DNA of 64,000 bases from the NCBI RefSeq assembly GCF_000943565.1, contig NZ_JTDW01000014.1:1-64000 (forward strand). Direction: 5' to 3'. Position numbers and translations under genes: made by a program. This DNA is from Neotamlana sedimentorum. GTDB taxonomy: Bacteria; Bacteroidota; Bacteroidia; Flavobacteriales; Flavobacteriaceae. Shown here piece by piece: positions 1 through 64,000 of the stretch. The notes beneath the pieces were generated by a model. That model was not told where the DNA came from, did not search any database, and was given only the letters and a program-made list of their open reading frames with translations. Every line of letters begins with the position of its first letter. Position 1 is the stretch's first letter.

Positions 1-91
1 ATTAAATTTAGTGATTTACAAACTTAAGATGTGTATAATTAATGCTGGGTTTGGTGTTTAATTCAAAGTTTTGTGTATTTTTACTAAGTCC

Positions 92-219
92 GTCAAATCA
101 TTTTGATTTGACTTTTGATAAAACAATATAAAGGCAAACAAAATGCTTTGCCTCGTGCTAAACTGAAAGTCTTCTGACTTTCAATTCCCGCACTAACCAT
201 ACACGAAACGTTGTAGTAA
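92..219. repeat. Intergenic repeat element with three hairpins and a cassette-like terminal repeat
   Basis: Three consecutive perfect inverted repeats are visible: GTCAAATCA/TGATTTGAC (92-100/104-112), AGGCAAA/TTTGCCT (132-138/147-153) and TGAAAGTC/GACTTTCA (164-171/176-183). The segment ends in GTTGTAGTAA (210-219). The exact inverse, TTACTACAAC, lies at 775-784, so the gene at 229-771 is bracketed by it. Motifs such as AAGTCCG at 86-92 reappear at 1838-1844. The structure resembles cassette-type intergenic repeats of flavobacterial genomes; that comparison is from memory. No gene is seen in 1-228. Confidence 0.55.
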
Positions 220-228
220 ATTACGAAA

Positions 229-771
229 ATGAAATCCTATTTATCATTAACCTTATTTTTATTAATTTTTTCATTCTCTTTTGGACAACGTAAACTAACC
301 GAAAGTGAATTAATAAATATTCAAACTCAAATCGAAAAAGATGCGGTAAAATTGAAAGATTCTCTTAATTCGAATAAAGATGAATTCACGACTGAGTATG
401 AGATTGAAATAAAAATAGATCTATACAAGGTAAATGAATTGAGAAAACGCAAGATTGAAATTGACTGGTCTACAGCAGGAATGTCAAACGCTGTGTATCA
501 AGAAGAGAAAGGGTATGACAAACTTCTGAACAAATATTATTCTATTCTTAAAAACAAACTATCTACTGAAGACCGAAAGGCGCTTACTGAATCACAGAGA
601 AACTGGATTAAATTTCGTGACTCTGAAAGAAAATTAAGCTCTATTATCAGCTATGACCAATACTCAGGAGGTGGAACTATTCAGTCGAATATTAGGGCAG
701 GAAAATTCTGTGAAATAACCGAACAACGGTTAATTGAAATTATTGGTTATATAAATAGAATCGTTGAATAA
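229..771 (+). CDS. Exported LprI-like (DUF1311) protein
   Basis: A 180-residue protein with an N-terminal signal peptide (residues 1-19, hydrophobic core then SFGQ). Its C-terminal half matches the lysozyme-inhibitor LprI N-terminal (DUF1311) pattern: YDKLLNKYYSILKNKL around 100-115, then L-S-E-S-Q-R-N-W-I-K-F-R-D-S-E around 124-138. Members of the family act in the periplasm or envelope; lysozyme inhibition is proven for few of them, so function here is open. The gene stands alone between inverted copies of GTTGTAGTAA (210-219 and 775-784), with 9 and 3 nt of spacing, as if it were a cassette. ATG at 229 gives a clean signal peptide. Confidence 0.75.
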   Translation: MKSYLSLTLFLLIFSFSFGQRKLTESELINIQTQIEKDAVKLKDSLNSNKDEFTTEYEIEIKIDLYKVNELRKRKIEIDWSTAGMSNAVYQEEKGYDKLLNKYYSILKNKLSTEDRKALTESQRNWIKFRDSERKLSSIISYDQYSGGGTIQSNIRAGKFCEITEQRLIEIIGYINRIVE

Positions 772-774
772 AAC

Positions 775-900
775 TTACTACAACAAAGTATAAACCTTAT
801 AGCTAGCTTTAGTCTACTTACAAAAATCCTAGCAGATTTTCTATTCGTTTTTTATTTGCTAAATTAGGTGCTTGAAACACGCCATTAATCATACATAAAA
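775..900. repeat. Cassette-tail repeat region
   Basis: TTACTACAAC (775-784) is the inverse of the repeat upstream of the preceding gene. Further on, AAAATCCTAGCAGATTTT (823-840) recurs with one mismatch at 2145-2162. The whole 772-1077 interval has no credible gene. ATAGGTTGGCT (938-948) is matched in inverse orientation, 10 of 11 bases, at 1323-1333, bracketing the small gene at 1078-1254. Confidence 0.45.
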
Positions 901-1077
901 TAGTAATTAACAATTTGATAAATAGTACTTTACTGAAATAGGTTGGCTAAAAATTCTAAAATAATATTGTAACTTTTAATACCACAAGAATACTAATAAT
1001 ATAGGTATCGGTAATGACATTATATAATATATAATGAACAGAATAGACATCAAAAAATTTAAAACAATAAGATTTTT

Positions 1078-1254
1078 ATGAAAAAAAACACCAAACTAGT
1101 AAATGGAATTGCGATTGGAGTTGGAATAGGAACCGCTGTTGGAGTTGCAACAGATAATTTAGGATTATGGCTTAGTCTTGGTATAGCAATTGGAGTCGGA
1201 ATAGGAACTACACTTGATAAAAAAAATAAATCGGAAGAAAGTAATAAATCCTAA
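1078..1254 (+). CDS. Small glycine-zipper membrane protein
   Basis: A 58-codon open frame that starts at an ATG and ends in TAA. The product has a short basic start (MKKNTK), then two hydrophobic stretches built from small residues with G-V-G-I-G repeats (about residues 9-24 and 32-44), and a charged tail rich in K, E, N and S. This is typical of a two-helix glycine-zipper membrane peptide. No family is recognised. It lies alone between partial inverted repeats (938-948 and 1323-1333). The start is the only ATG upstream of the hydrophobic part. Being short, it could still be a chance frame, but the amphipathic layout argues for a real gene. Confidence 0.5.
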   Translation: MKKNTKLVNGIAIGVGIGTAVGVATDNLGLWLSLGIAIGVGIGTTLDKKNKSEESNKS

Positions 1255-1351
1255 TATTTTAAAAATAATGTAAATTTACAACAACTCACCATCTAAAAAT
1301 TACATAACAATTAGCAAAAAAGAGTCAACCTATATCAGTATAATACACAAT

Positions 1352-1780
1352 ATGGAAACTTATATAAATGCAAATCCAGAATCTGGAAAGAATTTCTATC
1401 AGGAATTCCACGATAAGGGAAAAATTGTAATGCTAAACCTATTGAGGTTTCGAGAAAAAGCTGAGTATAAAAATTTGGAACAAATAAAACCTATCGAAAT
1501 AATTAGCGGAGAAGAAGCGTATAAACTTTATATGAAGAACACTTTGCCTGAATTAGAAAAAGCAGGCAGCCGAATAATTTATTATGGAAAAAGCAACCGT
1601 TTTTTAATCGGACCTGAATATGAAAAATGGGATGCAATTTTGATAGTCGAGCACGAGTCGGTTGTTAAATTTATGGAATTTGCACAAAACGAAGATTATT
1701 TAAAAAATGCTGGACATAGAACTGCTGGAGTAAAAGATTCCCGATTACTACCTTCGGTTGAAATAAAAAACTATACTTAA
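1352..1780 (+). CDS. DUF1330 domain protein
   Basis: A 142-residue soluble protein without signal peptide or membrane segment. The pattern V-M-L-N-L-L-R-F-R near residues 26-34, an E-A-Y-K-L-Y-M stretch near 55-61, G-P-E-Y-E-K-W-D near 87-94 and a late M-E-F-A-Q-N-E-D-Y-L fit DUF1330, a small ferredoxin-like dimeric alpha/beta-barrel family. The biochemical role of the family is not established. It is monocistronic in an accessory stretch, with no operon partner within 500 bases on its strand. Start ATG at 1352; no Shine-Dalgarno, as is normal for this phylum. Confidence 0.7.
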   Translation: METYINANPESGKNFYQEFHDKGKIVMLNLLRFREKAEYKNLEQIKPIEIISGEEAYKLYMKNTLPELEKAGSRIIYYGKSNRFLIGPEYEKWDAILIVEHESVVKFMEFAQNEDYLKNAGHRTAGVKDSRLLPSVEIKNYT

Positions 1781-2403
1781 CAGGTGTAAAAATATAGGGT
1801 ACTTGAGCTTAACCTAAAAATCTGTAAGTATTAACAAAGTCCGCTAAATATAAAATTGGATGTTATAGAAAAAGATAAAAGCAAAATATTTATATTTTGT
1901 GTAATAACCTGAAGCAGAATTTTTTATTGTCTACTCTGCGTTTTTAATACTGAAGTTGTAAAACGTAAATAGCCAAGTATAAAGCAGAACTTAATGAAAA
2001 AAAATATTAAATAATTATTACCTTTAACTATACTTTGCTTCGCAAGGGTTGGAATATAGTTTTATTTTGGATAGTTTAAATGACTGTTTAGTTAAAATAC
2101 AGCATCTATCAACCTGTATAATTCACTGTTCAGTATGTATTTGGAAAATCCTAGTAGATTTTATACTAGTTCTTTTTCTTTTATTTTTTTAAAACTCTAC
2201 ACAACTAAATTGCAAACAATATGTTGCGGTATAAATTGAATAAAATAAAAAATACATTAGATGTAATAATGGGTTTTGTATTGGTAATAGGTTTTTTTTG
2301 TTCTATTCTGTTTACTAATTTAATTATAGAATCATGCAACGAATTGTATACAAACAGTTTTAAACCTTTTTTAAAAAATAGGGTCTTAATAAAAAGTAAA
2401 TTT
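1781..2403. other. Gene-less stretch with degenerate repeats
   Basis: No convincing gene is seen in these 623 bases. They contain AAGTCCG at 1838-1844, echoing 86-92, and AAAATCCTAGTAGATTTT (2145-2162), echoing 823-840 with one difference. The open frame that runs upstream of the lipoprotein gene (2221-2403) lacks a plausible protein and is read here as non-coding. Confidence 0.45.
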
Positions 2404-3669
2404 ATGAAACAGTCTATTTTACTCTTTATAATTGGCCTTTCTTTTCTACACTGCTCCAAGGCAGAAGATGATAATGTAATTGATTTTCCGAATCTCGAAA
2501 TAGATGTCAGAGTAGGCGATGTTACAATAAACTACGTAAATCCCGAAATTTCACCAAGAGATAATTATATGGTTTGGATAGAACTTGATACAATTAATGG
2601 TGTATCAGGTAAAGTTTGGCAATGCGGTATAAACCCAGAAACTGGAGATTTAATCCCATCAAATGGAAAAGGCTTTAGTCCGTTTACTTCTAATATTTAT
2701 GCACGTCCAGCAGATTGGGGTTTGGATAAGTTGGGGGTTTTCTATGTAGGAGCTTCAACTCAAGGACAAATAAAATTGGTACGCCCAACAAGCCCGACTA
2801 CAGCAACTGTTACAGACATTGCTATGCCCATTGATAATAAACGAAGAGTATTTTACCCTTCTCAACTTCCAAACGAAAACAAAAGATTTGTAATTTATAT
2901 TTTAAACGATGTTATTAATGGTTTTTCGGCAAATTATCCGCAAAATACAAAATTTCAGTTGCGACTTCTGGATCTAGATAATCCAACAAATGATTACTTA
3001 ATAGAAGAACAACCAAGTCTATACCCGTTAATTGTACCCATGGACATTATTGTACCAAGATGGATAAAAGGCAGTTCTTATATTACTTACGGGTATAAAG
3101 ATTCCAATGGCGTTGTACAGGCAAAACAATTTAATGCACTTAACCCAACCGCGGCTGCAATTCCTATAACTAATGATTTAGCTAATAAAGTAGATGGTAA
3201 TACAGTTTTAAACACATTAAATGGTGATCAATATTTTATAAGTGGAATTAATGCAACAAACACGGCATATGTATATAAAAGAACATCTTTTGAAGCTATG
3301 TTCTTTCAAGATGAAATAATAACACCAACCACGATAAATTTAAAAACACCAGCTTTAAATCAATCGCACGAACCTTTTATCTTTAATAGTCAGTTATATT
3401 CAGCCTTTCAAATTAATAACGACGGAAACAATTTTTCTCAAACAGCATTTAATCGACCTGGTGAAATTTGGTTAACAACATTAGACAATCCAAATCAACA
3501 AATGTGGTTATTAAATGAATTTGACAGTACTTTAAATGTATCCGAACCAGAAGCCTACATTGGTAAAGATAAAGTTTGGATATTTTATTCGGCTGCTAAA
3601 TTAGATGGTACACAATCTTACATTAACAGGAAATATCAATTAAGAAGATGTGAAGCTCCATTTAATTAA
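2404..3669 (+). CDS. Orphan lipoprotein, probably beta-rich
   Basis: With the start set at ATG 2404 the product is 421 residues and begins with a clean lipoprotein signal (MKQSILLFIIGLSFLHC, cysteine at 17), so it should be anchored in the outer or inner membrane. An in-frame start at 2221 would bury this signal 61 residues inside and is rejected. The mature part has repeated short beta-type segments (for example IWLTTLDNP, KVWIFYSAA), compatible with a beta-propeller, but no named family is recognised. It has no neighbouring operon partner. The gene begins a run of accessory or decayed sequence that lasts to about 5050. Confidence 0.65.
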   Translation: MKQSILLFIIGLSFLHCSKAEDDNVIDFPNLEIDVRVGDVTINYVNPEISPRDNYMVWIELDTINGVSGKVWQCGINPETGDLIPSNGKGFSPFTSNIYARPADWGLDKLGVFYVGASTQGQIKLVRPTSPTTATVTDIAMPIDNKRRVFYPSQLPNENKRFVIYILNDVINGFSANYPQNTKFQLRLLDLDNPTNDYLIEEQPSLYPLIVPMDIIVPRWIKGSSYITYGYKDSNGVVQAKQFNALNPTAAAIPITNDLANKVDGNTVLNTLNGDQYFISGINATNTAYVYKRTSFEAMFFQDEIITPTTINLKTPALNQSHEPFIFNSQLYSAFQINNDGNNFSQTAFNRPGEIWLTTLDNPNQQMWLLNEFDSTLNVSEPEAYIGKDKVWIFYSAAKLDGTQSYINRKYQLRRCEAPFN

Positions 3670-3771
3670 AAATTAAGTAACTTTTTATAAAATAAAATCG
3701 TCCTAGAACCGATTAAAAAATGGTTGTTATTTCATTAAAAAAAATAAAAAGATTCAAAGCAAAAAGCAATT

Positions 3772-3993
3772 ATGAAAGCAACTATAGATATTTTAGATTG
3801 ATCGGGTTCGGGATTAATAATACTTGCAAAGGGTTTTACCCCTATTAAGGGTGAAAAGTATTTAGAATATAGTAAATATTTAAACTTATTTGGTGGAGTT
3901 CTAATAGCAATAAATGGTTATTAATATGATGTAATTCCTGTATTTGTAACAGACTTACTTTGGAGTTTTATTGCAATAATAACAATTTATTAA
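3772..3993 (+). pseudogene. Broken CBU_0592-like small membrane protein
   Basis: Reading from ATG 3772 in one frame gives M-K-A-T-I-D-I-L-D, then TGA (3799-3801), S-G-S-G-L-I-I-L-A, then KYLNLFGGVLIAINGY, then TAA (3922-3924), YDVIPVFVTDLLWSFIAIIT and a final TAA. The two internal stops sit where related proteins have W (I-x-W-x-G) and an aromatic residue. The overall pattern matches the CBU_0592-type small membrane protein family, recalled from memory. Frame and length (about 73 codons) are otherwise intact, so this is a recent loss by point mutation rather than chance. Stop readthrough cannot be excluded from sequence alone. Confidence 0.6.
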
Positions 3994-4018
3994 AGACGCG
4001 ATAAAAGATACAGGCAAA

Positions 4019-4063
4019 TGTGACTAAAGTCACAAAACAAATTAAATACCCATCGTAAATTTG
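4019..4063 (+). promoter_or_regulatory. CRP/FNR-type box and -7 element upstream of osmC
   Basis: TGTGAC-TAAA-GTCACA (4019-4034) is a perfect 6-bp inverted repeat. TAAATTTG (4056-4063) matches the Bacteroidota -7 element TAnnTTTG exactly. The box centre (4026.5) lies 36.5 nt before the G at 4063. The same spacing is found before ccoS, ccoI, usp and pflB. With initiation about 5 nt after the G, the box sits near -41.5, the class II activator position. Confidence 0.7.
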
Positions 4064-4080
4064 TGATAAAAAATACTACC

Positions 4081-4488
4081 ATGAATTACCAAATTAAAGC
4101 GTCATCCATTTTAAATAAAGATGCTATAGTTCATATAAAGCAATCCAACATAGATTTTGGAACAACTTCAAAAACTGCCAAATTGTTACCCAATCCTGCT
4201 GAACTATTTTTGGGTGCTTTTGCTTCTTGCGTTCTTAAAAATGTTGAACGTTTTTCTGGTATGATGAAATTTACCTACTCAAGAGCAACTATTCAAGTAA
4301 ATGCTACACGTCTTGAACACCCGCCAAGAATGGAACATATAGTGTATGAGCTGATAATCCATAGTAATGATAAAAAGCTAAATACGGCTTTATTAAAAAA
4401 AAATATTGAAAAGTTCGGCACAATCTACAATACTGTAAAATTATCTTGTTCTATTTCTGGCACCATAAGAATAATTGAAAATGTTTGA
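4081..4488 (+). CDS. OsmC family peroxidase-like protein
   Basis: A 135-residue OsmC/Ohr-fold protein. The two family cysteines are present: one in GAFASC (residue 50, helix start) and one in KLSCSISG (about 123). OsmC and Ohr proteins reduce organic peroxides with this cysteine pair; some members have other roles. The start is placed at ATG 4081 because the alternative GTG at 4063 is the last base of a perfect -7 promoter element and would precede the transcript. The upstream CRP/FNR-type box ties it to the redox regulon of this window. Downstream sequence is decayed. Confidence 0.8.
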   Translation: MNYQIKASSILNKDAIVHIKQSNIDFGTTSKTAKLLPNPAELFLGAFASCVLKNVERFSGMMKFTYSRATIQVNATRLEHPPRMEHIVYELIIHSNDKKLNTALLKKNIEKFGTIYNTVKLSCSISGTIRIIENV

Positions 4489-4684
4489 TTGCATACAAAA
4501 AACACGTTGAATATTTGTTTTCAGAAAAATATATTTCAAGTGATTTATGTAGATAAGAAGGAAACCGAATAGACTACCTAAAAACTTGAGGCAGCAGTTA
4601 AGGCTTTGTTCTCAAATGCGATTAAAAACCGAAAAGAAACACCAATTGATTAACGGATTTTACTTTTATTAGTGGTAATGGTTA
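4489..4684 (+). other. Decayed coding remnant, unassigned
   Basis: One frame reads as about 35 protein-like codons (VIYVDKKETE, then KLEAAVKALFSNAIKNRKET) interrupted by TAG and TAA. It precedes the ArsG-like remnant and may be the wreck of an upstream operon partner. No family can be named. Confidence 0.3.
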
Positions 4685-5003
4685 ATGACAGCTATTAGTT
4701 CGAGTCCATCAATAACCAACATAACCACTATAGCTTTTATTTCTAAAAATTTTTTTAGTAAACGAAAAGCGTTTTTAAGTAACTTGGTGTCACGATTATT
4801 TCATATACAGACGGATTATATTTACCTATTGTTTTTGCCTTTGGTAAAGGATTATTTATTAAACTTTTTACTTATTTATTGGCTTTTAAAGTAATACAAG
4901 TAGGTTTTTCTAAAATAGTATTGCTAAAATTGAAAAAGTAATGAGAACCATTGCCGGTGTTATTTCTATAATTATAGAGTTGTATAATGTTTCTATGTTT
5001 TAA
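4685..5003 (+). pseudogene. Remnant of an ArsG/CcdA-like membrane permease
   Basis: Three frames together recall one family. 4685-4800 reads MTAISSSPSITNITTIAFIS, like the N-terminus of ArsG-type permeases (L-L-T-A-I-S-P-C-P-L-A-T-N-I). 4805-4941 reads DGLYLPIVFAFGKGLFIKLF in another frame, like the late V-F-A-F-G-T-G segment. 4941-5003 reads MRTIAGVISIIIELYNVSMF in a third frame, like the final R-x-x-A-G-V-I-F-I helix. The middle of the family (roughly 100 residues) is missing, so deletion plus frameshift is inferred. The family assignment is from remembered patterns; the disruption itself is directly visible. Confidence 0.5.
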
Positions 5004-5082
5004 GAATGCTATAATAACCACCACATCAAAAACTATATAAATTACGTTCTTATAAGTTTGTCTTTCTTTTTGCTGTCAGGTT

Positions 5083-5784
5083 TCAATGACAATTCATTGC
5101 GCTTGAAACCAATTCGTTAACAGGAGCAGGAGAAATGTAAGGTATACCTAAACCTAGACCACGTAAAATAAACAATACACCAATTATAATTACAAAAACA
5201 GGAATAGCTTTTTGTATGCGTTGTTTTATAGCGGCATTTAAAAACTTGCCTAAATAAATAGCCGAAGTCATTAAAGGTACAGTGCCTAGACCAAATAAAA
5301 TCATATATAAAAAACCTTGTGAAATAGTTTGGCTAGCTAAACTCCCCAAGACAGCCATATAAACTAATCCACAAGGCAAAAATCCATTAAGAAAGCCAAT
5401 AGTTAAAAATGTATCGGCCGTTTTCTTTTTTAATGCTAAACCTAGTTGACTTTTAACTTTAGCAATTATTTTATGCAACGGTTTAGATAAGTTGTATTTA
5501 TTAAAAGTTTTATAAGGAAGTAAAACCACTATAATAATTAAAACACCAATGATGATTGATAATTGCTGTTGAAACCCAAAAATGTATAGGTTTTTGCCAA
5601 TAATCCCGAAAGCTAATCCTATTAATCCATAAGCCAATAACCTCCCAATATGATAAATAGTGATTTGACTTATTTTTATAACCGAGTTACTCCTGTTAAC
5701 AGGAAGCATAAAAGCTATTGGTCCGCACATCCCGACACAATGAAAACTTCCTAAGACTCCTAATATGAATGCAGACCAAAGCAT
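5083..5784 (-). CDS. TauE/SafE-type membrane protein of the cbb3 operon
   Basis: A 233-residue polytopic protein with about six hydrophobic segments. It carries the G-S-F-H-C-V-G-M-C-G-P motif near residues 12-22 and G-F-L-N-G-F-L-P-C-G-L-V near 130-141. These paired Cys motifs define the DsbD-like/TauE-SafE subfamily commonly encoded with cbb3 oxidases, where a role in copper or electron transfer for oxidase maturation is suspected but unproven. It is the last gene of the seven-gene operon read leftward from 11225 and abuts ccoH with no gap. The C-terminus ends in C-H, possibly metal-binding. Confidence 0.8.
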   Translation of the reverse strand: MLWSAFILGVLGSFHCVGMCGPIAFMLPVNRSNSVIKISQITIYHIGRLLAYGLIGLAFGIIGKNLYIFGFQQQLSIIIGVLIIIVVLLPYKTFNKYNLSKPLHKIIAKVKSQLGLALKKKTADTFLTIGFLNGFLPCGLVYMAVLGSLASQTISQGFLYMILFGLGTVPLMTSAIYLGKFLNAAIKQRIQKAIPVFVIIIGVLFILRGLGLGIPYISPAPVNELVSSAMNCH

Positions 5785-6231
5785 TTAATAAATAATTTCT
5801 TTTGTAAATCGATAAGGTGTATCGTTATAATTCCAATCTACTATAATGTTCCAACGACCACCTAACAAACGGGTTTCAGGTATGAGCAAATTGTGGTTAG
5901 ACAATGAAATAGCTGTTTCAAAGTCAAATTGTTTGTTAGATGGCCTGTATAGGAACACTTTTCCTGTTATTTTTTTTTCATCAAAATTTTCAGGGAATAT
6001 TAATAATATTCCTCTGTTGGTTTTTTTGTATGTAATGTTATGTTTTAGTTTTTTTGCGTTTTCTTCTTTGTAAATATTATTTTGAAGATTAAGTTCTTGC
6101 TTGTAATAATCTTCGGTTACTAAATCGTGGTTGTATTTATTATCGGTACTCATGGTTACAACGAAATACATAATAAAACTTATAAAGCCTATAAAAGCTA
6201 ATACAATACCAGTTCCCCAATTTATTTTCAT
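5785..6231 (-). CDS. ccoH: FixH/CcoH cbb3 oxidase assembly protein
   Basis: A 148-residue protein with one N-terminal membrane helix (MKINWGTGIVLAFIGFISFI) and a periplasmic beta domain; E-D-Y-Y-K-Q-E-L near residues 45-52 is the classic FixH signature. CcoH is needed for stable assembly of the cbb3 oxidase. The start is placed at ATG 6231. A frame-extended TTG at 6258 would begin inside a 7-bp tandem repeat and add nine poor residues. The gene lies between ccoG and the TauE-like gene and belongs to the same operon. Confidence 0.85.
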   Translation of the reverse strand: MKINWGTGIVLAFIGFISFIMYFVVTMSTDNKYNHDLVTEDYYKQELNLQNNIYKEENAKKLKHNITYKKTNRGILLIFPENFDEKKITGKVFLYRPSNKQFDFETAISLSNHNLLIPETRLLGGRWNIIVDWNYNDTPYRFTKEIIY

Positions 6232-6254
6232 AATGCTATTTTTTTTATTAATAT

Positions 6255-6289
6255 TCAACCATCAACCATCAACCATCAACCATCAACCA
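6255..6289. repeat. 7-bp tandem repeat, five copies
   Basis: TCAACCA is repeated five times without error in the spacer between ccoG and ccoH. On the coding strand each unit reads TGGTTGA and creates an overlapping TGATGG stop-start, so every copy can specify a five-codon frame M-V-D-G-stop. Copy number is likely to vary by slippage. Confidence 0.9.
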
Positions 6290-6291
6290 TC

Positions 6292-7722
6292 TCAATGATA
6301 ACTACGAGGCCCTAAAAAGTTAACCGTTGTTGTTTCAATAAGTTTATTATGGCTATACACGTCAATAGTCAATTTATTTTTATCACCTTTTAAATCACTT
6401 TTACTTAATTCTATAAATAAAGTGCCTTCCGCAATACCTTGTTCAGGAACGGTAAAATCATCAGTAGTTGAAACAAGTTTTATATCACCATTAAAATTTC
6501 TAAGTTTAAAATTAACATTGTCTATTTCTGTCGTGGTTTTGTTAATGAGTTTATATGTAAACACATTACTAATAATGTTGTTCTCTTTTTTTTCGTAAAG
6601 TTGCCCAGGTAATCGTAAAATTCTTGCTTCAACATCGTTTCGTAAAAGTAGCATGCCCGCCAAAACACCAATTAAAATAGTTAATACGGCTATGTAACCT
6701 TTTAATCTCGCGGTTAGTTTAAATGTTTCTTTCTTTTCAATTTCATCTTCACTAGCATAACGAATTAAGCCCTTTGGTAAATTAATGCTTTCCATAATAT
6801 GGTCACACTCATCTATACAAGCGGTACAGTTTACACATTCTAACTGCGTGCCGTTTCTAATATCAATTCCTGTTGGGCAAACATTTACACATTGTAAACA
6901 ATCTATACAGTCTCCATGTCCTAGAGCTGTTCTGTTTTGGTTTTTTCTAAATTTTTTGCGTCCGCTTTCGCCTTCACCACGCTTGTGGTCGTATGCAACT
7001 ACAATAGATTTGTTGTCTAATAACACCCCTTGTAATCTTCCGTAAGGACAAGCAATAATGCAAACTTGCTCTCTAAACCAAGCGAAAATAAAATAGAATA
7101 CTCCTGTAAAAATAAGTAGTGGAAATAGTGTGTTTAAATGTGCTGAAGGCCCATCAATTACATAACCAATTAGTTTGTCGCTACCAATTATATAGGCTAA
7201 AAATATGTTGGCTATTAAAAATGATATAATTAAAAATATAAACCATTTTAAAAGTCGTTTTCTAATTTTTTCGGCATTCCATTCTTGTTTATCTAGTTTT
7301 CGTTGTTTATTTCGGTCTCCATCAATCCAATATTCAATACGACGAAATACCATTTCCATAAAAATGGTTTGTGGGCAAATCCATCCGCAAAAAATACGAC
7401 CAAAACCTACAGTAAAAAGTGTTATAAAAACAACACCAATTATCATGGAAACTACAAATAAGTGAAAATCTTGTGGCCAAAACGGAAATCCAAAAATATT
7501 AAAACGACGTTCTAATACATTAAACATTAAAAATTGGTTGCCGTTTATTTTTATAAAAGGTGCAGCAAATAAGAAGGCAAGCAGTACGTAACTAACCATT
7601 TTACGTTTATCGTAAAATCTCCCACTTGGTTTTTTGGGGAAAACCCAAGCACGCTTGCCTTCATTGGTAATTGTTCCAATAGAATCTCTAAAGTTTTCGT
7701 TATTTTGGCTTTTAAGGTTCAC
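6292..7722 (-). CDS. ccoG: CcoG/FixG cbb3 oxidase accessory ferredoxin
   Basis: A 476-residue membrane iron-sulfur protein. N-terminal helices are followed by FCGWICPQT (111-119), VCIIACPYG (220-228), then the ferredoxin motifs CIDCLQCVNVCP (272-283) and CVNCTACIDEC (296-306), a last helix near 340-361 and a C-terminal Ig-like periplasmic domain. CcoG reduces copper during cbb3 maturation in studied proteobacteria. Length and motif order are normal for RdxA/FixG. It follows ccoP by 8 nt and precedes ccoH; the spacer after it carries the TCAACCA repeats. Confidence 0.95.
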   Translation of the reverse strand: MNLKSQNNENFRDSIGTITNEGKRAWVFPKKPSGRFYDKRKMVSYVLLAFLFAAPFIKINGNQFLMFNVLERRFNIFGFPFWPQDFHLFVVSMIIGVVFITLFTVGFGRIFCGWICPQTIFMEMVFRRIEYWIDGDRNKQRKLDKQEWNAEKIRKRLLKWFIFLIISFLIANIFLAYIIGSDKLIGYVIDGPSAHLNTLFPLLIFTGVFYFIFAWFREQVCIIACPYGRLQGVLLDNKSIVVAYDHKRGEGESGRKKFRKNQNRTALGHGDCIDCLQCVNVCPTGIDIRNGTQLECVNCTACIDECDHIMESINLPKGLIRYASEDEIEKKETFKLTARLKGYIAVLTILIGVLAGMLLLRNDVEARILRLPGQLYEKKENNIISNVFTYKLINKTTTEIDNVNFKLRNFNGDIKLVSTTDDFTVPEQGIAEGTLFIELSKSDLKGDKNKLTIDVYSHNKLIETTTVNFLGPRSYH

Positions 7723-7730
7723 TTTATAAT

Positions 7731-8651
7731 TTATTGTTCTGGTATAGTATCTGTATTGGTTTCTTTTGATGTATTTTCAGAAACCCATAAATCGCCTTGA
7801 GCTTCTTTAGATTCGGCAGGTGTAGTACCTTGAAAGCTTAATACGTAGCTTGCTACTTGTGCAATTTCTGCTGGTTTTAAGCTTTGTTTCCAGGCAATCA
7901 TACCTTTACCATCTCGACCACCTTCAGAAATGGTTTTAAATACATTTTTAATACCACCGCCTAAAATCCAATATTCGTCGGTTAAATTCGGACCAATACC
8001 ACCGCCACCATCGGCTTTATGGCAGGCTACACAATTTGTATCGAAAATTTTCTTTCCATTGCCTAAATCTGAAGCTTCGGTAAGTAATTCAACAGTATTA
8101 AAATCGACTAAATCTTTTGCGGTTTTTTTGTATTCTTCAATAGCAATTTTAGCTTCAGCATATTCCTGTTCTAGTTCATCAAACTGTCCTTCACCGTTAA
8201 ATACATGATATTTTAAAAGGTATATAGCTGCAAATGCAATTGAAATGTAAAAACTGTAAATCCACCAAGGTGGTAAAGAATTATCTAACTCGCGAATGCC
8301 ATCGTAATTATGATCTAGAATTATTTCGTGTTCTTCTTCTATAGGTTTAGATCCTAATAGCTTTTTATACACCTTTTTAATCCAGCTAACAAATTTAGAT
8401 GGTTTTGCATTTTGAGCATCAAAACGAGCTTTAGCTTCTTCGTTTAAACTTTGGTAAACTAAATTTCTCATGGCGCTTACTATGCCTTCAATGGCAATTA
8501 AAATAAGCAACACTAGAATTAAGAATAATGATAATAAAGGATATTCTATAAATGCTGGTTTATCGACTGAGTCTATAACATATTCAGCGAAAGCTGCAAT
8601 GATGAAGAATAAGGCAGGAACTCGAATCCAAGAGGGGAAATACGGTCTCAT
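7731..8651 (-). CDS. ccoP: cbb3 oxidase subunit III, mono-heme CcoP
   Basis: A 306-residue protein. Two hydrophobic helices near residues 10-60, then the CcoP feature L-D-N-S-L-P-P-W-W (122-130) before another helix, then one cytochrome c domain with CVACH (207-211) and a probable distal methionine at 251 (G-K-G-M-I-A-W). Proteobacterial CcoP has two heme c sites; only one is present here, as in other Bacteroidota. It passes electrons to the CcoNO core in the inner membrane. Its ATG overlaps the stop of ccoQ by 4 nt, indicating translational coupling. Confidence 0.93.
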   Translation of the reverse strand: MRPYFPSWIRVPALFFIIAAFAEYVIDSVDKPAFIEYPLLSLFLILVLLILIAIEGIVSAMRNLVYQSLNEEAKARFDAQNAKPSKFVSWIKKVYKKLLGSKPIEEEHEIILDHNYDGIRELDNSLPPWWIYSFYISIAFAAIYLLKYHVFNGEGQFDELEQEYAEAKIAIEEYKKTAKDLVDFNTVELLTEASDLGNGKKIFDTNCVACHKADGGGGIGPNLTDEYWILGGGIKNVFKTISEGGRDGKGMIAWKQSLKPAEIAQVASYVLSFQGTTPAESKEAQGDLWVSENTSKETNTDTIPEQ

Positions 8652-8830
8652 AATTGGTTAGGTTTTTTATCTAATGGTAATTGACTAACGGTGTTTATAT
8701 AGTCTTTTTTTGCTGTAATAACCCACCAAAACAGGGCTACAAAAAAGATGAAAAATATAAGTAAGGATATTAATGGGTAAATTTCTATACCCGTAATGCT
8801 CTCCATATGGTTTTTTACAAACTTCGACAT
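8648..8830 (-). CDS. ccoQ: CcoQ-like small cbb3 subunit
   Basis: A 60-residue protein with a single membrane helix (about residues 18-40, rich in F, I and W) and a charged C-terminal tail ending K-K-P-N-Q-L. Position between ccoNO and ccoP, size and topology identify the CcoQ/FixQ subunit, which stabilises the oxidase in other bacteria. Sequence identity of CcoQ proteins is low, so the call rests mainly on context. The gene starts 4 nt after the ccoNO stop and overlaps ccoP by 4 nt. Confidence 0.8.
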   Translation of the reverse strand: MSKFVKNHMESITGIEIYPLISLLIFFIFFVALFWWVITAKKDYINTVSQLPLDKKPNQL

Positions 8831-8834
8831 AACT

Positions 8835-11030
8835 TTATTGATTTAGTGTGGTTAAGGTTTCTTCTATTTCTTGAACTTTAATATCGGTTCCTAAACGCTG
8901 TAAATAAGCTATTAAAGCGGTTATTTCACGATTTCTCATTTCAATAAAAGAAGTTCCACCAGCTTTTTTATCGGCTTCATAAGTTTCAGCAAAATCAGGA
9001 TCTGTATACAAGTTTTGTTCTATTTGTGTGCCTTGTTCTAGCATGCTTTTTTGCGCATTTGCAATATCGTCTTCGGTGTATGGTACACCTAGTTTAACCA
9101 TGGCTTTCATTTTAGATTCGGTCATCGATTTATCTAATTCGTTTCTAACTAGCCATTGGTAAGCTGGCATAATGGATCCAGATGAGGTGCTTTGCGGATC
9201 ATACATGTGGTTTAGGTGCCAGTTATCTGAATATTTTCCACCCACACGATGTAAATCTGGTCCTGTACGCTTACTTCCCCAAAGGAATGGATGATCGTAA
9301 ACAAATTCGCCTGCTTTACTGTAATCGCCGTAGCGCTCAACTTCGCTTCTAAACGGACGCACCATTTGCGAATGACAACTAACACAGCCTTCGCGGATGT
9401 AAATATCACGTCCTTCAAGCTCTAAAGGGGTGTATGGTTTTACACTGGCAATAGTTGGAATGTTAGATTCTACCATTATAGTTGGTATAATTTGAATTAT
9501 ACCACCAATTAATATGGTTATAGTTGCTAAAATGGTTAACTGTACAGGTTTACGCTCTAACCAGGTATGAAAAGTTTCTCCAGCAATTCGTCTTTTTGAA
9601 ACACGTTGAAGGGCAGGAGCTTCAGCTAATTCATCGGTTACTTGGCTACCTTTTTTCATGGTAACAATAACGTTGTAAGCTAAAACAAACATACCGATGA
9701 TGTAAAGCGATCCGCCTATGGCACGCATCCAATACATTGGTATAATTTCAGAAACAGTTTCTAAAAAGTTACCATAAACTAAAGTGCCATCTGGATTAAA
9801 TTGTTTCCACATACTGGCTTGTGTAAATCCAGCAACATACATAGGTAATGCATACATAATAATACCTAAAGTACCTATCCAGAAATGTAAATTAGCAAGT
9901 TTTGTTGAGTATAGTTTAGTTTTGAATAATCGTGGAATTAACCAATAAATCATACCAAAGGCTAAAAAGCCGTTCCAAGCTAAGGCTCCAACATGAACGT
10001 GTGCAATAACCCAATCTGTAAAGTGCGCAATGGCGTTTACATTTTTAAGTGATAGCATTGGCCCCTCGAACGTAGCCATACCATAACCTGTTATAGCAAC
10101 AACCATAAATTTTAAAACAGGATCTGTTCGTACTTTATCCCAAGCACCACGCAAGGTTAAAAGTCCGTTTATCATACCACCCCAAGACGGCATTAATAAC
10201 ATTACCGAGAATGCTACACCTAAATTTTGAGCCCATTCTGGTAAAGCTGTGTATAATAAGTGGTGAGGTCCTGCCCAGATATAAATAAATATTAAGGACC
10301 AAAAGTGTACAATTGATAATCTGTAAGAATAAATAGGTCTGTCTGCAGCCTTTGGAACAAAATAATACATTAGCCCTAAAAATGGGGTTGTTAAAAAGAA
10401 GGCAACTGCATTATGCCCGTACCACCATTGTACTAAGGCATCTTGAACACCAGCGTAAACCGAATAACTTTTTAAACCGCTAACCGGTAATTCTAAACTA
10501 TTAAAAATATGCAGTACAGCAACCGTAACAAATGTGCCCAAGTAAAACCAAATGGCAACATACATGTGGCGTTGTCTTCTTTTTAAAATAGTTCCTATTA
10601 AATTCCAGCCAAAAACCACCCAAACAGCAGCTATTGCGATATCGAACGGCCATTCTAATTCGGCGTATTCTTTACTGGTAGTAAAACCTAGCGGAAGTGT
10701 AATAGCAGCACCAACAATAATTAATTGCCAGCCCCAAAAGTTAATATTACTTAGGACATCGCTAAACATTCTAGCTTTAAGTAAGCGTTGCGATGAGTAG
10801 TAAACCCCTGCAAAAATGGCATTACCAACAAAGGCAAAAATAACAGCGTTGGTATGTAATGGGCGTAGACGACCAAAACTTAGCCAAGAAATACCGTCGG
10901 TAAGGTTAGGGAATAAAAACATAAAGGCCAAAAGTAGGCCAACAAGCATACCTACAACACCCCAAATCATGGTGGCGAGTAAGAACTTTTTAACAATCTT
11001 GTTGTCGTAATAAAATTGTTGTACTTCCAT
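8835..11030 (-). CDS. ccoNO: Fused cbb3 oxidase subunits I and II (CcoN-CcoO)
   Basis: A 731-residue fusion. Residues 1-460 are CcoN with a dozen helices and the expected histidines: RPLH (59), W-Y-G-H (206, copper B), G-P-H-H (256-257, copper B) and H-V-H-V-G (344, 346, hemes). After a linker and one helix near 498-518, the C-terminal part is CcoO with CVSCH (549-553) and a later methionine-containing loop. This is the proton-pumping, oxygen-reducing core for low oxygen. The N-O fusion is usual in Bacteroidota. It starts 9 nt after ccoS. Confidence 0.96.
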   Translation of the reverse strand: MEVQQFYYDNKIVKKFLLATMIWGVVGMLVGLLLAFMFLFPNLTDGISWLSFGRLRPLHTNAVIFAFVGNAIFAGVYYSSQRLLKARMFSDVLSNINFWGWQLIIVGAAITLPLGFTTSKEYAELEWPFDIAIAAVWVVFGWNLIGTILKRRQRHMYVAIWFYLGTFVTVAVLHIFNSLELPVSGLKSYSVYAGVQDALVQWWYGHNAVAFFLTTPFLGLMYYFVPKAADRPIYSYRLSIVHFWSLIFIYIWAGPHHLLYTALPEWAQNLGVAFSVMLLMPSWGGMINGLLTLRGAWDKVRTDPVLKFMVVAITGYGMATFEGPMLSLKNVNAIAHFTDWVIAHVHVGALAWNGFLAFGMIYWLIPRLFKTKLYSTKLANLHFWIGTLGIIMYALPMYVAGFTQASMWKQFNPDGTLVYGNFLETVSEIIPMYWMRAIGGSLYIIGMFVLAYNVIVTMKKGSQVTDELAEAPALQRVSKRRIAGETFHTWLERKPVQLTILATITILIGGIIQIIPTIMVESNIPTIASVKPYTPLELEGRDIYIREGCVSCHSQMVRPFRSEVERYGDYSKAGEFVYDHPFLWGSKRTGPDLHRVGGKYSDNWHLNHMYDPQSTSSGSIMPAYQWLVRNELDKSMTESKMKAMVKLGVPYTEDDIANAQKSMLEQGTQIEQNLYTDPDFAETYEADKKAGGTSFIEMRNREITALIAYLQRLGTDIKVQEIEETLTTLNQ

Positions 11031-11039
11031 AATAGTTAA

Positions 11040-11225
11040 TTAAACTTTAGTTTTATTAATGGTTTTGTTAGGTTTGGTTTTAACCAATTCGTCTTCAAAA
11101 AGCATGCGTACAGATGGCGTGTAATCATCATCATATTGTCCAGATTTTACAGCTTTTATAAAGCCAATAAAAAAGACGATAGCAATGGTTATGCTAATGG
11201 TTAGTAATACATATATAACACTCAT
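11040..11225 (-). CDS. ccoS: CcoS cbb3 oxidase maturation protein
   Basis: A 61-residue protein with one N-terminal membrane helix (IYVLLTISITIAIVFFIGF) and the family motif S-G-Q-Y-D-D near residues 28-33, followed by a short cytoplasmic tail. CcoS is required for cofactor insertion into CcoN in Rhodobacter. Here it is the first gene of the oxidase operon. The 78-bp gap from ccoI contains a CRP/FNR-type box and a perfect -7 element, so this gene should be promoter-proximal. Confidence 0.92.
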   Translation of the reverse strand: MSVIYVLLTISITIAIVFFIGFIKAVKSGQYDDDYTPSVRMLFEDELVKTKPNKTINKTKV

Positions 11226-11245
11226 ACCTACTTGAAGTTATGGTT

Positions 11246-11289
11246 CAAAATTACGTTGGCATCTTTTTTTAAAAGATGATATTTATCAT
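11246..11289 (-). promoter_or_regulatory. CRP/FNR-type box and -7 element of the cbb3 operon
   Basis: ATGAT-ATTT-ATCAT (11276-11289) is an inverted repeat with perfect 5-bp arms. TAATTTTG on the minus strand (11253 to 11246) is a perfect TAnnTTTG element. The box centre (11282.5) is 36.5 nt upstream of the G at 11246, placing the box near -41.5. The predicted leader to ATG 11225 is about 16 nt. Confidence 0.75.
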
Positions 11290-11303
11290 GTTTCATAAGT
11301 TTT

Positions 11304-13676
11304 TTATTTTAATTTCTGGCCTAAAATGTTAGTGGCAATGGTTGTAAAAATCACAATGCTAATAGAGCTTAACGGCATTAATATAGCTGCAATTACAGGC
11401 ATAAGTTGCCCCGTGATGGCAAAGTATAAACCAATAGCATTGTAGAAAAAGGAGAACACAAAACTCCATTTTATAATTTTTATAGCGGCTTTTGATGCCT
11501 TTATGTAATGATATAATTGATTAAATTTTGAAGCGTCAAGAATCGCATCGCATGCAGGAGAAAATACATTTATGTTTTCTGAAATAGCAATACCAACATT
11601 ACTTTGTGCCAGTGCACCTGCATCGTTTAAACCATCGCCAATCATAAGCACATTAGCGCCATTGTTTTGATGGTGTTTTATGTATTCTAACTTGTCGTTA
11701 GGTTTTTGATTAAAAATAAGTTTGGTTTTGCTTGGTAATAGCTTTTTTAGGTTGTTTAATTCGCTAGCGTTATCTCCTGAAAGAATAGCTAAATCGTAAT
11801 TAGTTTTTAATTGATTGAATAACTTTGAAATGCCTTTTCTATAAGCATTATAAAAAGTGAATTTGCCTTTGTAAGTATTATTTGTACTAATATGAACCGC
11901 TGTACTTAATTCGGTTTCCGGTTGAAGTTGCCCAACATATTTTGCAGAACCTATTTTAATAGATTCGTTTTGTGTTTTGCCATAAATACCTTCTCCTAAG
12001 TGTTCTTCAAAATAGTCTAAACTTTCAATATTATTTTGTTGAAGCAATTTGTATAAAGACCTGCTCAAAGGATGATTTGAGTGTCTTAACGTACTCGTTA
12101 GCAAAATTTCTTCGTTTGGCGTTAATTTTGAGCCTCGATAAGTTGTTTTTGTTTTTTTGTTTGAAGTTATTGTGCCTGTTTTATCAAAAAGAATAGTGTC
12201 TATTTTGGCAAGTTGCTCAATAACCGATGCATTTTTTAAATAAAATTTTAGTCTACCAAAAATGCGCAACAAATTGCCTAAAGTAAAAGGCGCAGAAAGA
12301 GCAATGGCACAAGGGCAAGCAATAATTAAAACAGAAGTAAATACGTTTAAGGCTTTGGTGGCATCAACAAATAACCAAAATGTAGTAGCAACTATGGCTA
12401 TGCTTAATACAGTAATAGTAAACCGTTTACTTATGGTGTTTGTTAAGGTTGTAAAGCCATCTTCTTTATTTTTATTGAATACATCGTTGCTCCATAGTTG
12501 TGTTAGGTAACTTTGTTCTACTGCATTTAAAGCTTCTATTTCAATGCTTCCAGAAGTTTGTTTTCCTCCAGCAAAAAGTTTATCTCCAGAGGCTTTTTTT
12601 ACAGCTTCAGATTCACCGGTAACAAAACTGTAATCAATGTTGGCATTTCCGTTAATTAAAATGCCGTCAACAGGAATAAGTTCTTCGTTTCTAATTAATA
12701 ATCGGTCGCCTTTTTTAATATCATAAACTTGAATAGGTTTTTCTTCTCCTTTATGAATTTTGGTTACAGCAATGGGGAAGTACGATTTGTAATCGCGCTC
12801 GAAAGACAAAAAATTATAGGTGCGTTGCTGAAAATATTTTCCGAGTAATAAAAAGAAAACTAAACCTGTTAAACTATCGAAAAAGCCAGTGCCAATATTT
12901 AAAACAATTTCGGCGGTGCTTCGTATAAATAAAACCAAAATACCAAGCGCTATAGGAATATCAATATTTAGTAATTTACTTTTTAAACCTTTGTAGGCCG
13001 ATACAAAATAATCTTGAGCAGCATAAAATACAACAGGCAAGGAAAATGTAAACATAAGCCAGCGAAATACGGTTTTATATTGCTCTAGCCAGAATTCATT
13101 AACTTCAAAATATTCTGGAAACGATAAAAACATAACATTACCAAAGGCAAAACCAGCAACACCTAGTTTGTAAATTAAGCTGCGATTAACTTTGCTTTTA
13201 CCTGTACTAAAATCTTCAAGAGAAATATAAGGTTCGTAGCCAATTTTGCTTAGTAATAATACCGCTTCTTTAAGCGAAAACGCTTCGGTTTTATAGGTGA
13301 TTCTAACTGTTTTTTTACCAAAATTTACTTTAGAAGCCGTAATATTAGGGTTGAGTTTGTTTAGGTTTTCTAAAATCCAAATACAAGAACTACAATGAAT
13401 ATGCGGAATAGTTAAGGTGGCAATTTGGTGTTTACCATCATTAAATTCAGTTAGTTTTTCAATTATAATTTTATCTTCAAGAAAATCGTATTTGCCTTCA
13501 ATATCTTGGGGTGTTGCACCTGGCGTTTGTTGTAAATCGTAATAGCAGGTTAAATCATTTTCAGAGAAAATTTCATAAACCGTTTTACAACCGTTGCAAC
13601 AAAAGTCTTTTTCTTGATATGTAACATGTTGGCTTTCGCAGGGGTCTCCACAGTGAAAACAAGTTGTTTTATTCAT
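11304..13676 (-). CDS. ccoI: Copper-translocating P-type ATPase CcoI
   Basis: A 790-residue P1B ATPase. N-terminal cysteine-rich metal site (C-F-H-C-G-D-P-C and C-C-N-G-C, residues 6-30), heavy-metal-associated domain with H-C-S-S-C (94-98), TGES (353-356), the membrane metal motif CPC (454-456), the phosphorylation site DKTGT (498-502) and a G-D-G-L-N-D hinge near 675. The N-terminal cysteine block and location beside cbb3 genes mark the CcoI/FixI subgroup, which exports copper for the oxidase. ATG 13676 has AGGAG 8-12 nt upstream, a rare good ribosome site for this phylum. Confidence 0.94.
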   Translation of the reverse strand: MNKTTCFHCGDPCESQHVTYQEKDFCCNGCKTVYEIFSENDLTCYYDLQQTPGATPQDIEGKYDFLEDKIIIEKLTEFNDGKHQIATLTIPHIHCSSCIWILENLNKLNPNITASKVNFGKKTVRITYKTEAFSLKEAVLLLSKIGYEPYISLEDFSTGKSKVNRSLIYKLGVAGFAFGNVMFLSFPEYFEVNEFWLEQYKTVFRWLMFTFSLPVVFYAAQDYFVSAYKGLKSKLLNIDIPIALGILVLFIRSTAEIVLNIGTGFFDSLTGLVFFLLLGKYFQQRTYNFLSFERDYKSYFPIAVTKIHKGEEKPIQVYDIKKGDRLLIRNEELIPVDGILINGNANIDYSFVTGESEAVKKASGDKLFAGGKQTSGSIEIEALNAVEQSYLTQLWSNDVFNKNKEDGFTTLTNTISKRFTITVLSIAIVATTFWLFVDATKALNVFTSVLIIACPCAIALSAPFTLGNLLRIFGRLKFYLKNASVIEQLAKIDTILFDKTGTITSNKKTKTTYRGSKLTPNEEILLTSTLRHSNHPLSRSLYKLLQQNNIESLDYFEEHLGEGIYGKTQNESIKIGSAKYVGQLQPETELSTAVHISTNNTYKGKFTFYNAYRKGISKLFNQLKTNYDLAILSGDNASELNNLKKLLPSKTKLIFNQKPNDKLEYIKHHQNNGANVLMIGDGLNDAGALAQSNVGIAISENINVFSPACDAILDASKFNQLYHYIKASKAAIKIIKWSFVFSFFYNAIGLYFAITGQLMPVIAAILMPLSSISIVIFTTIATNILGQKLK

Positions 13677-13701
13677 AATATTTGCTCCTAAATACCTGAT
13701 G

Positions 13702-13774
13702 CAAATATTTATACTTCACCTTTTAAAAAATATGATATTAATCAGCTTTTGTCTATTTTTACCTCAATATTTTG
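13702..13774. promoter_or_regulatory. Shared CRP/FNR-type box between ccoI and the FixL-like kinase
   Basis: TGAT-ATTA-ATCA (13733-13744) lies in the 115-bp divergent region. Leftward, AATATTTG (13709 to 13702 on the minus strand, one mismatch to TAnnTTTG) ends 36.5 nt from the box centre. Rightward, TATTTTG (13768-13774, one base shorter than consensus) ends 35.5 nt from it. A single regulator dimer could therefore serve both genes from about -41. Confidence 0.6.
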
Positions 13775-13791
13775 TAATTTAAAACGTATAA

Positions 13792-15033
13792 ATGCTAAAT
13801 AATAACGATGTATTTAATGTGCTTTTCGATGCTGTTTCCGAGGGTGTAATTGTAGTAAACGAGCAGCAAAAAATTGTAGCTACAAATGCTTCTGCAGAAA
13901 ACATGTTTGGGTATTCTAAGCATGAGCTTTTAAATCAGGATTTATTAGTTTTAATTCCAAAGGATTATCACCATTCTCATAGTGATAATGTAGAAAACTT
14001 CATGGCGCATAAAGAGCGTAGGCAAATGGGGCACGGGCGCGATTTGTATGGTATATGTAAAAACGGAAATGCTATTCCTGTAGAGGCCGGTTTAAATCCT
14101 TTAGAGATAGAAGGAGAAAGTTACGTTATGGCTATAGTTATTGATATTTCTGTGCGTAAGAAACAAGAAGAAGAATTATTGAGGTTAAACAATAAGTTAG
14201 AAGAAGAAGTAAAACAGCGTACTAAAGAATTACGTTATACTGTAGATTCTTTAACTATTGTAAATAAAGAACTCGACGAAGAAATAAAAAAGCGTATTGA
14301 AGCCCAAGGGAAAACCGTAAAAGCTTTAAAAAAAGAAAAGGAACTTAACGAGCTAAAAACAAAATTTTTATCGTTGGTTTCGCACGAGTTTAAAACCCCT
14401 TTAAGTGGTATATTAACTTCCGCGATGTTGTTAGGTAAATACAAATTAAGTGAACAACAAGAAAAACGAGATAAACACATAAAAACGATAACAGATAAAG
14501 TACATTATTTAAATAATATTTTAAACGATTTTTTATCTGTTGAGAAGTTAGAATCTGGAAAAATAAAATACAATTACAGTAATTTTAATGTTAGTAAAAT
14601 TGTAAACGAGGTTATTTATAATGCGAATATGCTGTTAAAAGAGGGACAAGTAATTAACTATCCAGAAAACATTGATGAATACTCAATGTTTCAAGATGAA
14701 AAAACTGTGGAGTTGGCACTATCAAATTTAGTTAACAATGCGGTTAAATATTCCTCTGAAAACACTATTATAGATATTAATATTCAGCAAAACGATACCA
14801 CTACAACATTTATAGTAAAAGACAACGGTATAGGAATACCTAAAACTGAACAAAAAAATATTTTTAACCGATATTTTAGAGCAGAAAATGCATTGCTAAC
14901 CCAAGGCACGGGTATTGGGCTAAATATTGTAAAAAGTCATATTGAAAATTTAGGAGGTTCTATTAGTTTTACCAGCGAAGAAAATAAAGGAAGCGAATTT
15001 ATATTTAAACTACCAAACACAGCAAAACAATGA
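13792..15033 (+). CDS. FixL-like PAS histidine kinase
   Basis: A 413-residue cytoplasmic kinase without membrane segments. PAS domain about 1-125, a long coiled coil about 122-190, dimerisation/phosphoacceptor H198 in S-H-E-F-K-T-P, then an ATPase domain with N-L-V-N-N-A-V-K-Y, D-N-G-I-G-I-P and G-T-G-I-G-L. In the PAS domain H63 and R83 align with the heme-ligand histidine and distal arginine of FixL, with the same 20-residue interval, in the context F-G-Y, P-K-D-Y-H-H-S-H and G-H-G-R-D. This suggests heme-based oxygen sensing; it is an inference, since related PAS domains without heme share parts of this pattern. It overlaps its response regulator by 4 nt. Confidence 0.85.
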   Translation: MLNNNDVFNVLFDAVSEGVIVVNEQQKIVATNASAENMFGYSKHELLNQDLLVLIPKDYHHSHSDNVENFMAHKERRQMGHGRDLYGICKNGNAIPVEAGLNPLEIEGESYVMAIVIDISVRKKQEEELLRLNNKLEEEVKQRTKELRYTVDSLTIVNKELDEEIKKRIEAQGKTVKALKKEKELNELKTKFLSLVSHEFKTPLSGILTSAMLLGKYKLSEQQEKRDKHIKTITDKVHYLNNILNDFLSVEKLESGKIKYNYSNFNVSKIVNEVIYNANMLLKEGQVINYPENIDEYSMFQDEKTVELALSNLVNNAVKYSSENTIIDINIQQNDTTTTFIVKDNGIGIPKTEQKNIFNRYFRAENALLTQGTGIGLNIVKSHIENLGGSISFTSEENKGSEFIFKLPNTAKQ

Positions 15034-16076
15034 AAAAAGTTTTACTTATTGAAGATGATGCCGTATTAAGAGAAAACACCGAAGAATTATTAGAGCTTTC
15101 TAATTTTAACGTAGTTACAGCACCCAACGGAAAATTGGGAGTAGAACAGGCTAAAAAAGAACTTCCAGATATAGTAGTATGCGATATTATGATGCCAGAG
15201 TTAGATGGTTATGGCGTACTTGAAAACCTTGCTAGCACAGAAGCAACTAAATATATACCTTTTATATTTTTATCTGCAAAAACCGAACGTAAAGATGTAC
15301 GAAAAGGCATGGATTTAGGTGCCGACGATTACATTACAAAGCCTTTTGAAGAAGAAGAGTTAATTAGTGCTATTAATAGCCGTATAGCAAAAGCAGCTAT
15401 ATTAAACGAGGAACGCCTTGCGAAAGAAAGCGGAGAAAAAGAAGATGAACTACGTTCGTTAAACGATTTAAAAAACTTTTTTGAAGATAACGGAGAAGAG
15501 GTTGCTTACAAAAAAGGTGATTTAATTTTTGAAGAAGGTCAACATTCAAATAAGGTTTACCTAATATCAAAAGGTTTAGTAAAATGCCATAAACTAGACG
15601 AACAAGGTAAATATTTAACAACTGCACTTTATAAAGAAGACGATTTGTTTGGTTACAACTCGTTAAACCAAATTACACCATACCAAGAAACTGCAACAGC
15701 AATGCAAGATTCGCAGTTAGTAGCATTGTCAAAGCAAGTGCTTGAAGATGTGTTAGATAGTAATCACAAAGTAACTTTAGAGCTAATACAATTACTTACC
15801 GACAATATTACCGATGTAAAAGATCAATTACTACAAATGGCTTATAGTTCGGTAAAGCGCAGAACCGCAATTACCTTAATTAAATTTGCCGAAAAAATAA
15901 ACAGAAAACCAAACGATGCAATTCGTGTATCTAGAAACGATTTAGCTAGTGTTGCCGGTGTTGCCCAAGAAAGTTTAATTAGAACTTTGTCTAGTTTTAA
16001 AGATTTGGGGCTTATTGAAATTGAGGGTAGAAATATTAAAATTTTAGACATTAATAAATTACACCATATAAATTAG
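15030..16076 (+). CDS. Response regulator with receiver and CRP/FNR output domains
   Basis: A 348-residue fusion: receiver domain (1-125, acidic pair E8/D9/D10, phosphoacceptor D52 in V-V-C-D-I-M-M-P, lysine in T-K-P-F), then a cyclic-nucleotide-binding-type beta barrel (about 145-260, G-D-L-I-F-E-E-G) and a CRP-type winged helix (about 275-348). The recognition helix reads Q-E-S-L-I-R-T, keeping the E and R that read TGA half-sites in FNR. It looks like FixJ and FixK functions in one protein, controlled by the FixL-like kinase that overlaps it by 4 nt. Likely targets are the TGAY-N4-RTCA boxes nearby. Confidence 0.85.
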   Translation: MKKVLLIEDDAVLRENTEELLELSNFNVVTAPNGKLGVEQAKKELPDIVVCDIMMPELDGYGVLENLASTEATKYIPFIFLSAKTERKDVRKGMDLGADDYITKPFEEEELISAINSRIAKAAILNEERLAKESGEKEDELRSLNDLKNFFEDNGEEVAYKKGDLIFEEGQHSNKVYLISKGLVKCHKLDEQGKYLTTALYKEDDLFGYNSLNQITPYQETATAMQDSQLVALSKQVLEDVLDSNHKVTLELIQLLTDNITDVKDQLLQMAYSSVKRRTAITLIKFAEKINRKPNDAIRVSRNDLASVAGVAQESLIRTLSSFKDLGLIEIEGRNIKILDINKLHHIN

Positions 16077-16101
16077 CAGGTTTTAGGTTTAAATACATAG
16101 G

Positions 16102-16146
16102 TATGATTTTGGTCATATTTAAATAAAAATATCCCGACTACTTTTG
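16102..16146 (+). promoter_or_regulatory. CRP/FNR-type box and -7 element of the usp gene
   Basis: TATGA-TTTTGG-TCATA (16102-16117) is a perfect 5-bp inverted repeat. TACTTTTG (16139-16146) matches TAnnTTTG. The centre-to-G interval is 36.5 nt, as at osmC, ccoS, ccoI and pflB. Confidence 0.7.
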
Positions 16147-16165
16147 TATTAAAGTACAAGTGAGG

Positions 16166-16996
16166 ATGAAAAATATTTTAATACCAACAGATTTTTCCGA
16201 AAATTCTTTGAATGCCATTAGGTATGCGGTTAGTCTATACAAAGATGCCGCTTGTAATTTTTATATTTTACATGTTGAGGCAGAAATAGATAATAATGAG
16301 TCAAATCTTGATATTCACTCATCAGTAATAAATATAGAAAAAACATCTATAAACGGTTTTTTGAAGGAATTTGTAAACCGTGTAAAAAAAAACGTTACGT
16401 TTAACAAAAATCATCAGTTTTTTACAATAGCCAATCATGATTCTTTAATTAACTCTATACGAGAAGAAGTATTACTTAAAAATATAGACTTAATAGTCAT
16501 GGGCACCAAAGGTATTTCCGGCTGCAGCGAACGTACTGTGGGAACAAATGCGGGTAACGTTATTACTAAAGTTAAGTGTAATACGTTAATAGTTCCAGAG
16601 AATGCAAAATTTGAAGTACCAAAAAAGATTGCCTTTCCAACAGATTTCTCAATTTTTTATAACGTTAATACATTACTACCACTTACTGAAATTATTAAAA
16701 ATAATAATTCTGAAATTGAGTTTCTTCACATTAGTAAGCGAGATTTAGTATTAAATGAAAATCAACGCATAAATATTGAGTATTTAGAAGACTATTTCGC
16801 CGACATATCACATGGTTTTCATTTTTTAACACATACAAAAATAGAAAATGCAATTCAAGGTTTTGTAAACGATAAAGACATTACTTTAATAACCATGCTT
16901 GGTAAAAATCTCAATTATTTTCAGCATATATTATTTCATCCTTTAGCAAAAGAAATTAGTTACTACAAAGATGTACCATTTTTAGTGTTACATTAA
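16166..16996 (+). CDS. Tandem universal stress protein
   Basis: A 276-residue protein with two UspA-type domains. The first has the typical start K-N-I-L-I-P-T-D-F-S (residues 2-11) and a G-T-K-G-I-S-G stretch near 115 where ATP-binding members have G-x2-G-x9-G-S/T. The second begins K-K-I-A-F-P-T-D-F-S near 155 and is degenerate at the nucleotide site. Two-domain Usp proteins with FNR-type promoters are known from anaerobic stress regulons. ATG 16166 is preferred over GTG 16160 because homologues start just before K-N-I-L. The upstream box supports low-oxygen induction. Confidence 0.85.
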   Translation: MKNILIPTDFSENSLNAIRYAVSLYKDAACNFYILHVEAEIDNNESNLDIHSSVINIEKTSINGFLKEFVNRVKKNVTFNKNHQFFTIANHDSLINSIREEVLLKNIDLIVMGTKGISGCSERTVGTNAGNVITKVKCNTLIVPENAKFEVPKKIAFPTDFSIFYNVNTLLPLTEIIKNNNSEIEFLHISKRDLVLNENQRINIEYLEDYFADISHGFHFLTHTKIENAIQGFVNDKDITLITMLGKNLNYFQHILFHPLAKEISYYKDVPFLVLH

Positions 16997-17045
16997 AATA
17001 GGAGTTTAGCGAATAGTATAATAAAATCACATAAATAAAATACGT

Positions 17046-17723
17046 ATGGGTAAATGTGAGCAATGTATAATAAGGCAATTTAATGCCTTAAAATCATTAC
17101 ATAAAGAAGATCTAATTCGAATAACAGGCTGTAAAACCTCAAAAAAGTTAAGGAAAGGAGAAGTGATTTTTGAGGAAGGTGAAAACATAAATGGTGTGTT
17201 TTGTATACGTGAAGGTGTTTGTAAATTAACTAAGCTGAGCCCTAATGGAAAAGAACAAATTGTTAGATTAGTTATTAAAGGAGATTTGTTAGGGCAGAGA
17301 TCATTAGTCTCTAATGAGGTCGCAAATTTAACCGCCGTAGCTGCCAGCGACATGGAAGTGTGTTTTATTCCTAAGCAGGAAATTTTATTCGATTTAAGTC
17401 AAAATATTAATTTTTCAATGAATATGTTAAAAAGTATGGCTGAAGAGTTAAAATTGTCTGAAAATATTATTGTTGATATGGCACAAAAAACGGTTAAGCA
17501 GCGTTTGGCTGAAACGTTATTGTATTTAAAAGAAAATTTTGGAGAAGATATTAATGGTTTTTTGAATATTATTTTAACTCGCGAAGATTATGCTAATATC
17601 GTAGGAACTGCAACTGAATCGGCTATAAGACTGCTTTCTCAATTTAAAAAAGAAGGCTTAATTAGTGCTGAAGGAAAAAAGATAAAAATAAATAACGCTG
17701 AAGCTTTAAAACTTGTAGAGTAA
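17046..17723 (+). CDS. FNR-like Crp-family regulator with cysteine motif
   Basis: A 225-residue regulator: N-terminal C-E-Q-C (C4, C7), cyclic-nucleotide-type barrel with G-E-V-I-F-E-E-G near 38-45, and a winged helix with recognition sequence T-E-S-A-I-R-L. C4, C7 and C106 (V-C-F-I-P) align with E. coli FNR cysteines 20, 23 and 122; the position of FNR C29 is N13 here, though C29, C53 and C59 are also present. Three cysteines plus another ligand would resemble Bacillus FNR. An oxygen-labile iron-sulfur cluster is therefore plausible but unproven. The gene ends 2 nt from convergent ydeI. Confidence 0.82.
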   Translation: MGKCEQCIIRQFNALKSLHKEDLIRITGCKTSKKLRKGEVIFEEGENINGVFCIREGVCKLTKLSPNGKEQIVRLVIKGDLLGQRSLVSNEVANLTAVAASDMEVCFIPKQEILFDLSQNINFSMNMLKSMAEELKLSENIIVDMAQKTVKQRLAETLLYLKENFGEDINGFLNIILTREDYANIVGTATESAIRLLSQFKKEGLISAEGKKIKINNAEALKLVE

Positions 17724-17725
17724 TT

Positions 17726-18301
17726 TTACCAATTACCTCTAGATTTTATATTACTTTCACAAAGTTTTATTATTTCTGAAATACGTTTTTCACGTGTTGC
17801 CTCGAGTTTAGCTTGATTTAACCAATATAAATAGCTTTTTCTATACGACGGAGCAAAATTTTTATAATTTGAATATGCCTCTGGTTTTGTGTTAAATGCA
17901 TTTTGTAGATCTTTTGGTATAATACCGTTTTCTACATCATCTAAGGTAAACCAACTTTTATTTTCTTTGGCTATGGCAATACTTTTAAGTCCGCTTTCAT
18001 GCATTAAATTTTCGGTAATTAACTGGTCAATATACCTTTTATTTACAGCACTCCACACACTTTTTGAGTTTCTAGGAGAAAAATATTGTTGGCGCTTACC
18101 ATCGCCTAAACTTTTTACAGTAGAATCTATCCAACCATAGCAAAGCGCAACTTTTACGGCTTCTTCCCAGCGCATCGATTCTGCATTGTGACTCACTTTA
18201 TAAAATATAAGGAAAACACCCTTTGAAATGGCGTGATTGTTGTGCAACCACCCACGCCATTCGGAATCAGTTTTAAAATATAGCACTTCTTTTTCAGGCA
18301 T
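17726..18301 (-). CDS. YdeI/OmpD-associated family protein
   Basis: A 191-residue soluble protein. Typical YdeI features are visible: F-K-T-D-S-E-W-R-G-W-L near the start, A-L-C-Y-G-W-I-D-S near 52-60, Y-F-S-P-R-N-S-K-S-V-W-S near 73-84 and a C-terminal segment with A-P-S-Y-R-K-S-Y-L-Y-W-L (about 149-160), the latter resembling bacteriocin-protection YdeI proteins. Molecular function is not established. Its start codon shares one base with the stop of the upstream aminopeptidase (TAATG), indicating coupled translation, and its end is only 2 nt from the end of the FNR-like gene. Confidence 0.8.
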   Translation of the reverse strand: MPEKEVLYFKTDSEWRGWLHNNHAISKGVFLIFYKVSHNAESMRWEEAVKVALCYGWIDSTVKSLGDGKRQQYFSPRNSKSVWSAVNKRYIDQLITENLMHESGLKSIAIAKENKSWFTLDDVENGIIPKDLQNAFNTKPEAYSNYKNFAPSYRKSYLYWLNQAKLEATREKRISEIIKLCESNIKSRGNW

Positions 18302-19938
18302 TATAATTTTTCAGATTCAATATAAAAATCTCTATCAACAACCAATTTAGGGTCTTTTACATCAAGTTCAAGTGTTTGCCAATTTGCGTTCGGTTTTATC
18401 CATTGCGATTCGCCATTAAGTTCTATTTGAATAGGCATGTCGAAATTTTCAATAATATTGACATAGCGGTATTTTAATAATTTTCCTTTAATGGAATATT
18501 CTAATTTTGGAATTCGAATATCTCTTAAATACTGATTAAAGAATTCGGATAAATTAATACCAGACTCCTTACTTAAAAAGCTTTCAATTTGTTGTGTTGT
18601 TACCGTTTGGTGATAAAATTGAACATTCATTTTACGAAGTATTTGTCTCCATTTTTCATCATCTTCAATAAGTTGGCGTAAGGTGTGAAGCATATTAGCT
18701 CCTTTGTAATACATGTCACTTGAACCTTCCTTGTTAACATTGTAAGGCCCAATAATAGGTTTATCGTTTAGAATGTTACTGCGCGTACCAATAACATAAT
18801 CTGCTGCGGCTTCTTTACCGTAATAATAATCTAAAAATAGGTTTTCTGAATAAGCTGTAAAGCTTTCGTGAATCCACATATCGGCAATATCTTTATTCGT
18901 AATATTATTGGCAAACCACTCGTGACCAGATTCGTGAATAATAATAAAATCGAATTTTAAACCCCAACCAGTTCCAGATAAATCTCTGCCTAAATATCCC
19001 GTTTTGTATTGGTTTCCATAAGTTACAGAACTTTGGTGTTCCATGCCTAAGTAAGGTACTTCTACTAATTTATAACCATCTTTATAAAACGGATATTGCC
19101 CAAACCAATGCTCGAAAGCTTTCATCATTTTTGGCGCATCTTTAAAATGTTCTTTTGCTTTTTCAAGGTTGTCTCTTAAAACATAATAATCCATGTCTAA
19201 GTTTCCGGCCATACCATCGTATACTTCAGAGAAGTGCACATAATCGCCAATATTCATATTCACGCCATAGTTATTAATAGGGCTGCCAACAAACCATGTA
19301 TAGGTTTTAGTATCTTCAATCTGTTCTACTTTACGTAATCTTCCGTTAGAAACATTCATTAATTTTGATGGTACATTTACGCTAATTTGCATACTATCAA
19401 CTTCGTCATACATATGGTCTTTACAAGGCCACCAAACACTTGCACCCAATCCTTGACAAGATGTAGCTATAAAATGATTGCCATTTTTATCTTTTTTCCA
19501 GGAAACGCCTCCATCCCAAGGGGCTCTTTTTGCTTCACGCGGATGACCTTCGTAGTAAACGTCAATAGTTTGTATACTACCAATATCTTGTGGTGCTTTT
19601 AATGTGATAAAATGGGCATTACCGTCAGGTTTTATATCTAAAGTATCGTTATTCTGTAAGACATAAAGCATTTTTAAAGGCTCTTGTAAATCTATTTGAA
19701 GCACAGAGTTTGACTCTAAAACTGTATATTGAATGGTGTTTTTACCAGATATAAATTTGTCTTCGGGATTTACTTTTATATCTAATTTGTAGTATGTTAA
19801 ATCCCACCATTTACGTTCTGGGGTAATTGTACCACGTAGTGTGTCTTGATGGGTAAATAATGTTTTATCAGACATTAACCCTTGCCCAAAAGAAATATTT
19901 ATAGATATAAATAAAATGAAACATAATAGCTTTTTCAT
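18301..19938 (-). CDS. Secreted M1-family aminopeptidase
   Basis: A 545-residue zinc peptidase with a signal peptide (cleavage after the S-F-G-Q region, about residue 19). The zinc site H-E-S-G-H (335-339) with third ligand E358 (H-E-S-F-T-A-Y) and the substrate loop G-M-E-H-Q (298-302, equivalent to G-A-M-E-N) are intact. It is shorter than full-length M1 enzymes because the C-terminal helical domain is lacking, as in many Bacteroidota. It should trim peptides in the periplasm or at the surface. It is coupled to ydeI by a TAATG overlap. Confidence 0.92.
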   Translation of the reverse strand: MKKLLCFILFISINISFGQGLMSDKTLFTHQDTLRGTITPERKWWDLTYYKLDIKVNPEDKFISGKNTIQYTVLESNSVLQIDLQEPLKMLYVLQNNDTLDIKPDGNAHFITLKAPQDIGSIQTIDVYYEGHPREAKRAPWDGGVSWKKDKNGNHFIATSCQGLGASVWWPCKDHMYDEVDSMQISVNVPSKLMNVSNGRLRKVEQIEDTKTYTWFVGSPINNYGVNMNIGDYVHFSEVYDGMAGNLDMDYYVLRDNLEKAKEHFKDAPKMMKAFEHWFGQYPFYKDGYKLVEVPYLGMEHQSSVTYGNQYKTGYLGRDLSGTGWGLKFDFIIIHESGHEWFANNITNKDIADMWIHESFTAYSENLFLDYYYGKEAAADYVIGTRSNILNDKPIIGPYNVNKEGSSDMYYKGANMLHTLRQLIEDDEKWRQILRKMNVQFYHQTVTTQQIESFLSKESGINLSEFFNQYLRDIRIPKLEYSIKGKLLKYRYVNIIENFDMPIQIELNGESQWIKPNANWQTLELDVKDPKLVVDRDFYIESEKL

Positions 19939-20008
19939 AAAGTTGATTTATTTCTGATTGTAATTTTAACTAAAAATTGGAATTATAGCTCTTAAAGACA
20001 TCATAAAT

Positions 20009-21343
20009 TTAATTTTTAAAAGTTTTATTTGGAAAAACGACAACACTTTCAAAGCCATTTTCTCCGACCGATGATACACCAAAAAAGTAATTATCAATAA
20101 CAATACTATCAAGGGTAAACTCGGTAATGTTTTCAACGTAGCGACTATTATCCCAAGTTGGAGATGTGGTGTCTCTCCAATAAATTTTATAACCTTTAGC
20201 GCCATCAACTTTATCCCATTTTAACTTTGCAGAAGCTTCAACCATACCGCCAATAGCAACATTAGTTGGTTGAGGTGGTGCCCAAGCTAAACTAGCCAAA
20301 TTTATGGCATTAACTGCTGTTAGTTTTTTAGCATAATCGAAATTTACATGCTCGATAACATCGCCATATTTTATGCTGTTTTCTTCGCGAACATCTTGAT
20401 GCTGTTGGGTATAGTTTTCGTGGGCTTCCATAATACGAATACCAGCAAAACCTAAATCGTTAAACGGACGATGATGCCCACCACGTCCAAAGCGATCTAA
20501 CCTATAAACCATCATTGGGTTCATGTCTGGCATATACGTTTTTACATTTTTATGAACATATCGTGCTAATTGGCGCGAAATACCATCAACTTCACCGCCG
20601 TAAAAACGTCTTAACTGGCGTTGTTTTTCGGTTTCATTGGAAGGAACAGGTTCAGAAAATATTCTAAATGTTTTATTATCAATAACGCCGTCTACACCTT
20701 TTATGTTTCCAATCATGTCGTTATTAAAAACACCAATGATGTCCCAATTGTTTTCTTTTGCATATTTGGCTAAACCTGCTCCTCCAAAAAGGCCTTGTTC
20801 TTCTCCAGATAAACCAACATAAACGATGCTGCTTTCAAACTTGTACTTGCTTAAAACTCTTGCTGCTTCAATGGTACCTGCCATTCCAGAAGCATTATCG
20901 TTAGCTCCGGGTGCATCGGTTGTAAAATCCATAGTATTGCTAGCGCGAGAGTCGATATCACCACTCATTATAATATAACGGTTTGGATATTTCGTGCCTT
21001 TTTGAATCGCCACAACATTTACAACCCAAGCATCGTGTGGTACACGACGGTTACCAGCTTTGGTTACAAAATCTTTTTGATAAAAAACGTCAATACAATT
21101 ATTACACGATTGAGATATGGTTTCGAATTCCTTTTTTATCCAACGTCTTGCAGCACCAATGCCTCTGGTGTTCGAAGTGGTATCGCTAAATGTATTGCGT
21201 GTTCCAAAATTAACTAGGGCTTGTATATCGTTTTCAATGTTATTGGCTGAAACGTTTTTAATAATATCGTAAATTTTAGGATTGGTTTGTGCGGTTAGGG
21301 TAGTAGTGAAAATTAGTACGATTACTAGCTTAAGGTATTTCAT
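20009..21343 (-). CDS. Secreted M28-family metallopeptidase with C-terminal FN3 domain
   Basis: A 444-residue protein with a signal peptide (1-18, ending T-L-T-A-Q). The M28 co-catalytic metal ligands are seen in S-G-D-I-D-S (about 127-132), G-A-N-D-N-A-S-G (about 146-153), G-E-E-Q-G-L-F-G (about 180) and N-D-M-I-G-N (about 206). Residues from about 350 onward form a fibronectin type III-like domain (W-K-V-D-G-A-K-G-Y-K-I-Y-W-R). It probably releases amino acids or dipeptides outside the cytoplasm. It is followed closely upstream by the DUF6265 gene (2-nt gap), forming a pair. Confidence 0.9.
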   Translation of the reverse strand: MKYLKLVIVLIFTTTLTAQTNPKIYDIIKNVSANNIENDIQALVNFGTRNTFSDTTSNTRGIGAARRWIKKEFETISQSCNNCIDVFYQKDFVTKAGNRRVPHDAWVVNVVAIQKGTKYPNRYIIMSGDIDSRASNTMDFTTDAPGANDNASGMAGTIEAARVLSKYKFESSIVYVGLSGEEQGLFGGAGLAKYAKENNWDIIGVFNNDMIGNIKGVDGVIDNKTFRIFSEPVPSNETEKQRQLRRFYGGEVDGISRQLARYVHKNVKTYMPDMNPMMVYRLDRFGRGGHHRPFNDLGFAGIRIMEAHENYTQQHQDVREENSIKYGDVIEHVNFDYAKKLTAVNAINLASLAWAPPQPTNVAIGGMVEASAKLKWDKVDGAKGYKIYWRDTTSPTWDNSRYVENITEFTLDSIVIDNYFFGVSSVGENGFESVVVFPNKTFKN

Positions 21344-21345
21344 TA

Positions 21346-21813
21346 TTATTTTTTATAATTGAATTTTACGTTTTCTATATTACCATTCTCATCTTTAATA
21401 TCGACATAAACATTCATTTCGTTATCGTTTACTTTTTCGAAAGTCATTCCTTTAAAAATAGCTTTAGTTGATGTGAGTTTTATTAAAGGAAAATCTACAG
21501 TTTCATCTTTGGTTTCCCAGCCTTTTAAGTCGTTTCCAAAATGTTTTAGCTGAAGAAGTAAAGAGTTTTCAATTTCTCTGATGATTTCAATTTCATAGAA
21601 AACAACTTCGTTTTTATCTATAAGTTTAAATGTAGCCATCATGGATCCACCAGAAGGTTTGCTCCAGTTTTCTTCGGTTTTTCCTCCAAAGGCTTCACCT
21701 TTCCAGTTACCAGATATCCATGCTATATTTTGTAGTTTGGGAGCAAGAGTTTTTTCAGTTTGCGAAAAACAAATAGAAGTAGAGAAGAGCAAAAGAAGCA
21801 ATAAATATTTCAT
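21346..21813 (-). CDS. Exported DUF6265 protein
   Basis: A 155-residue protein with a signal peptide (1-18, ending I-C-F-S-Q). The mature part begins with the DUF6265 pattern I-A-W-I-S-G-N-W-K-G (about 32-41), then G-G-S-M-M-A-T-F-K (about 58-66), and has a lipocalin-like beta-rich composition. Function unknown. It is the first gene of a two-gene unit with the M28 peptidase. A strong hairpin terminator of the fatty-acid operon lies just upstream (21850-21878), so it needs its own promoter. Confidence 0.75.
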   Translation of the reverse strand: MKYLLLLLLFSTSICFSQTEKTLAPKLQNIAWISGNWKGEAFGGKTEENWSKPSGGSMMATFKLIDKNEVVFYEIEIIREIENSLLLQLKHFGNDLKGWETKDETVDFPLIKLTSTKAIFKGMTFEKVNDNEMNVYVDIKDENGNIENVKFNYKK

Positions 21814-21849
21814 AGACTTATTTTTAACTAAAAGTAGTAAAAAATAAAA

Positions 21850-21878
21850 ACGCCTCGAAATTTATTTCGAGACGTTCT
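21850..21878 (-). terminator. Terminator of the beta-oxidation operon
   Basis: AACGCCTCGAAAT and ATTTCGAGACGTT form a stem with one mismatch around a short TT-type loop. On the minus strand it is followed by TTTTTATTTTT. It lies between the acyl-CoA dehydrogenase stop and the DUF6265 start. Confidence 0.85.
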
Positions 21879-21918
21879 TGAAATTTGAATTAGTCACTCA
21901 AAAACTACTAATAAACAA

Positions 21919-23730
21919 TTAAAAGCAGTATTTATTTTCAGTTATTACTTTGTTAGCAATAATATTTCTTAATTCTATAATGTTTGGCATGTTAACGTAT
22001 TTAATATAACGTTTTAATCCCATAAGCATCATGCGTTGTTCGTCGCCCGAAGAAAACGATATAATTGAATGTTTTCCTGCGGTTTCAATAACATCAATAG
22101 CATGAAATAGGTTTAATTTTGCCATAGCTATTTGCTCTTTTACTTTATCTTCGCCTTCTTTTTTAGCTAATTTTTCTGCTCTTAAAATAGCAGATTCGGC
22201 TAAATAAATTTGAATTAAAATATCTGATGCGGCTAGCATTAGTTGTTGTTGGTGTTCCATTTTTTCACCATACTTTTCTAGAGCAGCCCCAGCTACCATC
22301 AAAAATAACTTTTTTAAATTTTTTATAATACTTTTTTCTTCAGAAAATAATTCTGAAAAATCTGGAGTTTCAAAAGAAGGAATTCCCATTAATTCTTCCT
22401 TAACAGCCATAGCAGGCGCTAATAAATCAACATGGCCACGCATTGCTTTTTTAATTAGCATACCAATACTTAGCATACGGTTAATTTCGTTAGTGCCTTC
22501 GTAAATTCTTGCAATACGCGCATCTCTCCAAGCCGATTCTATAGGTGTTTCTTCAGAGAATCCCATACCTCCAAATATTTGAATACCTTCGTCAGTACAG
22601 TGTTGTGTATGTTCGGAAACCGCTACTTTTAAAATAGAACATTCAATAGCATACTCTTCGACACCTTTAAGTTCTGCTTCTTGGTGTGTATCTTTACCAT
22701 TGTTTTTTCTAATTTCAATACGGTCTTCAATATTTTTAGCAGCACGGTAACTTGCAGATTCACCTACCCAACAATTTGTAGCCATTTCAGCTATTTTTTG
22801 ACGAATAGCACCAAAGCTAGAAATAGGTGTTTTAAATTGAATACGTTCGTTAGCATATTTAACCGATTCTGTTATCGTACGACGTTGCGCATCTAAACAA
22901 GCTGCTGCTAATTTAATTCTACCAACGTTAAGTGCATTCATTGCAATTTTGAAACCGTTACCACGAGTAGAAAGCATATTTTCAACTGGTACTACAGTTT
23001 CATTAAAAAATACTTGACGGGTAGATGAAGCTCGTATACCCAATTTGTGCTCTTCTTCTCCTAAAGTAATACCATTAGGATTATTTGGGTCGTATTCTAC
23101 TATAAATCCAGTAATGTTTTTATCGTCTTCAATACGCGCAAAAACAATCATTAAACTACAGAAACCAGCGTTAGAAATCCACATTTTCTGTCCTGTAATT
23201 TTATAGGTTTTACCATCTTCAGATAAAACAGCTTTTGTTTTGCCAGAGTTTGCATCACTACCTGCACTTGGCTCGGTTAAACAGTAAGAACCAAACCACT
23301 CTCCAGAAGCTAATTTCGGCACGTATTTTTGTTTTTGCTCTTCGTTACCATAAAGTGTAATTGGCATGGTGCCAATACCCGTGTGTGCACCAAAAGCAGT
23401 ACTAAAAGACCCTGTTGCTCCGGAAATATAATCACAGACTAACATGGTTGAAACAAAGCCCATGCCCATGCCTCCATATTCCTCTGGAACAGAAATGCCT
23501 AAAAACCCAAGCTCACCAGCTTTTCGCATCACTTCTTCCGTTAAGGCGTAATCTTTTTTCTCGAATTGTGGCTTTTTAGCCCAAAGTTCTCTGTCTACAA
23601 ATTCACTAACAGCTTCTTTCATCATGAGCTGTTCCTCGTTAAAATCTTCTGGTGTAAAAATGTCTTGACAATCTGATTCTTTAACTAAGAATTGACCGCC
23701 ACGTAGTATGTCTTTATCTGTTGTTTCCAT
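21919..23730 (-). CDS. Acyl-CoA dehydrogenase
   Basis: A 603-residue flavoprotein of the acyl-CoA dehydrogenase family. Visible features: P-E-E-Y-G-G-M-G-M-G near 80-89, Y-C-L-T-E-P-S-A-G-S-D-A-N-S near 147-160 (flavin and substrate contact), W-I-S-N-A-G near 183, and Y-E-G-T-N-E-I-N near 411, where the E is the likely catalytic base. About 200 extra C-terminal residues form a helical extension, as in the long Bacteroidota and Bacillus FadE-type enzymes. It performs the first oxidation step of fatty-acid degradation. It is the last gene of the marR-hydratase/dehydrogenase-thiolase operon. Confidence 0.92.
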   Translation of the reverse strand: METTDKDILRGGQFLVKESDCQDIFTPEDFNEEQLMMKEAVSEFVDRELWAKKPQFEKKDYALTEEVMRKAGELGFLGISVPEEYGGMGMGFVSTMLVCDYISGATGSFSTAFGAHTGIGTMPITLYGNEEQKQKYVPKLASGEWFGSYCLTEPSAGSDANSGKTKAVLSEDGKTYKITGQKMWISNAGFCSLMIVFARIEDDKNITGFIVEYDPNNPNGITLGEEEHKLGIRASSTRQVFFNETVVPVENMLSTRGNGFKIAMNALNVGRIKLAAACLDAQRRTITESVKYANERIQFKTPISSFGAIRQKIAEMATNCWVGESASYRAAKNIEDRIEIRKNNGKDTHQEAELKGVEEYAIECSILKVAVSEHTQHCTDEGIQIFGGMGFSEETPIESAWRDARIARIYEGTNEINRMLSIGMLIKKAMRGHVDLLAPAMAVKEELMGIPSFETPDFSELFSEEKSIIKNLKKLFLMVAGAALEKYGEKMEHQQQLMLAASDILIQIYLAESAILRAEKLAKKEGEDKVKEQIAMAKLNLFHAIDVIETAGKHSIISFSSGDEQRMMLMGLKRYIKYVNMPNIIELRNIIANKVITENKYCF

Positions 23731-23741
23731 TGTTTAATAGT

Positions 23742-24932
23742 TTAGTTTAAAAATTCAAAAATTCCGCAAGCACCTTGCCCGGTACCAACACACATGGTTA
23801 CGGCACCATATTTACCACTCATGTTACGCTTTCTCATTTCATCAAATAATTGAACAGAAAGTTTAGTTCCTGTGCACCCTAGCGGATGACCAAGAGCAAT
23901 GGCGCCTCCGTTTACATTCACAATGTCCGGATTTAAACCAAGCTCACGTATTACGGCTATTGATTGCGAAGCAAATGCTTCATTTAACTCGATTAATTCT
24001 AAATCGTTTTGTTTTAAATTGGCTTGAGCTAATGCTTTTGGGATGGCTTTTACAGGGCCGATTCCCATGATGCGAGGTTCTACACCAGCAGCGGCGTAAC
24101 TAACTAAACGAGCAATTGGTTTTAGGCCTAATTCGTTAATCATGTCTTCACTCATTACCATTGCAAATGCAGCACCATCACTCATTTGTGATGAGTTTCC
24201 TGCTGTTACACTTCCGCCTTGAGCGAAAACCGGACGAAGTTTAGATAAAATTTCTATGCTAGTGCCTTTTCTTGGGCCTTCGTCTTTATTAACGGTATAT
24301 GTTTTGCTTGCTTTTTTTCCGTTTTCGTCTACGTAAATCTGTTCTACATCAATAGGAACAATTTGGTCTTGAAAACGATCTTCGGCTTGAGCTTTTAAAG
24401 CTTTTATATGCGAGTTATAAGCAAATTCATCTTGATCTTCGCGAGATACTTTAAACTGATTTGCTACTGCTTCGGCAGTGTTTCCCATGCCCCAGTAATA
24501 ATCTTCGTGACCTGCTTTTACCGTGTCGTAGTTTAATTCTGGTTTAAATCCCGTCATAGGCACAGAACTCATGCTTTCTGCACCACCTGCGATAATACAA
24601 TCGGCCATTCCAGCTTGAATTTTTGCGGTAGCCATACCAATAGTTTCAATTCCTGAAGAACAAAAACGGTTTACGGTAACACCAGGTACATCAACCACAT
24701 CTAATCCCATTAAGGAAATTAAACGCGCCATGTTAAGACCTTGAGCTCCTTCTGGCATGGCATTTCCTACTATAACATCGTCTATGCGTTTTGGGTCTAA
24801 GTTTGGCAACTCCTTCATCATGTATTTTATGGTTTCGGCCGCCAATTCATCGGTTCTTTTAAAGCGGAACAATCCCTTTGGTGCTTTACCAACGGCTGTT
24901 CTGTATGCTTTTACTATATATGCTGTTTTCAT
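23742..24932 (-). CDS. fadA: Acetyl-CoA acyltransferase (thiolase)
   Basis: A 396-residue thiolase. The nucleophile lies in [10 protein letters not shown] (C91 approximately), the histidine in N-E-A-F-A-S-Q and [14 protein letters not shown] (about 347-360), and the second catalytic cysteine in [11 protein letters not shown] near the C-terminus. It cleaves 3-ketoacyl-CoA in beta-oxidation. It starts 6 nt after the stop of the multifunctional enzyme and is followed 11 nt later by the acyl-CoA dehydrogenase, so the operon encodes a complete cycle. Confidence 0.94.
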
Positions 24933-24938
24933 TTTTTC

Positions 24939-27347
24939 TTAGTTTCTTAAAGGTTTTCCAGTTTTAAGCATGTGCTGAATACGTTCAAGTGTTTTACGCT
25001 CTGTACAAAGACTTAAAAAGGCTTCGCGTTCCAGATCTAATAAATACTGTTCGCTAACTTGTGTTGGTTCACTTAAATCGCCACCAGCCATTACGTAGGC
25101 AAGCTTATTTGCAATTTTTTGATCATGCTCGCTAATGTAATTGCTCGCTTCCATAGAGTCTGTTCCTACTAAAAACATACCTAAAGCTTGTTTTCCTAAA
25201 ACCTTAACGTCTTTTCGTTTAATGGGTTGGGTGTAGCCTTGTTCTGCCATTAATTTTGCGTAGGCTTTTGCTGTAGCTATTTGCCTGTCTTTATTAACAA
25301 CCACAACATCTTTCCCTTTTTGAAGAATGCCCAAATCGAAGGCTTCGTAAGCAGATGTTGATACTTTTGCCATACCAATAGTTAAGAAATATTCTTGAAG
25401 CACGTTTAACTTTACATCGCCTTTTTGGAATAAATCTGAAGCTCTTAAAGCCATTTCTTTAGAGCCACCACCACCAGGAATTACACCAACACCAAATTCA
25501 ACAAGACCAATGTAAGTTTCTGCTGCGGCAACAACTTTATCTGCATGCAGTGATAATTCGCAACCACCACCAAGTGTCATGCCATGAGGAGCTGCAACGG
25601 TTGGAATAGAGGAGTAGCGCATACGCATCATGGTATCTTGGAAATATTTTATAGCCATGTTAAGCTCGTCGTATTCTTGCTCTACAGCCATCATGAATAT
25701 CATGCCAATATTAGCACCTACCGAAAAATTAGCCGCTTGGTTACCAATAACTAAACCTTGATAGTTTTTTTCTGCTAAATCTATAGCCTTGTTTAATCCG
25801 TTTAAAACATCGCCACCAATGGTGTTCATTTTACTTTGGAACTCACAGTTTAAAATACCATCGCCTAAATCTTCAATTACAACACCTGAATTTTTAAATA
25901 CTTCTTTAGATTTTCTAATGTTATCTAAAATAATAAAGGCATCTTGACCTGGAATTTTTGTTTGAGTTTTTGTAGGAACATCATAAAAATAGGTTGCGCC
26001 ATCTTTTACAGAATAAAATGATGAACTACCAGAAGCAATCATATCATTTACCCAAGAAGCAGGTTCGTAACCTTCAGCCTTCATAATTTCAATTCCTTTT
26101 TCTACACCAATAGCATCCCAGATTTGAAACGGACCATGTTGCCAACCAAAACCAGCTTTCATGGCATCATCTATTTTATAAAGCTCATCGGTTATTTCAG
26201 GAATACGATTAGAAACATAGGCAAACATTGCCGCGAAGTTTTTACGATAAAAATCACCTGCTTTATCTTTTCCTCCAACTAAAATTTTAAACCTGTCAGC
26301 AACATTCTCAATCGATTTCGTTAATTCTAAAGTTGAAAATTTGGCAGATTTCTTTTTTCTATATTCTAAAGTGTTTAGGTCTAATGATAAAATTTCGCTT
26401 TTACCACCATCTCCTTTAACTTTTTTGTAGAATCCTTGTCCAGTTTTGCTACCTAACCATTTATTTTCCATCATGGTATTAATAAAATCTGGTAACTTAA
26501 AAAGCTCGTGGGCTTCGTCGTTAGAGCAGTTTTCATAAATTCCATTGGCAACATGTACAAGCGTATCTAGCCCAACCACATCTACAGTTCTAAATGTTGC
26601 AGATTTTGGACGACCAATAACAGGGCCTGTTAATTTATCTACTTCTTCAATAGTTAAATCGAGTTCTTTTACTAAATGAAATAGTGATTGAATACCAAAA
26701 ATACCAATGCGATTCCCTATAAATGCAGGTGTATCTTTGGCTACTACAGAAGTTTTTCCAAGGAATTGTTCTCCGTAGCCATTTAAAAAGTCCAATACAT
26801 CTTTTGAGGTTTTTGGACCTGGTATAATTTCGAATAATTTAAGATATCTGGCAGGGTTAAAAAAGTGAGTTCCGCAGAAATGTGCTTGAAAATCATCGCT
26901 TCTACCTTCACTCATAAACTTAATAGGAATACCAGAGGTATTTGAGGTAATTAAAGTTCCGGGTGTACGGTGTTTGTCTAAGTTTTCAAAAACTTTTTTC
27001 TTGATGTCTAGTCGTTCTACAACAACTTCAATAATCCAATCTACATCAGCAACTTTTGCAATATCGTCTTCTAAATTACCAGTGGTAATTCTGCTTGCAA
27101 ATTTTTGGTGGTAAATTGGTGATGGTTTCGATTTTAAAGCGGTTTGCAACGCGTTGTTTACCAAGCGGTTTCTAACGGCTTTACTTTCCAGTGTTAATTC
27201 TTTTGCTTTTTCAGCATCGGTAAGTTCTCTTGGAACAATATCTAGTAGTAAGACTTCTACGCCAATATTGGCAAAATGGCAAGCAATACCACTTCCCATA
27301 ATTCCAGATCCAATAACGGCTACTTTGTTAATAATTCGTTTATTCAT
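24939..27347 (-). CDS. fadB: 3-hydroxyacyl-CoA dehydrogenase/enoyl-CoA hydratase
   Basis: An 802-residue two-function enzyme. The dehydrogenase comes first: NAD motif G-S-G-I-M-G-S-G (13-20), then S-N-T-S-G-I and H-F-F-N-P-A with the catalytic histidine near 160. The crotonase domain is C-terminal, with T-L-G-G-G-C-E-L (about 597-604) and G-V-G-V-I-P-G-G-G-G. This order is opposite to that of E. coli FadB and typical of Bacteroidota and Bacillus FadN-type proteins. It performs steps two and three of beta-oxidation. It follows marR by 23 nt. Confidence 0.92.
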   Translation of the reverse strand: MNKRIINKVAVIGSGIMGSGIACHFANIGVEVLLLDIVPRELTDAEKAKELTLESKAVRNRLVNNALQTALKSKPSPIYHQKFASRITTGNLEDDIAKVADVDWIIEVVVERLDIKKKVFENLDKHRTPGTLITSNTSGIPIKFMSEGRSDDFQAHFCGTHFFNPARYLKLFEIIPGPKTSKDVLDFLNGYGEQFLGKTSVVAKDTPAFIGNRIGIFGIQSLFHLVKELDLTIEEVDKLTGPVIGRPKSATFRTVDVVGLDTLVHVANGIYENCSNDEAHELFKLPDFINTMMENKWLGSKTGQGFYKKVKGDGGKSEILSLDLNTLEYRKKKSAKFSTLELTKSIENVADRFKILVGGKDKAGDFYRKNFAAMFAYVSNRIPEITDELYKIDDAMKAGFGWQHGPFQIWDAIGVEKGIEIMKAEGYEPASWVNDMIASGSSSFYSVKDGATYFYDVPTKTQTKIPGQDAFIILDNIRKSKEVFKNSGVVIEDLGDGILNCEFQSKMNTIGGDVLNGLNKAIDLAEKNYQGLVIGNQAANFSVGANIGMIFMMAVEQEYDELNMAIKYFQDTMMRMRYSSIPTVAAPHGMTLGGGCELSLHADKVVAAAETYIGLVEFGVGVIPGGGGSKEMALRASDLFQKGDVKLNVLQEYFLTIGMAKVSTSAYEAFDLGILQKGKDVVVVNKDRQIATAKAYAKLMAEQGYTQPIKRKDVKVLGKQALGMFLVGTDSMEASNYISEHDQKIANKLAYVMAGGDLSEPTQVSEQYLLDLEREAFLSLCTERKTLERIQHMLKTGKPLRN

Positions 27348-27370
27348 GTTTAGTTAATACCCTTAAATGT

Positions 27371-27805
27371 TTAGTTGTAAATTTTTTTGTTTGAAACGAG
27401 TTCGTTTATGGTTTCGGATACCTCGAAAAAATGAATTAGCTTTACTTCAGGAATAATTTTTCTAATAGTATTGTTAAAAGTGAGTACTTTTTCTTTAGAA
27501 TAATTTCGCTTTTCTAAACCAAATTCAGTTAAAGAGATAATAACGCCACGGCCATCTTCAGGATTTGGATTCCTTTTAATAAGCCCTTTTTCTTCCATTT
27601 TTTTTAAAATACGGGAAAGGCTAGTGGCTTCCATTCCCATTTTTGGACCAAGAGATGTAGATGGAGTACCTTTTTCAGGATCTATACTTAATAAAGTAAA
27701 TCCTGTGGCCATCGTACTTTCAAACTTTGCAGCTTCTTCGTTGTACATTTTTTGCACGTTTAGCCAAGTGGTTCTTAGCATGTAATCGATGGTTTTATCT
27801 TTCAT
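27371..27805 (-). CDS. MarR family repressor of the fatty-acid operon
   Basis: A 144-residue winged-helix protein. The pattern T-S-L-G-P-K-M-G-M-E-A-T-S-L-S-R-I-L-K-K-M-E-E-K-G-L is split around residues 49-74 and is the helix-turn-helix; a wing with P-N-P-E-D-G-R-G-V follows. It is the first gene of the beta-oxidation operon, and a perfect palindrome lies over its promoter. Auto-repression relieved by acyl-CoA, as in other fatty-acid MarR or FadR systems, is inferred, not shown. Confidence 0.88.
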   Translation of the reverse strand: MKDKTIDYMLRTTWLNVQKMYNEEAAKFESTMATGFTLLSIDPEKGTPSTSLGPKMGMEATSLSRILKKMEEKGLIKRNPNPEDGRGVIISLTEFGLEKRNYSKEKVLTFNNTIRKIIPEVKLIHFFEVSETINELVSNKKIYN

Positions 27806-27825
27806 TATAGATTTATAGATTTCTT

Positions 27826-27862
27826 CAAATATATAAAATTTTATTATGCATGCATAATAAAA
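27826..27862 (-). promoter_or_regulatory. marR promoter with perfect 24-bp palindromic operator
   Basis: Bases 27839-27862 form a perfect palindrome (core TTATTATGCATGCATAATAA at 27841-27860, extended by TT and AA). On the minus strand TATATTTG (27833 to 27826) matches TAnnTTTG. The palindrome thus covers roughly -18 to -41 of the predicted start, between and over the promoter elements, the ideal place for a repressor. Confidence 0.85.
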
Positions 27863-27884
27863 ATAGTTAAAAATTAGTCAAAAA

Positions 27885-27914
27885 AAAACACCGCTTATAG
27901 GGCTGCGGTGTTTT
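27885..27914 (-). terminator. Terminator of the acyl-CoA ligase gene
   Basis: AAAACACCGC (27885-27894) and GCGGTGTTTT (27905-27914) form a perfect 10-bp stem. On the minus strand, downstream of the ligase stop at 27920, the hairpin ends in a long T run. Confidence 0.88.
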
Positions 27915-27919
27915 GTTAA

Positions 27920-29692
27920 TTAAGATCTATATATTTTCTCAATAAGGTCGTGATACATATTTTTTATCACATCTCTTTTCATTTTCATTGTTGGTGTAAG
28001 GTGTCCGGAGTCAATTGACCATACTTGTGGTGTAAGTTCGAATTTTTTTATTTGTTCCCATCTACCAAACTTGGCGTTACATATATCAATTTCGTTTTGT
28101 ATTCTTTCTTTTATAATATTGGAATTTGCAATTTCAGTATCCGTTAAGCCAACATTCACGTTTTTATGTTGTATCCATTCTTTTACAAATTCAAAATTTG
28201 GTTGTATTAGGGCTGCTGGCATTTTTTCGCCTTCCCCAATAACCATAATTTGCTCTATAAAACGCGATTGTTTTAATTCGTTTTCTAAAAGCGTTGGAAT
28301 TATATATTTACCTCCAGAAGTTTTAAACATTTCCTTTTTACGCCCCGTAATTTTTAAAAATCCCTCAGCATCTAATTCACCTTTATCTCCAGTATGAAAG
28401 TAATCGCCCGTCATTACACTAGCAGTTTTCTCATCATCTTTATAATAGCCAATCATTACGTTTGGTCCTTTTATTAAGATCTCACCATCGTCTGCAATTT
28501 TTACTTCTACATTACGAATAGGTTTACCAACAGTACCAATTTTAAAGTTGTTTTCGCGGTACATGCCCACTCCAATTACAGGAGAAGTTTCTGTTAAACC
28601 ATAACCTTCCATAACTTGCATACCCGCAGCACAAAAAATTCTAGACAGTCTGGGTTGCAACGCGGCACTACCCGAAACCATAGTGTGTAATTCTCCTCCA
28701 AGGGCTTCACGCCATTTACTAAATATTAATTTATTGGCAATTTTCAATTTAAACTCGTACCAAGCACCGTTTTTTCGATATGGTTCCCATTGTTCACCGA
28801 GTTTAACTGCCCAAAAAAATAGGGCTTTTTTAATACCAGTGAGTTCTGCTGCTTTAACCATGATTTTATCATAAACCTTTTCTAAAAGTCGTGGTACAAC
28901 ACTCATTAAATGAGGCTTGATTTCTTTCGCATTTTCACCAATTTTATCAATAGCTTCGGCGAAGTAAATAGATAAGCCGGCGTATTGATATATGTAAATT
29001 AGTACACGCTCAAAAATATGGCAGATTGGTAAGAAGCTTAAAACTCTATTTTGGTTTTGGTTAAGCGGTAACCTTGGGTAACTATCAAGCGCATTACTAG
29101 TAATATTCCAATGAGATAGCATAACACCTTTTGGTTTACCTGTGGTTCCTGATGTGTAAATTATAGTAGCTAAATCTTCTGATTTCACATCGTTTTTTCT
29201 AGCCTCAACTTCGTTTTGATTACTTTCGTCTTTTCCTAATTCGAATAATTCGGAGTAATGTTTACAGCCTTCAATATGGTCGAAACTATAAACGTCTTTT
29301 AATTTAGTGTTTGCTTTTACTTTATTTACTTTTTCTAGAACCTCCTTGTCTGAAACGAAGCAATATATAGATTCACTATGATTTAAAATATACTCATAAT
29401 CTTCAGCAGAAATAGTTGGGTAAATTGGAACATTCTGTGCGCCCAATTGCAATACACCAATATCCATAATGTTCCATTCAGTTCTGTTTGAGGTAGAAAT
29501 TACAGCTATTTTATCATTTTTATTAACTCCTAACCGAAGTAAGGCTCTACTTACTGAATTAGCTTTATCTATATATTCTTGTGTAGATGTTTTAATCCAT
29601 TTGCCATTATATTTTGTTACCAAAGCGGCATCGGTCGGGTTGTTTTCCAGTTGGTGATAAGGAAAATCGAAAAGTCTTTTTAGTTCAGTCAT
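27920..29692 (-). CDS. Long-chain fatty-acid-CoA ligase
   Basis: A 590-residue adenylate-forming enzyme. The P-loop is I-I-Y-T-S-G-T-T-G-K-P-K-G-V near 178-191, followed by the A5-type motif G-Y-G-L-T-E-T-S near 362-369, T-G-D-K-G near 435 and G-R-K-K-E-M-F near 452-458. It resembles the bacterial FadD15/ACSL group that activates long-chain fatty acids with ATP and CoA. It is monocistronic, flanked by its own terminator, and transcribed in the same direction as the marR operon that would consume its product. Confidence 0.92.
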   Translation of the reverse strand: MTELKRLFDFPYHQLENNPTDAALVTKYNGKWIKTSTQEYIDKANSVSRALLRLGVNKNDKIAVISTSNRTEWNIMDIGVLQLGAQNVPIYPTISAEDYEYILNHSESIYCFVSDKEVLEKVNKVKANTKLKDVYSFDHIEGCKHYSELFELGKDESNQNEVEARKNDVKSEDLATIIYTSGTTGKPKGVMLSHWNITSNALDSYPRLPLNQNQNRVLSFLPICHIFERVLIYIYQYAGLSIYFAEAIDKIGENAKEIKPHLMSVVPRLLEKVYDKIMVKAAELTGIKKALFFWAVKLGEQWEPYRKNGAWYEFKLKIANKLIFSKWREALGGELHTMVSGSAALQPRLSRIFCAAGMQVMEGYGLTETSPVIGVGMYRENNFKIGTVGKPIRNVEVKIADDGEILIKGPNVMIGYYKDDEKTASVMTGDYFHTGDKGELDAEGFLKITGRKKEMFKTSGGKYIIPTLLENELKQSRFIEQIMVIGEGEKMPAALIQPNFEFVKEWIQHKNVNVGLTDTEIANSNIIKERIQNEIDICNAKFGRWEQIKKFELTPQVWSIDSGHLTPTMKMKRDVIKNMYHDLIEKIYRS

Positions 29693-29877
29693 TTATATCT
29701 ATTAATCATGGAATGCAAAATATAAAAATTATACGAAATAAAACAAGTTAAAAATTTAATAATTTAATAATTTAAGTTATGTTTTTATGATTTAACTATA
29801 AAATTGATATGTAATAACTGGTAATATGTTAAAATTAAGGCTGATTTTAATGGAAAATCAACAATTAATATCGAACA

Positions 29878-29920
29878 TGATAAATGTCAGCTAAATATTC
29901 GTGTTTCGATAGTAATTTTG
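29878..29920 (+). promoter_or_regulatory. CRP/FNR-type box and -7 element of the pflB operon
   Basis: TGAT-AAAT-GTCA (29878-29889) and a perfect TAATTTTG (29913-29920). The box centre (29883.5) is 36.5 nt from the final G. The position of the box could be predicted from the -7 element by the spacing seen at the other sites. The remaining part of the 256-bp gap shows no gene. Confidence 0.75.
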
Positions 29921-29948
29921 AATGAGTTAATAAACAAATAATTTTATT

Positions 29949-32174
29949 ATGGTAGTTAAAGAGTTTAAAAGCGGAACATGGATTAATACAATTGATGTAA
30001 GAGATTTTGTAATAAATAATGTTACATCTTATTATGGAGATGACACCTTTTTAGTTGGAGCAAGTGAAAGAACAAAAAGGCTTTGGGAGGTTTGTTTACA
30101 AGCTACTAAAGAAGAACGACAAAATAACGGTTTAAGATCTGTAGATACAGAAACGATATCGGGTGTAAATAATTTTGAAGCAGGTTATATAGATAAAGAA
30201 AATGAAGTAATTGTAGGTTTGCAAACCGATGAGCTTTTAAAGCGTGCTATGAAACCATTTGGAGGTTTTAAGGTTGTGCAAAAAGCTTTAAGCGAACATG
30301 GTTTAGTTGCTAGCGATACAGTATCAGAGTTGTTTTCAAAATATGTAAAATCTCATAACGATGGTGTGTTTTCTGCCTATAATGCGGAGATTAGAAAATT
30401 CCGTTCTTTAGGTCTTTTAACAGGATTACCAGATAACTATGCTCGTGGTAGAATTATTGGCGATTATCGTAGAATAGCGCTTTATGGTATAGATAGGTTG
30501 ATTGAAGTGAAAAAAGCAGATAAAGCTGCTATTACTGGGTCAATGACAGATGCTGTAATTCGTTTGCGCGAAGAAGTTTCAGACCAAATTAAAGCGTTGC
30601 AAGAAATTGTAGAAATGGGAGCTAAATATGGTTTAGATTTATCCCGACCAGCAGAAAATGCACGTGAAGCTGTGCAATGGACTTATATGGGTTATTTGGC
30701 AGCGGTAAAAGAGCAAGACGGCGCAGCTATGTCTTTAGGTAATGTTTCTACATTTTTAGATATTTATATTCAAAATGATTTAGAAGAAGGATTAATAACA
30801 GAGGTTGAAGCACAAGAATATATAGATCAATTTGTAATGAAACTTCGTATGGTGCGCCATTTAAGAATGAGTGCATACGACGAAATTTTTGCAGGAGATC
30901 CAACTTGGGTCACCGAAGCTATTGGAGGCATGTTTGAAGATGGTAGAACAAAAGTTACTAAAACATCATTCCGTTTTTTAAACACACTGTATAACTTAGG
31001 GCCATCACCAGAGCCAAATATTACTATTCTTTGGTCTCAAAATTTACCAGAAAATTTTAAAAAGTATTGTGCAAAAGTAGCTATAGATACCTCATCAATT
31101 CAATTTGAAAACGATGATATGATGCGTACCTTAAGAGGATCAGACGATTATGGTATTGCCTGTTGTGTGTCTTATCAAGCTTTAGGAAAACAAATTCAAT
31201 TTTTTGGAGCCAGAACAAATTTAGCAAAAACACTGTTACTTGCTATTAATGGTGGGCGTTGCGAAAATACAGGTACCAAAATGGTTGATGGTATAGTACC
31301 TATGGAAGATGAGTATTTAGATTTTAACAAAGTAATGGCTAATTTTAAAGTAGCCATGAAAGAAGTGGCTCGAGTGTATAACGATTCTATGAATATTATT
31401 CACTACATGCACGATAAATACTATTACGAAAAAGCTCAAATGGCTTTAATTGATACCAATCCAGATATAAATATTGCTTACGGTATTGCTGGTTTATCAA
31501 TTGTAGCAGATTCATTGTCTGCTATTAAATACGCTAAAGTTAAACCTATAAGAAATGAAGAAGGTTTAACTGTAGATTTTAAAATTGAAGGCGATTTCCC
31601 TAAATATGGAAACGATGATGATAGAGTAGATGTATTTGCTCATGATGCTGTAGCAGATTTTAATAAAGAGTTAAGTGCATTACCAGTGTATAAAAATGCA
31701 GCACCAACGCTATCTGTATTAACCATAACGTCAAATGTGGTTTATGGTAAAAAAACAGGAGCAACTCCAGATGGACGCCCAAAAGGTGTGCCATTTGCAC
31801 CAGGAGCTAATCCAATGCATGGTCGCGATACTAATGGGGCAATAGCATCATTAAATTCTGTAGCTAAAATTGATTATGAAGATTCTCAAGATGGTATTTC
31901 AAATACATTTTCTATAGTTCCAAAATCTCTTGGAGCTTCAGAAACCGATAGAATATCAAACTTAACAACGATGTTAGATGGGTATTTTAGTAGAAATGCT
32001 CAGCATTTAAATGTAAATGTTTTAAATAAAGAAACGTTGCTAGATGCTATGGAAAATCCAGAAAATTACCCACAGTTAACTATTAGAGTTTCAGGATATG
32101 CTGTAAACTTTATCAGATTAACTAAAGAACAACAGCAAGAGGTAATTACAAGGTCTTTTCACCAATCTATGTAA
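29949..32174 (+). CDS. pflB: Formate C-acetyltransferase (pyruvate formate-lyase)
   Basis: A 741-residue glycyl-radical enzyme. The adjacent active cysteines are C405 and C406 (Y-G-I-A-C-C-V-S). The radical glycine is G716 in R-V-S-G-Y-A-V, 26 residues from the end. Size and motifs match canonical PflB rather than diol dehydratases. It converts pyruvate and CoA to acetyl-CoA and formate and works only without oxygen, which fits the FNR-type promoter. The activase follows after 45 nt. In a strain with cbb3 oxidase this gives a fermentative branch for oxygen depletion. Confidence 0.96.
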
Positions 32175-32205
32175 TTCAAATAAACTAAAATTAGTCACTA
32201 AAATT

Positions 32206-32237
32206 TAGAACATCCACATATGTTTGTGGGTGTTCTA
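32206..32237 (+). promoter_or_regulatory. Hairpin enclosing the pflA start codon
   Basis: TAGAACATCCACA (32206-32218) pairs with TGTGGGTGTTCTA (32225-32237): 13 base pairs with one G-U. The loop is TATGTT (32219-32224), so the ATG at 32220 is exactly in the loop. No U run follows on the plus strand (AATTAAAAAAAGG), so it is not a standard terminator. Confidence 0.8.
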
Positions 32238-33005
32238 ATTAAAAAAAGGTTCGTTATTAAAACTTCAGAAAACACATTACGAGTTCATTCTATAGAATCG
32301 TTCGGTACTCATGATGGTCCAGGAATTCGAATGGTGGTTTTTTTGCAGGGATGTAAATTAAAATGCTTGTATTGCCACAATCCGGACACCATAGATACGC
32401 ACGGTGGTAAAGAATATGCAATTGAAAATTTAGTTGAAAGAGCTGTAAAAATGAAATCTTACTTTGGTAAAGAAGGTGGTGTTACAGTGTCTGGAGGAGA
32501 ACCCTTATTACAATCAAAAGAATTGGTTCATTTCTTTAAAAGATTAAAAGAAGAAGGAATACATACAAATATTGATACTAACGGAAGGTTGTTAAACCAT
32601 TACGCTGAAGAATTGTTAGATGACTATGCCGATTTAATTATGTTAGATATAAAGCATATGCGAGAAGATGGTTACCAAATGATTACGGGACAGAAAAATA
32701 AAGAAACCACATTTAATCTGGCAAAATATAGAGAAGCATCTGGTAAACCCATGTGGTTACGTTATGTTTTAATTCCAGAAATAACCAACAAGCCAGAGTT
32801 GTTACACGAAATGGGATCTTATTTTAAAGATTATAAAACTATTGAAAAAATAGAGCTTCAACCGTATCATAAACTAGGTATTCACAAATGGGATGCGTTA
32901 GGATGGGATTATAAACTTAAAGATGCCAGGGAGAATACACCAGAAGAAATTAATCAGGCGGTACATATTTTAAAACAATATTTTAAAGAAGTAAAAACAA
33001 ACTAA
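32220..33005 (+). CDS. pflA: Pyruvate formate-lyase-activating enzyme
   Basis: A 261-residue radical SAM protein with the cluster motif C45-x3-C49-x2-C52 (G-C-K-L-K-C-L-Y-C-H-N-P), G-T-H-D-G-P-G-I-R (29-37), V-T-V-S-G-G-E-P-L (about 88-96) and L-D-I-K-H near 141. It abstracts hydrogen from G716 of the upstream enzyme. The only upstream ATG (32220) lies in a hairpin loop and gives about 15 residues more than E. coli PflA before R-V-H-S; a non-ATG start further in (for example near T-S-E-N) cannot be ruled out. Confidence 0.93.
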   Translation: MFVGVLIKKRFVIKTSENTLRVHSIESFGTHDGPGIRMVVFLQGCKLKCLYCHNPDTIDTHGGKEYAIENLVERAVKMKSYFGKEGGVTVSGGEPLLQSKELVHFFKRLKEEGIHTNIDTNGRLLNHYAEELLDDYADLIMLDIKHMREDGYQMITGQKNKETTFNLAKYREASGKPMWLRYVLIPEITNKPELLHEMGSYFKDYKTIEKIELQPYHKLGIHKWDALGWDYKLKDARENTPEEINQAVHILKQYFKEVKTN

Positions 33006-33062
33006 AAAATACATTTTCTTTTCATAATAAAGTCTTTTAAAAATTAATAGACAAGTTGTATA

Positions 33063-34565
33063 ATGAAAACATACAGAGAACAACATAAACCAGCTTCAGA
33101 ATTTGCAAATAGATCAGATTATCTAAATCATGAGTTGCAAATAATGAAACCCAAACGATTTAGATTAAATTTTCCGGGGCGAGATTTTAGATTTGAATGG
33201 GAAGATTTGGTGCCAGCATTAGCAGGAACTTTAGGTATAGTTGCCATGTACTCCTCTGTAATGATGGCTTGGGCAGAAGGTTTAACCTCAGCATGGGATC
33301 ATATTACACTAGGAAAAGAATTTGCAATTGAAGTTTCTCGAGTAGAAATGATAATTCCTACTATTTTGTTTGTCATTTTTGCTTCGGGTTTTTTTAATCC
33401 AAGAGCCAATTTAGCAGGAAACCATGGGCCAATGATTCCTTTAATAGCAAGTATAGCTATAGCTGGTGCACATCCGTTAGCGCTAGCTGTTTTAATAGGT
33501 GTTTTTGGGCTTTTGCTGAGTGTGTTTAAAGGCGGTTCTCGATTAGTAAATTTAACAAGTAAAGGTGTAGCAGGAGGATTATTAATATTTCTAGGTTTCA
33601 CAGGTGCGTTAGGGCAAATTACTACCATACAATCGTGGGGTAAAGGTCTTGAGTCTAGCACAGTTCAGCTTGGTTCTTTGGGGTTTTTAGGATTAATAAT
33701 CCTTGCTGTTACCGTTATTTTATATAGTTTTTTAGCAAGAATAGATAAGCGTTGGTTAGCTATTCCAGCATGTGCTGTTACCGCGTTATTAATAGCTTTA
33801 ATAGGAGGAGCAGGTTTCGATTTGCAGTTTACAACACAAATGGGTTTGCCTAATTTAAATCCAGTCCACTGGTGGGGAAGTACAGACGAAGGGTGGATGT
33901 TAGGTTTGCCTAATTCAGAACATTTTATAGCATCATTACCTTTTGCAATTCTAGCAGTAGCGATGTGGTCGCCAGATTTTTTAGGACACAGAATTTTTCA
34001 AGAAATGAATTATCCTAAAAAAACAGAAAAGGTTTTAATGGATGTCGATGATACTATGAGTATGTGTTCTTTAAGGCAAATGGTTGGTACAGCAGTTGGT
34101 GGTGGTAATATAACATCGTCTTGGGGAACATACATGATTCCTGCAGCTATTGCAAAAAGGCCAATTCCGGCCGGAGCGATTTTATTAGGGGTTATGGTTT
34201 TAGGTGTTGCTATTTTAGGAAGTCCAATGGATGTTGCAGTTTGGCCACCAGTAAGATGCATAGCATTATTAGTTGGTGTGTTTTTACCAATGATTGAAGC
34301 AGGTGTACAAATGGTAAAAAGAAGTGCTTGTGCACAGGCTGCGGGAATATGCATATTCACAGCAATGGTTACAAATCCGGTATTAGCTTGGGCATTGGCT
34401 ATGTTTTTAGATAATAATGGTTTAATAGGAGATAAAGAACGCGCAAATGCGCTTTCTGTAAGAGATAAGTTAATAATTCCGCTAAGTATTTTAGCAATTT
34501 GTATAACAGCAATTTTAACAGTAGGTATGTTACATAATACATACGGAATACAAGCGCTGTTTTAA
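33063..34565 (+). CDS. DUF3360 membrane protein, predicted transporter
   Basis: A 500-residue protein with about a dozen hydrophobic helices. F-P-G-R-D-F-R-F-E-W-E-D-L-V-P-A-L near 38-54, A-N-L-A-G-N-H-G-P-M-I-P-L near 115-127 and M-W-S-P-D-F-L-G-H near 302-310 match DUF3360, known mainly from Vibrio and relatives. The layout recalls SulP/nucleobase-permease folds. The family has no established substrate. Here it is third in the pflB-pflA unit (57-nt gap), so formate or another small acid or anion is a reasonable guess only. A terminator follows at 34620. Confidence 0.8.
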   Translation: MKTYREQHKPASEFANRSDYLNHELQIMKPKRFRLNFPGRDFRFEWEDLVPALAGTLGIVAMYSSVMMAWAEGLTSAWDHITLGKEFAIEVSRVEMIIPTILFVIFASGFFNPRANLAGNHGPMIPLIASIAIAGAHPLALAVLIGVFGLLLSVFKGGSRLVNLTSKGVAGGLLIFLGFTGALGQITTIQSWGKGLESSTVQLGSLGFLGLIILAVTVILYSFLARIDKRWLAIPACAVTALLIALIGGAGFDLQFTTQMGLPNLNPVHWWGSTDEGWMLGLPNSEHFIASLPFAILAVAMWSPDFLGHRIFQEMNYPKKTEKVLMDVDDTMSMCSLRQMVGTAVGGGNITSSWGTYMIPAAIAKRPIPAGAILLGVMVLGVAILGSPMDVAVWPPVRCIALLVGVFLPMIEAGVQMVKRSACAQAAGICIFTAMVTNPVLAWALAMFLDNNGLIGDKERANALSVRDKLIIPLSILAICITAILTVGMLHNTYGIQALF

Positions 34566-34619
34566 AAAAAGTTTATAATTGGTTAATTATAAGGTCAGTT
34601 GCGATTTTTTGTTGAGAAG

Positions 34620-34651
34620 ACCCCGATGTTTGAAATGGTAAACTTCGGGGT
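34620..34651. terminator. Bidirectional terminator between the pfl unit and purL
   Basis: ACCCCGA-T-GTTT and AAAC-T-TCGGGGT form a stem of 11 pairs with one mismatch, followed by TTTTG on the plus strand. The two flanking genes converge on it. Confidence 0.85.
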
Positions 34652-34669
34652 TTTGTATTTATTGTTTAA

Positions 34670-37600
34670 TTATTTATTCTCGATCCATTTACGGGCATTA
34701 ACAAAAGCTTCCAACCAAGGTGAAACTTCATCTTTTTTGTCATCTGGATAATTTGCCCAGTTCCATTGGAAGGTAGAGCGCTCAATATGTGGCATAGTGA
34801 CTAAGTGGCGGCCAGTTTTATCACTAAGCATTGCGGTATTAAAGTCTGAACCATTTGGGTTATGCGGATAACCTTCGTAACCATATTTTGCTACAATATT
34901 GTATTTGTCTTCACTATACGGTAAGTTAAATTTTCCTTCGCCATGAGAAATCCAAACGCCTAAAGTACTTCCTGCTAATGTAGAAAGCATAATAGAATTG
35001 TTTTCTTGAATTTTTACTGAAGTAAAAGAACTTTCGTGCTTATGCGAATCGTTATGAAGCATTTTTCCGTGCTCTTCATGCTCAGGGTTTATTAAATCTA
35101 ATTCCATCCATAATTGGCAACCGTTACAAATACCAACAGACAATGTATCTTCTCTTTCAAAGAAGTTTTTAATGGCTTTGTTCGCTTTTTCGTTGTATTT
35201 AATAGCACCTGCCCAACCTTTAGCAGAACCTAAAACGTCAGAATTCGAGAAACCTCCAACGGCTCCTAAAAATTGGATATCTTTTAAGGTTTCACGACCA
35301 GAAATCAAATCGGTCATGTGAACATCTTTTACATCAAAACCAGCTAAATACATGGCGTTTGCCATTTCGCGTTCCGAGTTGCTTCCTTTTTCGCGTAAAA
35401 TAGCTGCTTTGGGCTTCTCGATACGATTCGCTTTAGGCGAATCACTCGAAGTGACGTCATTTAGTTTTCCCGTGAAGTGTTTAGGAAACTCAAATTGTAA
35501 TGGTTGGTTTTTGTAATTATCAAAACGTTCTTTAGCTAAACCATTAGCCGTTTGTTTTTTATCTAGCAAATAAGATGTTTTATACCAAACATCTCTATTT
35601 TCGCTAATATTAAAGCTAAAGCTATCGTCGTTGTTTTTAATAGTTAAGTTGTCAGAGGTATTTACCGAACCAATATTGAAAACCTCGATATTATTTTCAG
35701 CTAAAATAGCTTCAACCGATGCATCGGCTTGAAAAACAAGACCAGCATTTTCAGCGAATAATACTTTTATAGAATCTTCTTCATTCAATTTCGAGATATC
35801 TAAATCGGCACCTAAATTAACATCGGCAAAGCAAAGCTCTAATAAAGTTGTAATTAATCCACCAGAAGCCACATCGTGACCTGCCGAAATTTTATCGCTT
35901 ATAATTAAAGATTGAATGGTGTTAAAAACAGTTTTAACGTAGCTCGCATTTTTTACCGTTGGAGCATCGTTACCAATAGTGTTTAAAACTTGGTTAAACG
36001 AGCTTCCTCCTAATTTAAAATCGTCTTGCGATACATTTATGTAGTAAACATTACCAGCGTTTTGTTTAAAAACGGGTTCTACAACTTTAGTAATATCGTT
36101 ACAATTGGCACTTGCCGAAATAATAACCGTTCCAGGAGAAATAACATCGCCATCAGGATACTTTTGCTTCATAGAAAGCGAATCTTTTCCAGTAGGAACA
36201 TTAATTCCTAAATCAATAGAAAAATCGGAAATCGCTTTAACCGCTTCATATAAACGGGCATCTTCACCTTCATTTTTACAAGGCCACATCCAGTTGGCAG
36301 ATAATGATGCCGACTGTAAGCCATCTTTTAACGGCGCCCAAATTAGGTTTGTTAGTGCCTCTGTAATGGAGTTTCTACTTCCTGCTACTGGGTTAATTAA
36401 GCCTGAAATAGGTGAGTGCCCAATAGAGGTTGCTACACCTTCTTTTCCTTTAAAATCCAGAGCCATAACACCAACGTTATTTAACGGGATTTGTAATGGC
36501 CCAACACATTGTTGTTTGGCTACTTTACCACCAACACAGCGGTCTACTTTGTTTGTTAACCAATCTTTACAAGCCACAGCTTCAAGTTGTAACACTTGCT
36601 CTAAGTAAATTTGTAAGTTTTTGGTTTTATATCTTGGGTTTTTATATTTTCTAATAACCGTTTTATCTGTCATTACCGTTTTTGGAGAACTACCAAACAT
36701 ATCGCTCATGGCTAAATCCATAGGTTTGTTGCCTTTGGTTTTAGATTGGAATGTAAAACGATCGTCTCCAGTAACATCACCTACAGTGTAAATTGGCGAA
36801 CGTTCGCGTTCTGCAATTTTTTGTAAGGTTTCAATATGTTTTTCAGCAATAACAAGCCCCATACGTTCTTGCGATTCGTTACCAATAATTTCTTTGTCGG
36901 AAAGTGTTGGGTCGCCAACAGGAAGCGCATCTAAATCTATTTTTCCGCCGGTATCTTCAACAAGCTCCGATAAACAATTTAAATGTCCGCCAGCACCATG
37001 ATCGTGAATAGAAACAATAAAATTCTCGTCGCCTTCAACCATACCACGAACCGCGTTAGCCGCACGTTTTTGCATTTCTGGGTTAGAGCGTTGTACCGCG
37101 TTTAGCTCGATACCAGACGAAAATTCGCCAGTATCGGCACTAGACACAGCGGCGCCACCCATACCAATTCGGTAATTTTCGCCACCAAGAATTACTATTT
37201 TATCGCCGGTTTGCGGTGTACTTTTTAAAGCTTGTTCGGCTTTGCCGTAGCCAATACCACCGGCTTGCATAATCACTTTATCGAAACCTAAACGTCTGGC
37301 AGGCGCATCGCTAGACGACGCGTTTTCGTTATGCTCGAAAGTTAAAACAGAACCCGTAATTAGCGGTTGCCCGAATTTATTACCAAAGTCCGAAGCACCG
37401 TTAGATGCTTTTATTAAAATATCCATTGGCGTTTGGTATAGCCATTTTCTAGCTTCAAACTTTTGTTCCCAAGGGCGGTTTTCTTCAAGTCTAGAGTACG
37501 AGGTCATGTAAACCGCTGTACCCGCTAAAGGTAACGAGCCTTTACCACCAGCAAGTCGGTCTCTAATTTCTCCACCAGCACCAGTTGCTGCACCGTTAAA

Positions 37601-38371
37601 GGGCTCAACAGTTGTTGGGAAGTTATGTGTTTCCGCTTTAAGCGAAATAACCGAATCGAAATCTTTTGTTTCGTAAAAATCAGGAATATCGGCACGTTTA
37701 GGTGCAAATTGCTCCACTTTAGGGCCTTTTATAAAAGCCACATTATCTTTATAAGCCGACACAATATCGTTTGGGTTGGCTTCCGATGTTTTTTTAATTA
37801 ATTTAAACAGCGACGTTGGTTTTTCTTCACCATCAATAACAAACGTACCATTAAAAATTTTGTGGCGACAGTGTTCGCTATTTACTTGCGAGAACCCAAA
37901 CACTTCAGAGTCGGTTAGTGGTCGGCCAATTTTTTTAGCCACACCTTCTAAATAGGCGACTTCTTCATCGCTTAACGATAAGCCTTCTTGCACATTGTAA
38001 GCGGCAATATCGTCAATATTTAAAATAGGTTCCGGCTCAATATTTATGGTGTACGATTCTTGATTTAACCCGTTAAATTTCTCCGAAATCATAGGGTCGA
38101 AATCTTTAAAATCTTCAGCTACAGCTGTAAATTCTTCAATACGAATAATACCCTCAATGCCCATATTTTGGGTGATTTCCACAGCATTTGTACTCCAAGG
38201 TGTAATCATTGCAGCACGCGGGCCAACAAAAAAAGCATCCAACGATGCTTGCTCAATTTTAGGTGCATTACCAAATAACCAGGTTAATTTAGAAATGGTT
38301 TCTGTAGAAAATTCTTTTGTTGCTTGAACAGCAAATACTTTACTGTTTTGGTTTCCGAAGAAATGAATCAT
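34670..38371 (-). CDS. purL: Phosphoribosylformylglycinamidine synthase, large form
   Basis: A 1233-residue single-chain FGAM synthase. An N-terminal PurS-like part, two AIR-synthase-type ATP domains (for example K-A-E-T-H-N-F-P-T near 245-253 and G-G-S-S-F near 815), and a C-terminal class I glutamine amidotransferase with the nucleophile in G-I-C-N-G-C-Q-L (about 1103-1110) and H-G-E-G-K near 1170. It carries out the fourth step of purine synthesis. Length matches the proteobacterial PurL rather than the three-part PurLQS. It is monocistronic, with about 230 bases of repeat-bearing spacer upstream. Confidence 0.96.
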   Translation of the reverse strand: MIHFFGNQNSKVFAVQATKEFSTETISKLTWLFGNAPKIEQASLDAFFVGPRAAMITPWSTNAVEITQNMGIEGIIRIEEFTAVAEDFKDFDPMISEKFNGLNQESYTINIEPEPILNIDDIAAYNVQEGLSLSDEEVAYLEGVAKKIGRPLTDSEVFGFSQVNSEHCRHKIFNGTFVIDGEEKPTSLFKLIKKTSEANPNDIVSAYKDNVAFIKGPKVEQFAPKRADIPDFYETKDFDSVISLKAETHNFPTTVEPFNGAATGAGGEIRDRLAGGKGSLPLAGTAVYMTSYSRLEENRPWEQKFEARKWLYQTPMDILIKASNGASDFGNKFGQPLITGSVLTFEHNENASSSDAPARRLGFDKVIMQAGGIGYGKAEQALKSTPQTGDKIVILGGENYRIGMGGAAVSSADTGEFSSGIELNAVQRSNPEMQKRAANAVRGMVEGDENFIVSIHDHGAGGHLNCLSELVEDTGGKIDLDALPVGDPTLSDKEIIGNESQERMGLVIAEKHIETLQKIAERERSPIYTVGDVTGDDRFTFQSKTKGNKPMDLAMSDMFGSSPKTVMTDKTVIRKYKNPRYKTKNLQIYLEQVLQLEAVACKDWLTNKVDRCVGGKVAKQQCVGPLQIPLNNVGVMALDFKGKEGVATSIGHSPISGLINPVAGSRNSITEALTNLIWAPLKDGLQSASLSANWMWPCKNEGEDARLYEAVKAISDFSIDLGINVPTGKDSLSMKQKYPDGDVISPGTVIISASANCNDITKVVEPVFKQNAGNVYYINVSQDDFKLGGSSFNQVLNTIGNDAPTVKNASYVKTVFNTIQSLIISDKISAGHDVASGGLITTLLELCFADVNLGADLDISKLNEEDSIKVLFAENAGLVFQADASVEAILAENNIEVFNIGSVNTSDNLTIKNNDDSFSFNISENRDVWYKTSYLLDKKQTANGLAKERFDNYKNQPLQFEFPKHFTGKLNDVTSSDSPKANRIEKPKAAILREKGSNSEREMANAMYLAGFDVKDVHMTDLISGRETLKDIQFLGAVGGFSNSDVLGSAKGWAGAIKYNEKANKAIKNFFEREDTLSVGICNGCQLWMELDLINPEHEEHGKMLHNDSHKHESSFTSVKIQENNSIMLSTLAGSTLGVWISHGEGKFNLPYSEDKYNIVAKYGYEGYPHNPNGSDFNTAMLSDKTGRHLVTMPHIERSTFQWNWANYPDDKKDEVSPWLEAFVNARKWIENK

Positions 38372-38493
38372 TATGTATACGTTATAGTTGTGTTATCAAA
38401 ACGCAAAAATACATTTTTTTAAACGATAAAACGGCTGTTTTTTTACGAAACACAAGGTGTTTTCAACAAGTTTTTTAACAGAAATTAGTTTTT

Positions 38494-38592
38494 GGGCGTT
38501 TCCCCGTCCCGAAGCTTCGGCATCAGCGTCGGGCTTTACACTATATCTTTTTCTCGTGCCTTAAAAAAGGATGCCGTTTCAATCCCTAACGC
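38494..38592. repeat. Structured intergenic repeat (GGGCGTT element)
   Basis: The element starts GGGCGTT (38494-38500), contains the 12-bp palindrome CCGAAGCTTCGG (38509-38520), the segment GTCGGGCTTTACACTATATC (38529-38548), GCCTTAAAAAAGGATGCCG, and ends CCCTAACGC, whose AACGC can pair with the opening GCGTT. It is GC-rich compared with its surroundings. I recall similar elements scattered between genes of many flavobacteria; no function is known to me. Confidence 0.6.
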
Positions 38593-38607
38593 GGCTTGCC
38601 TTATGGT

Positions 38608-39468
38608 TTAAAAATAGTTGTTAAGTAGCTGTTTAACCTGTGTGTAATAACTACCACCAAATAAATTTAAATGTACCAATAAATAGTACAGCTGGTAAAT
38701 TTCAATTCTGGTTTCGGTAAAAGCATTAAACGGAATAATGTTTTGATACGCCTGGTAAAAAGCATGGCTAAAACCGCCTAACAATTTGCTCATGGCAATA
38801 TCAACCTCGTTGTGCCCAAAATAAATAGCCGGATCAATTAAATAAGGCGTGCCGTTTTTTGCAATGATATAATTGCCGCCCCACAAATCGCCATGAATAA
38901 GCGATGGTTTTATATTTTTAAAAAGCGGCGTTAAAACTTCATTTAGTCTGGCTTCAGTAGGAATTTCGGAATCCTGAAGTAAATTGCTTGTTTTTGCTAA
39001 ATTTAGTTGTGGTAACAAGCGTTGGTTAATGTAAAAATCTGTCCAATGTTTGTGAAATTTATTTTGCTGCGGTAAACTGCCAATAAAGTTGTTAGTTATT
39101 AAACCAAAATTATCTGCTGAGGTTTTATGCAGTTTAGCCAAATGTTCAGCTAGCGTTTTAAAATTGGTTTCACTGGGTGTTTTGGCACCAATAAACTCCA
39201 TTAATAAAAACGCAGTTTTACCTAGATTTCCGCAAGCAAATAGTTCTGGAACAGCAATGGTATTGGTGTTTTTGATAGTTTCGAGCCCTAGTTTTTCGGT
39301 TTGAAACATGTTTTGGGCGTGACCGGAAGTATTCGTTTTTAAAAAATATGATTTAGCAGTTGTATCAATTTTAAAAGCTTCAGAAATATCGCCGCCAGAA
39401 ACCGGAGCATAGTTAATTATTGGTTGGTTTAAAACCGAAGCGATATGATTTAAAAAGGCTGCATTCAT
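38608..39468 (-). CDS. Fructosamine kinase family protein
   Basis: A 286-residue protein of the aminoglycoside-phosphotransferase fold. P-V-S-G-G-D-I-S-E-A-F near 21-31 (glycine loop), L-I-H-G-D-L-W-G-G-N-Y near 192-202 (catalytic D) and L-I-D-P-A-I-Y-F-G-H near 211-220 (metal-binding D) match FN3K/YniA proteins, which phosphorylate ketosamines and help repair glycated protein; some accept other sugars. It is monocistronic. The promoter-proximal side faces a terminator hairpin at 39496-39525 from the nuclease gene. Confidence 0.88.
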   Translation of the reverse strand: MNAAFLNHIASVLNQPIINYAPVSGGDISEAFKIDTTAKSYFLKTNTSGHAQNMFQTEKLGLETIKNTNTIAVPELFACGNLGKTAFLLMEFIGAKTPSETNFKTLAEHLAKLHKTSADNFGLITNNFIGSLPQQNKFHKHWTDFYINQRLLPQLNLAKTSNLLQDSEIPTEARLNEVLTPLFKNIKPSLIHGDLWGGNYIIAKNGTPYLIDPAIYFGHNEVDIAMSKLLGGFSHAFYQAYQNIIPFNAFTETRIEIYQLYYLLVHLNLFGGSYYTQVKQLLNNYF

Positions 39469-39495
39469 CTCAAATTCAAATTAAATAAAATAACA

Positions 39496-39525
39496 AAGGT
39501 CACCAAAATAATTATTGATGACCTT
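39496..39525 (-). terminator. Probable terminator of the secreted nuclease gene
   Basis: AAGGTCA (39496-39502) pairs with TGACCTT (39519-39525), with three more pairs inside after one mismatch. On the minus strand T-rich sequence follows. Confidence 0.65.
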
Positions 39526-39566
39526 AGTTTAGTGAGAGGTACTTCGCTTCACTCGGTATTACAAAT

Positions 39567-41363
39567 CTATTTTCTAACCAATTTTTTGGTTATTTGTTGT
39601 AAACCGTTTGACAGTTTTAAGATATAAATACCTGCTTTTAAGTTTTCAACCGAAATACTTTGGTTTTTCGTTTGTCCGCTACTAATGCGTCTACCTAGAA
39701 TATTGTAAATTTCAAATTGTAAAATATCGTTGCTACTAACCTTAATTTGATTGCTTTCAACTGGATTTGGGAAAATATTCACCGCATTTAAACTAGTGTC
39801 ATCAACGCTTAAACTAGAATAACATGTCCATGATAAATCGTCAATTCTTACACGGTTAGACGTTGATTGATTATCCAAAACAACAGTTACGTTACCTTCA
39901 ATATTGATGTTTGAAATTGTAGTTGTGGTCGATGTTGTGTTATCATCGCTGTAAGGAATCGTTCCAACTGAATTACCATTAACAAGCACATCGAAAGTTC
40001 CAGCAGAACCACTAAATGTTAGCTGAGTAGTTACTGTTAAGCTTCCAATACCTCCTGTAACTGCAGGTGCTGTTAAATTTCCGTTTCTAATACAAATAGA
40101 TCTTGAGTTTAAAGATTGATCGGTTCTTGCATCGGTAGCTATCCATGTACCACCATCGTCACCTGTCCAAGTTCTTTCTGCATAACTTGATGCGTTCGTT
40201 GGTATATTTTCGAATGTTTCACTTAAACAAGAGTCTCCCGTTGGTGGTGTAGAATCTTCTAAAGTTGTTTCGGAAACCGAATTACTTAAAGCAGAAGTGT
40301 TTCCTGCGGCATCTGTTGCTAAAACTGAGAAACTATAAGTTGTTTCTGACGATAGATCTGTAACTGTAAATGTTGTAGAAACGTTGTTGGTTGATACGTA
40401 ATAACTGTTATCAACATAAACGTTGTAAGCAACCACTGCTGTGTTGTCTGTAGAAGCTGTCCAAGCTAAATCAACGGTTGTTGCCGTTGGGTTTGACGCC
40501 GTTAAATTAGTTGGTATTGTTGGCGCTTCGGTGTCTGGTTCTGCAGCTTCACCCCAACGATTTTCTGCAGGAGTTCCGCCCCAAATTACTGTTGCTAAAT
40601 ATGGGTTGTCAATAAAAGGATTTCTGTTTCCTTGAGCATATGTATTGCTCGTGTTAGCATGATACGTGTTTCGGTTATCTTCGATGGTTGAAACCGGATC
40701 TTCGGCATTCCAATCTAATAATAAATTAATCATATTAGAGTCGATAGCATTGTTTGTTCCTACACAAACATTTGAAGGTAAACAACGCGATCCGTAGCGC
40801 ACATACATATACATAATCATACGAGCTACATCGCCTTTCCATTCGTCACCAGGATACCAGTTGCTCGATGCAGTGCCTGCATTTCCAGATCCGTCGGCAA
40901 ATTTTCGGTTACCTCTATCTGAGTTCATTTGCACATCCGAAGGGCGCAAGTGATGCGCATCAGACCCAGGTCCAGATTCACCAAGATTAGGATTTCCTAA
41001 AGACTTTGGGTAGGTGTGTTCGCGGTTCCAGTCGCTTCCATTATTACCGCCGTTATCAAACTTGCTTCGGCTTCTATCGGTAATATGATTTCTGTCGCTA
41101 TCGTCGTAACCATATAATAACAGAACGTTGCCGCTGTTGGTTGGGTCTAAATCGGTTACTTTACTTGCTTCCCATATTCCAGGAGTATAGCTTAAAAAAT
41201 TGGTGTGTTTGTTTACTGTTATAGTTTCTAAATCATCAAACAAATTAGTACCAGTTTTATTAAAATCTACACCAGAATAATAATCTTGGAGCTCCGTTGG
41301 AGGTGTAAGTTGAGCAAAACTTACACTTGTAATTAAAATAAATAATAAGTAAAAGTGCTTCAT
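39567..41363 (-). CDS. Secreted endonuclease I-family nuclease with FN3 and T9SS sorting domain
   Basis: With ATG 41363 the product is 598 residues and starts with a clear signal peptide (MKHFYLLFILITSVSFAQ). A start at 41435 would add 24 residues overlapping the methyltransferase gene and is rejected. Domains: endonuclease I catalytic region (about 25-280; R-E-H-T-Y-P-K-S and D-A-H-H-L-R-P metal/catalytic histidines), fibronectin type III (about 285-375), a beta-sandwich module (about 385-520), and a C-terminal type IX secretion sorting domain starting N-I-F-P-N-P-V-E. It probably degrades extracellular DNA for nutrition. Confidence 0.9.
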   Translation of the reverse strand: MKHFYLLFILITSVSFAQLTPPTELQDYYSGVDFNKTGTNLFDDLETITVNKHTNFLSYTPGIWEASKVTDLDPTNSGNVLLLYGYDDSDRNHITDRSRSKFDNGGNNGSDWNREHTYPKSLGNPNLGESGPGSDAHHLRPSDVQMNSDRGNRKFADGSGNAGTASSNWYPGDEWKGDVARMIMYMYVRYGSRCLPSNVCVGTNNAIDSNMINLLLDWNAEDPVSTIEDNRNTYHANTSNTYAQGNRNPFIDNPYLATVIWGGTPAENRWGEAAEPDTEAPTIPTNLTASNPTATTVDLAWTASTDNTAVVAYNVYVDNSYYVSTNNVSTTFTVTDLSSETTYSFSVLATDAAGNTSALSNSVSETTLEDSTPPTGDSCLSETFENIPTNASSYAERTWTGDDGGTWIATDARTDQSLNSRSICIRNGNLTAPAVTGGIGSLTVTTQLTFSGSAGTFDVLVNGNSVGTIPYSDDNTTSTTTTISNINIEGNVTVVLDNQSTSNRVRIDDLSWTCYSSLSVDDTSLNAVNIFPNPVESNQIKVSSNDILQFEIYNILGRRISSGQTKNQSISVENLKAGIYILKLSNGLQQITKKLVRK

Positions 41364-41385
41364 AAAAATTGAAATTAGGGAAATT

Positions 41386-42597
41386 TTATTTTTTTTCAAG
41401 TAACGCCATGTAGAATCCGTCGAAACCAGACTCATGCGCTAAAACTTTTTTATCTTTTACAAAAGTAAACTCTTTTCCGAATTCTGATGTTAAGAATTTG
41501 TCAACTTGATTTTGATTCTCAGAAGGTAAAACGGAACATGTAGCATACACTAATTTTCCGCCTGGTTTCACCATTTTAGAATATTGTTGTAAAACCTCTT
41601 GTTGTGTTACTCTAATTTTATCTATAAATTCAGGTTGTAATTTCCATTTGGCATCTGGGTTACGTCGTAAAACGCCTAAGCCAGAACAAGGTGCATCAAT
41701 TAGCACGCGGTCTGCTTTACCGTGTAACTTTTTAATTGGTTTAGTAGAGTCAATAACTCTTAAATCGAAATTATGAACGCCGTTTCGCTTAGCTCTAATT
41801 TTTAATTTCTTTAATTTACTTTCGTAAATATCCATGGCAATAACTTGCCCTTTGTTTTGCATTAAGGCCGCAATATGCAGGGTTTTACCACCAGCACCAG
41901 CACAGGTGTCTACTACTTTCATGCCTGGTTTTACATCTAGAAAATCGGCAACTAATTGCGAGGATGCATCTTGAACTTCAAAAAAACCTTGTTTAAAAGC
42001 ATCTGTAACAAAAACGTTAGCACGTTCTGTTAGTTTTAAGGCAGATGGATAACCTTTAATAAATTCGGTTTCAATATTCTGATCGAATAAAATATTTTGT
42101 AATTTTTCTTTAGTAATTTTTAAGGTGTTTACACGTAAAATAACATCGGCTTGCTCATTTTGCATAGCAATTTCTTTTGTCCAAGTAGCTTCGCCTAATT
42201 CTTCTAAACCAATACTATCTATCCAATCTGGAATAGATTCTCTAAATTTTCTGGTTTTAGAAAGCTCGTCGAAACGTCCTTTAATTTTACGGGTTGGCGT
42301 GCCTTCAAAGTATTTCCAGTCTGGTAATTTAATACCTTTTAAGGTAGCCCAAACGGCGAACATGCGCCACAGGTTATCGCGATCGAAAGGTTCTTTTACT
42401 TCGGCAATTTCGGCATATAGACGTTTCCAACGCACAATGTCGTATGTGGTTTCTGCTACAAAAGCGCGGTCTCGACTTCCCCAACGTTTATCTCGTTTTA
42501 AAAGTTGTTGAATCACTTTATCGGCGTAGTTGCCTTCGTTAAAAATAAGGGTTAAACCATCAATAACGGCAAAGCATAAATTTCTGTGTAATCGCAT
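41386..42597 (-). CDS. RsmB/NOP-type RNA cytosine-C5 methyltransferase
   Basis: A 403-residue SAM-dependent RNA methyltransferase. An N-terminal NusB/RsmB-like helical region precedes the catalytic domain with D-T-C-A-G-A-G-G-K-T (about 235-244, SAM site), D-A-P-C-S-G-L-G-V-L (about 303-312, motif IV cysteine) and Y-A-T-C-S-V-L-P-S-E-N (about 353-363, motif VI nucleophile). It probably methylates 16S rRNA at a cytosine, as RsmB does, but the exact site is not deducible. It is transcribed just upstream of the nuclease gene with a 22-nt gap. Confidence 0.9.
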   Translation of the reverse strand: MRLHRNLCFAVIDGLTLIFNEGNYADKVIQQLLKRDKRWGSRDRAFVAETTYDIVRWKRLYAEIAEVKEPFDRDNLWRMFAVWATLKGIKLPDWKYFEGTPTRKIKGRFDELSKTRKFRESIPDWIDSIGLEELGEATWTKEIAMQNEQADVILRVNTLKITKEKLQNILFDQNIETEFIKGYPSALKLTERANVFVTDAFKQGFFEVQDASSQLVADFLDVKPGMKVVDTCAGAGGKTLHIAALMQNKGQVIAMDIYESKLKKLKIRAKRNGVHNFDLRVIDSTKPIKKLHGKADRVLIDAPCSGLGVLRRNPDAKWKLQPEFIDKIRVTQQEVLQQYSKMVKPGGKLVYATCSVLPSENQNQVDKFLTSEFGKEFTFVKDKKVLAHESGFDGFYMALLEKK

Positions 42598-42673
42598 TGT
42601 AAATAAAATAAGTATGCAAAGGTAATGTTATTTAAATAATAAAATTATCTATTTTGCGCTAATAAAATAGCTT

Positions 42674-43252
42674 TTGGAAGAAGACAAATTTATACAAGAC
42701 CTTAAAGAAGGTAAGCCCTTTGCTTATGAGGAGTTGATAGACTCGTACCAGCAAAAGGTGTTTGCTACTTGTATTTCGTTTGTGCCTAATAAAGAAGATG
42801 CCGAAGATATTGCTCAAGAGGTTTTTGTTGAGGTTTTTAATTCCATTCATAAATTTAAAGGAAACTCTAAATTATCGACATGGATTTACAGAATTGCTAC
42901 CAATAAATGTTTAGAATTTATTAGAAAACGAAATGCTAAAAAACGATTTGCTTTTTTACAAACTATTTTGGGGAACGATATTCCGGTAGATAAAACCAAT
43001 TATTTTACCGAAATGAATCACCCAGGAATTTTGTTAGAAAATAAAGAAGAAAGCGATATTTTATTTAAAGCTATTAACCAACTACCCGAATCGCAAAAAG
43101 TGGTTTTTACACTTTGTAAAGTCGATGATAAAAGTTATCAAGAGGCTGCGGAAATTACGGGTAAAAGTGTGTCGTCAATAGAGTCGGTTATGTTTAGAGC
43201 AAAGAAGAATTTACAAAAGATTTTAGAAAACTTTTACAAAAACAACCAATAA
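42674..43252 (+). CDS. ECF RNA polymerase sigma factor (first system)
   Basis: A 192-residue sigma factor. Region 2 includes A-E-D-I-A-Q-E-V-F-V-E-V-F and L-S-T-W-I-Y-R-I-A-T-N-K (about 45-80); region 4 includes L-P-E-S-Q-K-V-V-F-T and Y-Q-E-A-A-E-I-T-G-K-S-V-S-S-I-E (about 134-168). The start must be TTG 42674, because no upstream ATG exists in frame after the last stop and the sequence M-E-E-D-K-F fits homologues. It directs the following genes, probably via the paired boxes at 43252 and 44248. Its partner anti-sigma function may lie in the next small membrane protein. Confidence 0.9.
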   Translation: MEEDKFIQDLKEGKPFAYEELIDSYQQKVFATCISFVPNKEDAEDIAQEVFVEVFNSIHKFKGNSKLSTWIYRIATNKCLEFIRKRNAKKRFAFLQTILGNDIPVDKTNYFTEMNHPGILLENKEESDILFKAINQLPESQKVVFTLCKVDDKSYQEAAEITGKSVSSIESVMFRAKKNLQKILENFYKNNQ

Positions 43253-43278
43253 CGCAAGTATTTTAAAAATATTGCATC
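43252..43278 (+). promoter_or_regulatory. Candidate ECF sigma promoter A
   Basis: ACGCAAGT (43252-43259), a 15-nt spacer, then CATC (43275-43278), 32 nt before the ATG at 43311. The same two motifs with the same 15-nt spacer occur at 44248-44274. The box begins at the last base of the sigma factor stop codon. Confidence 0.55.
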
Positions 43279-43310
43279 AAAAGAATATAGAAATAAAAAG
43301 AGCGTAAATT

Positions 43311-43619
43311 ATGGAAGATAAAGTAACCAAAACGCTAAATGCTGTAACTAAAATAGAACAAGTTAAGGTGTCTCCTTTTTTTAAGGATAAAACAATGCAA
43401 AAATTGTTTGCCGAAAAAGCGAATGCCCAAGAATCGGTAAAGTTGACTTGGTTTTCGCCTAAATTTCAGTTGGCGACTTTAGTTGTGGTTATATCAGTGA
43501 ATATTTGGGCATTTTCTAAAATCACATTAGAATCGGTATACCAAAATAACGTTAATGAGTTTGCCGAAACATTTGGTTTTAGCGATTCGAATGTTGCAGG
43601 TACCATTTTAAATAATTAA
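43311..43619 (+). CDS. Small single-pass membrane protein, possible anti-sigma factor
   Basis: A 102-residue protein with a cytoplasmic N-terminal half (about 1-47), one membrane helix (about 48-70, F-Q-L-A-T-L-V-V-V-I-S-V-N-I-W-A-F) and a short outer segment. It follows the ECF sigma gene by 58 nt and precedes the Spy-like gene by 2 nt. Position and topology (N-in, one helix) fit a reduced anti-sigma factor, but no zinc-binding anti-sigma motif (H-x3-C-x2-C) is present and no family is recognised. The role is therefore inferred from context. Confidence 0.65.
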   Translation: MEDKVTKTLNAVTKIEQVKVSPFFKDKTMQKLFAEKANAQESVKLTWFSPKFQLATLVVVISVNIWAFSKITLESVYQNNVNEFAETFGFSDSNVAGTILNN

Positions 43620-43621
43620 GT

Positions 43622-44128
43622 ATGAAAAACAATTCTATTTTATACGTGTTACTCGTTTTTCTAATAATTGTAAACGGATTTTTTATTTACAATTATGTAA
43701 ACAGTGATAAGTTACCCAAATTTGTTGAGCCTAAAAGCCATCAAAAATTTATTGAAGAAGCATTAGATTTTAATGAGGAACAAAAGCAACAAATGGCGGC
43801 TTTAGAGGCAAGTCATCGTAAAGAATTAAAAAAGTTAGGCGATGATGTTAAATTTCTAAAGGATCAATTATTTAGTAAAATTTCGGGTGAAACTTTAACA
43901 GCAAAAGAAATAGATTCTTTAACAGATTTAATTGGCAAAAAAGAAGCTGTTTCAAATAAAAAAATACTTCAATACTTTAAAAACATCGAAGCGCTTTGTA
44001 ATACCGAAGAGCAACGAGAAATTTTTAAAACTATAATAAAAGATGCTATAGGTAAACCAGAAAGGAGAGGAATGCCACCACCAGGACATCATCCGCCACC
44101 GCCAAACAGAGCGCCAGCACACCATTAG
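43622..44128 (+). CDS. Spy/CpxP-like periplasmic protein with Pro/His-rich tail
   Basis: A 168-residue protein with an N-terminal signal anchor (about 6-25), a helical domain with F-N-E-E-Q-K-Q-Q-M-A-A-L-E near 49-61 and L-C-N-T-E-E-Q-R-E-I-F near 125-135, typical of Spy/CpxP or heavy-metal-resistance proteins, and a C-terminal tail G-M-P-P-P-G-H-H-P-P-P-P-N with further histidines, likely metal-binding. Such proteins sense or buffer envelope stress. It closes the sigma operon; a strong terminator follows at 44166-44230. Confidence 0.8.
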   Translation: MKNNSILYVLLVFLIIVNGFFIYNYVNSDKLPKFVEPKSHQKFIEEALDFNEEQKQQMAALEASHRKELKKLGDDVKFLKDQLFSKISGETLTAKEIDSLTDLIGKKEAVSNKKILQYFKNIEALCNTEEQREIFKTIIKDAIGKPERRGMPPPGHHPPPPNRAPAHH

Positions 44129-44165
44129 TATAAAAAAAATAGTAAAGCAGATAAAAGTTGTAAAG

Positions 44166-44230
44166 CTTCATCTTTTAAAGGTTTGTTTCAAAAATGAACA
44201 ATTTTAAAAGATGAAGTTTTTGTTTTTTTT
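44166..44230 (+). terminator. Strong terminator of the first sigma operon
   Basis: CTTCATCTTTTAAA (44166-44179) and TTTAAAAGATGAAG (44203-44216) form a perfect 14-bp stem, followed by TTTTTGTTTTTTTT. It separates the sigma/Spy unit from the YHYH unit. Confidence 0.92.
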
Positions 44231-44247
44231 AAATGTTTTTAAAAAGG

Positions 44248-44274
44248 ACGCAAGTTTTTTTTGTCCATTGCATC
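44248..44274 (+). promoter_or_regulatory. Candidate ECF sigma promoter B
   Basis: ACGCAAGT (44248-44255), a 15-nt spacer, then CATC (44271-44274), 32 nt before ATG 44307. Motifs and spacer equal those of promoter A at 43252-43278, and so does the distance to the start codon (32 nt in both). Confidence 0.6.
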
Positions 44275-44306
44275 TAAAGCTATATAACAAAAATACTTAA
44301 GTTAAT

Positions 44307-45056
44307 ATGAAGCACGTTTTTTTTATAAATATCATTTTATTAGGGCTTTTTTCTTGCTCTTCATCTAGTGATGATAATGGTTTACAGGAAGTAGATTCTG
44401 AACAAGAAGCAGTAACCGAACTTCACGCGGCGTATGCAGAATTTAATACCGATGCTACCGATATTTATTTGTCTAATAACGGTACCACCGTTACTATTGA
44501 AACTACAGGTTTACCAAACCACGAAACTGTTTATTGGGGAGAAGGGAACGAGTTATATAAAGACGAACCAGATGTGGCACTAACACCGTCAATTATGTCT
44601 AGCAATAATAATGCGGTTACATTGACTGTTGATGCCGTTCCAGATTTAGACGGAGCGAGCATAGCGACTGATTTAGGAACTGTAGGTATAGCTGTAAGTG
44701 GAGCTTCACTTTTTAACGACCAAGAAGGCGGTGGTGCGCTAGACCAAGCGGCTGCAAGTTTAGATTGGACTGGAGCGCATATTGGTCCAGGTGTGTACCA
44801 TTATCATCTAGAACCGGTGGCATTTTCAAACGACGACGATAATCTTGTTGGTGTTTTGTTAGATGGTGTTTTTATTTATGGAAGAAAATGTTACGAAACA
44901 GGAGGCTATCCAACAGATTTAGATGCTTCTGGAGGACACACAGGAATTACACAACATAGTGATGGTGAAGAAGAGTATCATTATCACATTATAAACGAAT
45001 TGTATTCAACAACAGGGTCTTACATTGTTTTTGCAGGACCTTATCAAGGGTATTAA
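44307..45056 (+). CDS. YHYH-domain lipoprotein 1
   Basis: A 249-residue lipoprotein: signal with cysteine at 17 (L-G-L-F-S-C-S-S-S-S). The mature protein has the YHYH domain with two copies of the name-giving motif, G-P-G-V-Y-H-Y-H-L-E-P near 168 and E-E-Y-H-Y-H-I-I near 228, plus G-R-K-C-Y-E-T-G-G-Y near 200. The histidines suggest metal binding; the family is uncharacterised. It has a strongly similar neighbour 11 nt downstream. It probably starts a unit transcribed by the ECF sigma through promoter B. Confidence 0.82.
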   Translation: MKHVFFINIILLGLFSCSSSSDDNGLQEVDSEQEAVTELHAAYAEFNTDATDIYLSNNGTTVTIETTGLPNHETVYWGEGNELYKDEPDVALTPSIMSSNNNAVTLTVDAVPDLDGASIATDLGTVGIAVSGASLFNDQEGGGALDQAAASLDWTGAHIGPGVYHYHLEPVAFSNDDDNLVGVLLDGVFIYGRKCYETGGYPTDLDASGGHTGITQHSDGEEEYHYHIINELYSTTGSYIVFAGPYQGY

Positions 45057-45067
45057 AAATATTTTAA

Positions 45068-45913
45068 ATGAAAGTTGTAAAAATAATTGGTTTCCTAGTT
45101 ATCTGTCTTTTAGCTTTTACTTGTAAAACTAGAAAAGAAGATCAAGTAGTGGAACATGACGATTTTAGACATGCAAGACCGCCAAGACAGGAAGGCGGTA
45201 GGCGACCAGGACCTCTAGGTGGAGGTAATAGGGTTAGAAATTATGTAGCGACAGATTCCGACGAAGCTGTTGAAAAACTTCATCCTGCTTTTGAAGCATT
45301 TAATAAAGAAGCTACAGATATATTTCTTTCAAACAACGGGAAAACTGTAACTATTGAAACCACAGGATTACCAGATCACGAAACTGTATATTGGGGGAAA
45401 AATCACGAATTGTATCGTGATGAGCCTAGTGTAGAACGAACACCGTCTATAATGTCTAGTAACAACAACGCTATTTCTTTGGTTGTTGATGCTGCCCCTA
45501 ATTTAAGCGGTAATACTATTAATACCAATATGGGAACTATTGGAGTTGCAGTAAGTGGTGCTTCTATTTTTAACGATCAAGAAGGAGGAGGCGCACTCGA
45601 TAGAGCAGCTGCTAGTTTAGATTGGACAGGCGGACACATAGGTCCAGGTGTGTATCATTATCATTTAGAACCTAAGGCTTTTAGTTACAACGACGATAAG
45701 TTAGTAGGAATTCTTAGAGACGGCGTATTTATTTACGGAAGAAAATGTTTCGAATCGGGCGATTATCCAACAGACTTAGATGCTTCTGGTGGTCATACAG
45801 GTGTTACCCAATATTCTAATGGTAAGGCCGAGTATCATTATCATATTATAAACGAATTATATTCTACCACCGGGTCGTATATTGTTTTTGCAGGTCCATA
45901 TCAAGGGTATTAA
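45068..45913 (+). CDS. YHYH-domain lipoprotein 2
   Basis: A 281-residue paralogue of the preceding gene: lipoprotein signal with cysteine near 19 (L-A-F-T-C-K-T), then a linker absent from its neighbour, rich in P, R, G and H (R-H-A-R-P-P-R-Q-E-G-G-R-R), then the YHYH domain ending in the same Y-S-T-T-G-S-Y-I-V-F-A-G-P-Y-Q-G-Y (last 17 residues). The pair arose by tandem duplication with divergence of the N-terminal part. Both motif copies (Y-H-Y-H) are kept, so the putative metal site should be functional. Same operon as the other YHYH gene. Confidence 0.82.
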   Translation: MKVVKIIGFLVICLLAFTCKTRKEDQVVEHDDFRHARPPRQEGGRRPGPLGGGNRVRNYVATDSDEAVEKLHPAFEAFNKEATDIFLSNNGKTVTIETTGLPDHETVYWGKNHELYRDEPSVERTPSIMSSNNNAISLVVDAAPNLSGNTINTNMGTIGVAVSGASIFNDQEGGGALDRAAASLDWTGGHIGPGVYHYHLEPKAFSYNDDKLVGILRDGVFIYGRKCFESGDYPTDLDASGGHTGVTQYSNGKAEYHYHIINELYSTTGSYIVFAGPYQGY

Positions 45914-45914
45914 A

Positions 45915-46517
45915 ATGCGAATAAATAAAATTGTTGTTTTGTTTCTTTTAGTGGTTTTTACTGCTTGTAACGATAAAAGTGGGGTTACAAGCAAAACCAC
46001 TAATGGAACTATTAAAGACCGCATGGTTTTAAAAAAGGATTTATACTTAAATGGCTCCGAAGGGAATTGGTATTTAGGAGACTCATTGTATAACGGTTAT
46101 GCTGTGCGCTACTTTAAAAACGATAGTTTAATGGAAAAAGTTGGTTTTTACAATGGTAAAAAGCATGGTTTGGCTAAAGTTTGGCATGAAAACGGCAAAT
46201 TAAAAACCACCTATTATTACAATCAAAATACCATAATAGGAAGCTATAAATCGTGGTGGACTAATGGTGTATTGGCTTATGAAACTAATTATGAAAACGG
46301 ACAAATTCACGGTGTAGAAAAAAGTTGGTATAATACAGGACAATTGGCTAAAAAGAGACAATTAAAACATGGTCAAGAAGATGGTTTACAAAAGGCTTGG
46401 TTAGAAAACGGAAAGCTATATGTTAATTACGAGGCTAAAAACGGAAGAATATTTGGCATGTTAAGAGCAAATTCTTGTTATCGATTAGAAGACGAAAAAG
46501 TAATAATGAATAAATGA
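45915..46517 (+). CDS. MORN-repeat (YwqK-type) lipoprotein
   Basis: With ATG 45915, 1 nt after the preceding stop, the product is 200 residues and starts with a lipoprotein signal (cysteine at 17, F-T-A-C). A longer frame from 45882 would overlap the YHYH gene and is rejected. The body consists of MORN-like repeats: K-V-G-F-Y-N-G-K-K-H-G-L-A, K-V-W-H-E-N-G-K-L, S-W-W-T-N-G-V-L-A-Y-E and so on. Such YwqK-type proteins are often labelled antitoxins, without much evidence. It is co-transcribed with YHYH and SCO genes. Confidence 0.8.
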   Translation: MRINKIVVLFLLVVFTACNDKSGVTSKTTNGTIKDRMVLKKDLYLNGSEGNWYLGDSLYNGYAVRYFKNDSLMEKVGFYNGKKHGLAKVWHENGKLKTTYYYNQNTIIGSYKSWWTNGVLAYETNYENGQIHGVEKSWYNTGQLAKKRQLKHGQEDGLQKAWLENGKLYVNYEAKNGRIFGMLRANSCYRLEDEKVIMNK

Positions 46518-47182
46518 AAAAGGTAATTGTTTTAATATTGATTTTTCTAAATTTAGCTTGTAAAGAACAGGCAAAAAAGGCGCCTTCTGTAGTTGAAGAA
46601 ACCAGTAGGGTTGACTATTTACCGTATTATGAAGATGAAGCGTTTACCCCAAAATGGATTACACCAAATACTGAAGCAGAGAAAAATTTTCATAAAATAC
46701 CAGATTTTAAGTTAACAAACCAATTGGGTGAAACAGTCACTCAAAAAACCTTTGAAGATAAAATTTATATTGCCGACTTTTTCTTTACTACTTGCCCAGG
46801 AATTTGCCCAAAAATGACGGGTAATATGTTTAAAATACAAGCAGCCTTTCAAAATGACCCAGAAGTGCTTTTACTCTCTCACTCCGTAATGCCAAGTGTA
46901 GACTCTGTATCTGTTTTAAAAGATTACGCAAAAGAGTATGGTGTTATTAGCGGAAAATGGCATTTAGTAACAGGCGATAAATTTCAAATTTATCGCCTGG
47001 GTCGAGAGGCTTATTTTGTTGAAAACGATTTAGGTGAGCAAAAGAGTATAGACGATTTTTTACATACCGAAAATTTTCTACTTATTGATAAAAACAAACA
47101 TATACGCGGCATTTATAACGGCTTAAATAGAGCATCGGTAGCGCAATTAATAACCGATATAAAAGCCTTAAAATTAGAGTAA
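46514..47182 (+). CDS. SCO1/SenC family copper chaperone-like lipoprotein
   Basis: A 222-residue lipoprotein (cysteine at 16, L-N-L-A-C). The thioredoxin-like domain carries the copper-binding C94-P-G-I-C98 motif and a late histidine in F-L-H-T-E-N (about 187), the third ligand in SCO proteins. SCO proteins deliver copper to oxidases or act as thiol reductases. Its ATG overlaps the MORN gene stop by 4 nt. Its presence is the best clue that the YHYH operon handles copper or redox-active metal. A terminator follows. Confidence 0.9.
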   Translation: MKKVIVLILIFLNLACKEQAKKAPSVVEETSRVDYLPYYEDEAFTPKWITPNTEAEKNFHKIPDFKLTNQLGETVTQKTFEDKIYIADFFFTTCPGICPKMTGNMFKIQAAFQNDPEVLLLSHSVMPSVDSVSVLKDYAKEYGVISGKWHLVTGDKFQIYRLGREAYFVENDLGEQKSIDDFLHTENFLLIDKNKHIRGIYNGLNRASVAQLITDIKALKLE

Positions 47183-47203
47183 TTTGATTGATTGATAGTG
47201 CTA

Positions 47204-47239
47204 AAAGGGCTTTTGTGTAAAAACTAAAGCTCTTTTTTT
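47204..47239 (+). terminator. Terminator of the YHYH-SCO operon
   Basis: AAAGGGCTTT (47204-47213) and AAAGCTCTTT (47226-47235) pair over 10 bases with one G-U, followed by TTTT. Confidence 0.8.
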
Positions 47240-47268
47240 GTTATTTTTATTTCTTAAAAATCATATTT

Positions 47269-48348
47269 ATGAAATCTCGCTATATTCTGGTTGTAATCTT
47301 GTTTTACTTATCGTGTAAATCGAATAAAATTACGGTAAGAGATTTTAAAACGGTTACCGTTGAAAATATTTTAGAGGATTCATTATTTAGTATTAGAGCG
47401 ATAGATATTGTAAAAAATCAAAAATATAATCTTTATACATTGTATTATTCTGGCTCAAACAAAACAACGGGTGCACTTAGTTTTAATGATATTTTTACAC
47501 CTAAAATAGAAAATAAAGGTCGTTTTAATTTTAAAATACCAGATTCTGTAAATGTATATTTTAGGTCTATTGCAAATACATCAAAAAGTACTTTTGTTTT
47601 AAGTGTTGCTAATCCTGCTTTGTTGTATAAAAAAGATAAGTTTAATCGTAATTTTGAATTAGTTTATCAAGAAAACAATCCAGATGTGTTTTACGATTCT
47701 ATGATGTTTTATAACGATTTAGAAGGTATTGCTATTGGAGATTCTACCAATGGTTGTTTAAGCATCATTATTACAAGAGATGGTGGTGAAACCTGGAACA
47801 AAATAAGTTGCGATAAACTGCCAGAAGGTTTACCAAATGAAGGAGCCTTTGCTGCGAGTAACTCGAATATAGCCATTGTTGGAAATAAAACTTGGGTAGC
47901 AACAACGGCTGGACGTATTTATTTTTCGGAAGATAAAGGTGAAACTTGGGAAGTTTTTAATTCTCCTATGGTTAAAAATAAAGAGACCGAAGGTATTTAT
48001 TCAATCGATTTTTATGATGAATTAAACGGATTTGCTATTGGTGGCGATTATACAAAACCAAATGAAAATGCTGCCAACAAAATTAAAACCACTAATGGCG
48101 GTAAAACGTGGCAGTTGGTGTCGCAACATAAAAATCCGGGGTACAGAAGTTGTGTGCAATATGTTCCTAATGCCAATGCAAAAGAACTAGTAGCTATTGG
48201 TTTTAAAGGAATAGATTTTAGCAACGATGGTGGCGAAACTTGGAAACATTTAAGCGACGAAGGTTTTTATACGTTGCGTTTTGTAAACGATAGTGTGGCT
48301 TTTGCTGCGGGCTCTGGAAGAATAAGTAAACTCGTATTTAAGGAATAA
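47269..48348 (+). CDS. YCF48/BNR-type beta-propeller lipoprotein
   Basis: A 359-residue protein with a lipoprotein signal (V-I-L-F-Y-L-S-C-K, cysteine near 16). It contains repeated sialidase-like Asp-box segments: T-R-D-G-G-E-T-W near 170, S-E-D-K-G-E-T-W near 223, T-T-N-G-G-K-T-W near 276 and S-N-D-G-G-E-T-W near 319, a pattern found in photosystem II assembly factor YCF48-like and oxidoreductase-annotated proteins. It is probably a surface or periplasmic propeller; catalytic function is not indicated. It stands alone between two terminators. Confidence 0.82.
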   Translation: MKSRYILVVILFYLSCKSNKITVRDFKTVTVENILEDSLFSIRAIDIVKNQKYNLYTLYYSGSNKTTGALSFNDIFTPKIENKGRFNFKIPDSVNVYFRSIANTSKSTFVLSVANPALLYKKDKFNRNFELVYQENNPDVFYDSMMFYNDLEGIAIGDSTNGCLSIIITRDGGETWNKISCDKLPEGLPNEGAFAASNSNIAIVGNKTWVATTAGRIYFSEDKGETWEVFNSPMVKNKETEGIYSIDFYDELNGFAIGGDYTKPNENAANKIKTTNGGKTWQLVSQHKNPGYRSCVQYVPNANAKELVAIGFKGIDFSNDGGETWKHLSDEGFYTLRFVNDSVAFAAGSGRISKLVFKE

Positions 48349-48351
48349 AAA

Positions 48352-48376
48352 AAAGAGACGTTTTAAACATCTCTTT
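48352..48376. terminator. Bidirectional terminator between convergent genes
   Basis: AAAGAGA (48352-48358) pairs with TCTCTTT (48370-48376), extended inward by GTTT/AAAC after a mismatch. A-rich and T-rich flanks on each side support use in both directions. Confidence 0.8.
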
Positions 48377-48387
48377 GAATTTATTAT

Positions 48388-48831
48388 TTACGATTTATTT
48401 TTGTTTTTCATTCTTTTCCATTCATCGAACATTTTTTTCTTAAACTCTTCTTCGGCAACCTGAAGTAAAAGCACTTTTTTAGCAGGAATAATGGTTTTTA
48501 GGTCGCTGCTTAATTTGTATTCTTGTTCGTGTAATTTACGTTCTGCTTTGGTAAATTTGTCTAAAAGTTCGCTCGCTTTCTTTTCGGTTAAGCTCGCAAT
48601 ATTTTCTTTAATTTCTTTTTTAAGCGCTCTTAATTCGGTGTGTTTAATTTTGCTTGTTGTTTCGTCGTAAGCATTATAAATAGGCCAAAATTTTTCGGCT
48701 TCGGTTTTAGTTAACTCTAAACGCTCTGTAATAAACGAAACTTTAAGTGCTTTAATTTTATCGCGCTTACTTTGCGAAAAACTTTGCAAGGTAAAGGCAA
48801 GTATTAAAATAGTTAATGCTACTTTTTTCAT
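48388..48831 (-). CDS. Spy-like sensor protein of the second ECF system
   Basis: With ATG 48831 the product is 147 residues and starts with a signal peptide (MKKVALTILILAFTLQSFSQ). A start at 48873 overlaps the upstream gene and hides the signal. The mature part is helical and charged with F-I-T-E-R-L-E-L-T-K-T-E-A-E-K-F-W-P-I-Y near residues 33-52, the pattern of flavobacterial proteins annotated as sensors of ECF-type sigma factors and related to Spy/CpxP. It is third in the sigma operon and may sense envelope stress. Confidence 0.82.
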   Translation of the reverse strand: MKKVALTILILAFTLQSFSQSKRDKIKALKVSFITERLELTKTEAEKFWPIYNAYDETTSKIKHTELRALKKEIKENIASLTEKKASELLDKFTKAERKLHEQEYKLSSDLKTIIPAKKVLLLQVAEEEFKKKMFDEWKRMKNKNKS

Positions 48832-48844
48832 AGGTTTTTCGGTG

Positions 48845-49345
48845 TTATTCTTCAATAAAATCTTCAACATCAATATGGTCTAACAGGTAAGACTCAATAT
48901 TATCTTCTTCAAAATTATGATTTACAAAGTTTTCTATTTCTAAATTGTCTTCAACAAGTAGTGTCGCCATATCGTACGACGTTAATTCTTCATCTAAAAT
49001 ATAATTTTCAACGGTTTCAATATCTAAAGTATTCCAGCTGTTTTTTTCATTATTAAATAGCGTTAAGCTAAATAGTAATACTACAGCGGCCGCGATACTG
49101 GTGGCGTATAAAATATTTCTTTTATTAAATAAAGGAATTACTTTAGGTTTCTTTTCCGATGAAATTTTTTCGGTTACAGCTACTTCTAAAGTTTTAAAAT
49201 AATTGTCTGGTATTTTAAAACCAGGAGCACTGGCGTTGTCTTTTAGCTTAGCTACACTAAGTAAGGAATCGTCAAAATTATTAAAGTAATCTTGAGGCGT
49301 TTTAAATCCTGTTTTGTTAATGTTATGTAAACTTTTGTTTTTCAT
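48845..49345 (-). CDS. Membrane protein, probable anti-sigma factor of the second system
   Basis: A 166-residue protein: N-terminal cytoplasmic part with K-T-P-Q-D-Y-F-N-N-F and F-K-I-P-D-N-Y-F-K-T-L (about 14-23 and 44-54), one helix about 78-97 (I-L-Y-A-T-S-I-A-A-A-V-V-L-L-F) and an acidic outer tail ending D-F-I-E-E. The repeated P-x-x-Y-F motif and position right after a sigma gene are typical of flavobacterial anti-sigma proteins, without zinc motif. It lies 33 nt after the sigma stop and 13 nt before the Spy-like gene. Confidence 0.75.
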   Translation of the reverse strand: MKNKSLHNINKTGFKTPQDYFNNFDDSLLSVAKLKDNASAPGFKIPDNYFKTLEVAVTEKISSEKKPKVIPLFNKRNILYATSIAAAVVLLFSLTLFNNEKNSWNTLDIETVENYILDEELTSYDMATLLVEDNLEIENFVNHNFEEDNIESYLLDHIDVEDFIEE

Positions 49346-49355
49346 CTTATTAATA

Positions 49356-49380
49356 AGACTGTTTTTTTTTATAAAGGTTT
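49356..49380 (-). promoter_or_regulatory. Candidate ECF promoter C, before the anti-sigma gene
   Basis: On the minus strand AAAC (49380 to 49377), 17 nt, then GTCT (49359 to 49356), continuing TATTA. The upstream part overlaps the sigma stop codon. Site D has the same motifs and spacing. The GTCT ends only 10 nt before the start codon, which makes this site the weaker of the two. Confidence 0.35.
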
Positions 49381-49921
49381 AATTACTAGTTAAAAATGCT
49401 TCAATTTTTTTTACAGCTAAATGATATGAGGCTTTTAGTGCACCTTCGCTAGTCTCTAAAATATCAGACATTTCACTGTATTTTAAATCTTGAAAGTATT
49501 TCATATTAAAAACCAGTTGTTGTTTTTCTGGTAATGTAGCTATGGCTTTTTGTAACTTTAATTGAATGGCATCGCCCTCAAAATAAACATCGGAGGTTAA
49601 GTTATTAATCGCTAATTCTTGAACTTCTTCGCTAGTGATTTGTAGTCGTTTCGCTTTTTGATTTAAAAAAGTGAGCGATTCGTTTGTGGCAATGCGGTAC
49701 ATCCAAGAGTAAATTTTACTATCTCCTTTAAATTTATCGATGTTTTTATAAACTTTAATAAAAGTGTTTTGTAGAACATCGTCTGTATCGTCGTGCGACT
49801 TTACTATATTTCGTATGTGCCAATATAGGCGTTCCTTGTAAAGGTTTAATAGCTCTTTAAAGGCATCGTCTTTACTGGTGCTAGATTGTAATTGTTTAAG
49901 TAAAGTAACTTCTTCTGTCAC
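49379..49921 (-). CDS. ECF RNA polymerase sigma factor (second system)
   Basis: A 180-residue sigma factor. Region 2: D-D-T-D-D-V-L-Q-N-T-F-I-K-V-Y and I-Y-S-W-M-Y-R-I-A-T-N-E (about 43-78). Region 4: L-P-E-K-Q-Q-L-V-F-N-M-K-Y and Y-S-E-M-S-D-I-L-E-T-S-E-G-A-L-K (about 130-165). The start is GTG 49921; the first residues M-T-E-E-V-T-L-L fit the family and no in-frame ATG lies nearby. It heads the operon with the anti-sigma-like and Spy-like genes and probably controls itself through the AAAC-N17-GTCT sites. Confidence 0.9.
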   Translation of the reverse strand: MTEEVTLLKQLQSSTSKDDAFKELLNLYKERLYWHIRNIVKSHDDTDDVLQNTFIKVYKNIDKFKGDSKIYSWMYRIATNESLTFLNQKAKRLQITSEEVQELAINNLTSDVYFEGDAIQLKLQKAIATLPEKQQLVFNMKYFQDLKYSEMSDILETSEGALKASYHLAVKKIEAFLTSN

Positions 49922-49938
49922 AAAATCGATTTATAATT

Positions 49939-49963
49939 AGACTTATAAAAATACTAAAAGTTT
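49939..49963 (-). promoter_or_regulatory. Candidate ECF promoter D, before the second sigma gene
   Basis: On the minus strand AAAC (49963 to 49960), 17 nt, then GTCT (49942 to 49939), continuing AATTA. AAACnTTTA and AGTCTnATTA are shared with site C. The leader to the GTG at 49921 would be about 10 nt. Confidence 0.45.
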
Positions 49964-50095
49964 AATGTATGGGTTTGTTTTTTGAAAATAATATTTGAGA
50001 GGCTGGAAAGTAGTCGTTTTTTATATTTAAATCGATGAAATACATTTTAAATCGATAAAATGTGTTTTTTTCTTGCTTGAATAGGATTTATACTT

Positions 50096-50190
50096 TATGT
50101 TTGTACAAGAAACCTACTTATATGTTAGTCGTCCCCAAGTCTAACAAAAACTGAAAAAGGATAGCTGCCCAAATCTCTATCCTTTTTTTT
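50096..50190 (+). ncRNA. Candidate small RNA with two C-rich hairpin loops
   Basis: Promoter: TATGTTTG (50096-50103), a perfect TAnnTTTG, with TTG at 50073-50075, 20 nt upstream. The predicted RNA (about 50108-50190, near 83 nt) has hairpin 1 (TGTTAG 50123-50128 with CTAACA 50141-50146, loop TCGTCCCCAAGT) and hairpin 2 (AAAAAGGATAG 50154-50164 with CTATCCTTTTT 50177-50187, loop CTGCCCAAATCT) followed by U to 50190, a classic terminator. Both loops expose CCCAA. No protein can be read here. Alternatively hairpin 2 is only the terminator of the ABC transporter gene on the other strand. I cannot tell whether this equals a catalogued flavobacterial RNA. Confidence 0.55.
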
Positions 50191-50211
50191 ATGTTTAATT
50201 TTTAATCAGTC

Positions 50212-52071
50212 TTATTCGAAGCTTTGCATATCTACAAGTTTTTTGTAGGTGCCATTTTTTGAAATAAGCTCGTCATGTTTACCTTGTTCTACAATTTCTC
50301 CTTTGTTTAAAACTACAATATTGTCGGCATTTTGAATCGTAGAAAGTCTGTGTGCAATAACTATAGACGTTCTGTTTTTCATCATGTTTTCTAGAGCTAC
50401 TTGTACTAAACGCTCACTTTCAGTATCTAAAGCAGATGTTGCTTCATCTAACACCATAATAGGTGGGCTTTTTAACACAGCTCTCGCAATGCTTAAGCGT
50501 TGTTTTTGGCCGCCAGATAGTTTGTTTCCAGAATCTCCAATATTGGTTTCAATGCCTTCAGGTAATTCTTTAACAAATTCCCAAGCATTAGCTACTTTTA
50601 GGGCATGAATAACCTCTTCGTCGGTGGCATCTTCTTTTCCTAATTGCAAATTGCTTTTAATACTATCGTTAAACAAAATAGCGTCTTGAGTAACAATGCC
50701 TAACTGTTTTCTTAATGATGAAATAGTAAGCGTTTTTATGTCTTGCCCATCAATTAAAATACTCCCTTTGTTTACATCATAAAAGCGTGTAATTAAGTTT
50801 GCTAAAGTAGATTTTCCACTACCAGATTGCCCAACAAGAGCTACAGTTTTTCCTTTTGGTATAGTTAAAGAAAAATCTTTTAAAACATACTCTTTATCAT
50901 ATTTAAATGATATGTTTTTAAATTCAATTTTAGAATTGAACCCAGATTTTTCAACAGCATTTGGTACATCTTGAAGCGGATTTTTAGCTGTTAAAATTTC
51001 CTGAATACGTTCTGCTGCAGAACCTCCTTTTTTTACATTTACTAAACCTCTAGAGAAGGCTTTTGCAGGAGTTAAAATGTTGTAAGCTAATCCTATGTAA
51101 ACTAAAAATTTACTTCCTGTTAAAAATGATTCGGAAGCGTCGTTTAAAATTAAATTACCTCCAAACCATAAAATAACTGCAATCATGCAAATGCCTAAAA
51201 ATTCGCTTGAGGGTGAAGCTAAGCTTTGCCTGATTAATAATTTGTTAGAAAAATTATAAAACCGTTGGGTTGAAGCTTTAAATTTTTCATTAAATAATTT
51301 TTCAACATTAAAACCTTTAATGATGCGTAAGCCACCTAAAGTTTCTTCTAAAGTTGATAAAAATAAACCTTGTTCGCGTTGCACGCGGTCTGATTTTCGT
51401 TTTAAACTTTTACCAATTTTAGAAATAACAAAGCCAACTATTGGTATAAAAATAAATACAAATACTGTAAGTTTTGTACTTATAATTATCATGGCTATTA
51501 ATGAGAATAGTATAGTTAGTGGCTCTCTAACTATAAGCTCTAGAACTGGTAGCATTGAGTATTGCAAGTCGTTTACATCGCCTGTTACCCTAGCCATAAT
51601 ATCACCTTTTCGTTTCTCTGAAAAATAGGATAATGGTAATTCTAATATTTTATTATAAACCGTGTTACGAATATCTCGAATAACACCGTTACGTAAAAAT
51701 ACCATAAAGTAGTTTGCTAAATACCCAGAGATGTTTTTTAATAAAAAAGCAAGAACTAGCAGCATGATTACAAAAATTAGAGCTTTAGATTTGTCTCCGC
51801 CAGTAAACTCATGCATTCTGTAAGCTAAAAGACCTTCAAAATAGTCGCTAATTTCCCAAATACCTTTGTAAATAGGCGCTGTTGGGTTGGTAATAATAGC
51901 TTTACCTGTACAAGGATCGATGTTTTTTTCGAAAATAACATCGAGCATGGGTTTTAATGCTACAAAAGAAAGTGTGCCAAATAAAGCAAAAAACACATTA
52001 GAAATAATGTGTCCTATTGCGTATTTTTTATAAGGCTTTGCGTACCTTAATATTTTAAAAAATTCGTTCAT
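50212..52071 (-). CDS. MsbA-type ABC exporter
   Basis: A 619-residue half-transporter: six-helix membrane domain (about 15-345) and ATPase domain with Walker A G-Q-S-G-S-G-K-S-T (about 412-420), signature L-S-G-G-Q-K-Q-R (about 515-522), Walker B I-M-V-L-D-E-A-T-S-A-L-D (about 536-547) and the switch H near 570. It works as a homodimer or heterodimer. Sequence resembles MsbA lipid flippases, so export of lipid A or another lipid is plausible but not certain. It starts 4 nt after the phosphohexomutase gene ends and is co-transcribed with it. Confidence 0.88.
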   Translation of the reverse strand: MNEFFKILRYAKPYKKYAIGHIISNVFFALFGTLSFVALKPMLDVIFEKNIDPCTGKAIITNPTAPIYKGIWEISDYFEGLLAYRMHEFTGGDKSKALIFVIMLLVLAFLLKNISGYLANYFMVFLRNGVIRDIRNTVYNKILELPLSYFSEKRKGDIMARVTGDVNDLQYSMLPVLELIVREPLTILFSLIAMIIISTKLTVFVFIFIPIVGFVISKIGKSLKRKSDRVQREQGLFLSTLEETLGGLRIIKGFNVEKLFNEKFKASTQRFYNFSNKLLIRQSLASPSSEFLGICMIAVILWFGGNLILNDASESFLTGSKFLVYIGLAYNILTPAKAFSRGLVNVKKGGSAAERIQEILTAKNPLQDVPNAVEKSGFNSKIEFKNISFKYDKEYVLKDFSLTIPKGKTVALVGQSGSGKSTLANLITRFYDVNKGSILIDGQDIKTLTISSLRKQLGIVTQDAILFNDSIKSNLQLGKEDATDEEVIHALKVANAWEFVKELPEGIETNIGDSGNKLSGGQKQRLSIARAVLKSPPIMVLDEATSALDTESERLVQVALENMMKNRTSIVIAHRLSTIQNADNIVVLNKGEIVEQGKHDELISKNGTYKKLVDMQSFE

Positions 52072-52075
52072 TAAA

Positions 52076-53806
52076 TTATATAAGCTTCATATCTTTTAAG
52101 ATATCTTCTGCTTTTTTATCTAGTTCGGCTTCTGTGTTTTTAAAATCATCTACGTTGTTTAAACTTGTATTTACGCTTACGTAGAATTTTATTTTAGGTT
52201 CTGTTCCGCTTGGTCTTAAGGCAATCTGGCTACCATCTTCTGTGTAGTAAATTAACACATTAGATTTTGGTACATCAATATCGGTTTCTTCACCTGTAAG
52301 TAGGTGTTTTGCTTTCGATGATTGGTAGTCTTCAAACTTAACTACTTTCGAGCCGTTTATAATTTCAAATGGCGTTTCGCGGGCGTCAATCATCATTTGT
52401 TTTATTTCTTCGGCGCCTTGAATACCTTTTTTGGTAAGTGAAATTAATTTTTCTTTAAAACAACCGTGTTCTACGTATAGTTTTAATAACTCTTGGTGGA
52501 ACGAACTTCCTTGCGATTTTGAAATTGCTGCAATTTCGCAAGCTAAAAGGGTAGAGGTTACTGCATCTTTATCGCGAACAAAATCGCCAACCATATAACC
52601 AAAACTTTCTTCGCCACCACCTATAAAATCTAATTCTGGATAATCGTAAATAAGTTTAGCAATCCATTTAAAACCAGTTAAAACAATTTTATTGTCTACG
52701 CCGTAAGATGTTGCTAAATTTTTAAGCATTGGTGTAGATACAATTGTTGTAGCGATAAATTCTTTACCTTTTATTTTCCCTTCGGCTTTCCATTGCTTTA
52801 ATAAGAAATCGGTCATCATAATCATGGTTTGATTTCCGTTTAAAAGCTGTAATTCGCCTTCGGTATTTCTAACAGCAACGCCTAAACGATCACAATCTGG
52901 GTCGGTACCAATAACAATATCTGCATCAACCTCGTTAGCCAGCTCTAAAGCCATTTTTAAGGCCGCAGGTTCTTCTGGGTTTGGCGATTTTACCGTTGGA
53001 AAATTTCCGTTAGGAACTTCTTGTTCTTTTACAATATGTACATTTTTAAAACCAGCGCGTTTTAAAGTTTCTGGAACCGCAGTAATTGAAGTACCATGAA
53101 GAGAGGTAAAAACAATTTTTAAATTGTCTTTAGCATCTTGAGTAGCGCCAACACATCCATTTTCTACAGAAGCATCAACAAAAACATCGTCTACATCTTT
53201 ACCAATATATTTAATTAAACTTTCGTTTGCTTCAAATTTAATATCGGCATATTCTAAATCGTTAATGGTTTTTATAACAGCAGTATCGTGTGGTGGAACT
53301 AATTGGCCACCATCTTGCCAATATACTTTGTAACCGTTATATTCTGGCGGGTTGTGCGATGCTGTTAAAACAATTCCGCAATGGCAGTTTAAATGTCTTA
53401 CTGCAAACGATAATTCTGGAGTTGGGCGTAAATCTTCAAATAAATAAACTTCAATTCCGTTTGCCGAAAATACATCAGCAACTACTTTTGCTAGCGATTT
53501 ACTATTGTTTCTACAATCGTAAGCAATTACTGTTTTTACAGTTTCATCTGGAAAAGATGCCTTTAAATAATCGCTTAAGCCTTGTGTACTTTTACCAAGT
53601 GTGTATTTATTAATTCGGTTTGTACCTATACCCATTACACCTCGCATACCACCAGTACCAAATTCAAGGTCTTTATAAAAGCTCTCTTGTATATCTTTTG
53701 GGTTGTTGGCTATGCTGTCTTTAATTTCAGCTTGTGTGTCCGCATCAAAAGTTGGTGTTAACCACGAATTAATTCGTTCTAAAATTTTTGGTTCTATGTG
53801 TATCAT
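52076..53806 (-). CDS. Phosphoglucomutase/phosphomannomutase family enzyme
   Basis: A 576-residue alpha-D-phosphohexomutase. The phosphoserine loop is [12 protein letters not shown] (about 143-154), the metal loop D-P-D-C-D-R (about 301-306), the sugar loop G-G-E-E-S-F-G-Y (about 400-407) and the phosphate-binding loop R-P-S-G-T-E-P-K (about 537-544). The size puts it with the long PGM2/PgcA-type phosphoglucomutases. It interconverts hexose 1- and 6-phosphates for glycan synthesis. ATG 53806 is preferred over the TTG two codons earlier (53812). The ABC exporter follows. Confidence 0.93.
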
Positions 53807-53896
53807 GATCAATTAATAAATTAGTATTCAAAAATAAACAATTTGTAAAGGATTACCTTTTAAAAAGACATCGTTTTAACGATTAAATAGGTTTAT

Positions 53897-54847
53897 TTAA
53901 CCTAAATTTAATTTCTCTTTAATTAAATAGCGTTTTTTATCTGGCTTATTTCTTAAAATAAGTTCGCCTAAAAATCCGGCAATAAAAAACTGGGAACCAA
54001 TAATCATTGTAGATAACGAAAGGTAAAATTGTGGACGTTGTGTAATTAAGCGTCCTGCTGGGTTTAAAAACAATTTGTCTATGCCTAAATAAAAGGCAAA
54101 ACCAAAGCCAATAATAAACATAATAACGCCTAAGGCTCCAAATAAATGCATGGGCCGTTTAGCAAAGCGAGATAAAAACCAAATGGTTATTAAGTCTAGA
54201 AAACCATGAATAAAACGATTCATGCCAAATTTGGTCTCTCCGTATTTTCTGGCCTGATGTTGTACAATTTTTTCGCCAATTTTTGTAAATCCTGCATTTT
54301 TAGAAAGCACAGGAATGTAGCGATGCATTTCGCCATTAACATCAATGTTTTTAACTACATTAATATGATAAGCTTTAAGACCGCAATTAAAATCGTTTAG
54401 TTCAACTCCCGATGTTTTTCGAGCGGCCCAATTAAATAATTTAGAAGGTAAGTTTTTAGAAATTACAGAGTCGTAACGTACTTTTTTCCAGCCCGAAACT
54501 AAATCGAAACCATCGTTTACAATCATGCTGTAAAGTTCTGGTATTTCGTTTGGGTTGTCTTGTAAATCGGCATCCATAGTAATAACAACATCACCTTGTG
54601 CTTTTGCAAAACCAGCATGTAAGGCTTGCGATTTTCCAAAGTTTTTTAAAAAGCGAATACCTTTAACGTTGCTGTCTTTTTGAGAAAGATGGTTTATAGT
54701 TTCCCAAGAATTATCTGTACTGCCATCATCAATAAAAATGATTTCATAAGAAAAATGATTGGATTGCATAACCCTTGCAATCCAATCATAAAGTTCTTTT
54801 AAAGATTCTTGTTCGTTAAGTAGTGGTATGACTACTGATATATTCAT
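53897..54847 (-). CDS. Family 2 glycosyltransferase, DPM/GtrB type
   Basis: A 316-residue protein: GT-A domain with V-V-I-P-L-L-N-E-Q-E-S-L (4-15), I-F-I-D-D-G-S-T-D-N-S-W (about 38-49) and M-D-A-D-L-Q-D-N-P (about 92-100, metal-binding D-x-D), then two C-terminal membrane helices (about 230-255 and 270-295). Such enzymes transfer a sugar to polyprenyl phosphate at the inner face of the membrane (GtrB, ArnC, DPM1). Substrate cannot be told. It is the second gene, about 45 nt after the DUF4199 gene, on the same strand. Confidence 0.88.
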   Translation of the reverse strand: MNISVVIPLLNEQESLKELYDWIARVMQSNHFSYEIIFIDDGSTDNSWETINHLSQKDSNVKGIRFLKNFGKSQALHAGFAKAQGDVVITMDADLQDNPNEIPELYSMIVNDGFDLVSGWKKVRYDSVISKNLPSKLFNWAARKTSGVELNDFNCGLKAYHINVVKNIDVNGEMHRYIPVLSKNAGFTKIGEKIVQHQARKYGETKFGMNRFIHGFLDLITIWFLSRFAKRPMHLFGALGVIMFIIGFGFAFYLGIDKLFLNPAGRLITQRPQFYLSLSTMIIGSQFFIAGFLGELILRNKPDKKRYLIKEKLNLG

Positions 54848-54891
54848 TTAAATATTTTCTGAAAATAAATTAGTTTTCAAAAATACAGAAT

Positions 54892-55422
54892 TTATGCTTC
54901 TTCAGGGTTGTTTTTTTTAACTACTACAGCCACAAGTAAGCCTACAATACTGTAACCCACAAGTTGAAAAGCTAAAGATTGCAAAACTTTACCAATAGAA
55001 AACATGTTTTCTTGGGCTTCTAATTCTTCTACTGCTGCTGCAATAGCTTCTTCTGGTGCTCCAAAATTACGCATCATTTCAACTTGGGTGTCCATAACTT
55101 TATCTTTTAACGTTATTGCAGCGTCTGGGTCGATAAAATTATAAATAAGCAAGGTGGTTACTACGCTTATTACAATACCAATTAAAATTGTAATAAAATA
55201 GGAGGTAAAAGCCTGTTTAAAACTTATAAAACCATTTAAAAGGCCTTTTGATTTCATGGCCGAAATAATGCCAAAAACAATAACAATAATCATCATGCCA
55301 ATGCCAAACCACCATTTGGTCATTAAATCAAGATTCATATAACCCATAATTCCTGCAATTACCAAGACAACGCCAAGGTATAATCCCCAATTTGTAGCAA
55401 GGGATTTAATAGTTTTTTCCAT
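54892..55422 (-). CDS. DUF4199 membrane protein
   Basis: With ATG 55422 the product is 176 residues with four hydrophobic helices (about 10-30, 36-55, 70-95, 148-168) and an acidic loop between the third and fourth (about 105-140). G-F-I-S-F-K-Q-A-F-T-S near 62-72 is the typical DUF4199 stretch. The longer frame to 55551 would run 43 residues through the divergent promoter of L31 and is rejected. Function unknown; these proteins are very common beside glycosyltransferases of this type in flavobacteria. Confidence 0.82.
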   Translation of the reverse strand: MEKTIKSLATNWGLYLGVVLVIAGIMGYMNLDLMTKWWFGIGMMIIVIVFGIISAMKSKGLLNGFISFKQAFTSYFITILIGIVISVVTTLLIYNFIDPDAAITLKDKVMDTQVEMMRNFGAPEEAIAAAVEELEAQENMFSIGKVLQSLAFQLVGYSIVGLLVAVVVKKNNPEEA

Positions 55423-55535
55423 AATATTTTGGTTTTTATAATTAGTTATTAAGTTTGTAGTCAAATATAGGGAAACGTTACACATAAAATTTAAATATTT
55501 TTTTAATAAATTGTTGGTCGTTAGATAAAAAAGTG

Positions 55536-55543
55536 TAAATTTG
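55536..55543 (+). promoter_or_regulatory. Promoter of the L31 gene
   Basis: TAAATTTG (55536-55543) is a perfect -7 element, with TTG at 55514-55516 nineteen nt upstream. Predicted leader of about 30 nt before ATG 55578. Confidence 0.75.
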
Positions 55544-55577
55544 CACTCCAAAATTGATTAGATAAAAGTATTTAGCG

Positions 55578-55829
55578 ATGAGAAAAGGTATACACCCAGA
55601 AAATTATAGAGTAGTAGCATTTAAAGATATGTCTAACGACGATGTTTTTTTAACAAAGTCTACTGCAGTAACTAACGAAACTATTGAGGTTGATGGTGTG
55701 GAGTATCCGTTAGTAAAAATGGAAATCTCTAGAACATCTCATCCTTATTACACTGGTAAATCTAAATTAGTAGATACTGCTGGTCGTATTGATAAATTCA
55801 AAAATAAATACGCGAAATTCAAAAAATAA
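55578..55829 (+). CDS. rpmE2: 50S ribosomal protein L31, type B
   Basis: An 83-residue protein beginning [15 protein letters not shown], with [10 protein letters not shown] near 51-60 and a basic tail [10 protein letters not shown]. It lacks the CxxC zinc motif of the type A protein, so it is the zinc-independent (YkgM-like) form normal in Bacteroidota. It is a component of the large subunit near the central protuberance. It is monocistronic, with a clear promoter before it and a strong terminator after it. Confidence 0.97.
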
Positions 55830-55854
55830 ATTTCAAGTTTTTTAAAACTTTTAC

Positions 55855-55884
55855 AAAGCCTTTCAGAAATGAAAGGCTTTTTTA
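55855..55884 (+). terminator. Terminator of the L31 gene
   Basis: AAAGCCTTTC (55855-55864) and GAAAGGCTTT (55871-55880) form a perfect 10-bp stem with a six-base loop, followed by TTTT. Confidence 0.93.
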
Positions 55885-55973
55885 TTTTCTACAATTCGCA
55901 TACATTTGTTTAAAACAAAGTCTAAGGGCGAAAGGAAACTTCAAACTACAAATTTTAAACTTCAAGCTAAACT

Positions 55974-57149
55974 ATGAACTACATTCTTTTTGATGGTCCA
56001 TCACGAAATAATCTGTTGCCATTTACTTTTACAAGGCCAGTAGCCGATATTCGAATAGGTATTTTAACTATTCGTGAAAAATGGGAAGCTTATTTAGATA
56101 CTACCACTACTACGGTTACCGAAGATTATTTATCGGATAAATTTCCTATGGTTGAAATGGATGAAAATATTATGATTAACTCGTCCTTTTTACCAAATTT
56201 AGAATTGGTTGAAATGGTTCGTGATTTAAAAGAAAACCAGGCTATTTTTAAAGGAGAAGATGTTATTGCATTTTTTACAAAAGAAGCTCAAGAAGATATA
56301 AATTTTAATGATTATGAAGCTTTCGAGTATAATGATGAGCTTTTAAAAATTGAAAATACTTGGGATATTTTCTCAAAAAACGAAGACGCAATTCAAGATG
56401 ATTTTAATTTTTTAACAAAAAACAGAAAATCGCAGCCTATACCTTCTAGCAATAATGTTATTGATGCTCAAAATATTTTTATTGAGGAAGGTGCTAAGCT
56501 GCAGTTTGTAACATTAAATGCCTCTACAGGGCCAATTTATATTGGTAAAAATGCTGAAATCATGGAGGGAGCTGTAATTCGCGGATCTCTAGCATTATGC
56601 GAAGATGCCGTAATTAAATTAGGAGCAAAAATTTATGGAGCTACAACTATTGGGCCTGGAAGTAAAGTAGGAGGAGAAATAAAAAACGCAGTACTTTTTG
56701 CAAATTCAAATAAAGGACATGAAGGTTATTTAGGTAATTCGGTTTTAGGTGAATGGTGTAACTTGGGAGCAGACACTAATAATTCTAATTTAAAAAATAA
56801 CTACGCTGAGGTTAGGTTATGGAATTATGAAACCGAAGGTTTCGCTAAAACCGGATTACAATTTTGTGGTTTAATGATGGGAGATCATAGTAAAAGTGGT
56901 ATAAACACTATGTTTAACACTGGAACCGTTGTGGGTGTTAGTGCAAATATTTATGGCCCAGGTTTTCCTAGAAATTTTGTGCCAAGTTTTTCATGGGGTG
57001 GTAATAGTGGTTTTACTAGTTATTTAACTAAAAAAGCTGTAGATGTTGCTAAACGCGTTATGGGGAGAAAAAATGTAGAGTTTACAAAGGAGGACGAAAG
57101 CATTTTTGAGTATATATTTGAAGAAACTAAAAAGTATCGGAGAAATTAA
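55974..57149 (+). CDS. GlmU-family sugar nucleotidyltransferase-like protein
   Basis: A 391-residue protein. N-terminal D-G-P-S-R-N-N-L-L-P-F-T-F-T-R-P-V-A-D (8-26) is the start typical of the Bacteroidota GlmU-like group, followed by a degenerate nucleotidyltransferase domain. From about 165 to 370 it forms a left-handed beta-helix of hexapeptide repeats (I-Y-I-G-K-N-A-E-I, A-V-I-R-G-S, A-K-I-Y-G-A-T-T-I-G-P-G-S-K-V). It is probably a bifunctional sugar-1-phosphate nucleotidyl/acyltransferase of cell-wall or glycan synthesis; the canonical G-x-G-T-R-M signature is not seen, so catalysis of the first step is uncertain. Confidence 0.85.
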   Translation: MNYILFDGPSRNNLLPFTFTRPVADIRIGILTIREKWEAYLDTTTTTVTEDYLSDKFPMVEMDENIMINSSFLPNLELVEMVRDLKENQAIFKGEDVIAFFTKEAQEDINFNDYEAFEYNDELLKIENTWDIFSKNEDAIQDDFNFLTKNRKSQPIPSSNNVIDAQNIFIEEGAKLQFVTLNASTGPIYIGKNAEIMEGAVIRGSLALCEDAVIKLGAKIYGATTIGPGSKVGGEIKNAVLFANSNKGHEGYLGNSVLGEWCNLGADTNNSNLKNNYAEVRLWNYETEGFAKTGLQFCGLMMGDHSKSGINTMFNTGTVVGVSANIYGPGFPRNFVPSFSWGGNSGFTSYLTKKAVDVAKRVMGRKNVEFTKEDESIFEYIFEETKKYRRN

Positions 57150-57238
57150 AAAATCTATTCGTCTACAGAAAATGACTGTTAAAAGTTTGTTTTAAATCGG
57201 TTTAACGAAAATACCACTCTCATTTTTAGTTGGTTGTA

Positions 57239-57246
57239 TAATTTTG
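57239..57246 (+). promoter_or_regulatory. Promoter upstream of the YhhN-like pair
   Basis: TAATTTTG (57239-57246), a perfect TAnnTTTG, 31 nt before ATG 57278. No obvious operator near it. Confidence 0.6.
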
Positions 57247-57277
57247 GATTATAACAAGAATGTTAAGTTATTAATCC

Positions 57278-57997
57278 ATGTATAAAATTGTTAAAAGTAG
57301 ACTGCGCTTTAGTGCTATTTTTTTTTCAATACTCATAATTGATGTTATTGTGAAAAATATAAGTGAAGTTTCTTTATTTAGAATGGTAACAAAATCCTCG
57401 TTGTTACTTTTGTTAGTAGTATTAGTACTATATCATCGCTCGGAGCAAAAAAAGGAAAACATCTTTTTTTTAATATCTGCTCTAATTTGTTTTTGGCTAG
57501 GTGATATATTTATGTTGTTCTATAAAAATATAATATTGTATTTTGTGGCGATTTTCTTTTTTGTTTTAGGTAAATTATTTTACGTATTTAGACTAAGCAC
57601 GAAAAGAGATTTTAGTATGAATAGATTGCTGCCATATGTGTTATTTGGTGTTGCTTTTATGTTTGTAGTTTATAATTTTATATTTAACGGATTGTGTGAA
57701 ACTAGTTTTTTTATGGTTTTTCTGTATTTTTTTGCAGCGTTAAAAGTTTTTTTATTTGCTATATTACGTAAAAATGCAGTAGTACCTTTAAGTTATAATT
57801 TAGTGTTGTTAGGCGTGTTTTTCTCATTTTTCTCAGACACTATAACGGCATTGTCGTCATTTTCTGAAATAGTTATTCCTTTTTCTGATTCAGCGATTAT
57901 GGTTTTTTATGGTTTGTCACAGTTTTTTATTGTGATAGGTATTTTAGAAGATAAAAATACATGTGTTTTTAAAAAAAGTTGTAAAAGTTGGTTGTAA
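57278..57997 (+). CDS. YhhN-like membrane protein 1
   Basis: A 239-residue polytopic protein with seven to eight helices. The pattern K-S-S-L-L-L-L-L near 45, C-F-W-L-G-D-I-F-M-L-F near 71-81 and G-K-L-F-Y-V-F-R near 100-107 fits the YhhN/TMEM86 family, whose studied members include lysoplasmalogenases. A second conserved acidic position is kept in F-F-S-D-T-I-T-A-L (about 186-194). Function here is not known. It is followed by a diverged paralogue whose start lies 17 nt after its stop. Confidence 0.7.
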   Translation: MYKIVKSRLRFSAIFFSILIIDVIVKNISEVSLFRMVTKSSLLLLLVVLVLYHRSEQKKENIFFLISALICFWLGDIFMLFYKNIILYFVAIFFFVLGKLFYVFRLSTKRDFSMNRLLPYVLFGVAFMFVVYNFIFNGLCETSFFMVFLYFFAALKVFLFAILRKNAVVPLSYNLVLLGVFFSFFSDTITALSSFSEIVIPFSDSAIMVFYGLSQFFIVIGILEDKNTCVFKKSCKSWL

Positions 57998-58014
57998 AAA
58001 TTAAGTTGTTAACT

Positions 58015-58713
58015 ATGCGATTGTTTAAAGATAAGCTTCTATTTTCTGTTTTATATTTCAGTATATTAATATTATATCTTTATGTGAAATTTAATACAAA
58101 TGAGAATTACATAAGAGTATTCGTGAAACCCTTTTTAATGGTTGCTCTATTGATATTTATTTGGGTAAATTCAGTAGATATAAGATCTAACAAGTTTAAA
58201 TTTTTAAATTTGGCTTTGATAGCATCCTTGGTTGGAGATGTATTAATAGTATTTAAAAACAATCCGATATTTTTTTTAGTTGCAATGTTATTTTTTATGA
58301 TTGCTAAAATATTTTACATATTTCGTTTTTCAGGCGAAAGAGATTTTAAAATTACTCATTTATATCCTGTTTTAGCCTTCTGTTTTTTTTACATTGTTGC
58401 AATTTTCAATATTGTTTTCAAAAATTTAGGCGAATATTTAATACCAGTTTTAATCTATTTGTTGTTTGTTTCCATAGAGTTTTTATTTGCTTTTTTAAGA
58501 AGGGTTGAAGTGGATTTTAAAAGTTTTATAATAGTTGTTATTGGTGTGCTTTTTTCGATAAGCTATAATACAATTGCTCTTTTGTCGAAATTTTATGAAG
58601 ATGATTTTTTGTATAACAGAATTACAGTAGTTTCATGTTATGCTGTCTCGCAGTACTTAATTGTATATGGTTTAGTCACAGAAAAAATTAAGCCGGCTGA
58701 AAATTTAGATTAA
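58015..58713 (+). CDS. YhhN-like membrane protein 2 (variant)
   Basis: With ATG 58015 the product is 232 residues; an earlier frame start at 57988 would overlap the previous gene. Topology and the motifs L-V-G-D-V-L-I-V-F (about 77-85) and A-K-I-F-Y-I-F-R (about 105-112) match its neighbour. At the second acidic position the neighbour has S-D-T-I and this protein has Y-N-T-I, so the aspartate appears replaced by asparagine, which may abolish hydrolase activity. A tandem duplicate, converging on the next gene with a 2-nt gap. Confidence 0.68.
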   Translation: MRLFKDKLLFSVLYFSILILYLYVKFNTNENYIRVFVKPFLMVALLIFIWVNSVDIRSNKFKFLNLALIASLVGDVLIVFKNNPIFFLVAMLFFMIAKIFYIFRFSGERDFKITHLYPVLAFCFFYIVAIFNIVFKNLGEYLIPVLIYLLFVSIEFLFAFLRRVEVDFKSFIIVVIGVLFSISYNTIALLSKFYEDDFLYNRITVVSCYAVSQYLIVYGLVTEKIKPAENLD

Positions 58714-58715
58714 TG

Positions 58716-60338
58716 CTACTTTGTTTTTTTAACATATCTTAAATCCAGCATATCTACAGGATTTATACCTAAACCTTTTATGTTTTTTCTGGTAAAACGA
58801 ATAACTTCATCGTAATAAAGAGGTACAATAAGTGCAGCATCCATGGCTAGCGAATCCATTTTGGTGTATAAATGTTTGCGTTTTTCGATATCGTTAATAG
58901 AGAATGCTTTGTTGTACAAACTGTCGAACATATCATTTTTATAATGAAAATAATTTGAACCTTTTGGAGCAAAATTTTCACTGTAAAAAATAGACAAATA
59001 GTTTTCAGCATCTAAATAATCGGCAATCCATGAACTTCTAAACAAATCTACTTTTCCGTTCGATCGTGCCGTTCTTAACGTAGACTCGGGCATGACATCA
59101 ACATTTATTTTTAATCCTGCCTTTTCTAGTTCACGTTGTATAAATTCGCAAAAACTTAGGTAATTACTGGTTGTATTTAATGTTATTTCCGGATTACTAA
59201 TTCCGGTTTCTTTTTTAAATTGGTCGACTAAGGCTTTAGCTTTTTTAGGCTGATAAGTAAAACCAACCGATGTACTGTGTCCTGGAAGGCCCAATGGAAT
59301 AAATCCGCCATTTGCAGGATTACCAATGCCATTGCGCAAATAAAGAATCATTTTTTTACGATCGAATCCGTAGTTAACGGCCTTTCTAATAAGCGCCGAT
59401 TGTATTTCTGGTATTTTAGAATCTAAATAAAACCCTAAATATTCTGTGTTTAAATATGGCCCACGAATCATATTAACACTTTCAGAATATTGCTCTCTTA
59501 GTTTGCCGTTACTGGTTAATAATTCATCTTTATACGATACATCTAAACTGTTTAAAAAGTCGATATTACCTTGAATAAATTGCAAAAACTCACTTTGTTT
59601 ATCGGGTAAAAAAGTTATAGATACAGCCTCAAGGTAGGGAAGTTGTTTTCCATGTTTATCGGTTTCAAAATAGTGCTTGTTTTTTCTAAAAACCAGTTTT
59701 ACATTTTCTTTCCAACGTTTAAATTTAAAAGGGCCAGTTCCTACCGGGTTCGATCGAAAATCTACACCATAATGTTCTACAATTTCTCTAGGCACAACCG
59801 AGCAGTATTTCATGCTTAATAAACCAATAAAGGCTGGGAATGGTTGTGTTAATGTAATTTCAAAGATGCTATCGTTTAAAGCTTTAAAATCATCAACTTT
59901 ATTTAAAACCCAACTACCAGGAGCAGCTACTTTTTTGTCGCGTAAACGGTTTAAGCTAAATTCAAAATCTGAAGCTACTACAGCTCGAGTAGAATCTTTA
60001 CCAAAAGCAGCATGTTTATGGAAAAACACATCGTTTCTAAGGTTAAATGTGTATGTGGTGGCATCATCAGAAATGGTCCAATTTTTAGCAATACAGGGCA
60101 CAATGTTTAAAGCGCTATCCGTTTGTACAAGGCCGTTAAAAAGTTGATTGGCCATTCGAATATCTTGTAAAGTTCGTGCAAATGCCGGATCTAAAGTGTT
60201 AATATTGGTGTGCTCGTTATAACGAAAAACAAGGTGCTCTTTATTTGTATTAGATTTATTTGAACAAGAAAAAAATAAAATTACCACGCAACTAATTGAT
60301 AAGTAAAGGTTTAATTGTTTGGTTAAGGGTTTTATCAT
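58716..60338 (-). CDS. Peptide/oligopeptide ABC transporter substrate-binding lipoprotein
   Basis: A 540-residue lipoprotein of the SBP_5 (OppA/DppA) family: signal with cysteine near 25 (I-L-F-F-S-C-S-N-K), then T-L-D-P-A-F-A-R-T near 47, A-S-D-F-E-F-S-L-N-R-L near 125-135, G-T-G-P-F-K-F near 196-202 and a C-terminal D-Y-L-D-A-E-N-Y-L region near 440. It should bind peptides or similar ligands in the periplasm. No permease or ATPase genes are adjacent, so it depends on components elsewhere. Its stop lies 2 nt from that of the YhhN-like gene. Confidence 0.9.
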   Translation of the reverse strand: MIKPLTKQLNLYLSISCVVILFFSCSNKSNTNKEHLVFRYNEHTNINTLDPAFARTLQDIRMANQLFNGLVQTDSALNIVPCIAKNWTISDDATTYTFNLRNDVFFHKHAAFGKDSTRAVVASDFEFSLNRLRDKKVAAPGSWVLNKVDDFKALNDSIFEITLTQPFPAFIGLLSMKYCSVVPREIVEHYGVDFRSNPVGTGPFKFKRWKENVKLVFRKNKHYFETDKHGKQLPYLEAVSITFLPDKQSEFLQFIQGNIDFLNSLDVSYKDELLTSNGKLREQYSESVNMIRGPYLNTEYLGFYLDSKIPEIQSALIRKAVNYGFDRKKMILYLRNGIGNPANGGFIPLGLPGHSTSVGFTYQPKKAKALVDQFKKETGISNPEITLNTTSNYLSFCEFIQRELEKAGLKINVDVMPESTLRTARSNGKVDLFRSSWIADYLDAENYLSIFYSENFAPKGSNYFHYKNDMFDSLYNKAFSINDIEKRKHLYTKMDSLAMDAALIVPLYYDEVIRFTRKNIKGLGINPVDMLDLRYVKKTK

Positions 60339-60353
60339 GTGGGTAATTAATTG

Positions 60354-60361
60354 TAAATTTG
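60354..60361 (+). promoter_or_regulatory. Promoter of mtaB
   Basis: TAAATTTG (60354-60361), a perfect TAnnTTTG element 62 nt before ATG 60424, in the divergent region with the peptide-binding lipoprotein gene. Confidence 0.55.
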
Positions 60362-60423
60362 CACTCTTTTAAATGATAAAGGTAAATATAATGAGATTTT
60401 TGCCGTTGCGGAAATGAAAGCTA

Positions 60424-61752
60424 ATGAAAAAGAACGTTGCATTTTATACTTTAGGTTGTAAATTAAATTTTTCTGAAACCTCTACCATAGCTAGAACCTT
60501 TAAAGATGAGGGTTTTAATCGTGTAGATTTTTCTGAAAAAGCTGATATTTATGTTATAAACACTTGTTCTGTAACCGAAAATGCAGATAAGCGTTTTAAA
60601 ACCATTGTAAAGCAAGCGCAAAAGGTAAACCCTGATGCATTTGTAGCAGCTGTTGGGTGTTATGCGCAATTAAAACCACAAGAACTAGCTGATGTGCATG
60701 GTGTAGATTTAGTTCTTGGTGCAACAGAAAAATTTAAAATTACCGACTACATAAACGACTTATCTAAAAACGATTACGGCGAAGTGCATTCCTGCGAAAT
60801 TGAGGATGCCGATTTTTATGTGGGAAGCTATTCTATAGGAGACAGAACTCGTGCATTTTTAAAAGTGCAAGATGGCTGCGATTACAAATGTACCTATTGT
60901 ACTATTCCTTTGGCTAGAGGTATTTCGCGTAGCGATACCATGGATAATGTGTTAAAGAATGCCAGAGAAATATCAGAAAAAAACATAAAAGAAATTGTAT
61001 TAACAGGAGTTAATATAGGCGATTATGGTAAAGGTGAGTTTGGTAATAAAAAACACGAGCATACTTTTTTAGATTTGGTTACCGAACTAGACAAAGTAGA
61101 AGGTATTGAACGTTTAAGAATTTCATCGATTGAGCCAAACTTGTTAAAGAATGAAACCATTGATTTGGTTTCGAAATCCAGAGCTTTTGTACCACATTTT
61201 CATGTGCCATTACAATCTGGTAGTAACACTATTCTTAAAAAAATGAAGCGTCGCTATATGCGAGAGCTGTATCTAGATCGTGTTAAAAAAATAAAAGAAG
61301 TCATGCCACACGCCTGTATTGGTGTAGATGTAATTGTTGGTTTTCCTGGAGAAACCGACGAGCATTTTTTGGATACTTATAATTTTTTAAACGAATTAGA
61401 TATATCGTACTTGCATGTGTTTACATATTCTGAGCGCGATAATACTGAGGCAGCCGAAATGGACGGGGTTGTGCCTAAAAACATAAGAACAAAACGTAGC
61501 AAAATGTTACGAGGATTATCGGTTAAAAAGCGTCGTGCATTTTACGAAAGTCAAATTGGGACTTCAAGAACCGTGCTTTTTGAAAGTGAAAATAAAGAAG
61601 GTTACATATATGGATTTACCGAAAATTATGTAAAAGTAAAAGCACCTTGGAATCCCGAACTTGTAAACACGCTTAATAAAGTAAAGCTTACTAAAATTGA
61701 TGAAGATGGATTGGTAAGGTTCGATTTTGTTGAGACTTTTGCTGGAAATTAA
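60424..61752 (+). CDS. mtaB: tRNA t6A37 methylthiotransferase MtaB
   Basis: A 442-residue radical SAM methylthiotransferase. N-terminal cluster cysteines C12, C48 and C79 (T-L-G-C-K-L-N, N-T-C-S-V, V-G-C-Y-A-Q), radical SAM motif C152-x3-C156-x2-C159 (G-C-D-Y-K-C-T-Y-C) and a C-terminal TRAM domain. The K-L-N-F-S-E-T start after C12 and the I-P-L-A-R-G sequence place it in the MtaB (YqeV) group rather than MiaB or RimO. It adds a methylthio group to t6A37 in tRNAs reading ANN codons. Monocistronic with its own promoter. Confidence 0.93.
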   Translation: MKKNVAFYTLGCKLNFSETSTIARTFKDEGFNRVDFSEKADIYVINTCSVTENADKRFKTIVKQAQKVNPDAFVAAVGCYAQLKPQELADVHGVDLVLGATEKFKITDYINDLSKNDYGEVHSCEIEDADFYVGSYSIGDRTRAFLKVQDGCDYKCTYCTIPLARGISRSDTMDNVLKNAREISEKNIKEIVLTGVNIGDYGKGEFGNKKHEHTFLDLVTELDKVEGIERLRISSIEPNLLKNETIDLVSKSRAFVPHFHVPLQSGSNTILKKMKRRYMRELYLDRVKKIKEVMPHACIGVDVIVGFPGETDEHFLDTYNFLNELDISYLHVFTYSERDNTEAAEMDGVVPKNIRTKRSKMLRGLSVKKRRAFYESQIGTSRTVLFESENKEGYIYGFTENYVKVKAPWNPELVNTLNKVKLTKIDEDGLVRFDFVETFAGN

Positions 61753-61814
61753 ATCTACTAATCTTGTTTTATTACCTTTAGTCGATTTAATTCACAGGTG
61801 TTTATTTCACATAT

Positions 61815-61822
61815 TACATTTG
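61815..61822 (+). promoter_or_regulatory. Promoter of a small lipoprotein gene
   Basis: TACATTTG (61815-61822) matches TAnnTTTG, 21 nt before ATG 61844. Confidence 0.55.
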
Positions 61823-61843
61823 AGGTGTTTTAACCTATTATAA

Positions 61844-62245
61844 ATGAGCTCCTTTTCTAAATTATTTTTAATTATTACCTGTTTTATTTGTTTATCGTCT
61901 TGCCATAAAGATAGCGACGACGATTTAACAAGCGACTATTTATTAGGTGTTTGGGAATATGAAAATGAAGATGAAGTTGATGGCACAACATATATCTTTC
62001 AACTTGTTTTAGGGCCAAATGATTTGGCAGGTGAAATTGTTCGTTTAGAGTCTAGTACTGGCGAAGTAACTTCTAGTTTTAACGAGCTTATTTGGAATAA
62101 AATTAATGATGTTATTGTAGTTGAAGACTCTACTACTTCGGGAAGCTATGTGCTAAATTCTGGAAATAAGCTAATTTCTAAGACCAATGAAAATTTAGTG
62201 TTAATAAAAATTTCCCAAGATTATAGCCTGTATTTAGGAGAATAA
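61844..62245 (+). CDS. Small lipocalin-like lipoprotein
   Basis: A 133-residue lipoprotein (cysteine near 20, C-L-S-S-C-H-K-D-S-D-D-D). After an acidic linker the mature part starts L-L-G-V-W-E-Y-E-N-E-D (about 33-43) and is built of beta strands, resembling lipocalin-like domains of small Bacteroidota lipoproteins. No closer family can be named. It is monocistronic with promoter and terminator of its own. Confidence 0.7.
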   Translation: MSSFSKLFLIITCFICLSSCHKDSDDDLTSDYLLGVWEYENEDEVDGTTYIFQLVLGPNDLAGEIVRLESSTGEVTSSFNELIWNKINDVIVVEDSTTSGSYVLNSGNKLISKTNENLVLIKISQDYSLYLGE

Positions 62246-62251
62246 AAAAAA

Positions 62252-62290
62252 GTTGCTTTAAAATGTTTAATAATAACACTTTAAAACAAC
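62252..62290. terminator. Bidirectional terminator
   Basis: GTTGCTTTAAA (62252-62262) and TTTAAAACAAC (62280-62290) pair with one mismatch between two convergent genes; an A run precedes the first arm, which gives a T run on the minus strand. Confidence 0.75.
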
Positions 62291-62316
62291 CTATTTAGTT
62301 TGTTTCAATAACAAGA

Positions 62317-62613
62317 TTAAATTCTAACTCCAACAGGAAGCATACGTTTATATTTACGATTACTTCTTACAAATTTAGCAATTTCAGGGCTTGTAGGAAC
62401 CATACTTAAATTTCGTTCTCTAATTTGTTCAAAAACAATTTCTAAAAATTCTTTCTTAAATGTTTCGTTGTTGCTATTGCTCGGAATAACAAGTTTGGTT
62501 AAAAATATTTTTCTTTCTTGCAAAGAGTATTCAATCGTAGCTAATTCATTATCAACCTTTAACTCAAATTGGCGTAAAAAGTCGTTGTCAATTAGTTCAG
62601 CAGTCTCAACCAT
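62317..62613 (-). CDS. Small GNAT-like (YidJ-type) acetyltransferase domain protein
   Basis: A 98-residue protein. Strand patterns (Q-F-E-L-K-V-D-N-E-L-A-T-I-E-Y near 15-29, then I-F-L-T-K-L-V-I-P) and a helix followed by S-M-V-P-T-S-P-E-I-A-K-F-V-R-S-N near 75-90 match the small GCN5-related N-acetyltransferase family PF14542. This group binds acetyl-CoA but its substrates are unknown. The late P-x-S-P-x-x-x-x-F-V motif is characteristic. It is a single-gene unit, transcribed away from the hydrolase gene. Confidence 0.72.
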   Translation of the reverse strand: MVETAELIDNDFLRQFELKVDNELATIEYSLQERKIFLTKLVIPSNSNNETFKKEFLEIVFEQIRERNLSMVPTSPEIAKFVRSNRKYKRMLPVGVRI

Positions 62614-62782
62614 GTTATAAAATTTTTAAATTATGTGGAATAGGGAAAAATAGTGAAGACTATTTTATATGTTTGCGTTGCAAATATACGAAAAATTTGC
62701 TTATTTTTTGTTAAAAGTTTAGTTAATCTATTCGTTTATAAAGTTTTAACTAAATTGTTCAGTAAAAAATTTGACTTGTAAA

Positions 62783-63451
62783 ATGGATAATACGCCAATA
62801 ATTCATGTTTATTTTATGCCTGGCATGGCAGCTAGTTCTAAAATATTTGAGAACATAAGTTTGCCTAAAAACCAGTTTCAAATTCATTTGCTTGAATGGA
62901 TAAGTCCTTCTGAAAACGAATCACTTACAAGTTATGCTTCTCGTTTAGCAGCACATATTAAACACGAAAATATAGTACTTTTAGGAGTCTCGTTTGGAGG
63001 CGTAATTGTGCAAGAATTAAGTAAAATAATAAAGCTTAAAAAACTTATTATTGTTTCTAGCGTTAAGTCTAAAAACGAACTACCAAAACGCATGAAATTT
63101 GCTAGAAATACTAAAATTTACAAGCTCGCACCAACTAAATTAGCAGGAAATATAGAAAAACTATCTAAGTATGCATTTGGGAAACAGGTTAATAAACGTA
63201 TTGAACTCTATAAAAAATACCTGTCGGTTAACGACGAGCGTTATTTAAATTGGGCTATCGAAAATATGGTATGCTGGAATCAAGTAGAGCCACAGTCTAA
63301 ATTAGTTCATATTCATGGCGATGCTGATACGGTTTTTCCTATCAAAAATATTCAAAATTGTACGGTAATAAAAGGCGGAACTCACGTTATGATTTTAAAT
63401 AAGTATCGTTGGTTTAACAAACATTTACCATATATTATTTTGAAGGACTAA
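62783..63451 (+). CDS. Small alpha/beta hydrolase
   Basis: With ATG 62783 the product is 222 residues; a TTG start four codons earlier (62771) is possible but less likely. The nucleophile elbow is G-V-S-F-G-G (serine about 75), the acid in H-G-D-A-D-T-V-F-P (about 179-187) and the histidine in G-G-T-H-V-M-I (about 204). An early M-P-G-M-A-A-S stands at the oxyanion position. Substrate unknown; size fits esterase- or thioesterase-like hydrolases. No signal peptide, so cytoplasmic. It precedes a lytic transglycosylase gene by 47 nt on the same strand. Confidence 0.8.
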   Translation: MDNTPIIHVYFMPGMAASSKIFENISLPKNQFQIHLLEWISPSENESLTSYASRLAAHIKHENIVLLGVSFGGVIVQELSKIIKLKKLIIVSSVKSKNELPKRMKFARNTKIYKLAPTKLAGNIEKLSKYAFGKQVNKRIELYKKYLSVNDERYLNWAIENMVCWNQVEPQSKLVHIHGDADTVFPIKNIQNCTVIKGGTHVMILNKYRWFNKHLPYIILKD

Positions 63452-63498
63452 TATCATATCTCGATATTTTTCATTAATTTTATCAAAACTTTTTAAAC

Positions 63499-64000
63499 AT
63501 GAAGATAGTAAAGAATGCCTTAGCGTTTGTGGGATTATTAAGTTTATGTGGCCTTTTTATTTTTGCCTTACAAGATGCACCTACCGACGAAAACTTTGAG
63601 AAAAAATTAATTAATGACTATAACGTTTATGCATTACAAATTCCAGATTATTTAGATTTTGCAGGCGAAGCAATGCCTTTAAATAATCCAGATATTTATG
63701 AACGTATGGATAGAGAATTATTGGTAAATACCTATTGGCAATCTAACGGGTTGTTAATGTTTAAACGAGCTAAAAAATATTTTCCTATTATAGAACCAAT
63801 TTTGGCTAAACATGGTATTCCAGATGATTTTAAATATTTAGCAGTAATAGAAAGTGGATTAACAAATGCGGTTTCTCCTGCTGGTGCTCGTGGTGTTTGG
63901 CAAATTATGAAAACTACTGGTCGTGAGAATGGCCTAGAAATTAATGATAATGTAGATGAACGATACCATTTAGAAAAGGCTACAGAAGTAGCTTGTAAAT
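63499..64000 (+). CDS. MltD-like membrane lytic transglycosylase (N-terminal part)
   Basis: Open to the window edge; 167 codons are visible. A hydrophobic signal segment (V-K-N-A-L-A-F-V-G-L-L-S-L-C-G-L-F) is followed by a helical region with M-D-R-E-L-L-V-N-T-Y-W-Q and by the SLT domain: Y-L-A-V-I-E-S-G-L (about 114-122, catalytic glutamate at about 119), A-V-S-P-A-G-A-R-G-V-W-Q-I-M (about 126-139). This is the MltD/Slt family 1 pattern; LysM repeats would be expected beyond the window. It cuts peptidoglycan during growth and remodelling. Confidence 0.9.
   Translation, partial: MKIVKNALAFVGLLSLCGLFIFALQDAPTDENFEKKLINDYNVYALQIPDYLDFAGEAMPLNNPDIYERMDRELLVNTYWQSNGLLMFKRAKKYFPIIEPILAKHGIPDDFKYLAVIESGLTNAVSPAGARGVWQIMKTTGRENGLEINDNVDERYHLEKATEVACK

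Follow-up and report, generated by a model that had tools for sequence, protein, structure and literature searches.

Results

A box and a -7 element at one fixed distance

The window analyzed here is a stretch of 64,000 nucleotides of Neotamlana sedimentorum (Flavobacteriaceae; assembly GCF_000943565.1, contig NZ_JTDW01000014.1, positions 1 to 64,000, forward strand) with a G+C content of 33%. The genes and promoter elements that concern us are the following.

4021..4032, + strand: osmC box, within the perfect palindrome TGTGACTAAAGTCACA (motif scan)
4056..4063, + strand: osmC -7 element, TAAATTTG (motif scan)
8835..11030, - strand: ccoNO, a cbb3 oxidase subunit fusion, COX1 plus FixO (Pfam)
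11246..11253, - strand: cco operon -7 element, TAATTTTG (motif scan)
11277..11288, - strand: cco operon box; the operon begins with a short ORF (ccoS in the earlier note), then ccoNO (motif scan)
11304..13676, - strand: ccoI-type copper P-type ATPase (Pfam)
13702..13709, - strand: degenerate ccoI -7 element, AATATTTG (conservation)
13733..13744, - strand: ccoI box, between ccoI and the kinase gene (motif scan and conservation)
13792..15033, + strand: histidine kinase with a FixL/DosP-type PAS domain (Pfam, PAS comparison)
15030..16076, + strand: receiver-cNMP-HTH_Crp fusion (RR-CRP), a candidate activator (Pfam, alignment)
16104..16115, + strand: usp box (motif scan)
16139..16146, + strand: usp -7 element, TACTTTTG (motif scan)
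16160..16996, + strand: universal stress protein, usp (Pfam)
17046..17723, + strand: FNR-like regulator, the second candidate activator (Pfam, alignment)
29878..29889, + strand: pflB box (motif scan)
29913..29920, + strand: pflB -7 element, TAATTTTG (motif scan)
29949..32174, + strand: pyruvate formate-lyase, pflB (Pfam)
32220-33005, 3' of pflB: radical-SAM protein, likely the pflB activase (Pfam)

The architecture that we searched for is a TGAYN4RTCA box followed by a TAnnTTTG -7 element, spacing being the number of nucleotides between the two; a spacing of 23 nt corresponds to a box centre 36.5 nt from the final G of TAnnTTTG. An earlier note on this DNA had claimed that five promoters share this distance. 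The boxes and -7 elements are indeed in place at all five, with strict motifs at osmC, the cco operon, usp and pflB and a near match at ccoI, where the distance is also 36.5 nt and the -7 element carries one mismatch. The kinase site was correctly described as off by one: its spacing is 22, with the non-consensus -7 element ATATTTTG. Four strict architectures in the window compare with none in 200 order-2 Markov simulations, and the six boxes, counted by themselves, with a simulated mean of 1.54.

Enrichment at a single spacing in the genome and in relatives

The genome-wide enrichment implied by the earlier note is found at spacing 23 and disappears when spacings are pooled. With 31 spacings allowed, nine of the 13 box and TAnnTTTG pairs in the whole genome lie at spacing 23 (P 2.4e-11), where the backwards control has none; without the window's four sites, the proportion is 5/9 (P 3.9e-6, about 4e-6). 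Summed over the 31 spacings there is no excess (13 pairs versus 14 backwards), and what is unusual in this genome is only the concentration at spacing 23, not the total number of pairs. When one mismatch is allowed at spacing 23, the genome yields 22 matches (nine strict, 13 mismatched) versus 15 backwards; the case for ccoI therefore comes from conservation and not from the scan, and one-mismatch matches were not used to extend the regulon.

Among the best 80 of 572 related loci, which are not independent samples, spacing 23 occurs 158 times versus 68 occurrences summed over the other 79 spacings, and no other single spacing exceeds six. Altered motifs, with three or five inner bases in the box or with the -7 element reversed, reach at most five at any spacing in these 80 loci, and spacings 0-79 contain no second peak that would mark a second activator position. 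Across 146 genomes of the order we count 492 strict sites versus nine in the backwards control. A logo built from 161 distinct sites has T directly after the box in 98%, predominantly A or C, rather than T, at the outer position of the box, and no more than 13% G at -33 to -30.

The transcript-start map of Flavobacterium psychrophilum places TAnnTTTG at -12 to -5 (PMC9723704), and the box centre, 36.5 nt from a G at -5, would thus fall at -41.5, where class II activators sit. The earlier suggestion of a box near -41.5 gains support from this map, with starts taken from another species, and a corresponding start is predicted for N. sedimentorum. The sites accordingly combine two features of class II promoters, a CRP/FNR-type palindrome at about -41.5 by F. 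psychrophilum starts and a position relative to the core promoter that is fixed across targets (9/13 own pairs; 158 versus 68 in the related loci).

Conserved and lineage-dependent targets

The cco site, at spacing 23 with a strict TAnnTTTG, is kept in 22/22 full-length ccoNO loci. For the ccoI ATPase, whose best NCBIfam matches are heavy-metal ATPase models that it scores below cut-off, the box is present in 16/16 full-length loci (789-828 aa), followed by TTTG at a spacing of 23 nt in all but one, where it is 22; the 15 with spacing 23 all read nAnnTTTG, the first T being lost. A strict site lies within 400 nt 3' of the RR-CRP gene, before usp, in 75 of the 80 related loci, and 78 have one ahead of some usp gene. 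If usp and the crp gene at 17046 form one transcript, the usp box also serves the latter.

Two of the reported sites are strict in this genome and poorly kept elsewhere. The osmC site occurs at one of eight orthologues, its own, and is absent at the seven others; the likely osmC start codon is ATG 4081, not GTG 4063. The pflB site is patchy (3/10 pflB loci) and is found also in a genome of the same genus (G002). Further targets in the N. sedimentorum genome are pta, hemN, a Thioredoxin_9 gene, a TonB_C protein and one gene of unknown function, and three genomes of the same genus contain 20 sites, 19 of them on target genes of the N. sedimentorum genome. The targets also include, in places, HPF and a TerB-like ORF. 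That the targets are physiologically related, as the earlier note held, agrees with this set.

The kinase gene, which had been counted with the regulon, is rejected as a target: none of 78 loci has a kinase-facing TAnnTTTG at spacing 23. Where TTTG stands at spacing 23 beside the kinase box, it faces the divergent gene in 19 loci and the kinase in one; in one relative (L002) the kinase site likewise has spacing 22. Of the 78 loci, 59 have a box upstream of the kinase, most of these boxes being flanked by no TTTG at spacing 23 in either direction, and the class II model leaves them unexplained.

Candidate regulators and their distribution

The PAS domain of the kinase finds its best matches in FixL and DosP (FixL 1d06 at 1.9e-14). 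Its His63 (79/79) and Arg83 (70/79) align with one His and one Arg in each of these proteins, which we take to be the proximal histidine and distal arginine of a heme-PAS; judged by sequence, the kinase has the pair that characterizes FixL. In RR-CRP, Asp52 and the recognition residues Glu314 and Arg318 are present in 81/81 sequences. The FNR-like protein has the identical E-x-x-x-R recognition helix (Glu191 and Arg195, 30/30) and four invariant cysteines, Cys4, Cys7, Cys53 and Cys106 (30/30). These depart from the four-cysteine arrangement of FNR: in an alignment with Aliivibrio fischeri FNR the CxxC and the later Cys coincide, and the third position holds Asn, Ser or Thr. The curated FNR model NF008365 is the best match of this protein, which at 100 bits versus a cut-off of 228 falls outside that family. 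A structure model of the protein (mean pLDDT 73.7; residues 1-27 below 50) retrieves CRP/FNR-family proteins as the best 50 of 1910 fold matches, and among the matches listed the top solved structure by both sequence and model is the Porphyromonas gingivalis Crp/Fnr protein 2gau.

Site density follows regulator content in the 146-genome sample, presence being defined by E-value cut-offs that we set. Genomes with both regulators have 2.21 sites per Mb (18 genomes), those with the FNR-like protein only 1.32 (59), those with RR-CRP only 1.67 (three genomes only) and those with neither 0.31 (66); the last are mostly small and still contain 25 sites in 82 Mb. The FNR-like protein occurs in 77 genomes versus 21 for RR-CRP. 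In one genus (g54), 5/5 FNR-like-only genomes examined have kept their sites at both cco and hemN, and in a genome with RR-CRP and no close FNR-like homologue (G074) sites remain at cco, hemN, usp and a thioredoxin gene. Because genomes with a single regulator retain sites, either protein may read the box.

Discussion

A palindrome at a fixed promoter distance in N. sedimentorum and many relatives points to a shared on-switch for low-oxygen genes, most likely a low-oxygen class II CRP/FNR regulon that is a variant of FixL/FixK-FNR control. We put at roughly 80% the probability that the boxes are operators of such a regulon, probably read by RR-CRP and the FNR-like protein. We propose that sigmaA promoters with TAnnTTTG are activated as class II promoters by a CRP/FNR-type dimer, which occupies (A/C)TGAY-N4-RTCAT, centred at -41.5, and substitutes for the -33 element. 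The two paralogues, encoded side by side at 15030 and 17046, would probably read the same box, and the FixL-like heme-PAS kinase is the likely phosphodonor of RR-CRP. The core targets would be the cbb3 oxidase, its copper ATPase, HemN and usp, with pta, pflB and others as lineage-dependent targets. More tentatively, and at somewhat under even odds, oxygen may be read twice into one -41.5 operator: through the heme kinase to RR-CRP, in which FixJ and FixK would be merged, and through an FNR-like paralogue with relocated cluster ligands (Cys4, Cys7, Cys53 and Cys106), an arrangement in which the loss of one or the other protein in evolution would leave the common sites in place.

It is also conceivable, if rather unlikely, that the FNR-like protein alone reads the boxes and senses oxygen by an Fe-S cluster, with RR-CRP binding elsewhere and lying beside the box-driven usp by happenstance. 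Its wider distribution by our cut-offs (77 versus 21 of 146), its four invariant cysteines and the cco and hemN sites of the FNR-like-only genomes would all fit, but the sites of the genome in which RR-CRP occurs without a close FNR-like homologue, the site kept directly after RR-CRP in 75/80 loci and the recognition helix common to both proteins speak against it. Still less probable is a repressor operator that blocks RNA polymerase, or a set of promoters that answers cAMP or redox stress rather than oxygen. A box that overlaps the -35/-33 region might also obstruct polymerase, and the osmC box conforms to TGTGA-N6-TCACA, the consensus for CRP in E. coli, but it alone does so among the six window boxes, and many targets are low-oxygen genes. 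A single exact spacing, moreover, is expected of an activator that touches polymerase and unnecessary for a blocker, and the ccoI promoters, with the box intact in 16/16 and the -7 element degraded in 15, fit activator dependence; we therefore infer activation rather than repression.

Coincidence, or a by-product of A+T-rich promoters, has a negligible probability. The low G+C content, the background level of pairs over all spacings and the near-background mismatch matches speak for it, but it is already refuted by the spacing histogram, which peaks at 23 and collapses when the box is altered or the -7 element reversed; the empty backwards control at that spacing and the conservation of sites in relatives agree. 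The earlier judgment that the agreement among promoters exceeds chance thus holds.

Having favored the class II regulon, we compare it with known systems. As described for Alphaproteobacteria (PMC4999443), the FixL-FixJ-FixK and FnrN/FixK regulons likewise have a heme-PAS kinase, a CRP/FNR-type regulator and cco and hemN targets, and there too kinase-driven and one-component branches coexist; unlike them, N. sedimentorum has a Bacteroidota sigmaA promoter and targets that include usp, pta and, in places, the HPF and TerB-like ORF. In place of a separate FixJ that induces fixK, receiver and CRP domains form one protein beside the kinase, and this fusion would leave kinase and DNA-binding protein one step apart.

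E. coli FNR acts at class II promoters with a box near -41.5, a TGA...TCA core and low-oxygen targets. The flavobacterial sites are alike in all three respects, and the CxxC and later Cys of the FNR-like protein align with the A. fischeri FNR sequence. They differ in the outer base of the box, in the TAnnTTTG -7 element and in the third FNR cysteine, which is replaced by Asn, Ser or Thr, Cys53 being invariant instead. HcpR, PgRsp and CrpPg of P. gingivalis belong to the same phylum and protein superfamily, but the accounts of them among the matches listed mention no fixed-distance cco regulon.

The sigmaA promoters of F. psychrophilum share TAnnTTTG at -12 to -5, and this species up-regulates cbb3 and heme synthesis genes under oxygen limitation (PMC9723704); the main text of that study does not contain the words Crp or Fnr, and the passages of it considered here, unlike the present analysis, describe no activator box. 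The architecture is likewise not described in titles and abstract openings among the matches listed from the open-licence PMC literature, and we found little in print on activator positions on Bacteroidota TAnnTTTG promoters. A conserved class of sites at one exact distance offers a ruler for class II activators on the Bacteroidota polymerase. It also yields, for a widespread family, a predicted regulon of low-oxygen genes, and with it a FixL system whose relay would be one protein shorter. For a CRP homologue of a Flavobacteriales MAG, which we do not equate with RR-CRP or the FNR-like protein, carbon sensing was inferred from the Bacteroides MalR motif (PMC8510549); a MalR-type motif of this kind may miss such a regulon.

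A fixed promoter geometry

The window, contig C7 of a 3.96-Mb genome, carries osmC, the cluster for a cbb3 oxidase, ccoI, and genes for a PAS histidine kinase, a receiver-CRP fusion, the stress protein usp and a further CRP/FNR protein. Beyond these comes pflB, with a radical-SAM protein encoded behind it. The earlier note had claimed that a CRP/FNR-type box, TGAYN4RTCA, lies at one distance from a -7 element, TAnnTTTG, before osmC, the cco operon, ccoI, usp and pflB. The central claim holds and can be strengthened: the sites most likely mark a class II-type regulon of low-oxygen genes with fixed geometry. All five boxes and -7 elements lie where the note placed them, 23 nt apart in each case. 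Only ccoI, with AATATTTG as its -7 element, departs from the strict motifs, and the strict architecture (both motifs exact, spacing 23) occurs four times in the window versus 0 times across 200 order-2 Markov simulations.

In a Flavobacterium psychrophilum transcript-start map, TAnnTTTG is the sigmaA element and spans -12 to -5 (PMC9723704). With its final G at -5, the box centre, 36.5 nt upstream, would fall at -41.5. E. coli CRP and FNR occupy this position as class II activators. A logo built from 161 distinct sites reads (A/C)TGAY-N4-RTCAT, with the promoter-near T at 98%; beyond it lies a T-rich stretch in which G does not exceed 13% at -33 to -30, so that no TTG is present there.

The genome-wide scan that the note proposed, covering box and TAnnTTTG pairs at the 31 spacings from 8 to 38, placed 9 of 13 pairs at spacing 23, where the pattern searched backwards as a control occurred 0 times. 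The chance of 9 of 13 at one preset spacing of 31 is 2.4e-11; once the four sites of the window are set aside, this spacing still takes 5 of the 9 remaining pairs (3.9e-6). The unusual feature is this concentration rather than the pair total, which over all spacings together is not above background (13 versus 14 backwards). Because permitting one mismatch gave 22 matches at spacing 23 versus 15 backwards, those with a mismatch were left unused.

A further scan covered 1.61 Mb in 80 loci that surround receiver-CRP relatives, the best 80 among 572 found. Here spacing 23 occurs 158 times versus 68 for the other 79 spacings (0 to 79) together, each at most 6; the loci are related to one another and so do not give independent counts. 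When the inner N4 of the box was changed to 3 or 5 bases, or the -7 element was reversed, no peak emerged in these loci (at most 5 at any spacing). Strict sites occur in 92 of 146 genomes of an order-wide sample (492 versus 9 backwards). In a phylum-wide sample, other orders of the same class hold 69 sites in 20 genomes (control 4) and other classes 39 sites in 26 of 111 genomes (control 5). The architecture is strongest in Flavobacteriaceae and is also found in neighbouring orders.

Target genes

The conservation counts make cco, ccoI and usp the core of the regulon. A site precedes the cco operon in 22 of 22 full-length ccoNO loci of the 80 (a 23rd, L060, is cut off and was not counted). All 16 full-length ccoI genes have the box; 15 of them show TTTG at spacing 23 and the other at 22. 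Those 15 promoters have nAnnTTTG rather than TAnnTTTG, the first T being lost and A and TTTG kept, as in the window at 13702-13709. Of three shorter ATPase genes that bear the ccoI label (654-655 aa), one has a box and none has TTTG at spacings 20-26. A strict site follows the receiver-CRP gene within 400 nt in 75 of 80 loci, and some usp gene has one upstream in 78.

The note's remaining targets fared less well. In a 60-genome family sample, the pflB site is kept in 3 of 10 orthologues, which makes it patchy, and the osmC site in 1 of 8; the latter is a possible target only, and its site may be recent or due to chance. The note had assigned the box between ccoI and the kinase to both genes, but the kinase was dropped: TAnnTTTG stands at spacing 23 from the ccoI/kinase intergenic box, towards the kinase, in 0 of 78 loci. 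It occurs at spacing 24 in four loci and at 20 in three, all seven Aquimarina. In 59 of 78 loci the kinase has some box upstream, in most cases with no spacing-23 TTTG on either side. A TTTG at that spacing points towards the divergent gene in 19 loci (10 strict) and towards the kinase in one. L048 (7913-8329) and 44 other loci encode a roughly 137-residue protein, judged TerB-like by eye, whose L048 copy has no Pfam or NCBIfam match. In 40 of the 45 loci its gene is divergent from the kinase and at most 600 nt away; some copies have a box at spacing 23.

Elsewhere in the same genome, sites precede pta, hemN (a match above the curated cut-off) and genes for a thioredoxin-fold protein, a TonB protein and a 1150-residue protein (L083:4094-7546) with no Pfam or NCBIfam match, which also has a site in the same-genus genomes G002 and G003. 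Three same-genus genomes together have 20 strict sites, and 19 of these fall on genes already named here or present in the window. The exception, in G002, lies before a reading frame judged ArsR-like by eye; osmC carries none of the 20.

Strict sites on these listed genes in three same-genus genomes
G002: 8 of 9
G003: 7 of 7 (hemN twice)
G001: 4 of 4

The two G003 hemN copies have identical site sequences on one contig (L186, C2:3189; L189, C2:192084), reflecting either duplication or an assembly effect. Of 15 hemN genes in the 80 loci, one (L012) is preceded by a site of its own; in most of these loci hemN lies downstream of usp, whose site may serve it too.

Candidate regulators and proposed recognition of the box

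13792..15033 (+), PAS histidine kinase
15030..16076 (+), receiver-CRP, a receiver-cNMP-HTH_Crp fusion
17046..17723 (+), FNR-like protein (crp)

As a rule the genes follow one another as kinase, receiver-CRP and usp, with the kinase seen in 78 of the 80 loci and the other two in all 80. The kinase PAS best matches FixL (1d06, 1.9e-14) and DosP. Its His63, invariant in 79 of 79, aligns with a histidine of both, which serves there as heme ligand. Arg83 is retained in 70 of 79. Receiver-CRP keeps receiver Asp52 and recognition-helix Glu314 and Arg318 in 81 of 81. The FNR-like protein keeps Glu191, Arg195, Cys4, Cys7, Cys53 and Cys106 in 30 of 30. Three FNR cysteines align with Cys4, Cys7 and Cys106, whereas the third FNR cysteine position is Asn, Ser or Thr, so the protein fails as a canonical FNR; it might bind a cluster through a relocated ligand. 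The kinase PAS, the target genes and the published induction of cbb3 and heme genes under oxygen limitation in F. psychrophilum (PMC9723704) point to oxygen as the probable signal. The system is most likely a variation on established FNR/FixK control, set on a Bacteroidota promoter; what is newer is the proposed one-protein relay, together with the altered set of cysteines.

Sites per Mb by regulators present, scored by cut-offs set for this analysis (G097, a 36% match, counted as having both)
Both: 2.21 (18 genomes)
FNR-like only: 1.32 (59 genomes)
Receiver-CRP only: 1.67 (3 genomes)
Neither: 0.31 (66 genomes, 25 sites)

Sites at cco and hemN were found in all five FNR-like-only genomes inspected, out of 12 in the same family. 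Genome G074, with receiver-CRP and without a close FNR-like homologue, has sites at cco, hemN, usp and a thioredoxin gene. G171 has sites at usp and pta, and G116 three upstream of other genes; neither showed a cco site among those inspected. Three of 50 inspected sites lie inside reading frames of at least 256 codons, likely by chance. The simplest reading of these sequences is that both proteins would recognise one box. Since usp and the FNR-like gene lie 49 nt apart on one strand in the window, the usp site may also drive the latter.

A third CRP/FNR paralogue (G000:C12:51443-52027, own genome) is 35% identical to the FNR-like protein. The closest named relative of receiver-CRP among the records listed is that of Tamlana laminarinivorans, at 99% identity, which makes the source of the window a marine member of the Flavobacteriaceae. 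Against that species (L002), identity drops from 96-100% to 69-82% over window positions 16200-18900 and later rises; the stretch holds usp, crp (69% versus 99% for receiver-CRP) and the next genes, and has the look of a replaced segment. In L052, L063, L066, L067 and other loci, as many as ten usp genes form an array next to kinase and receiver-CRP.
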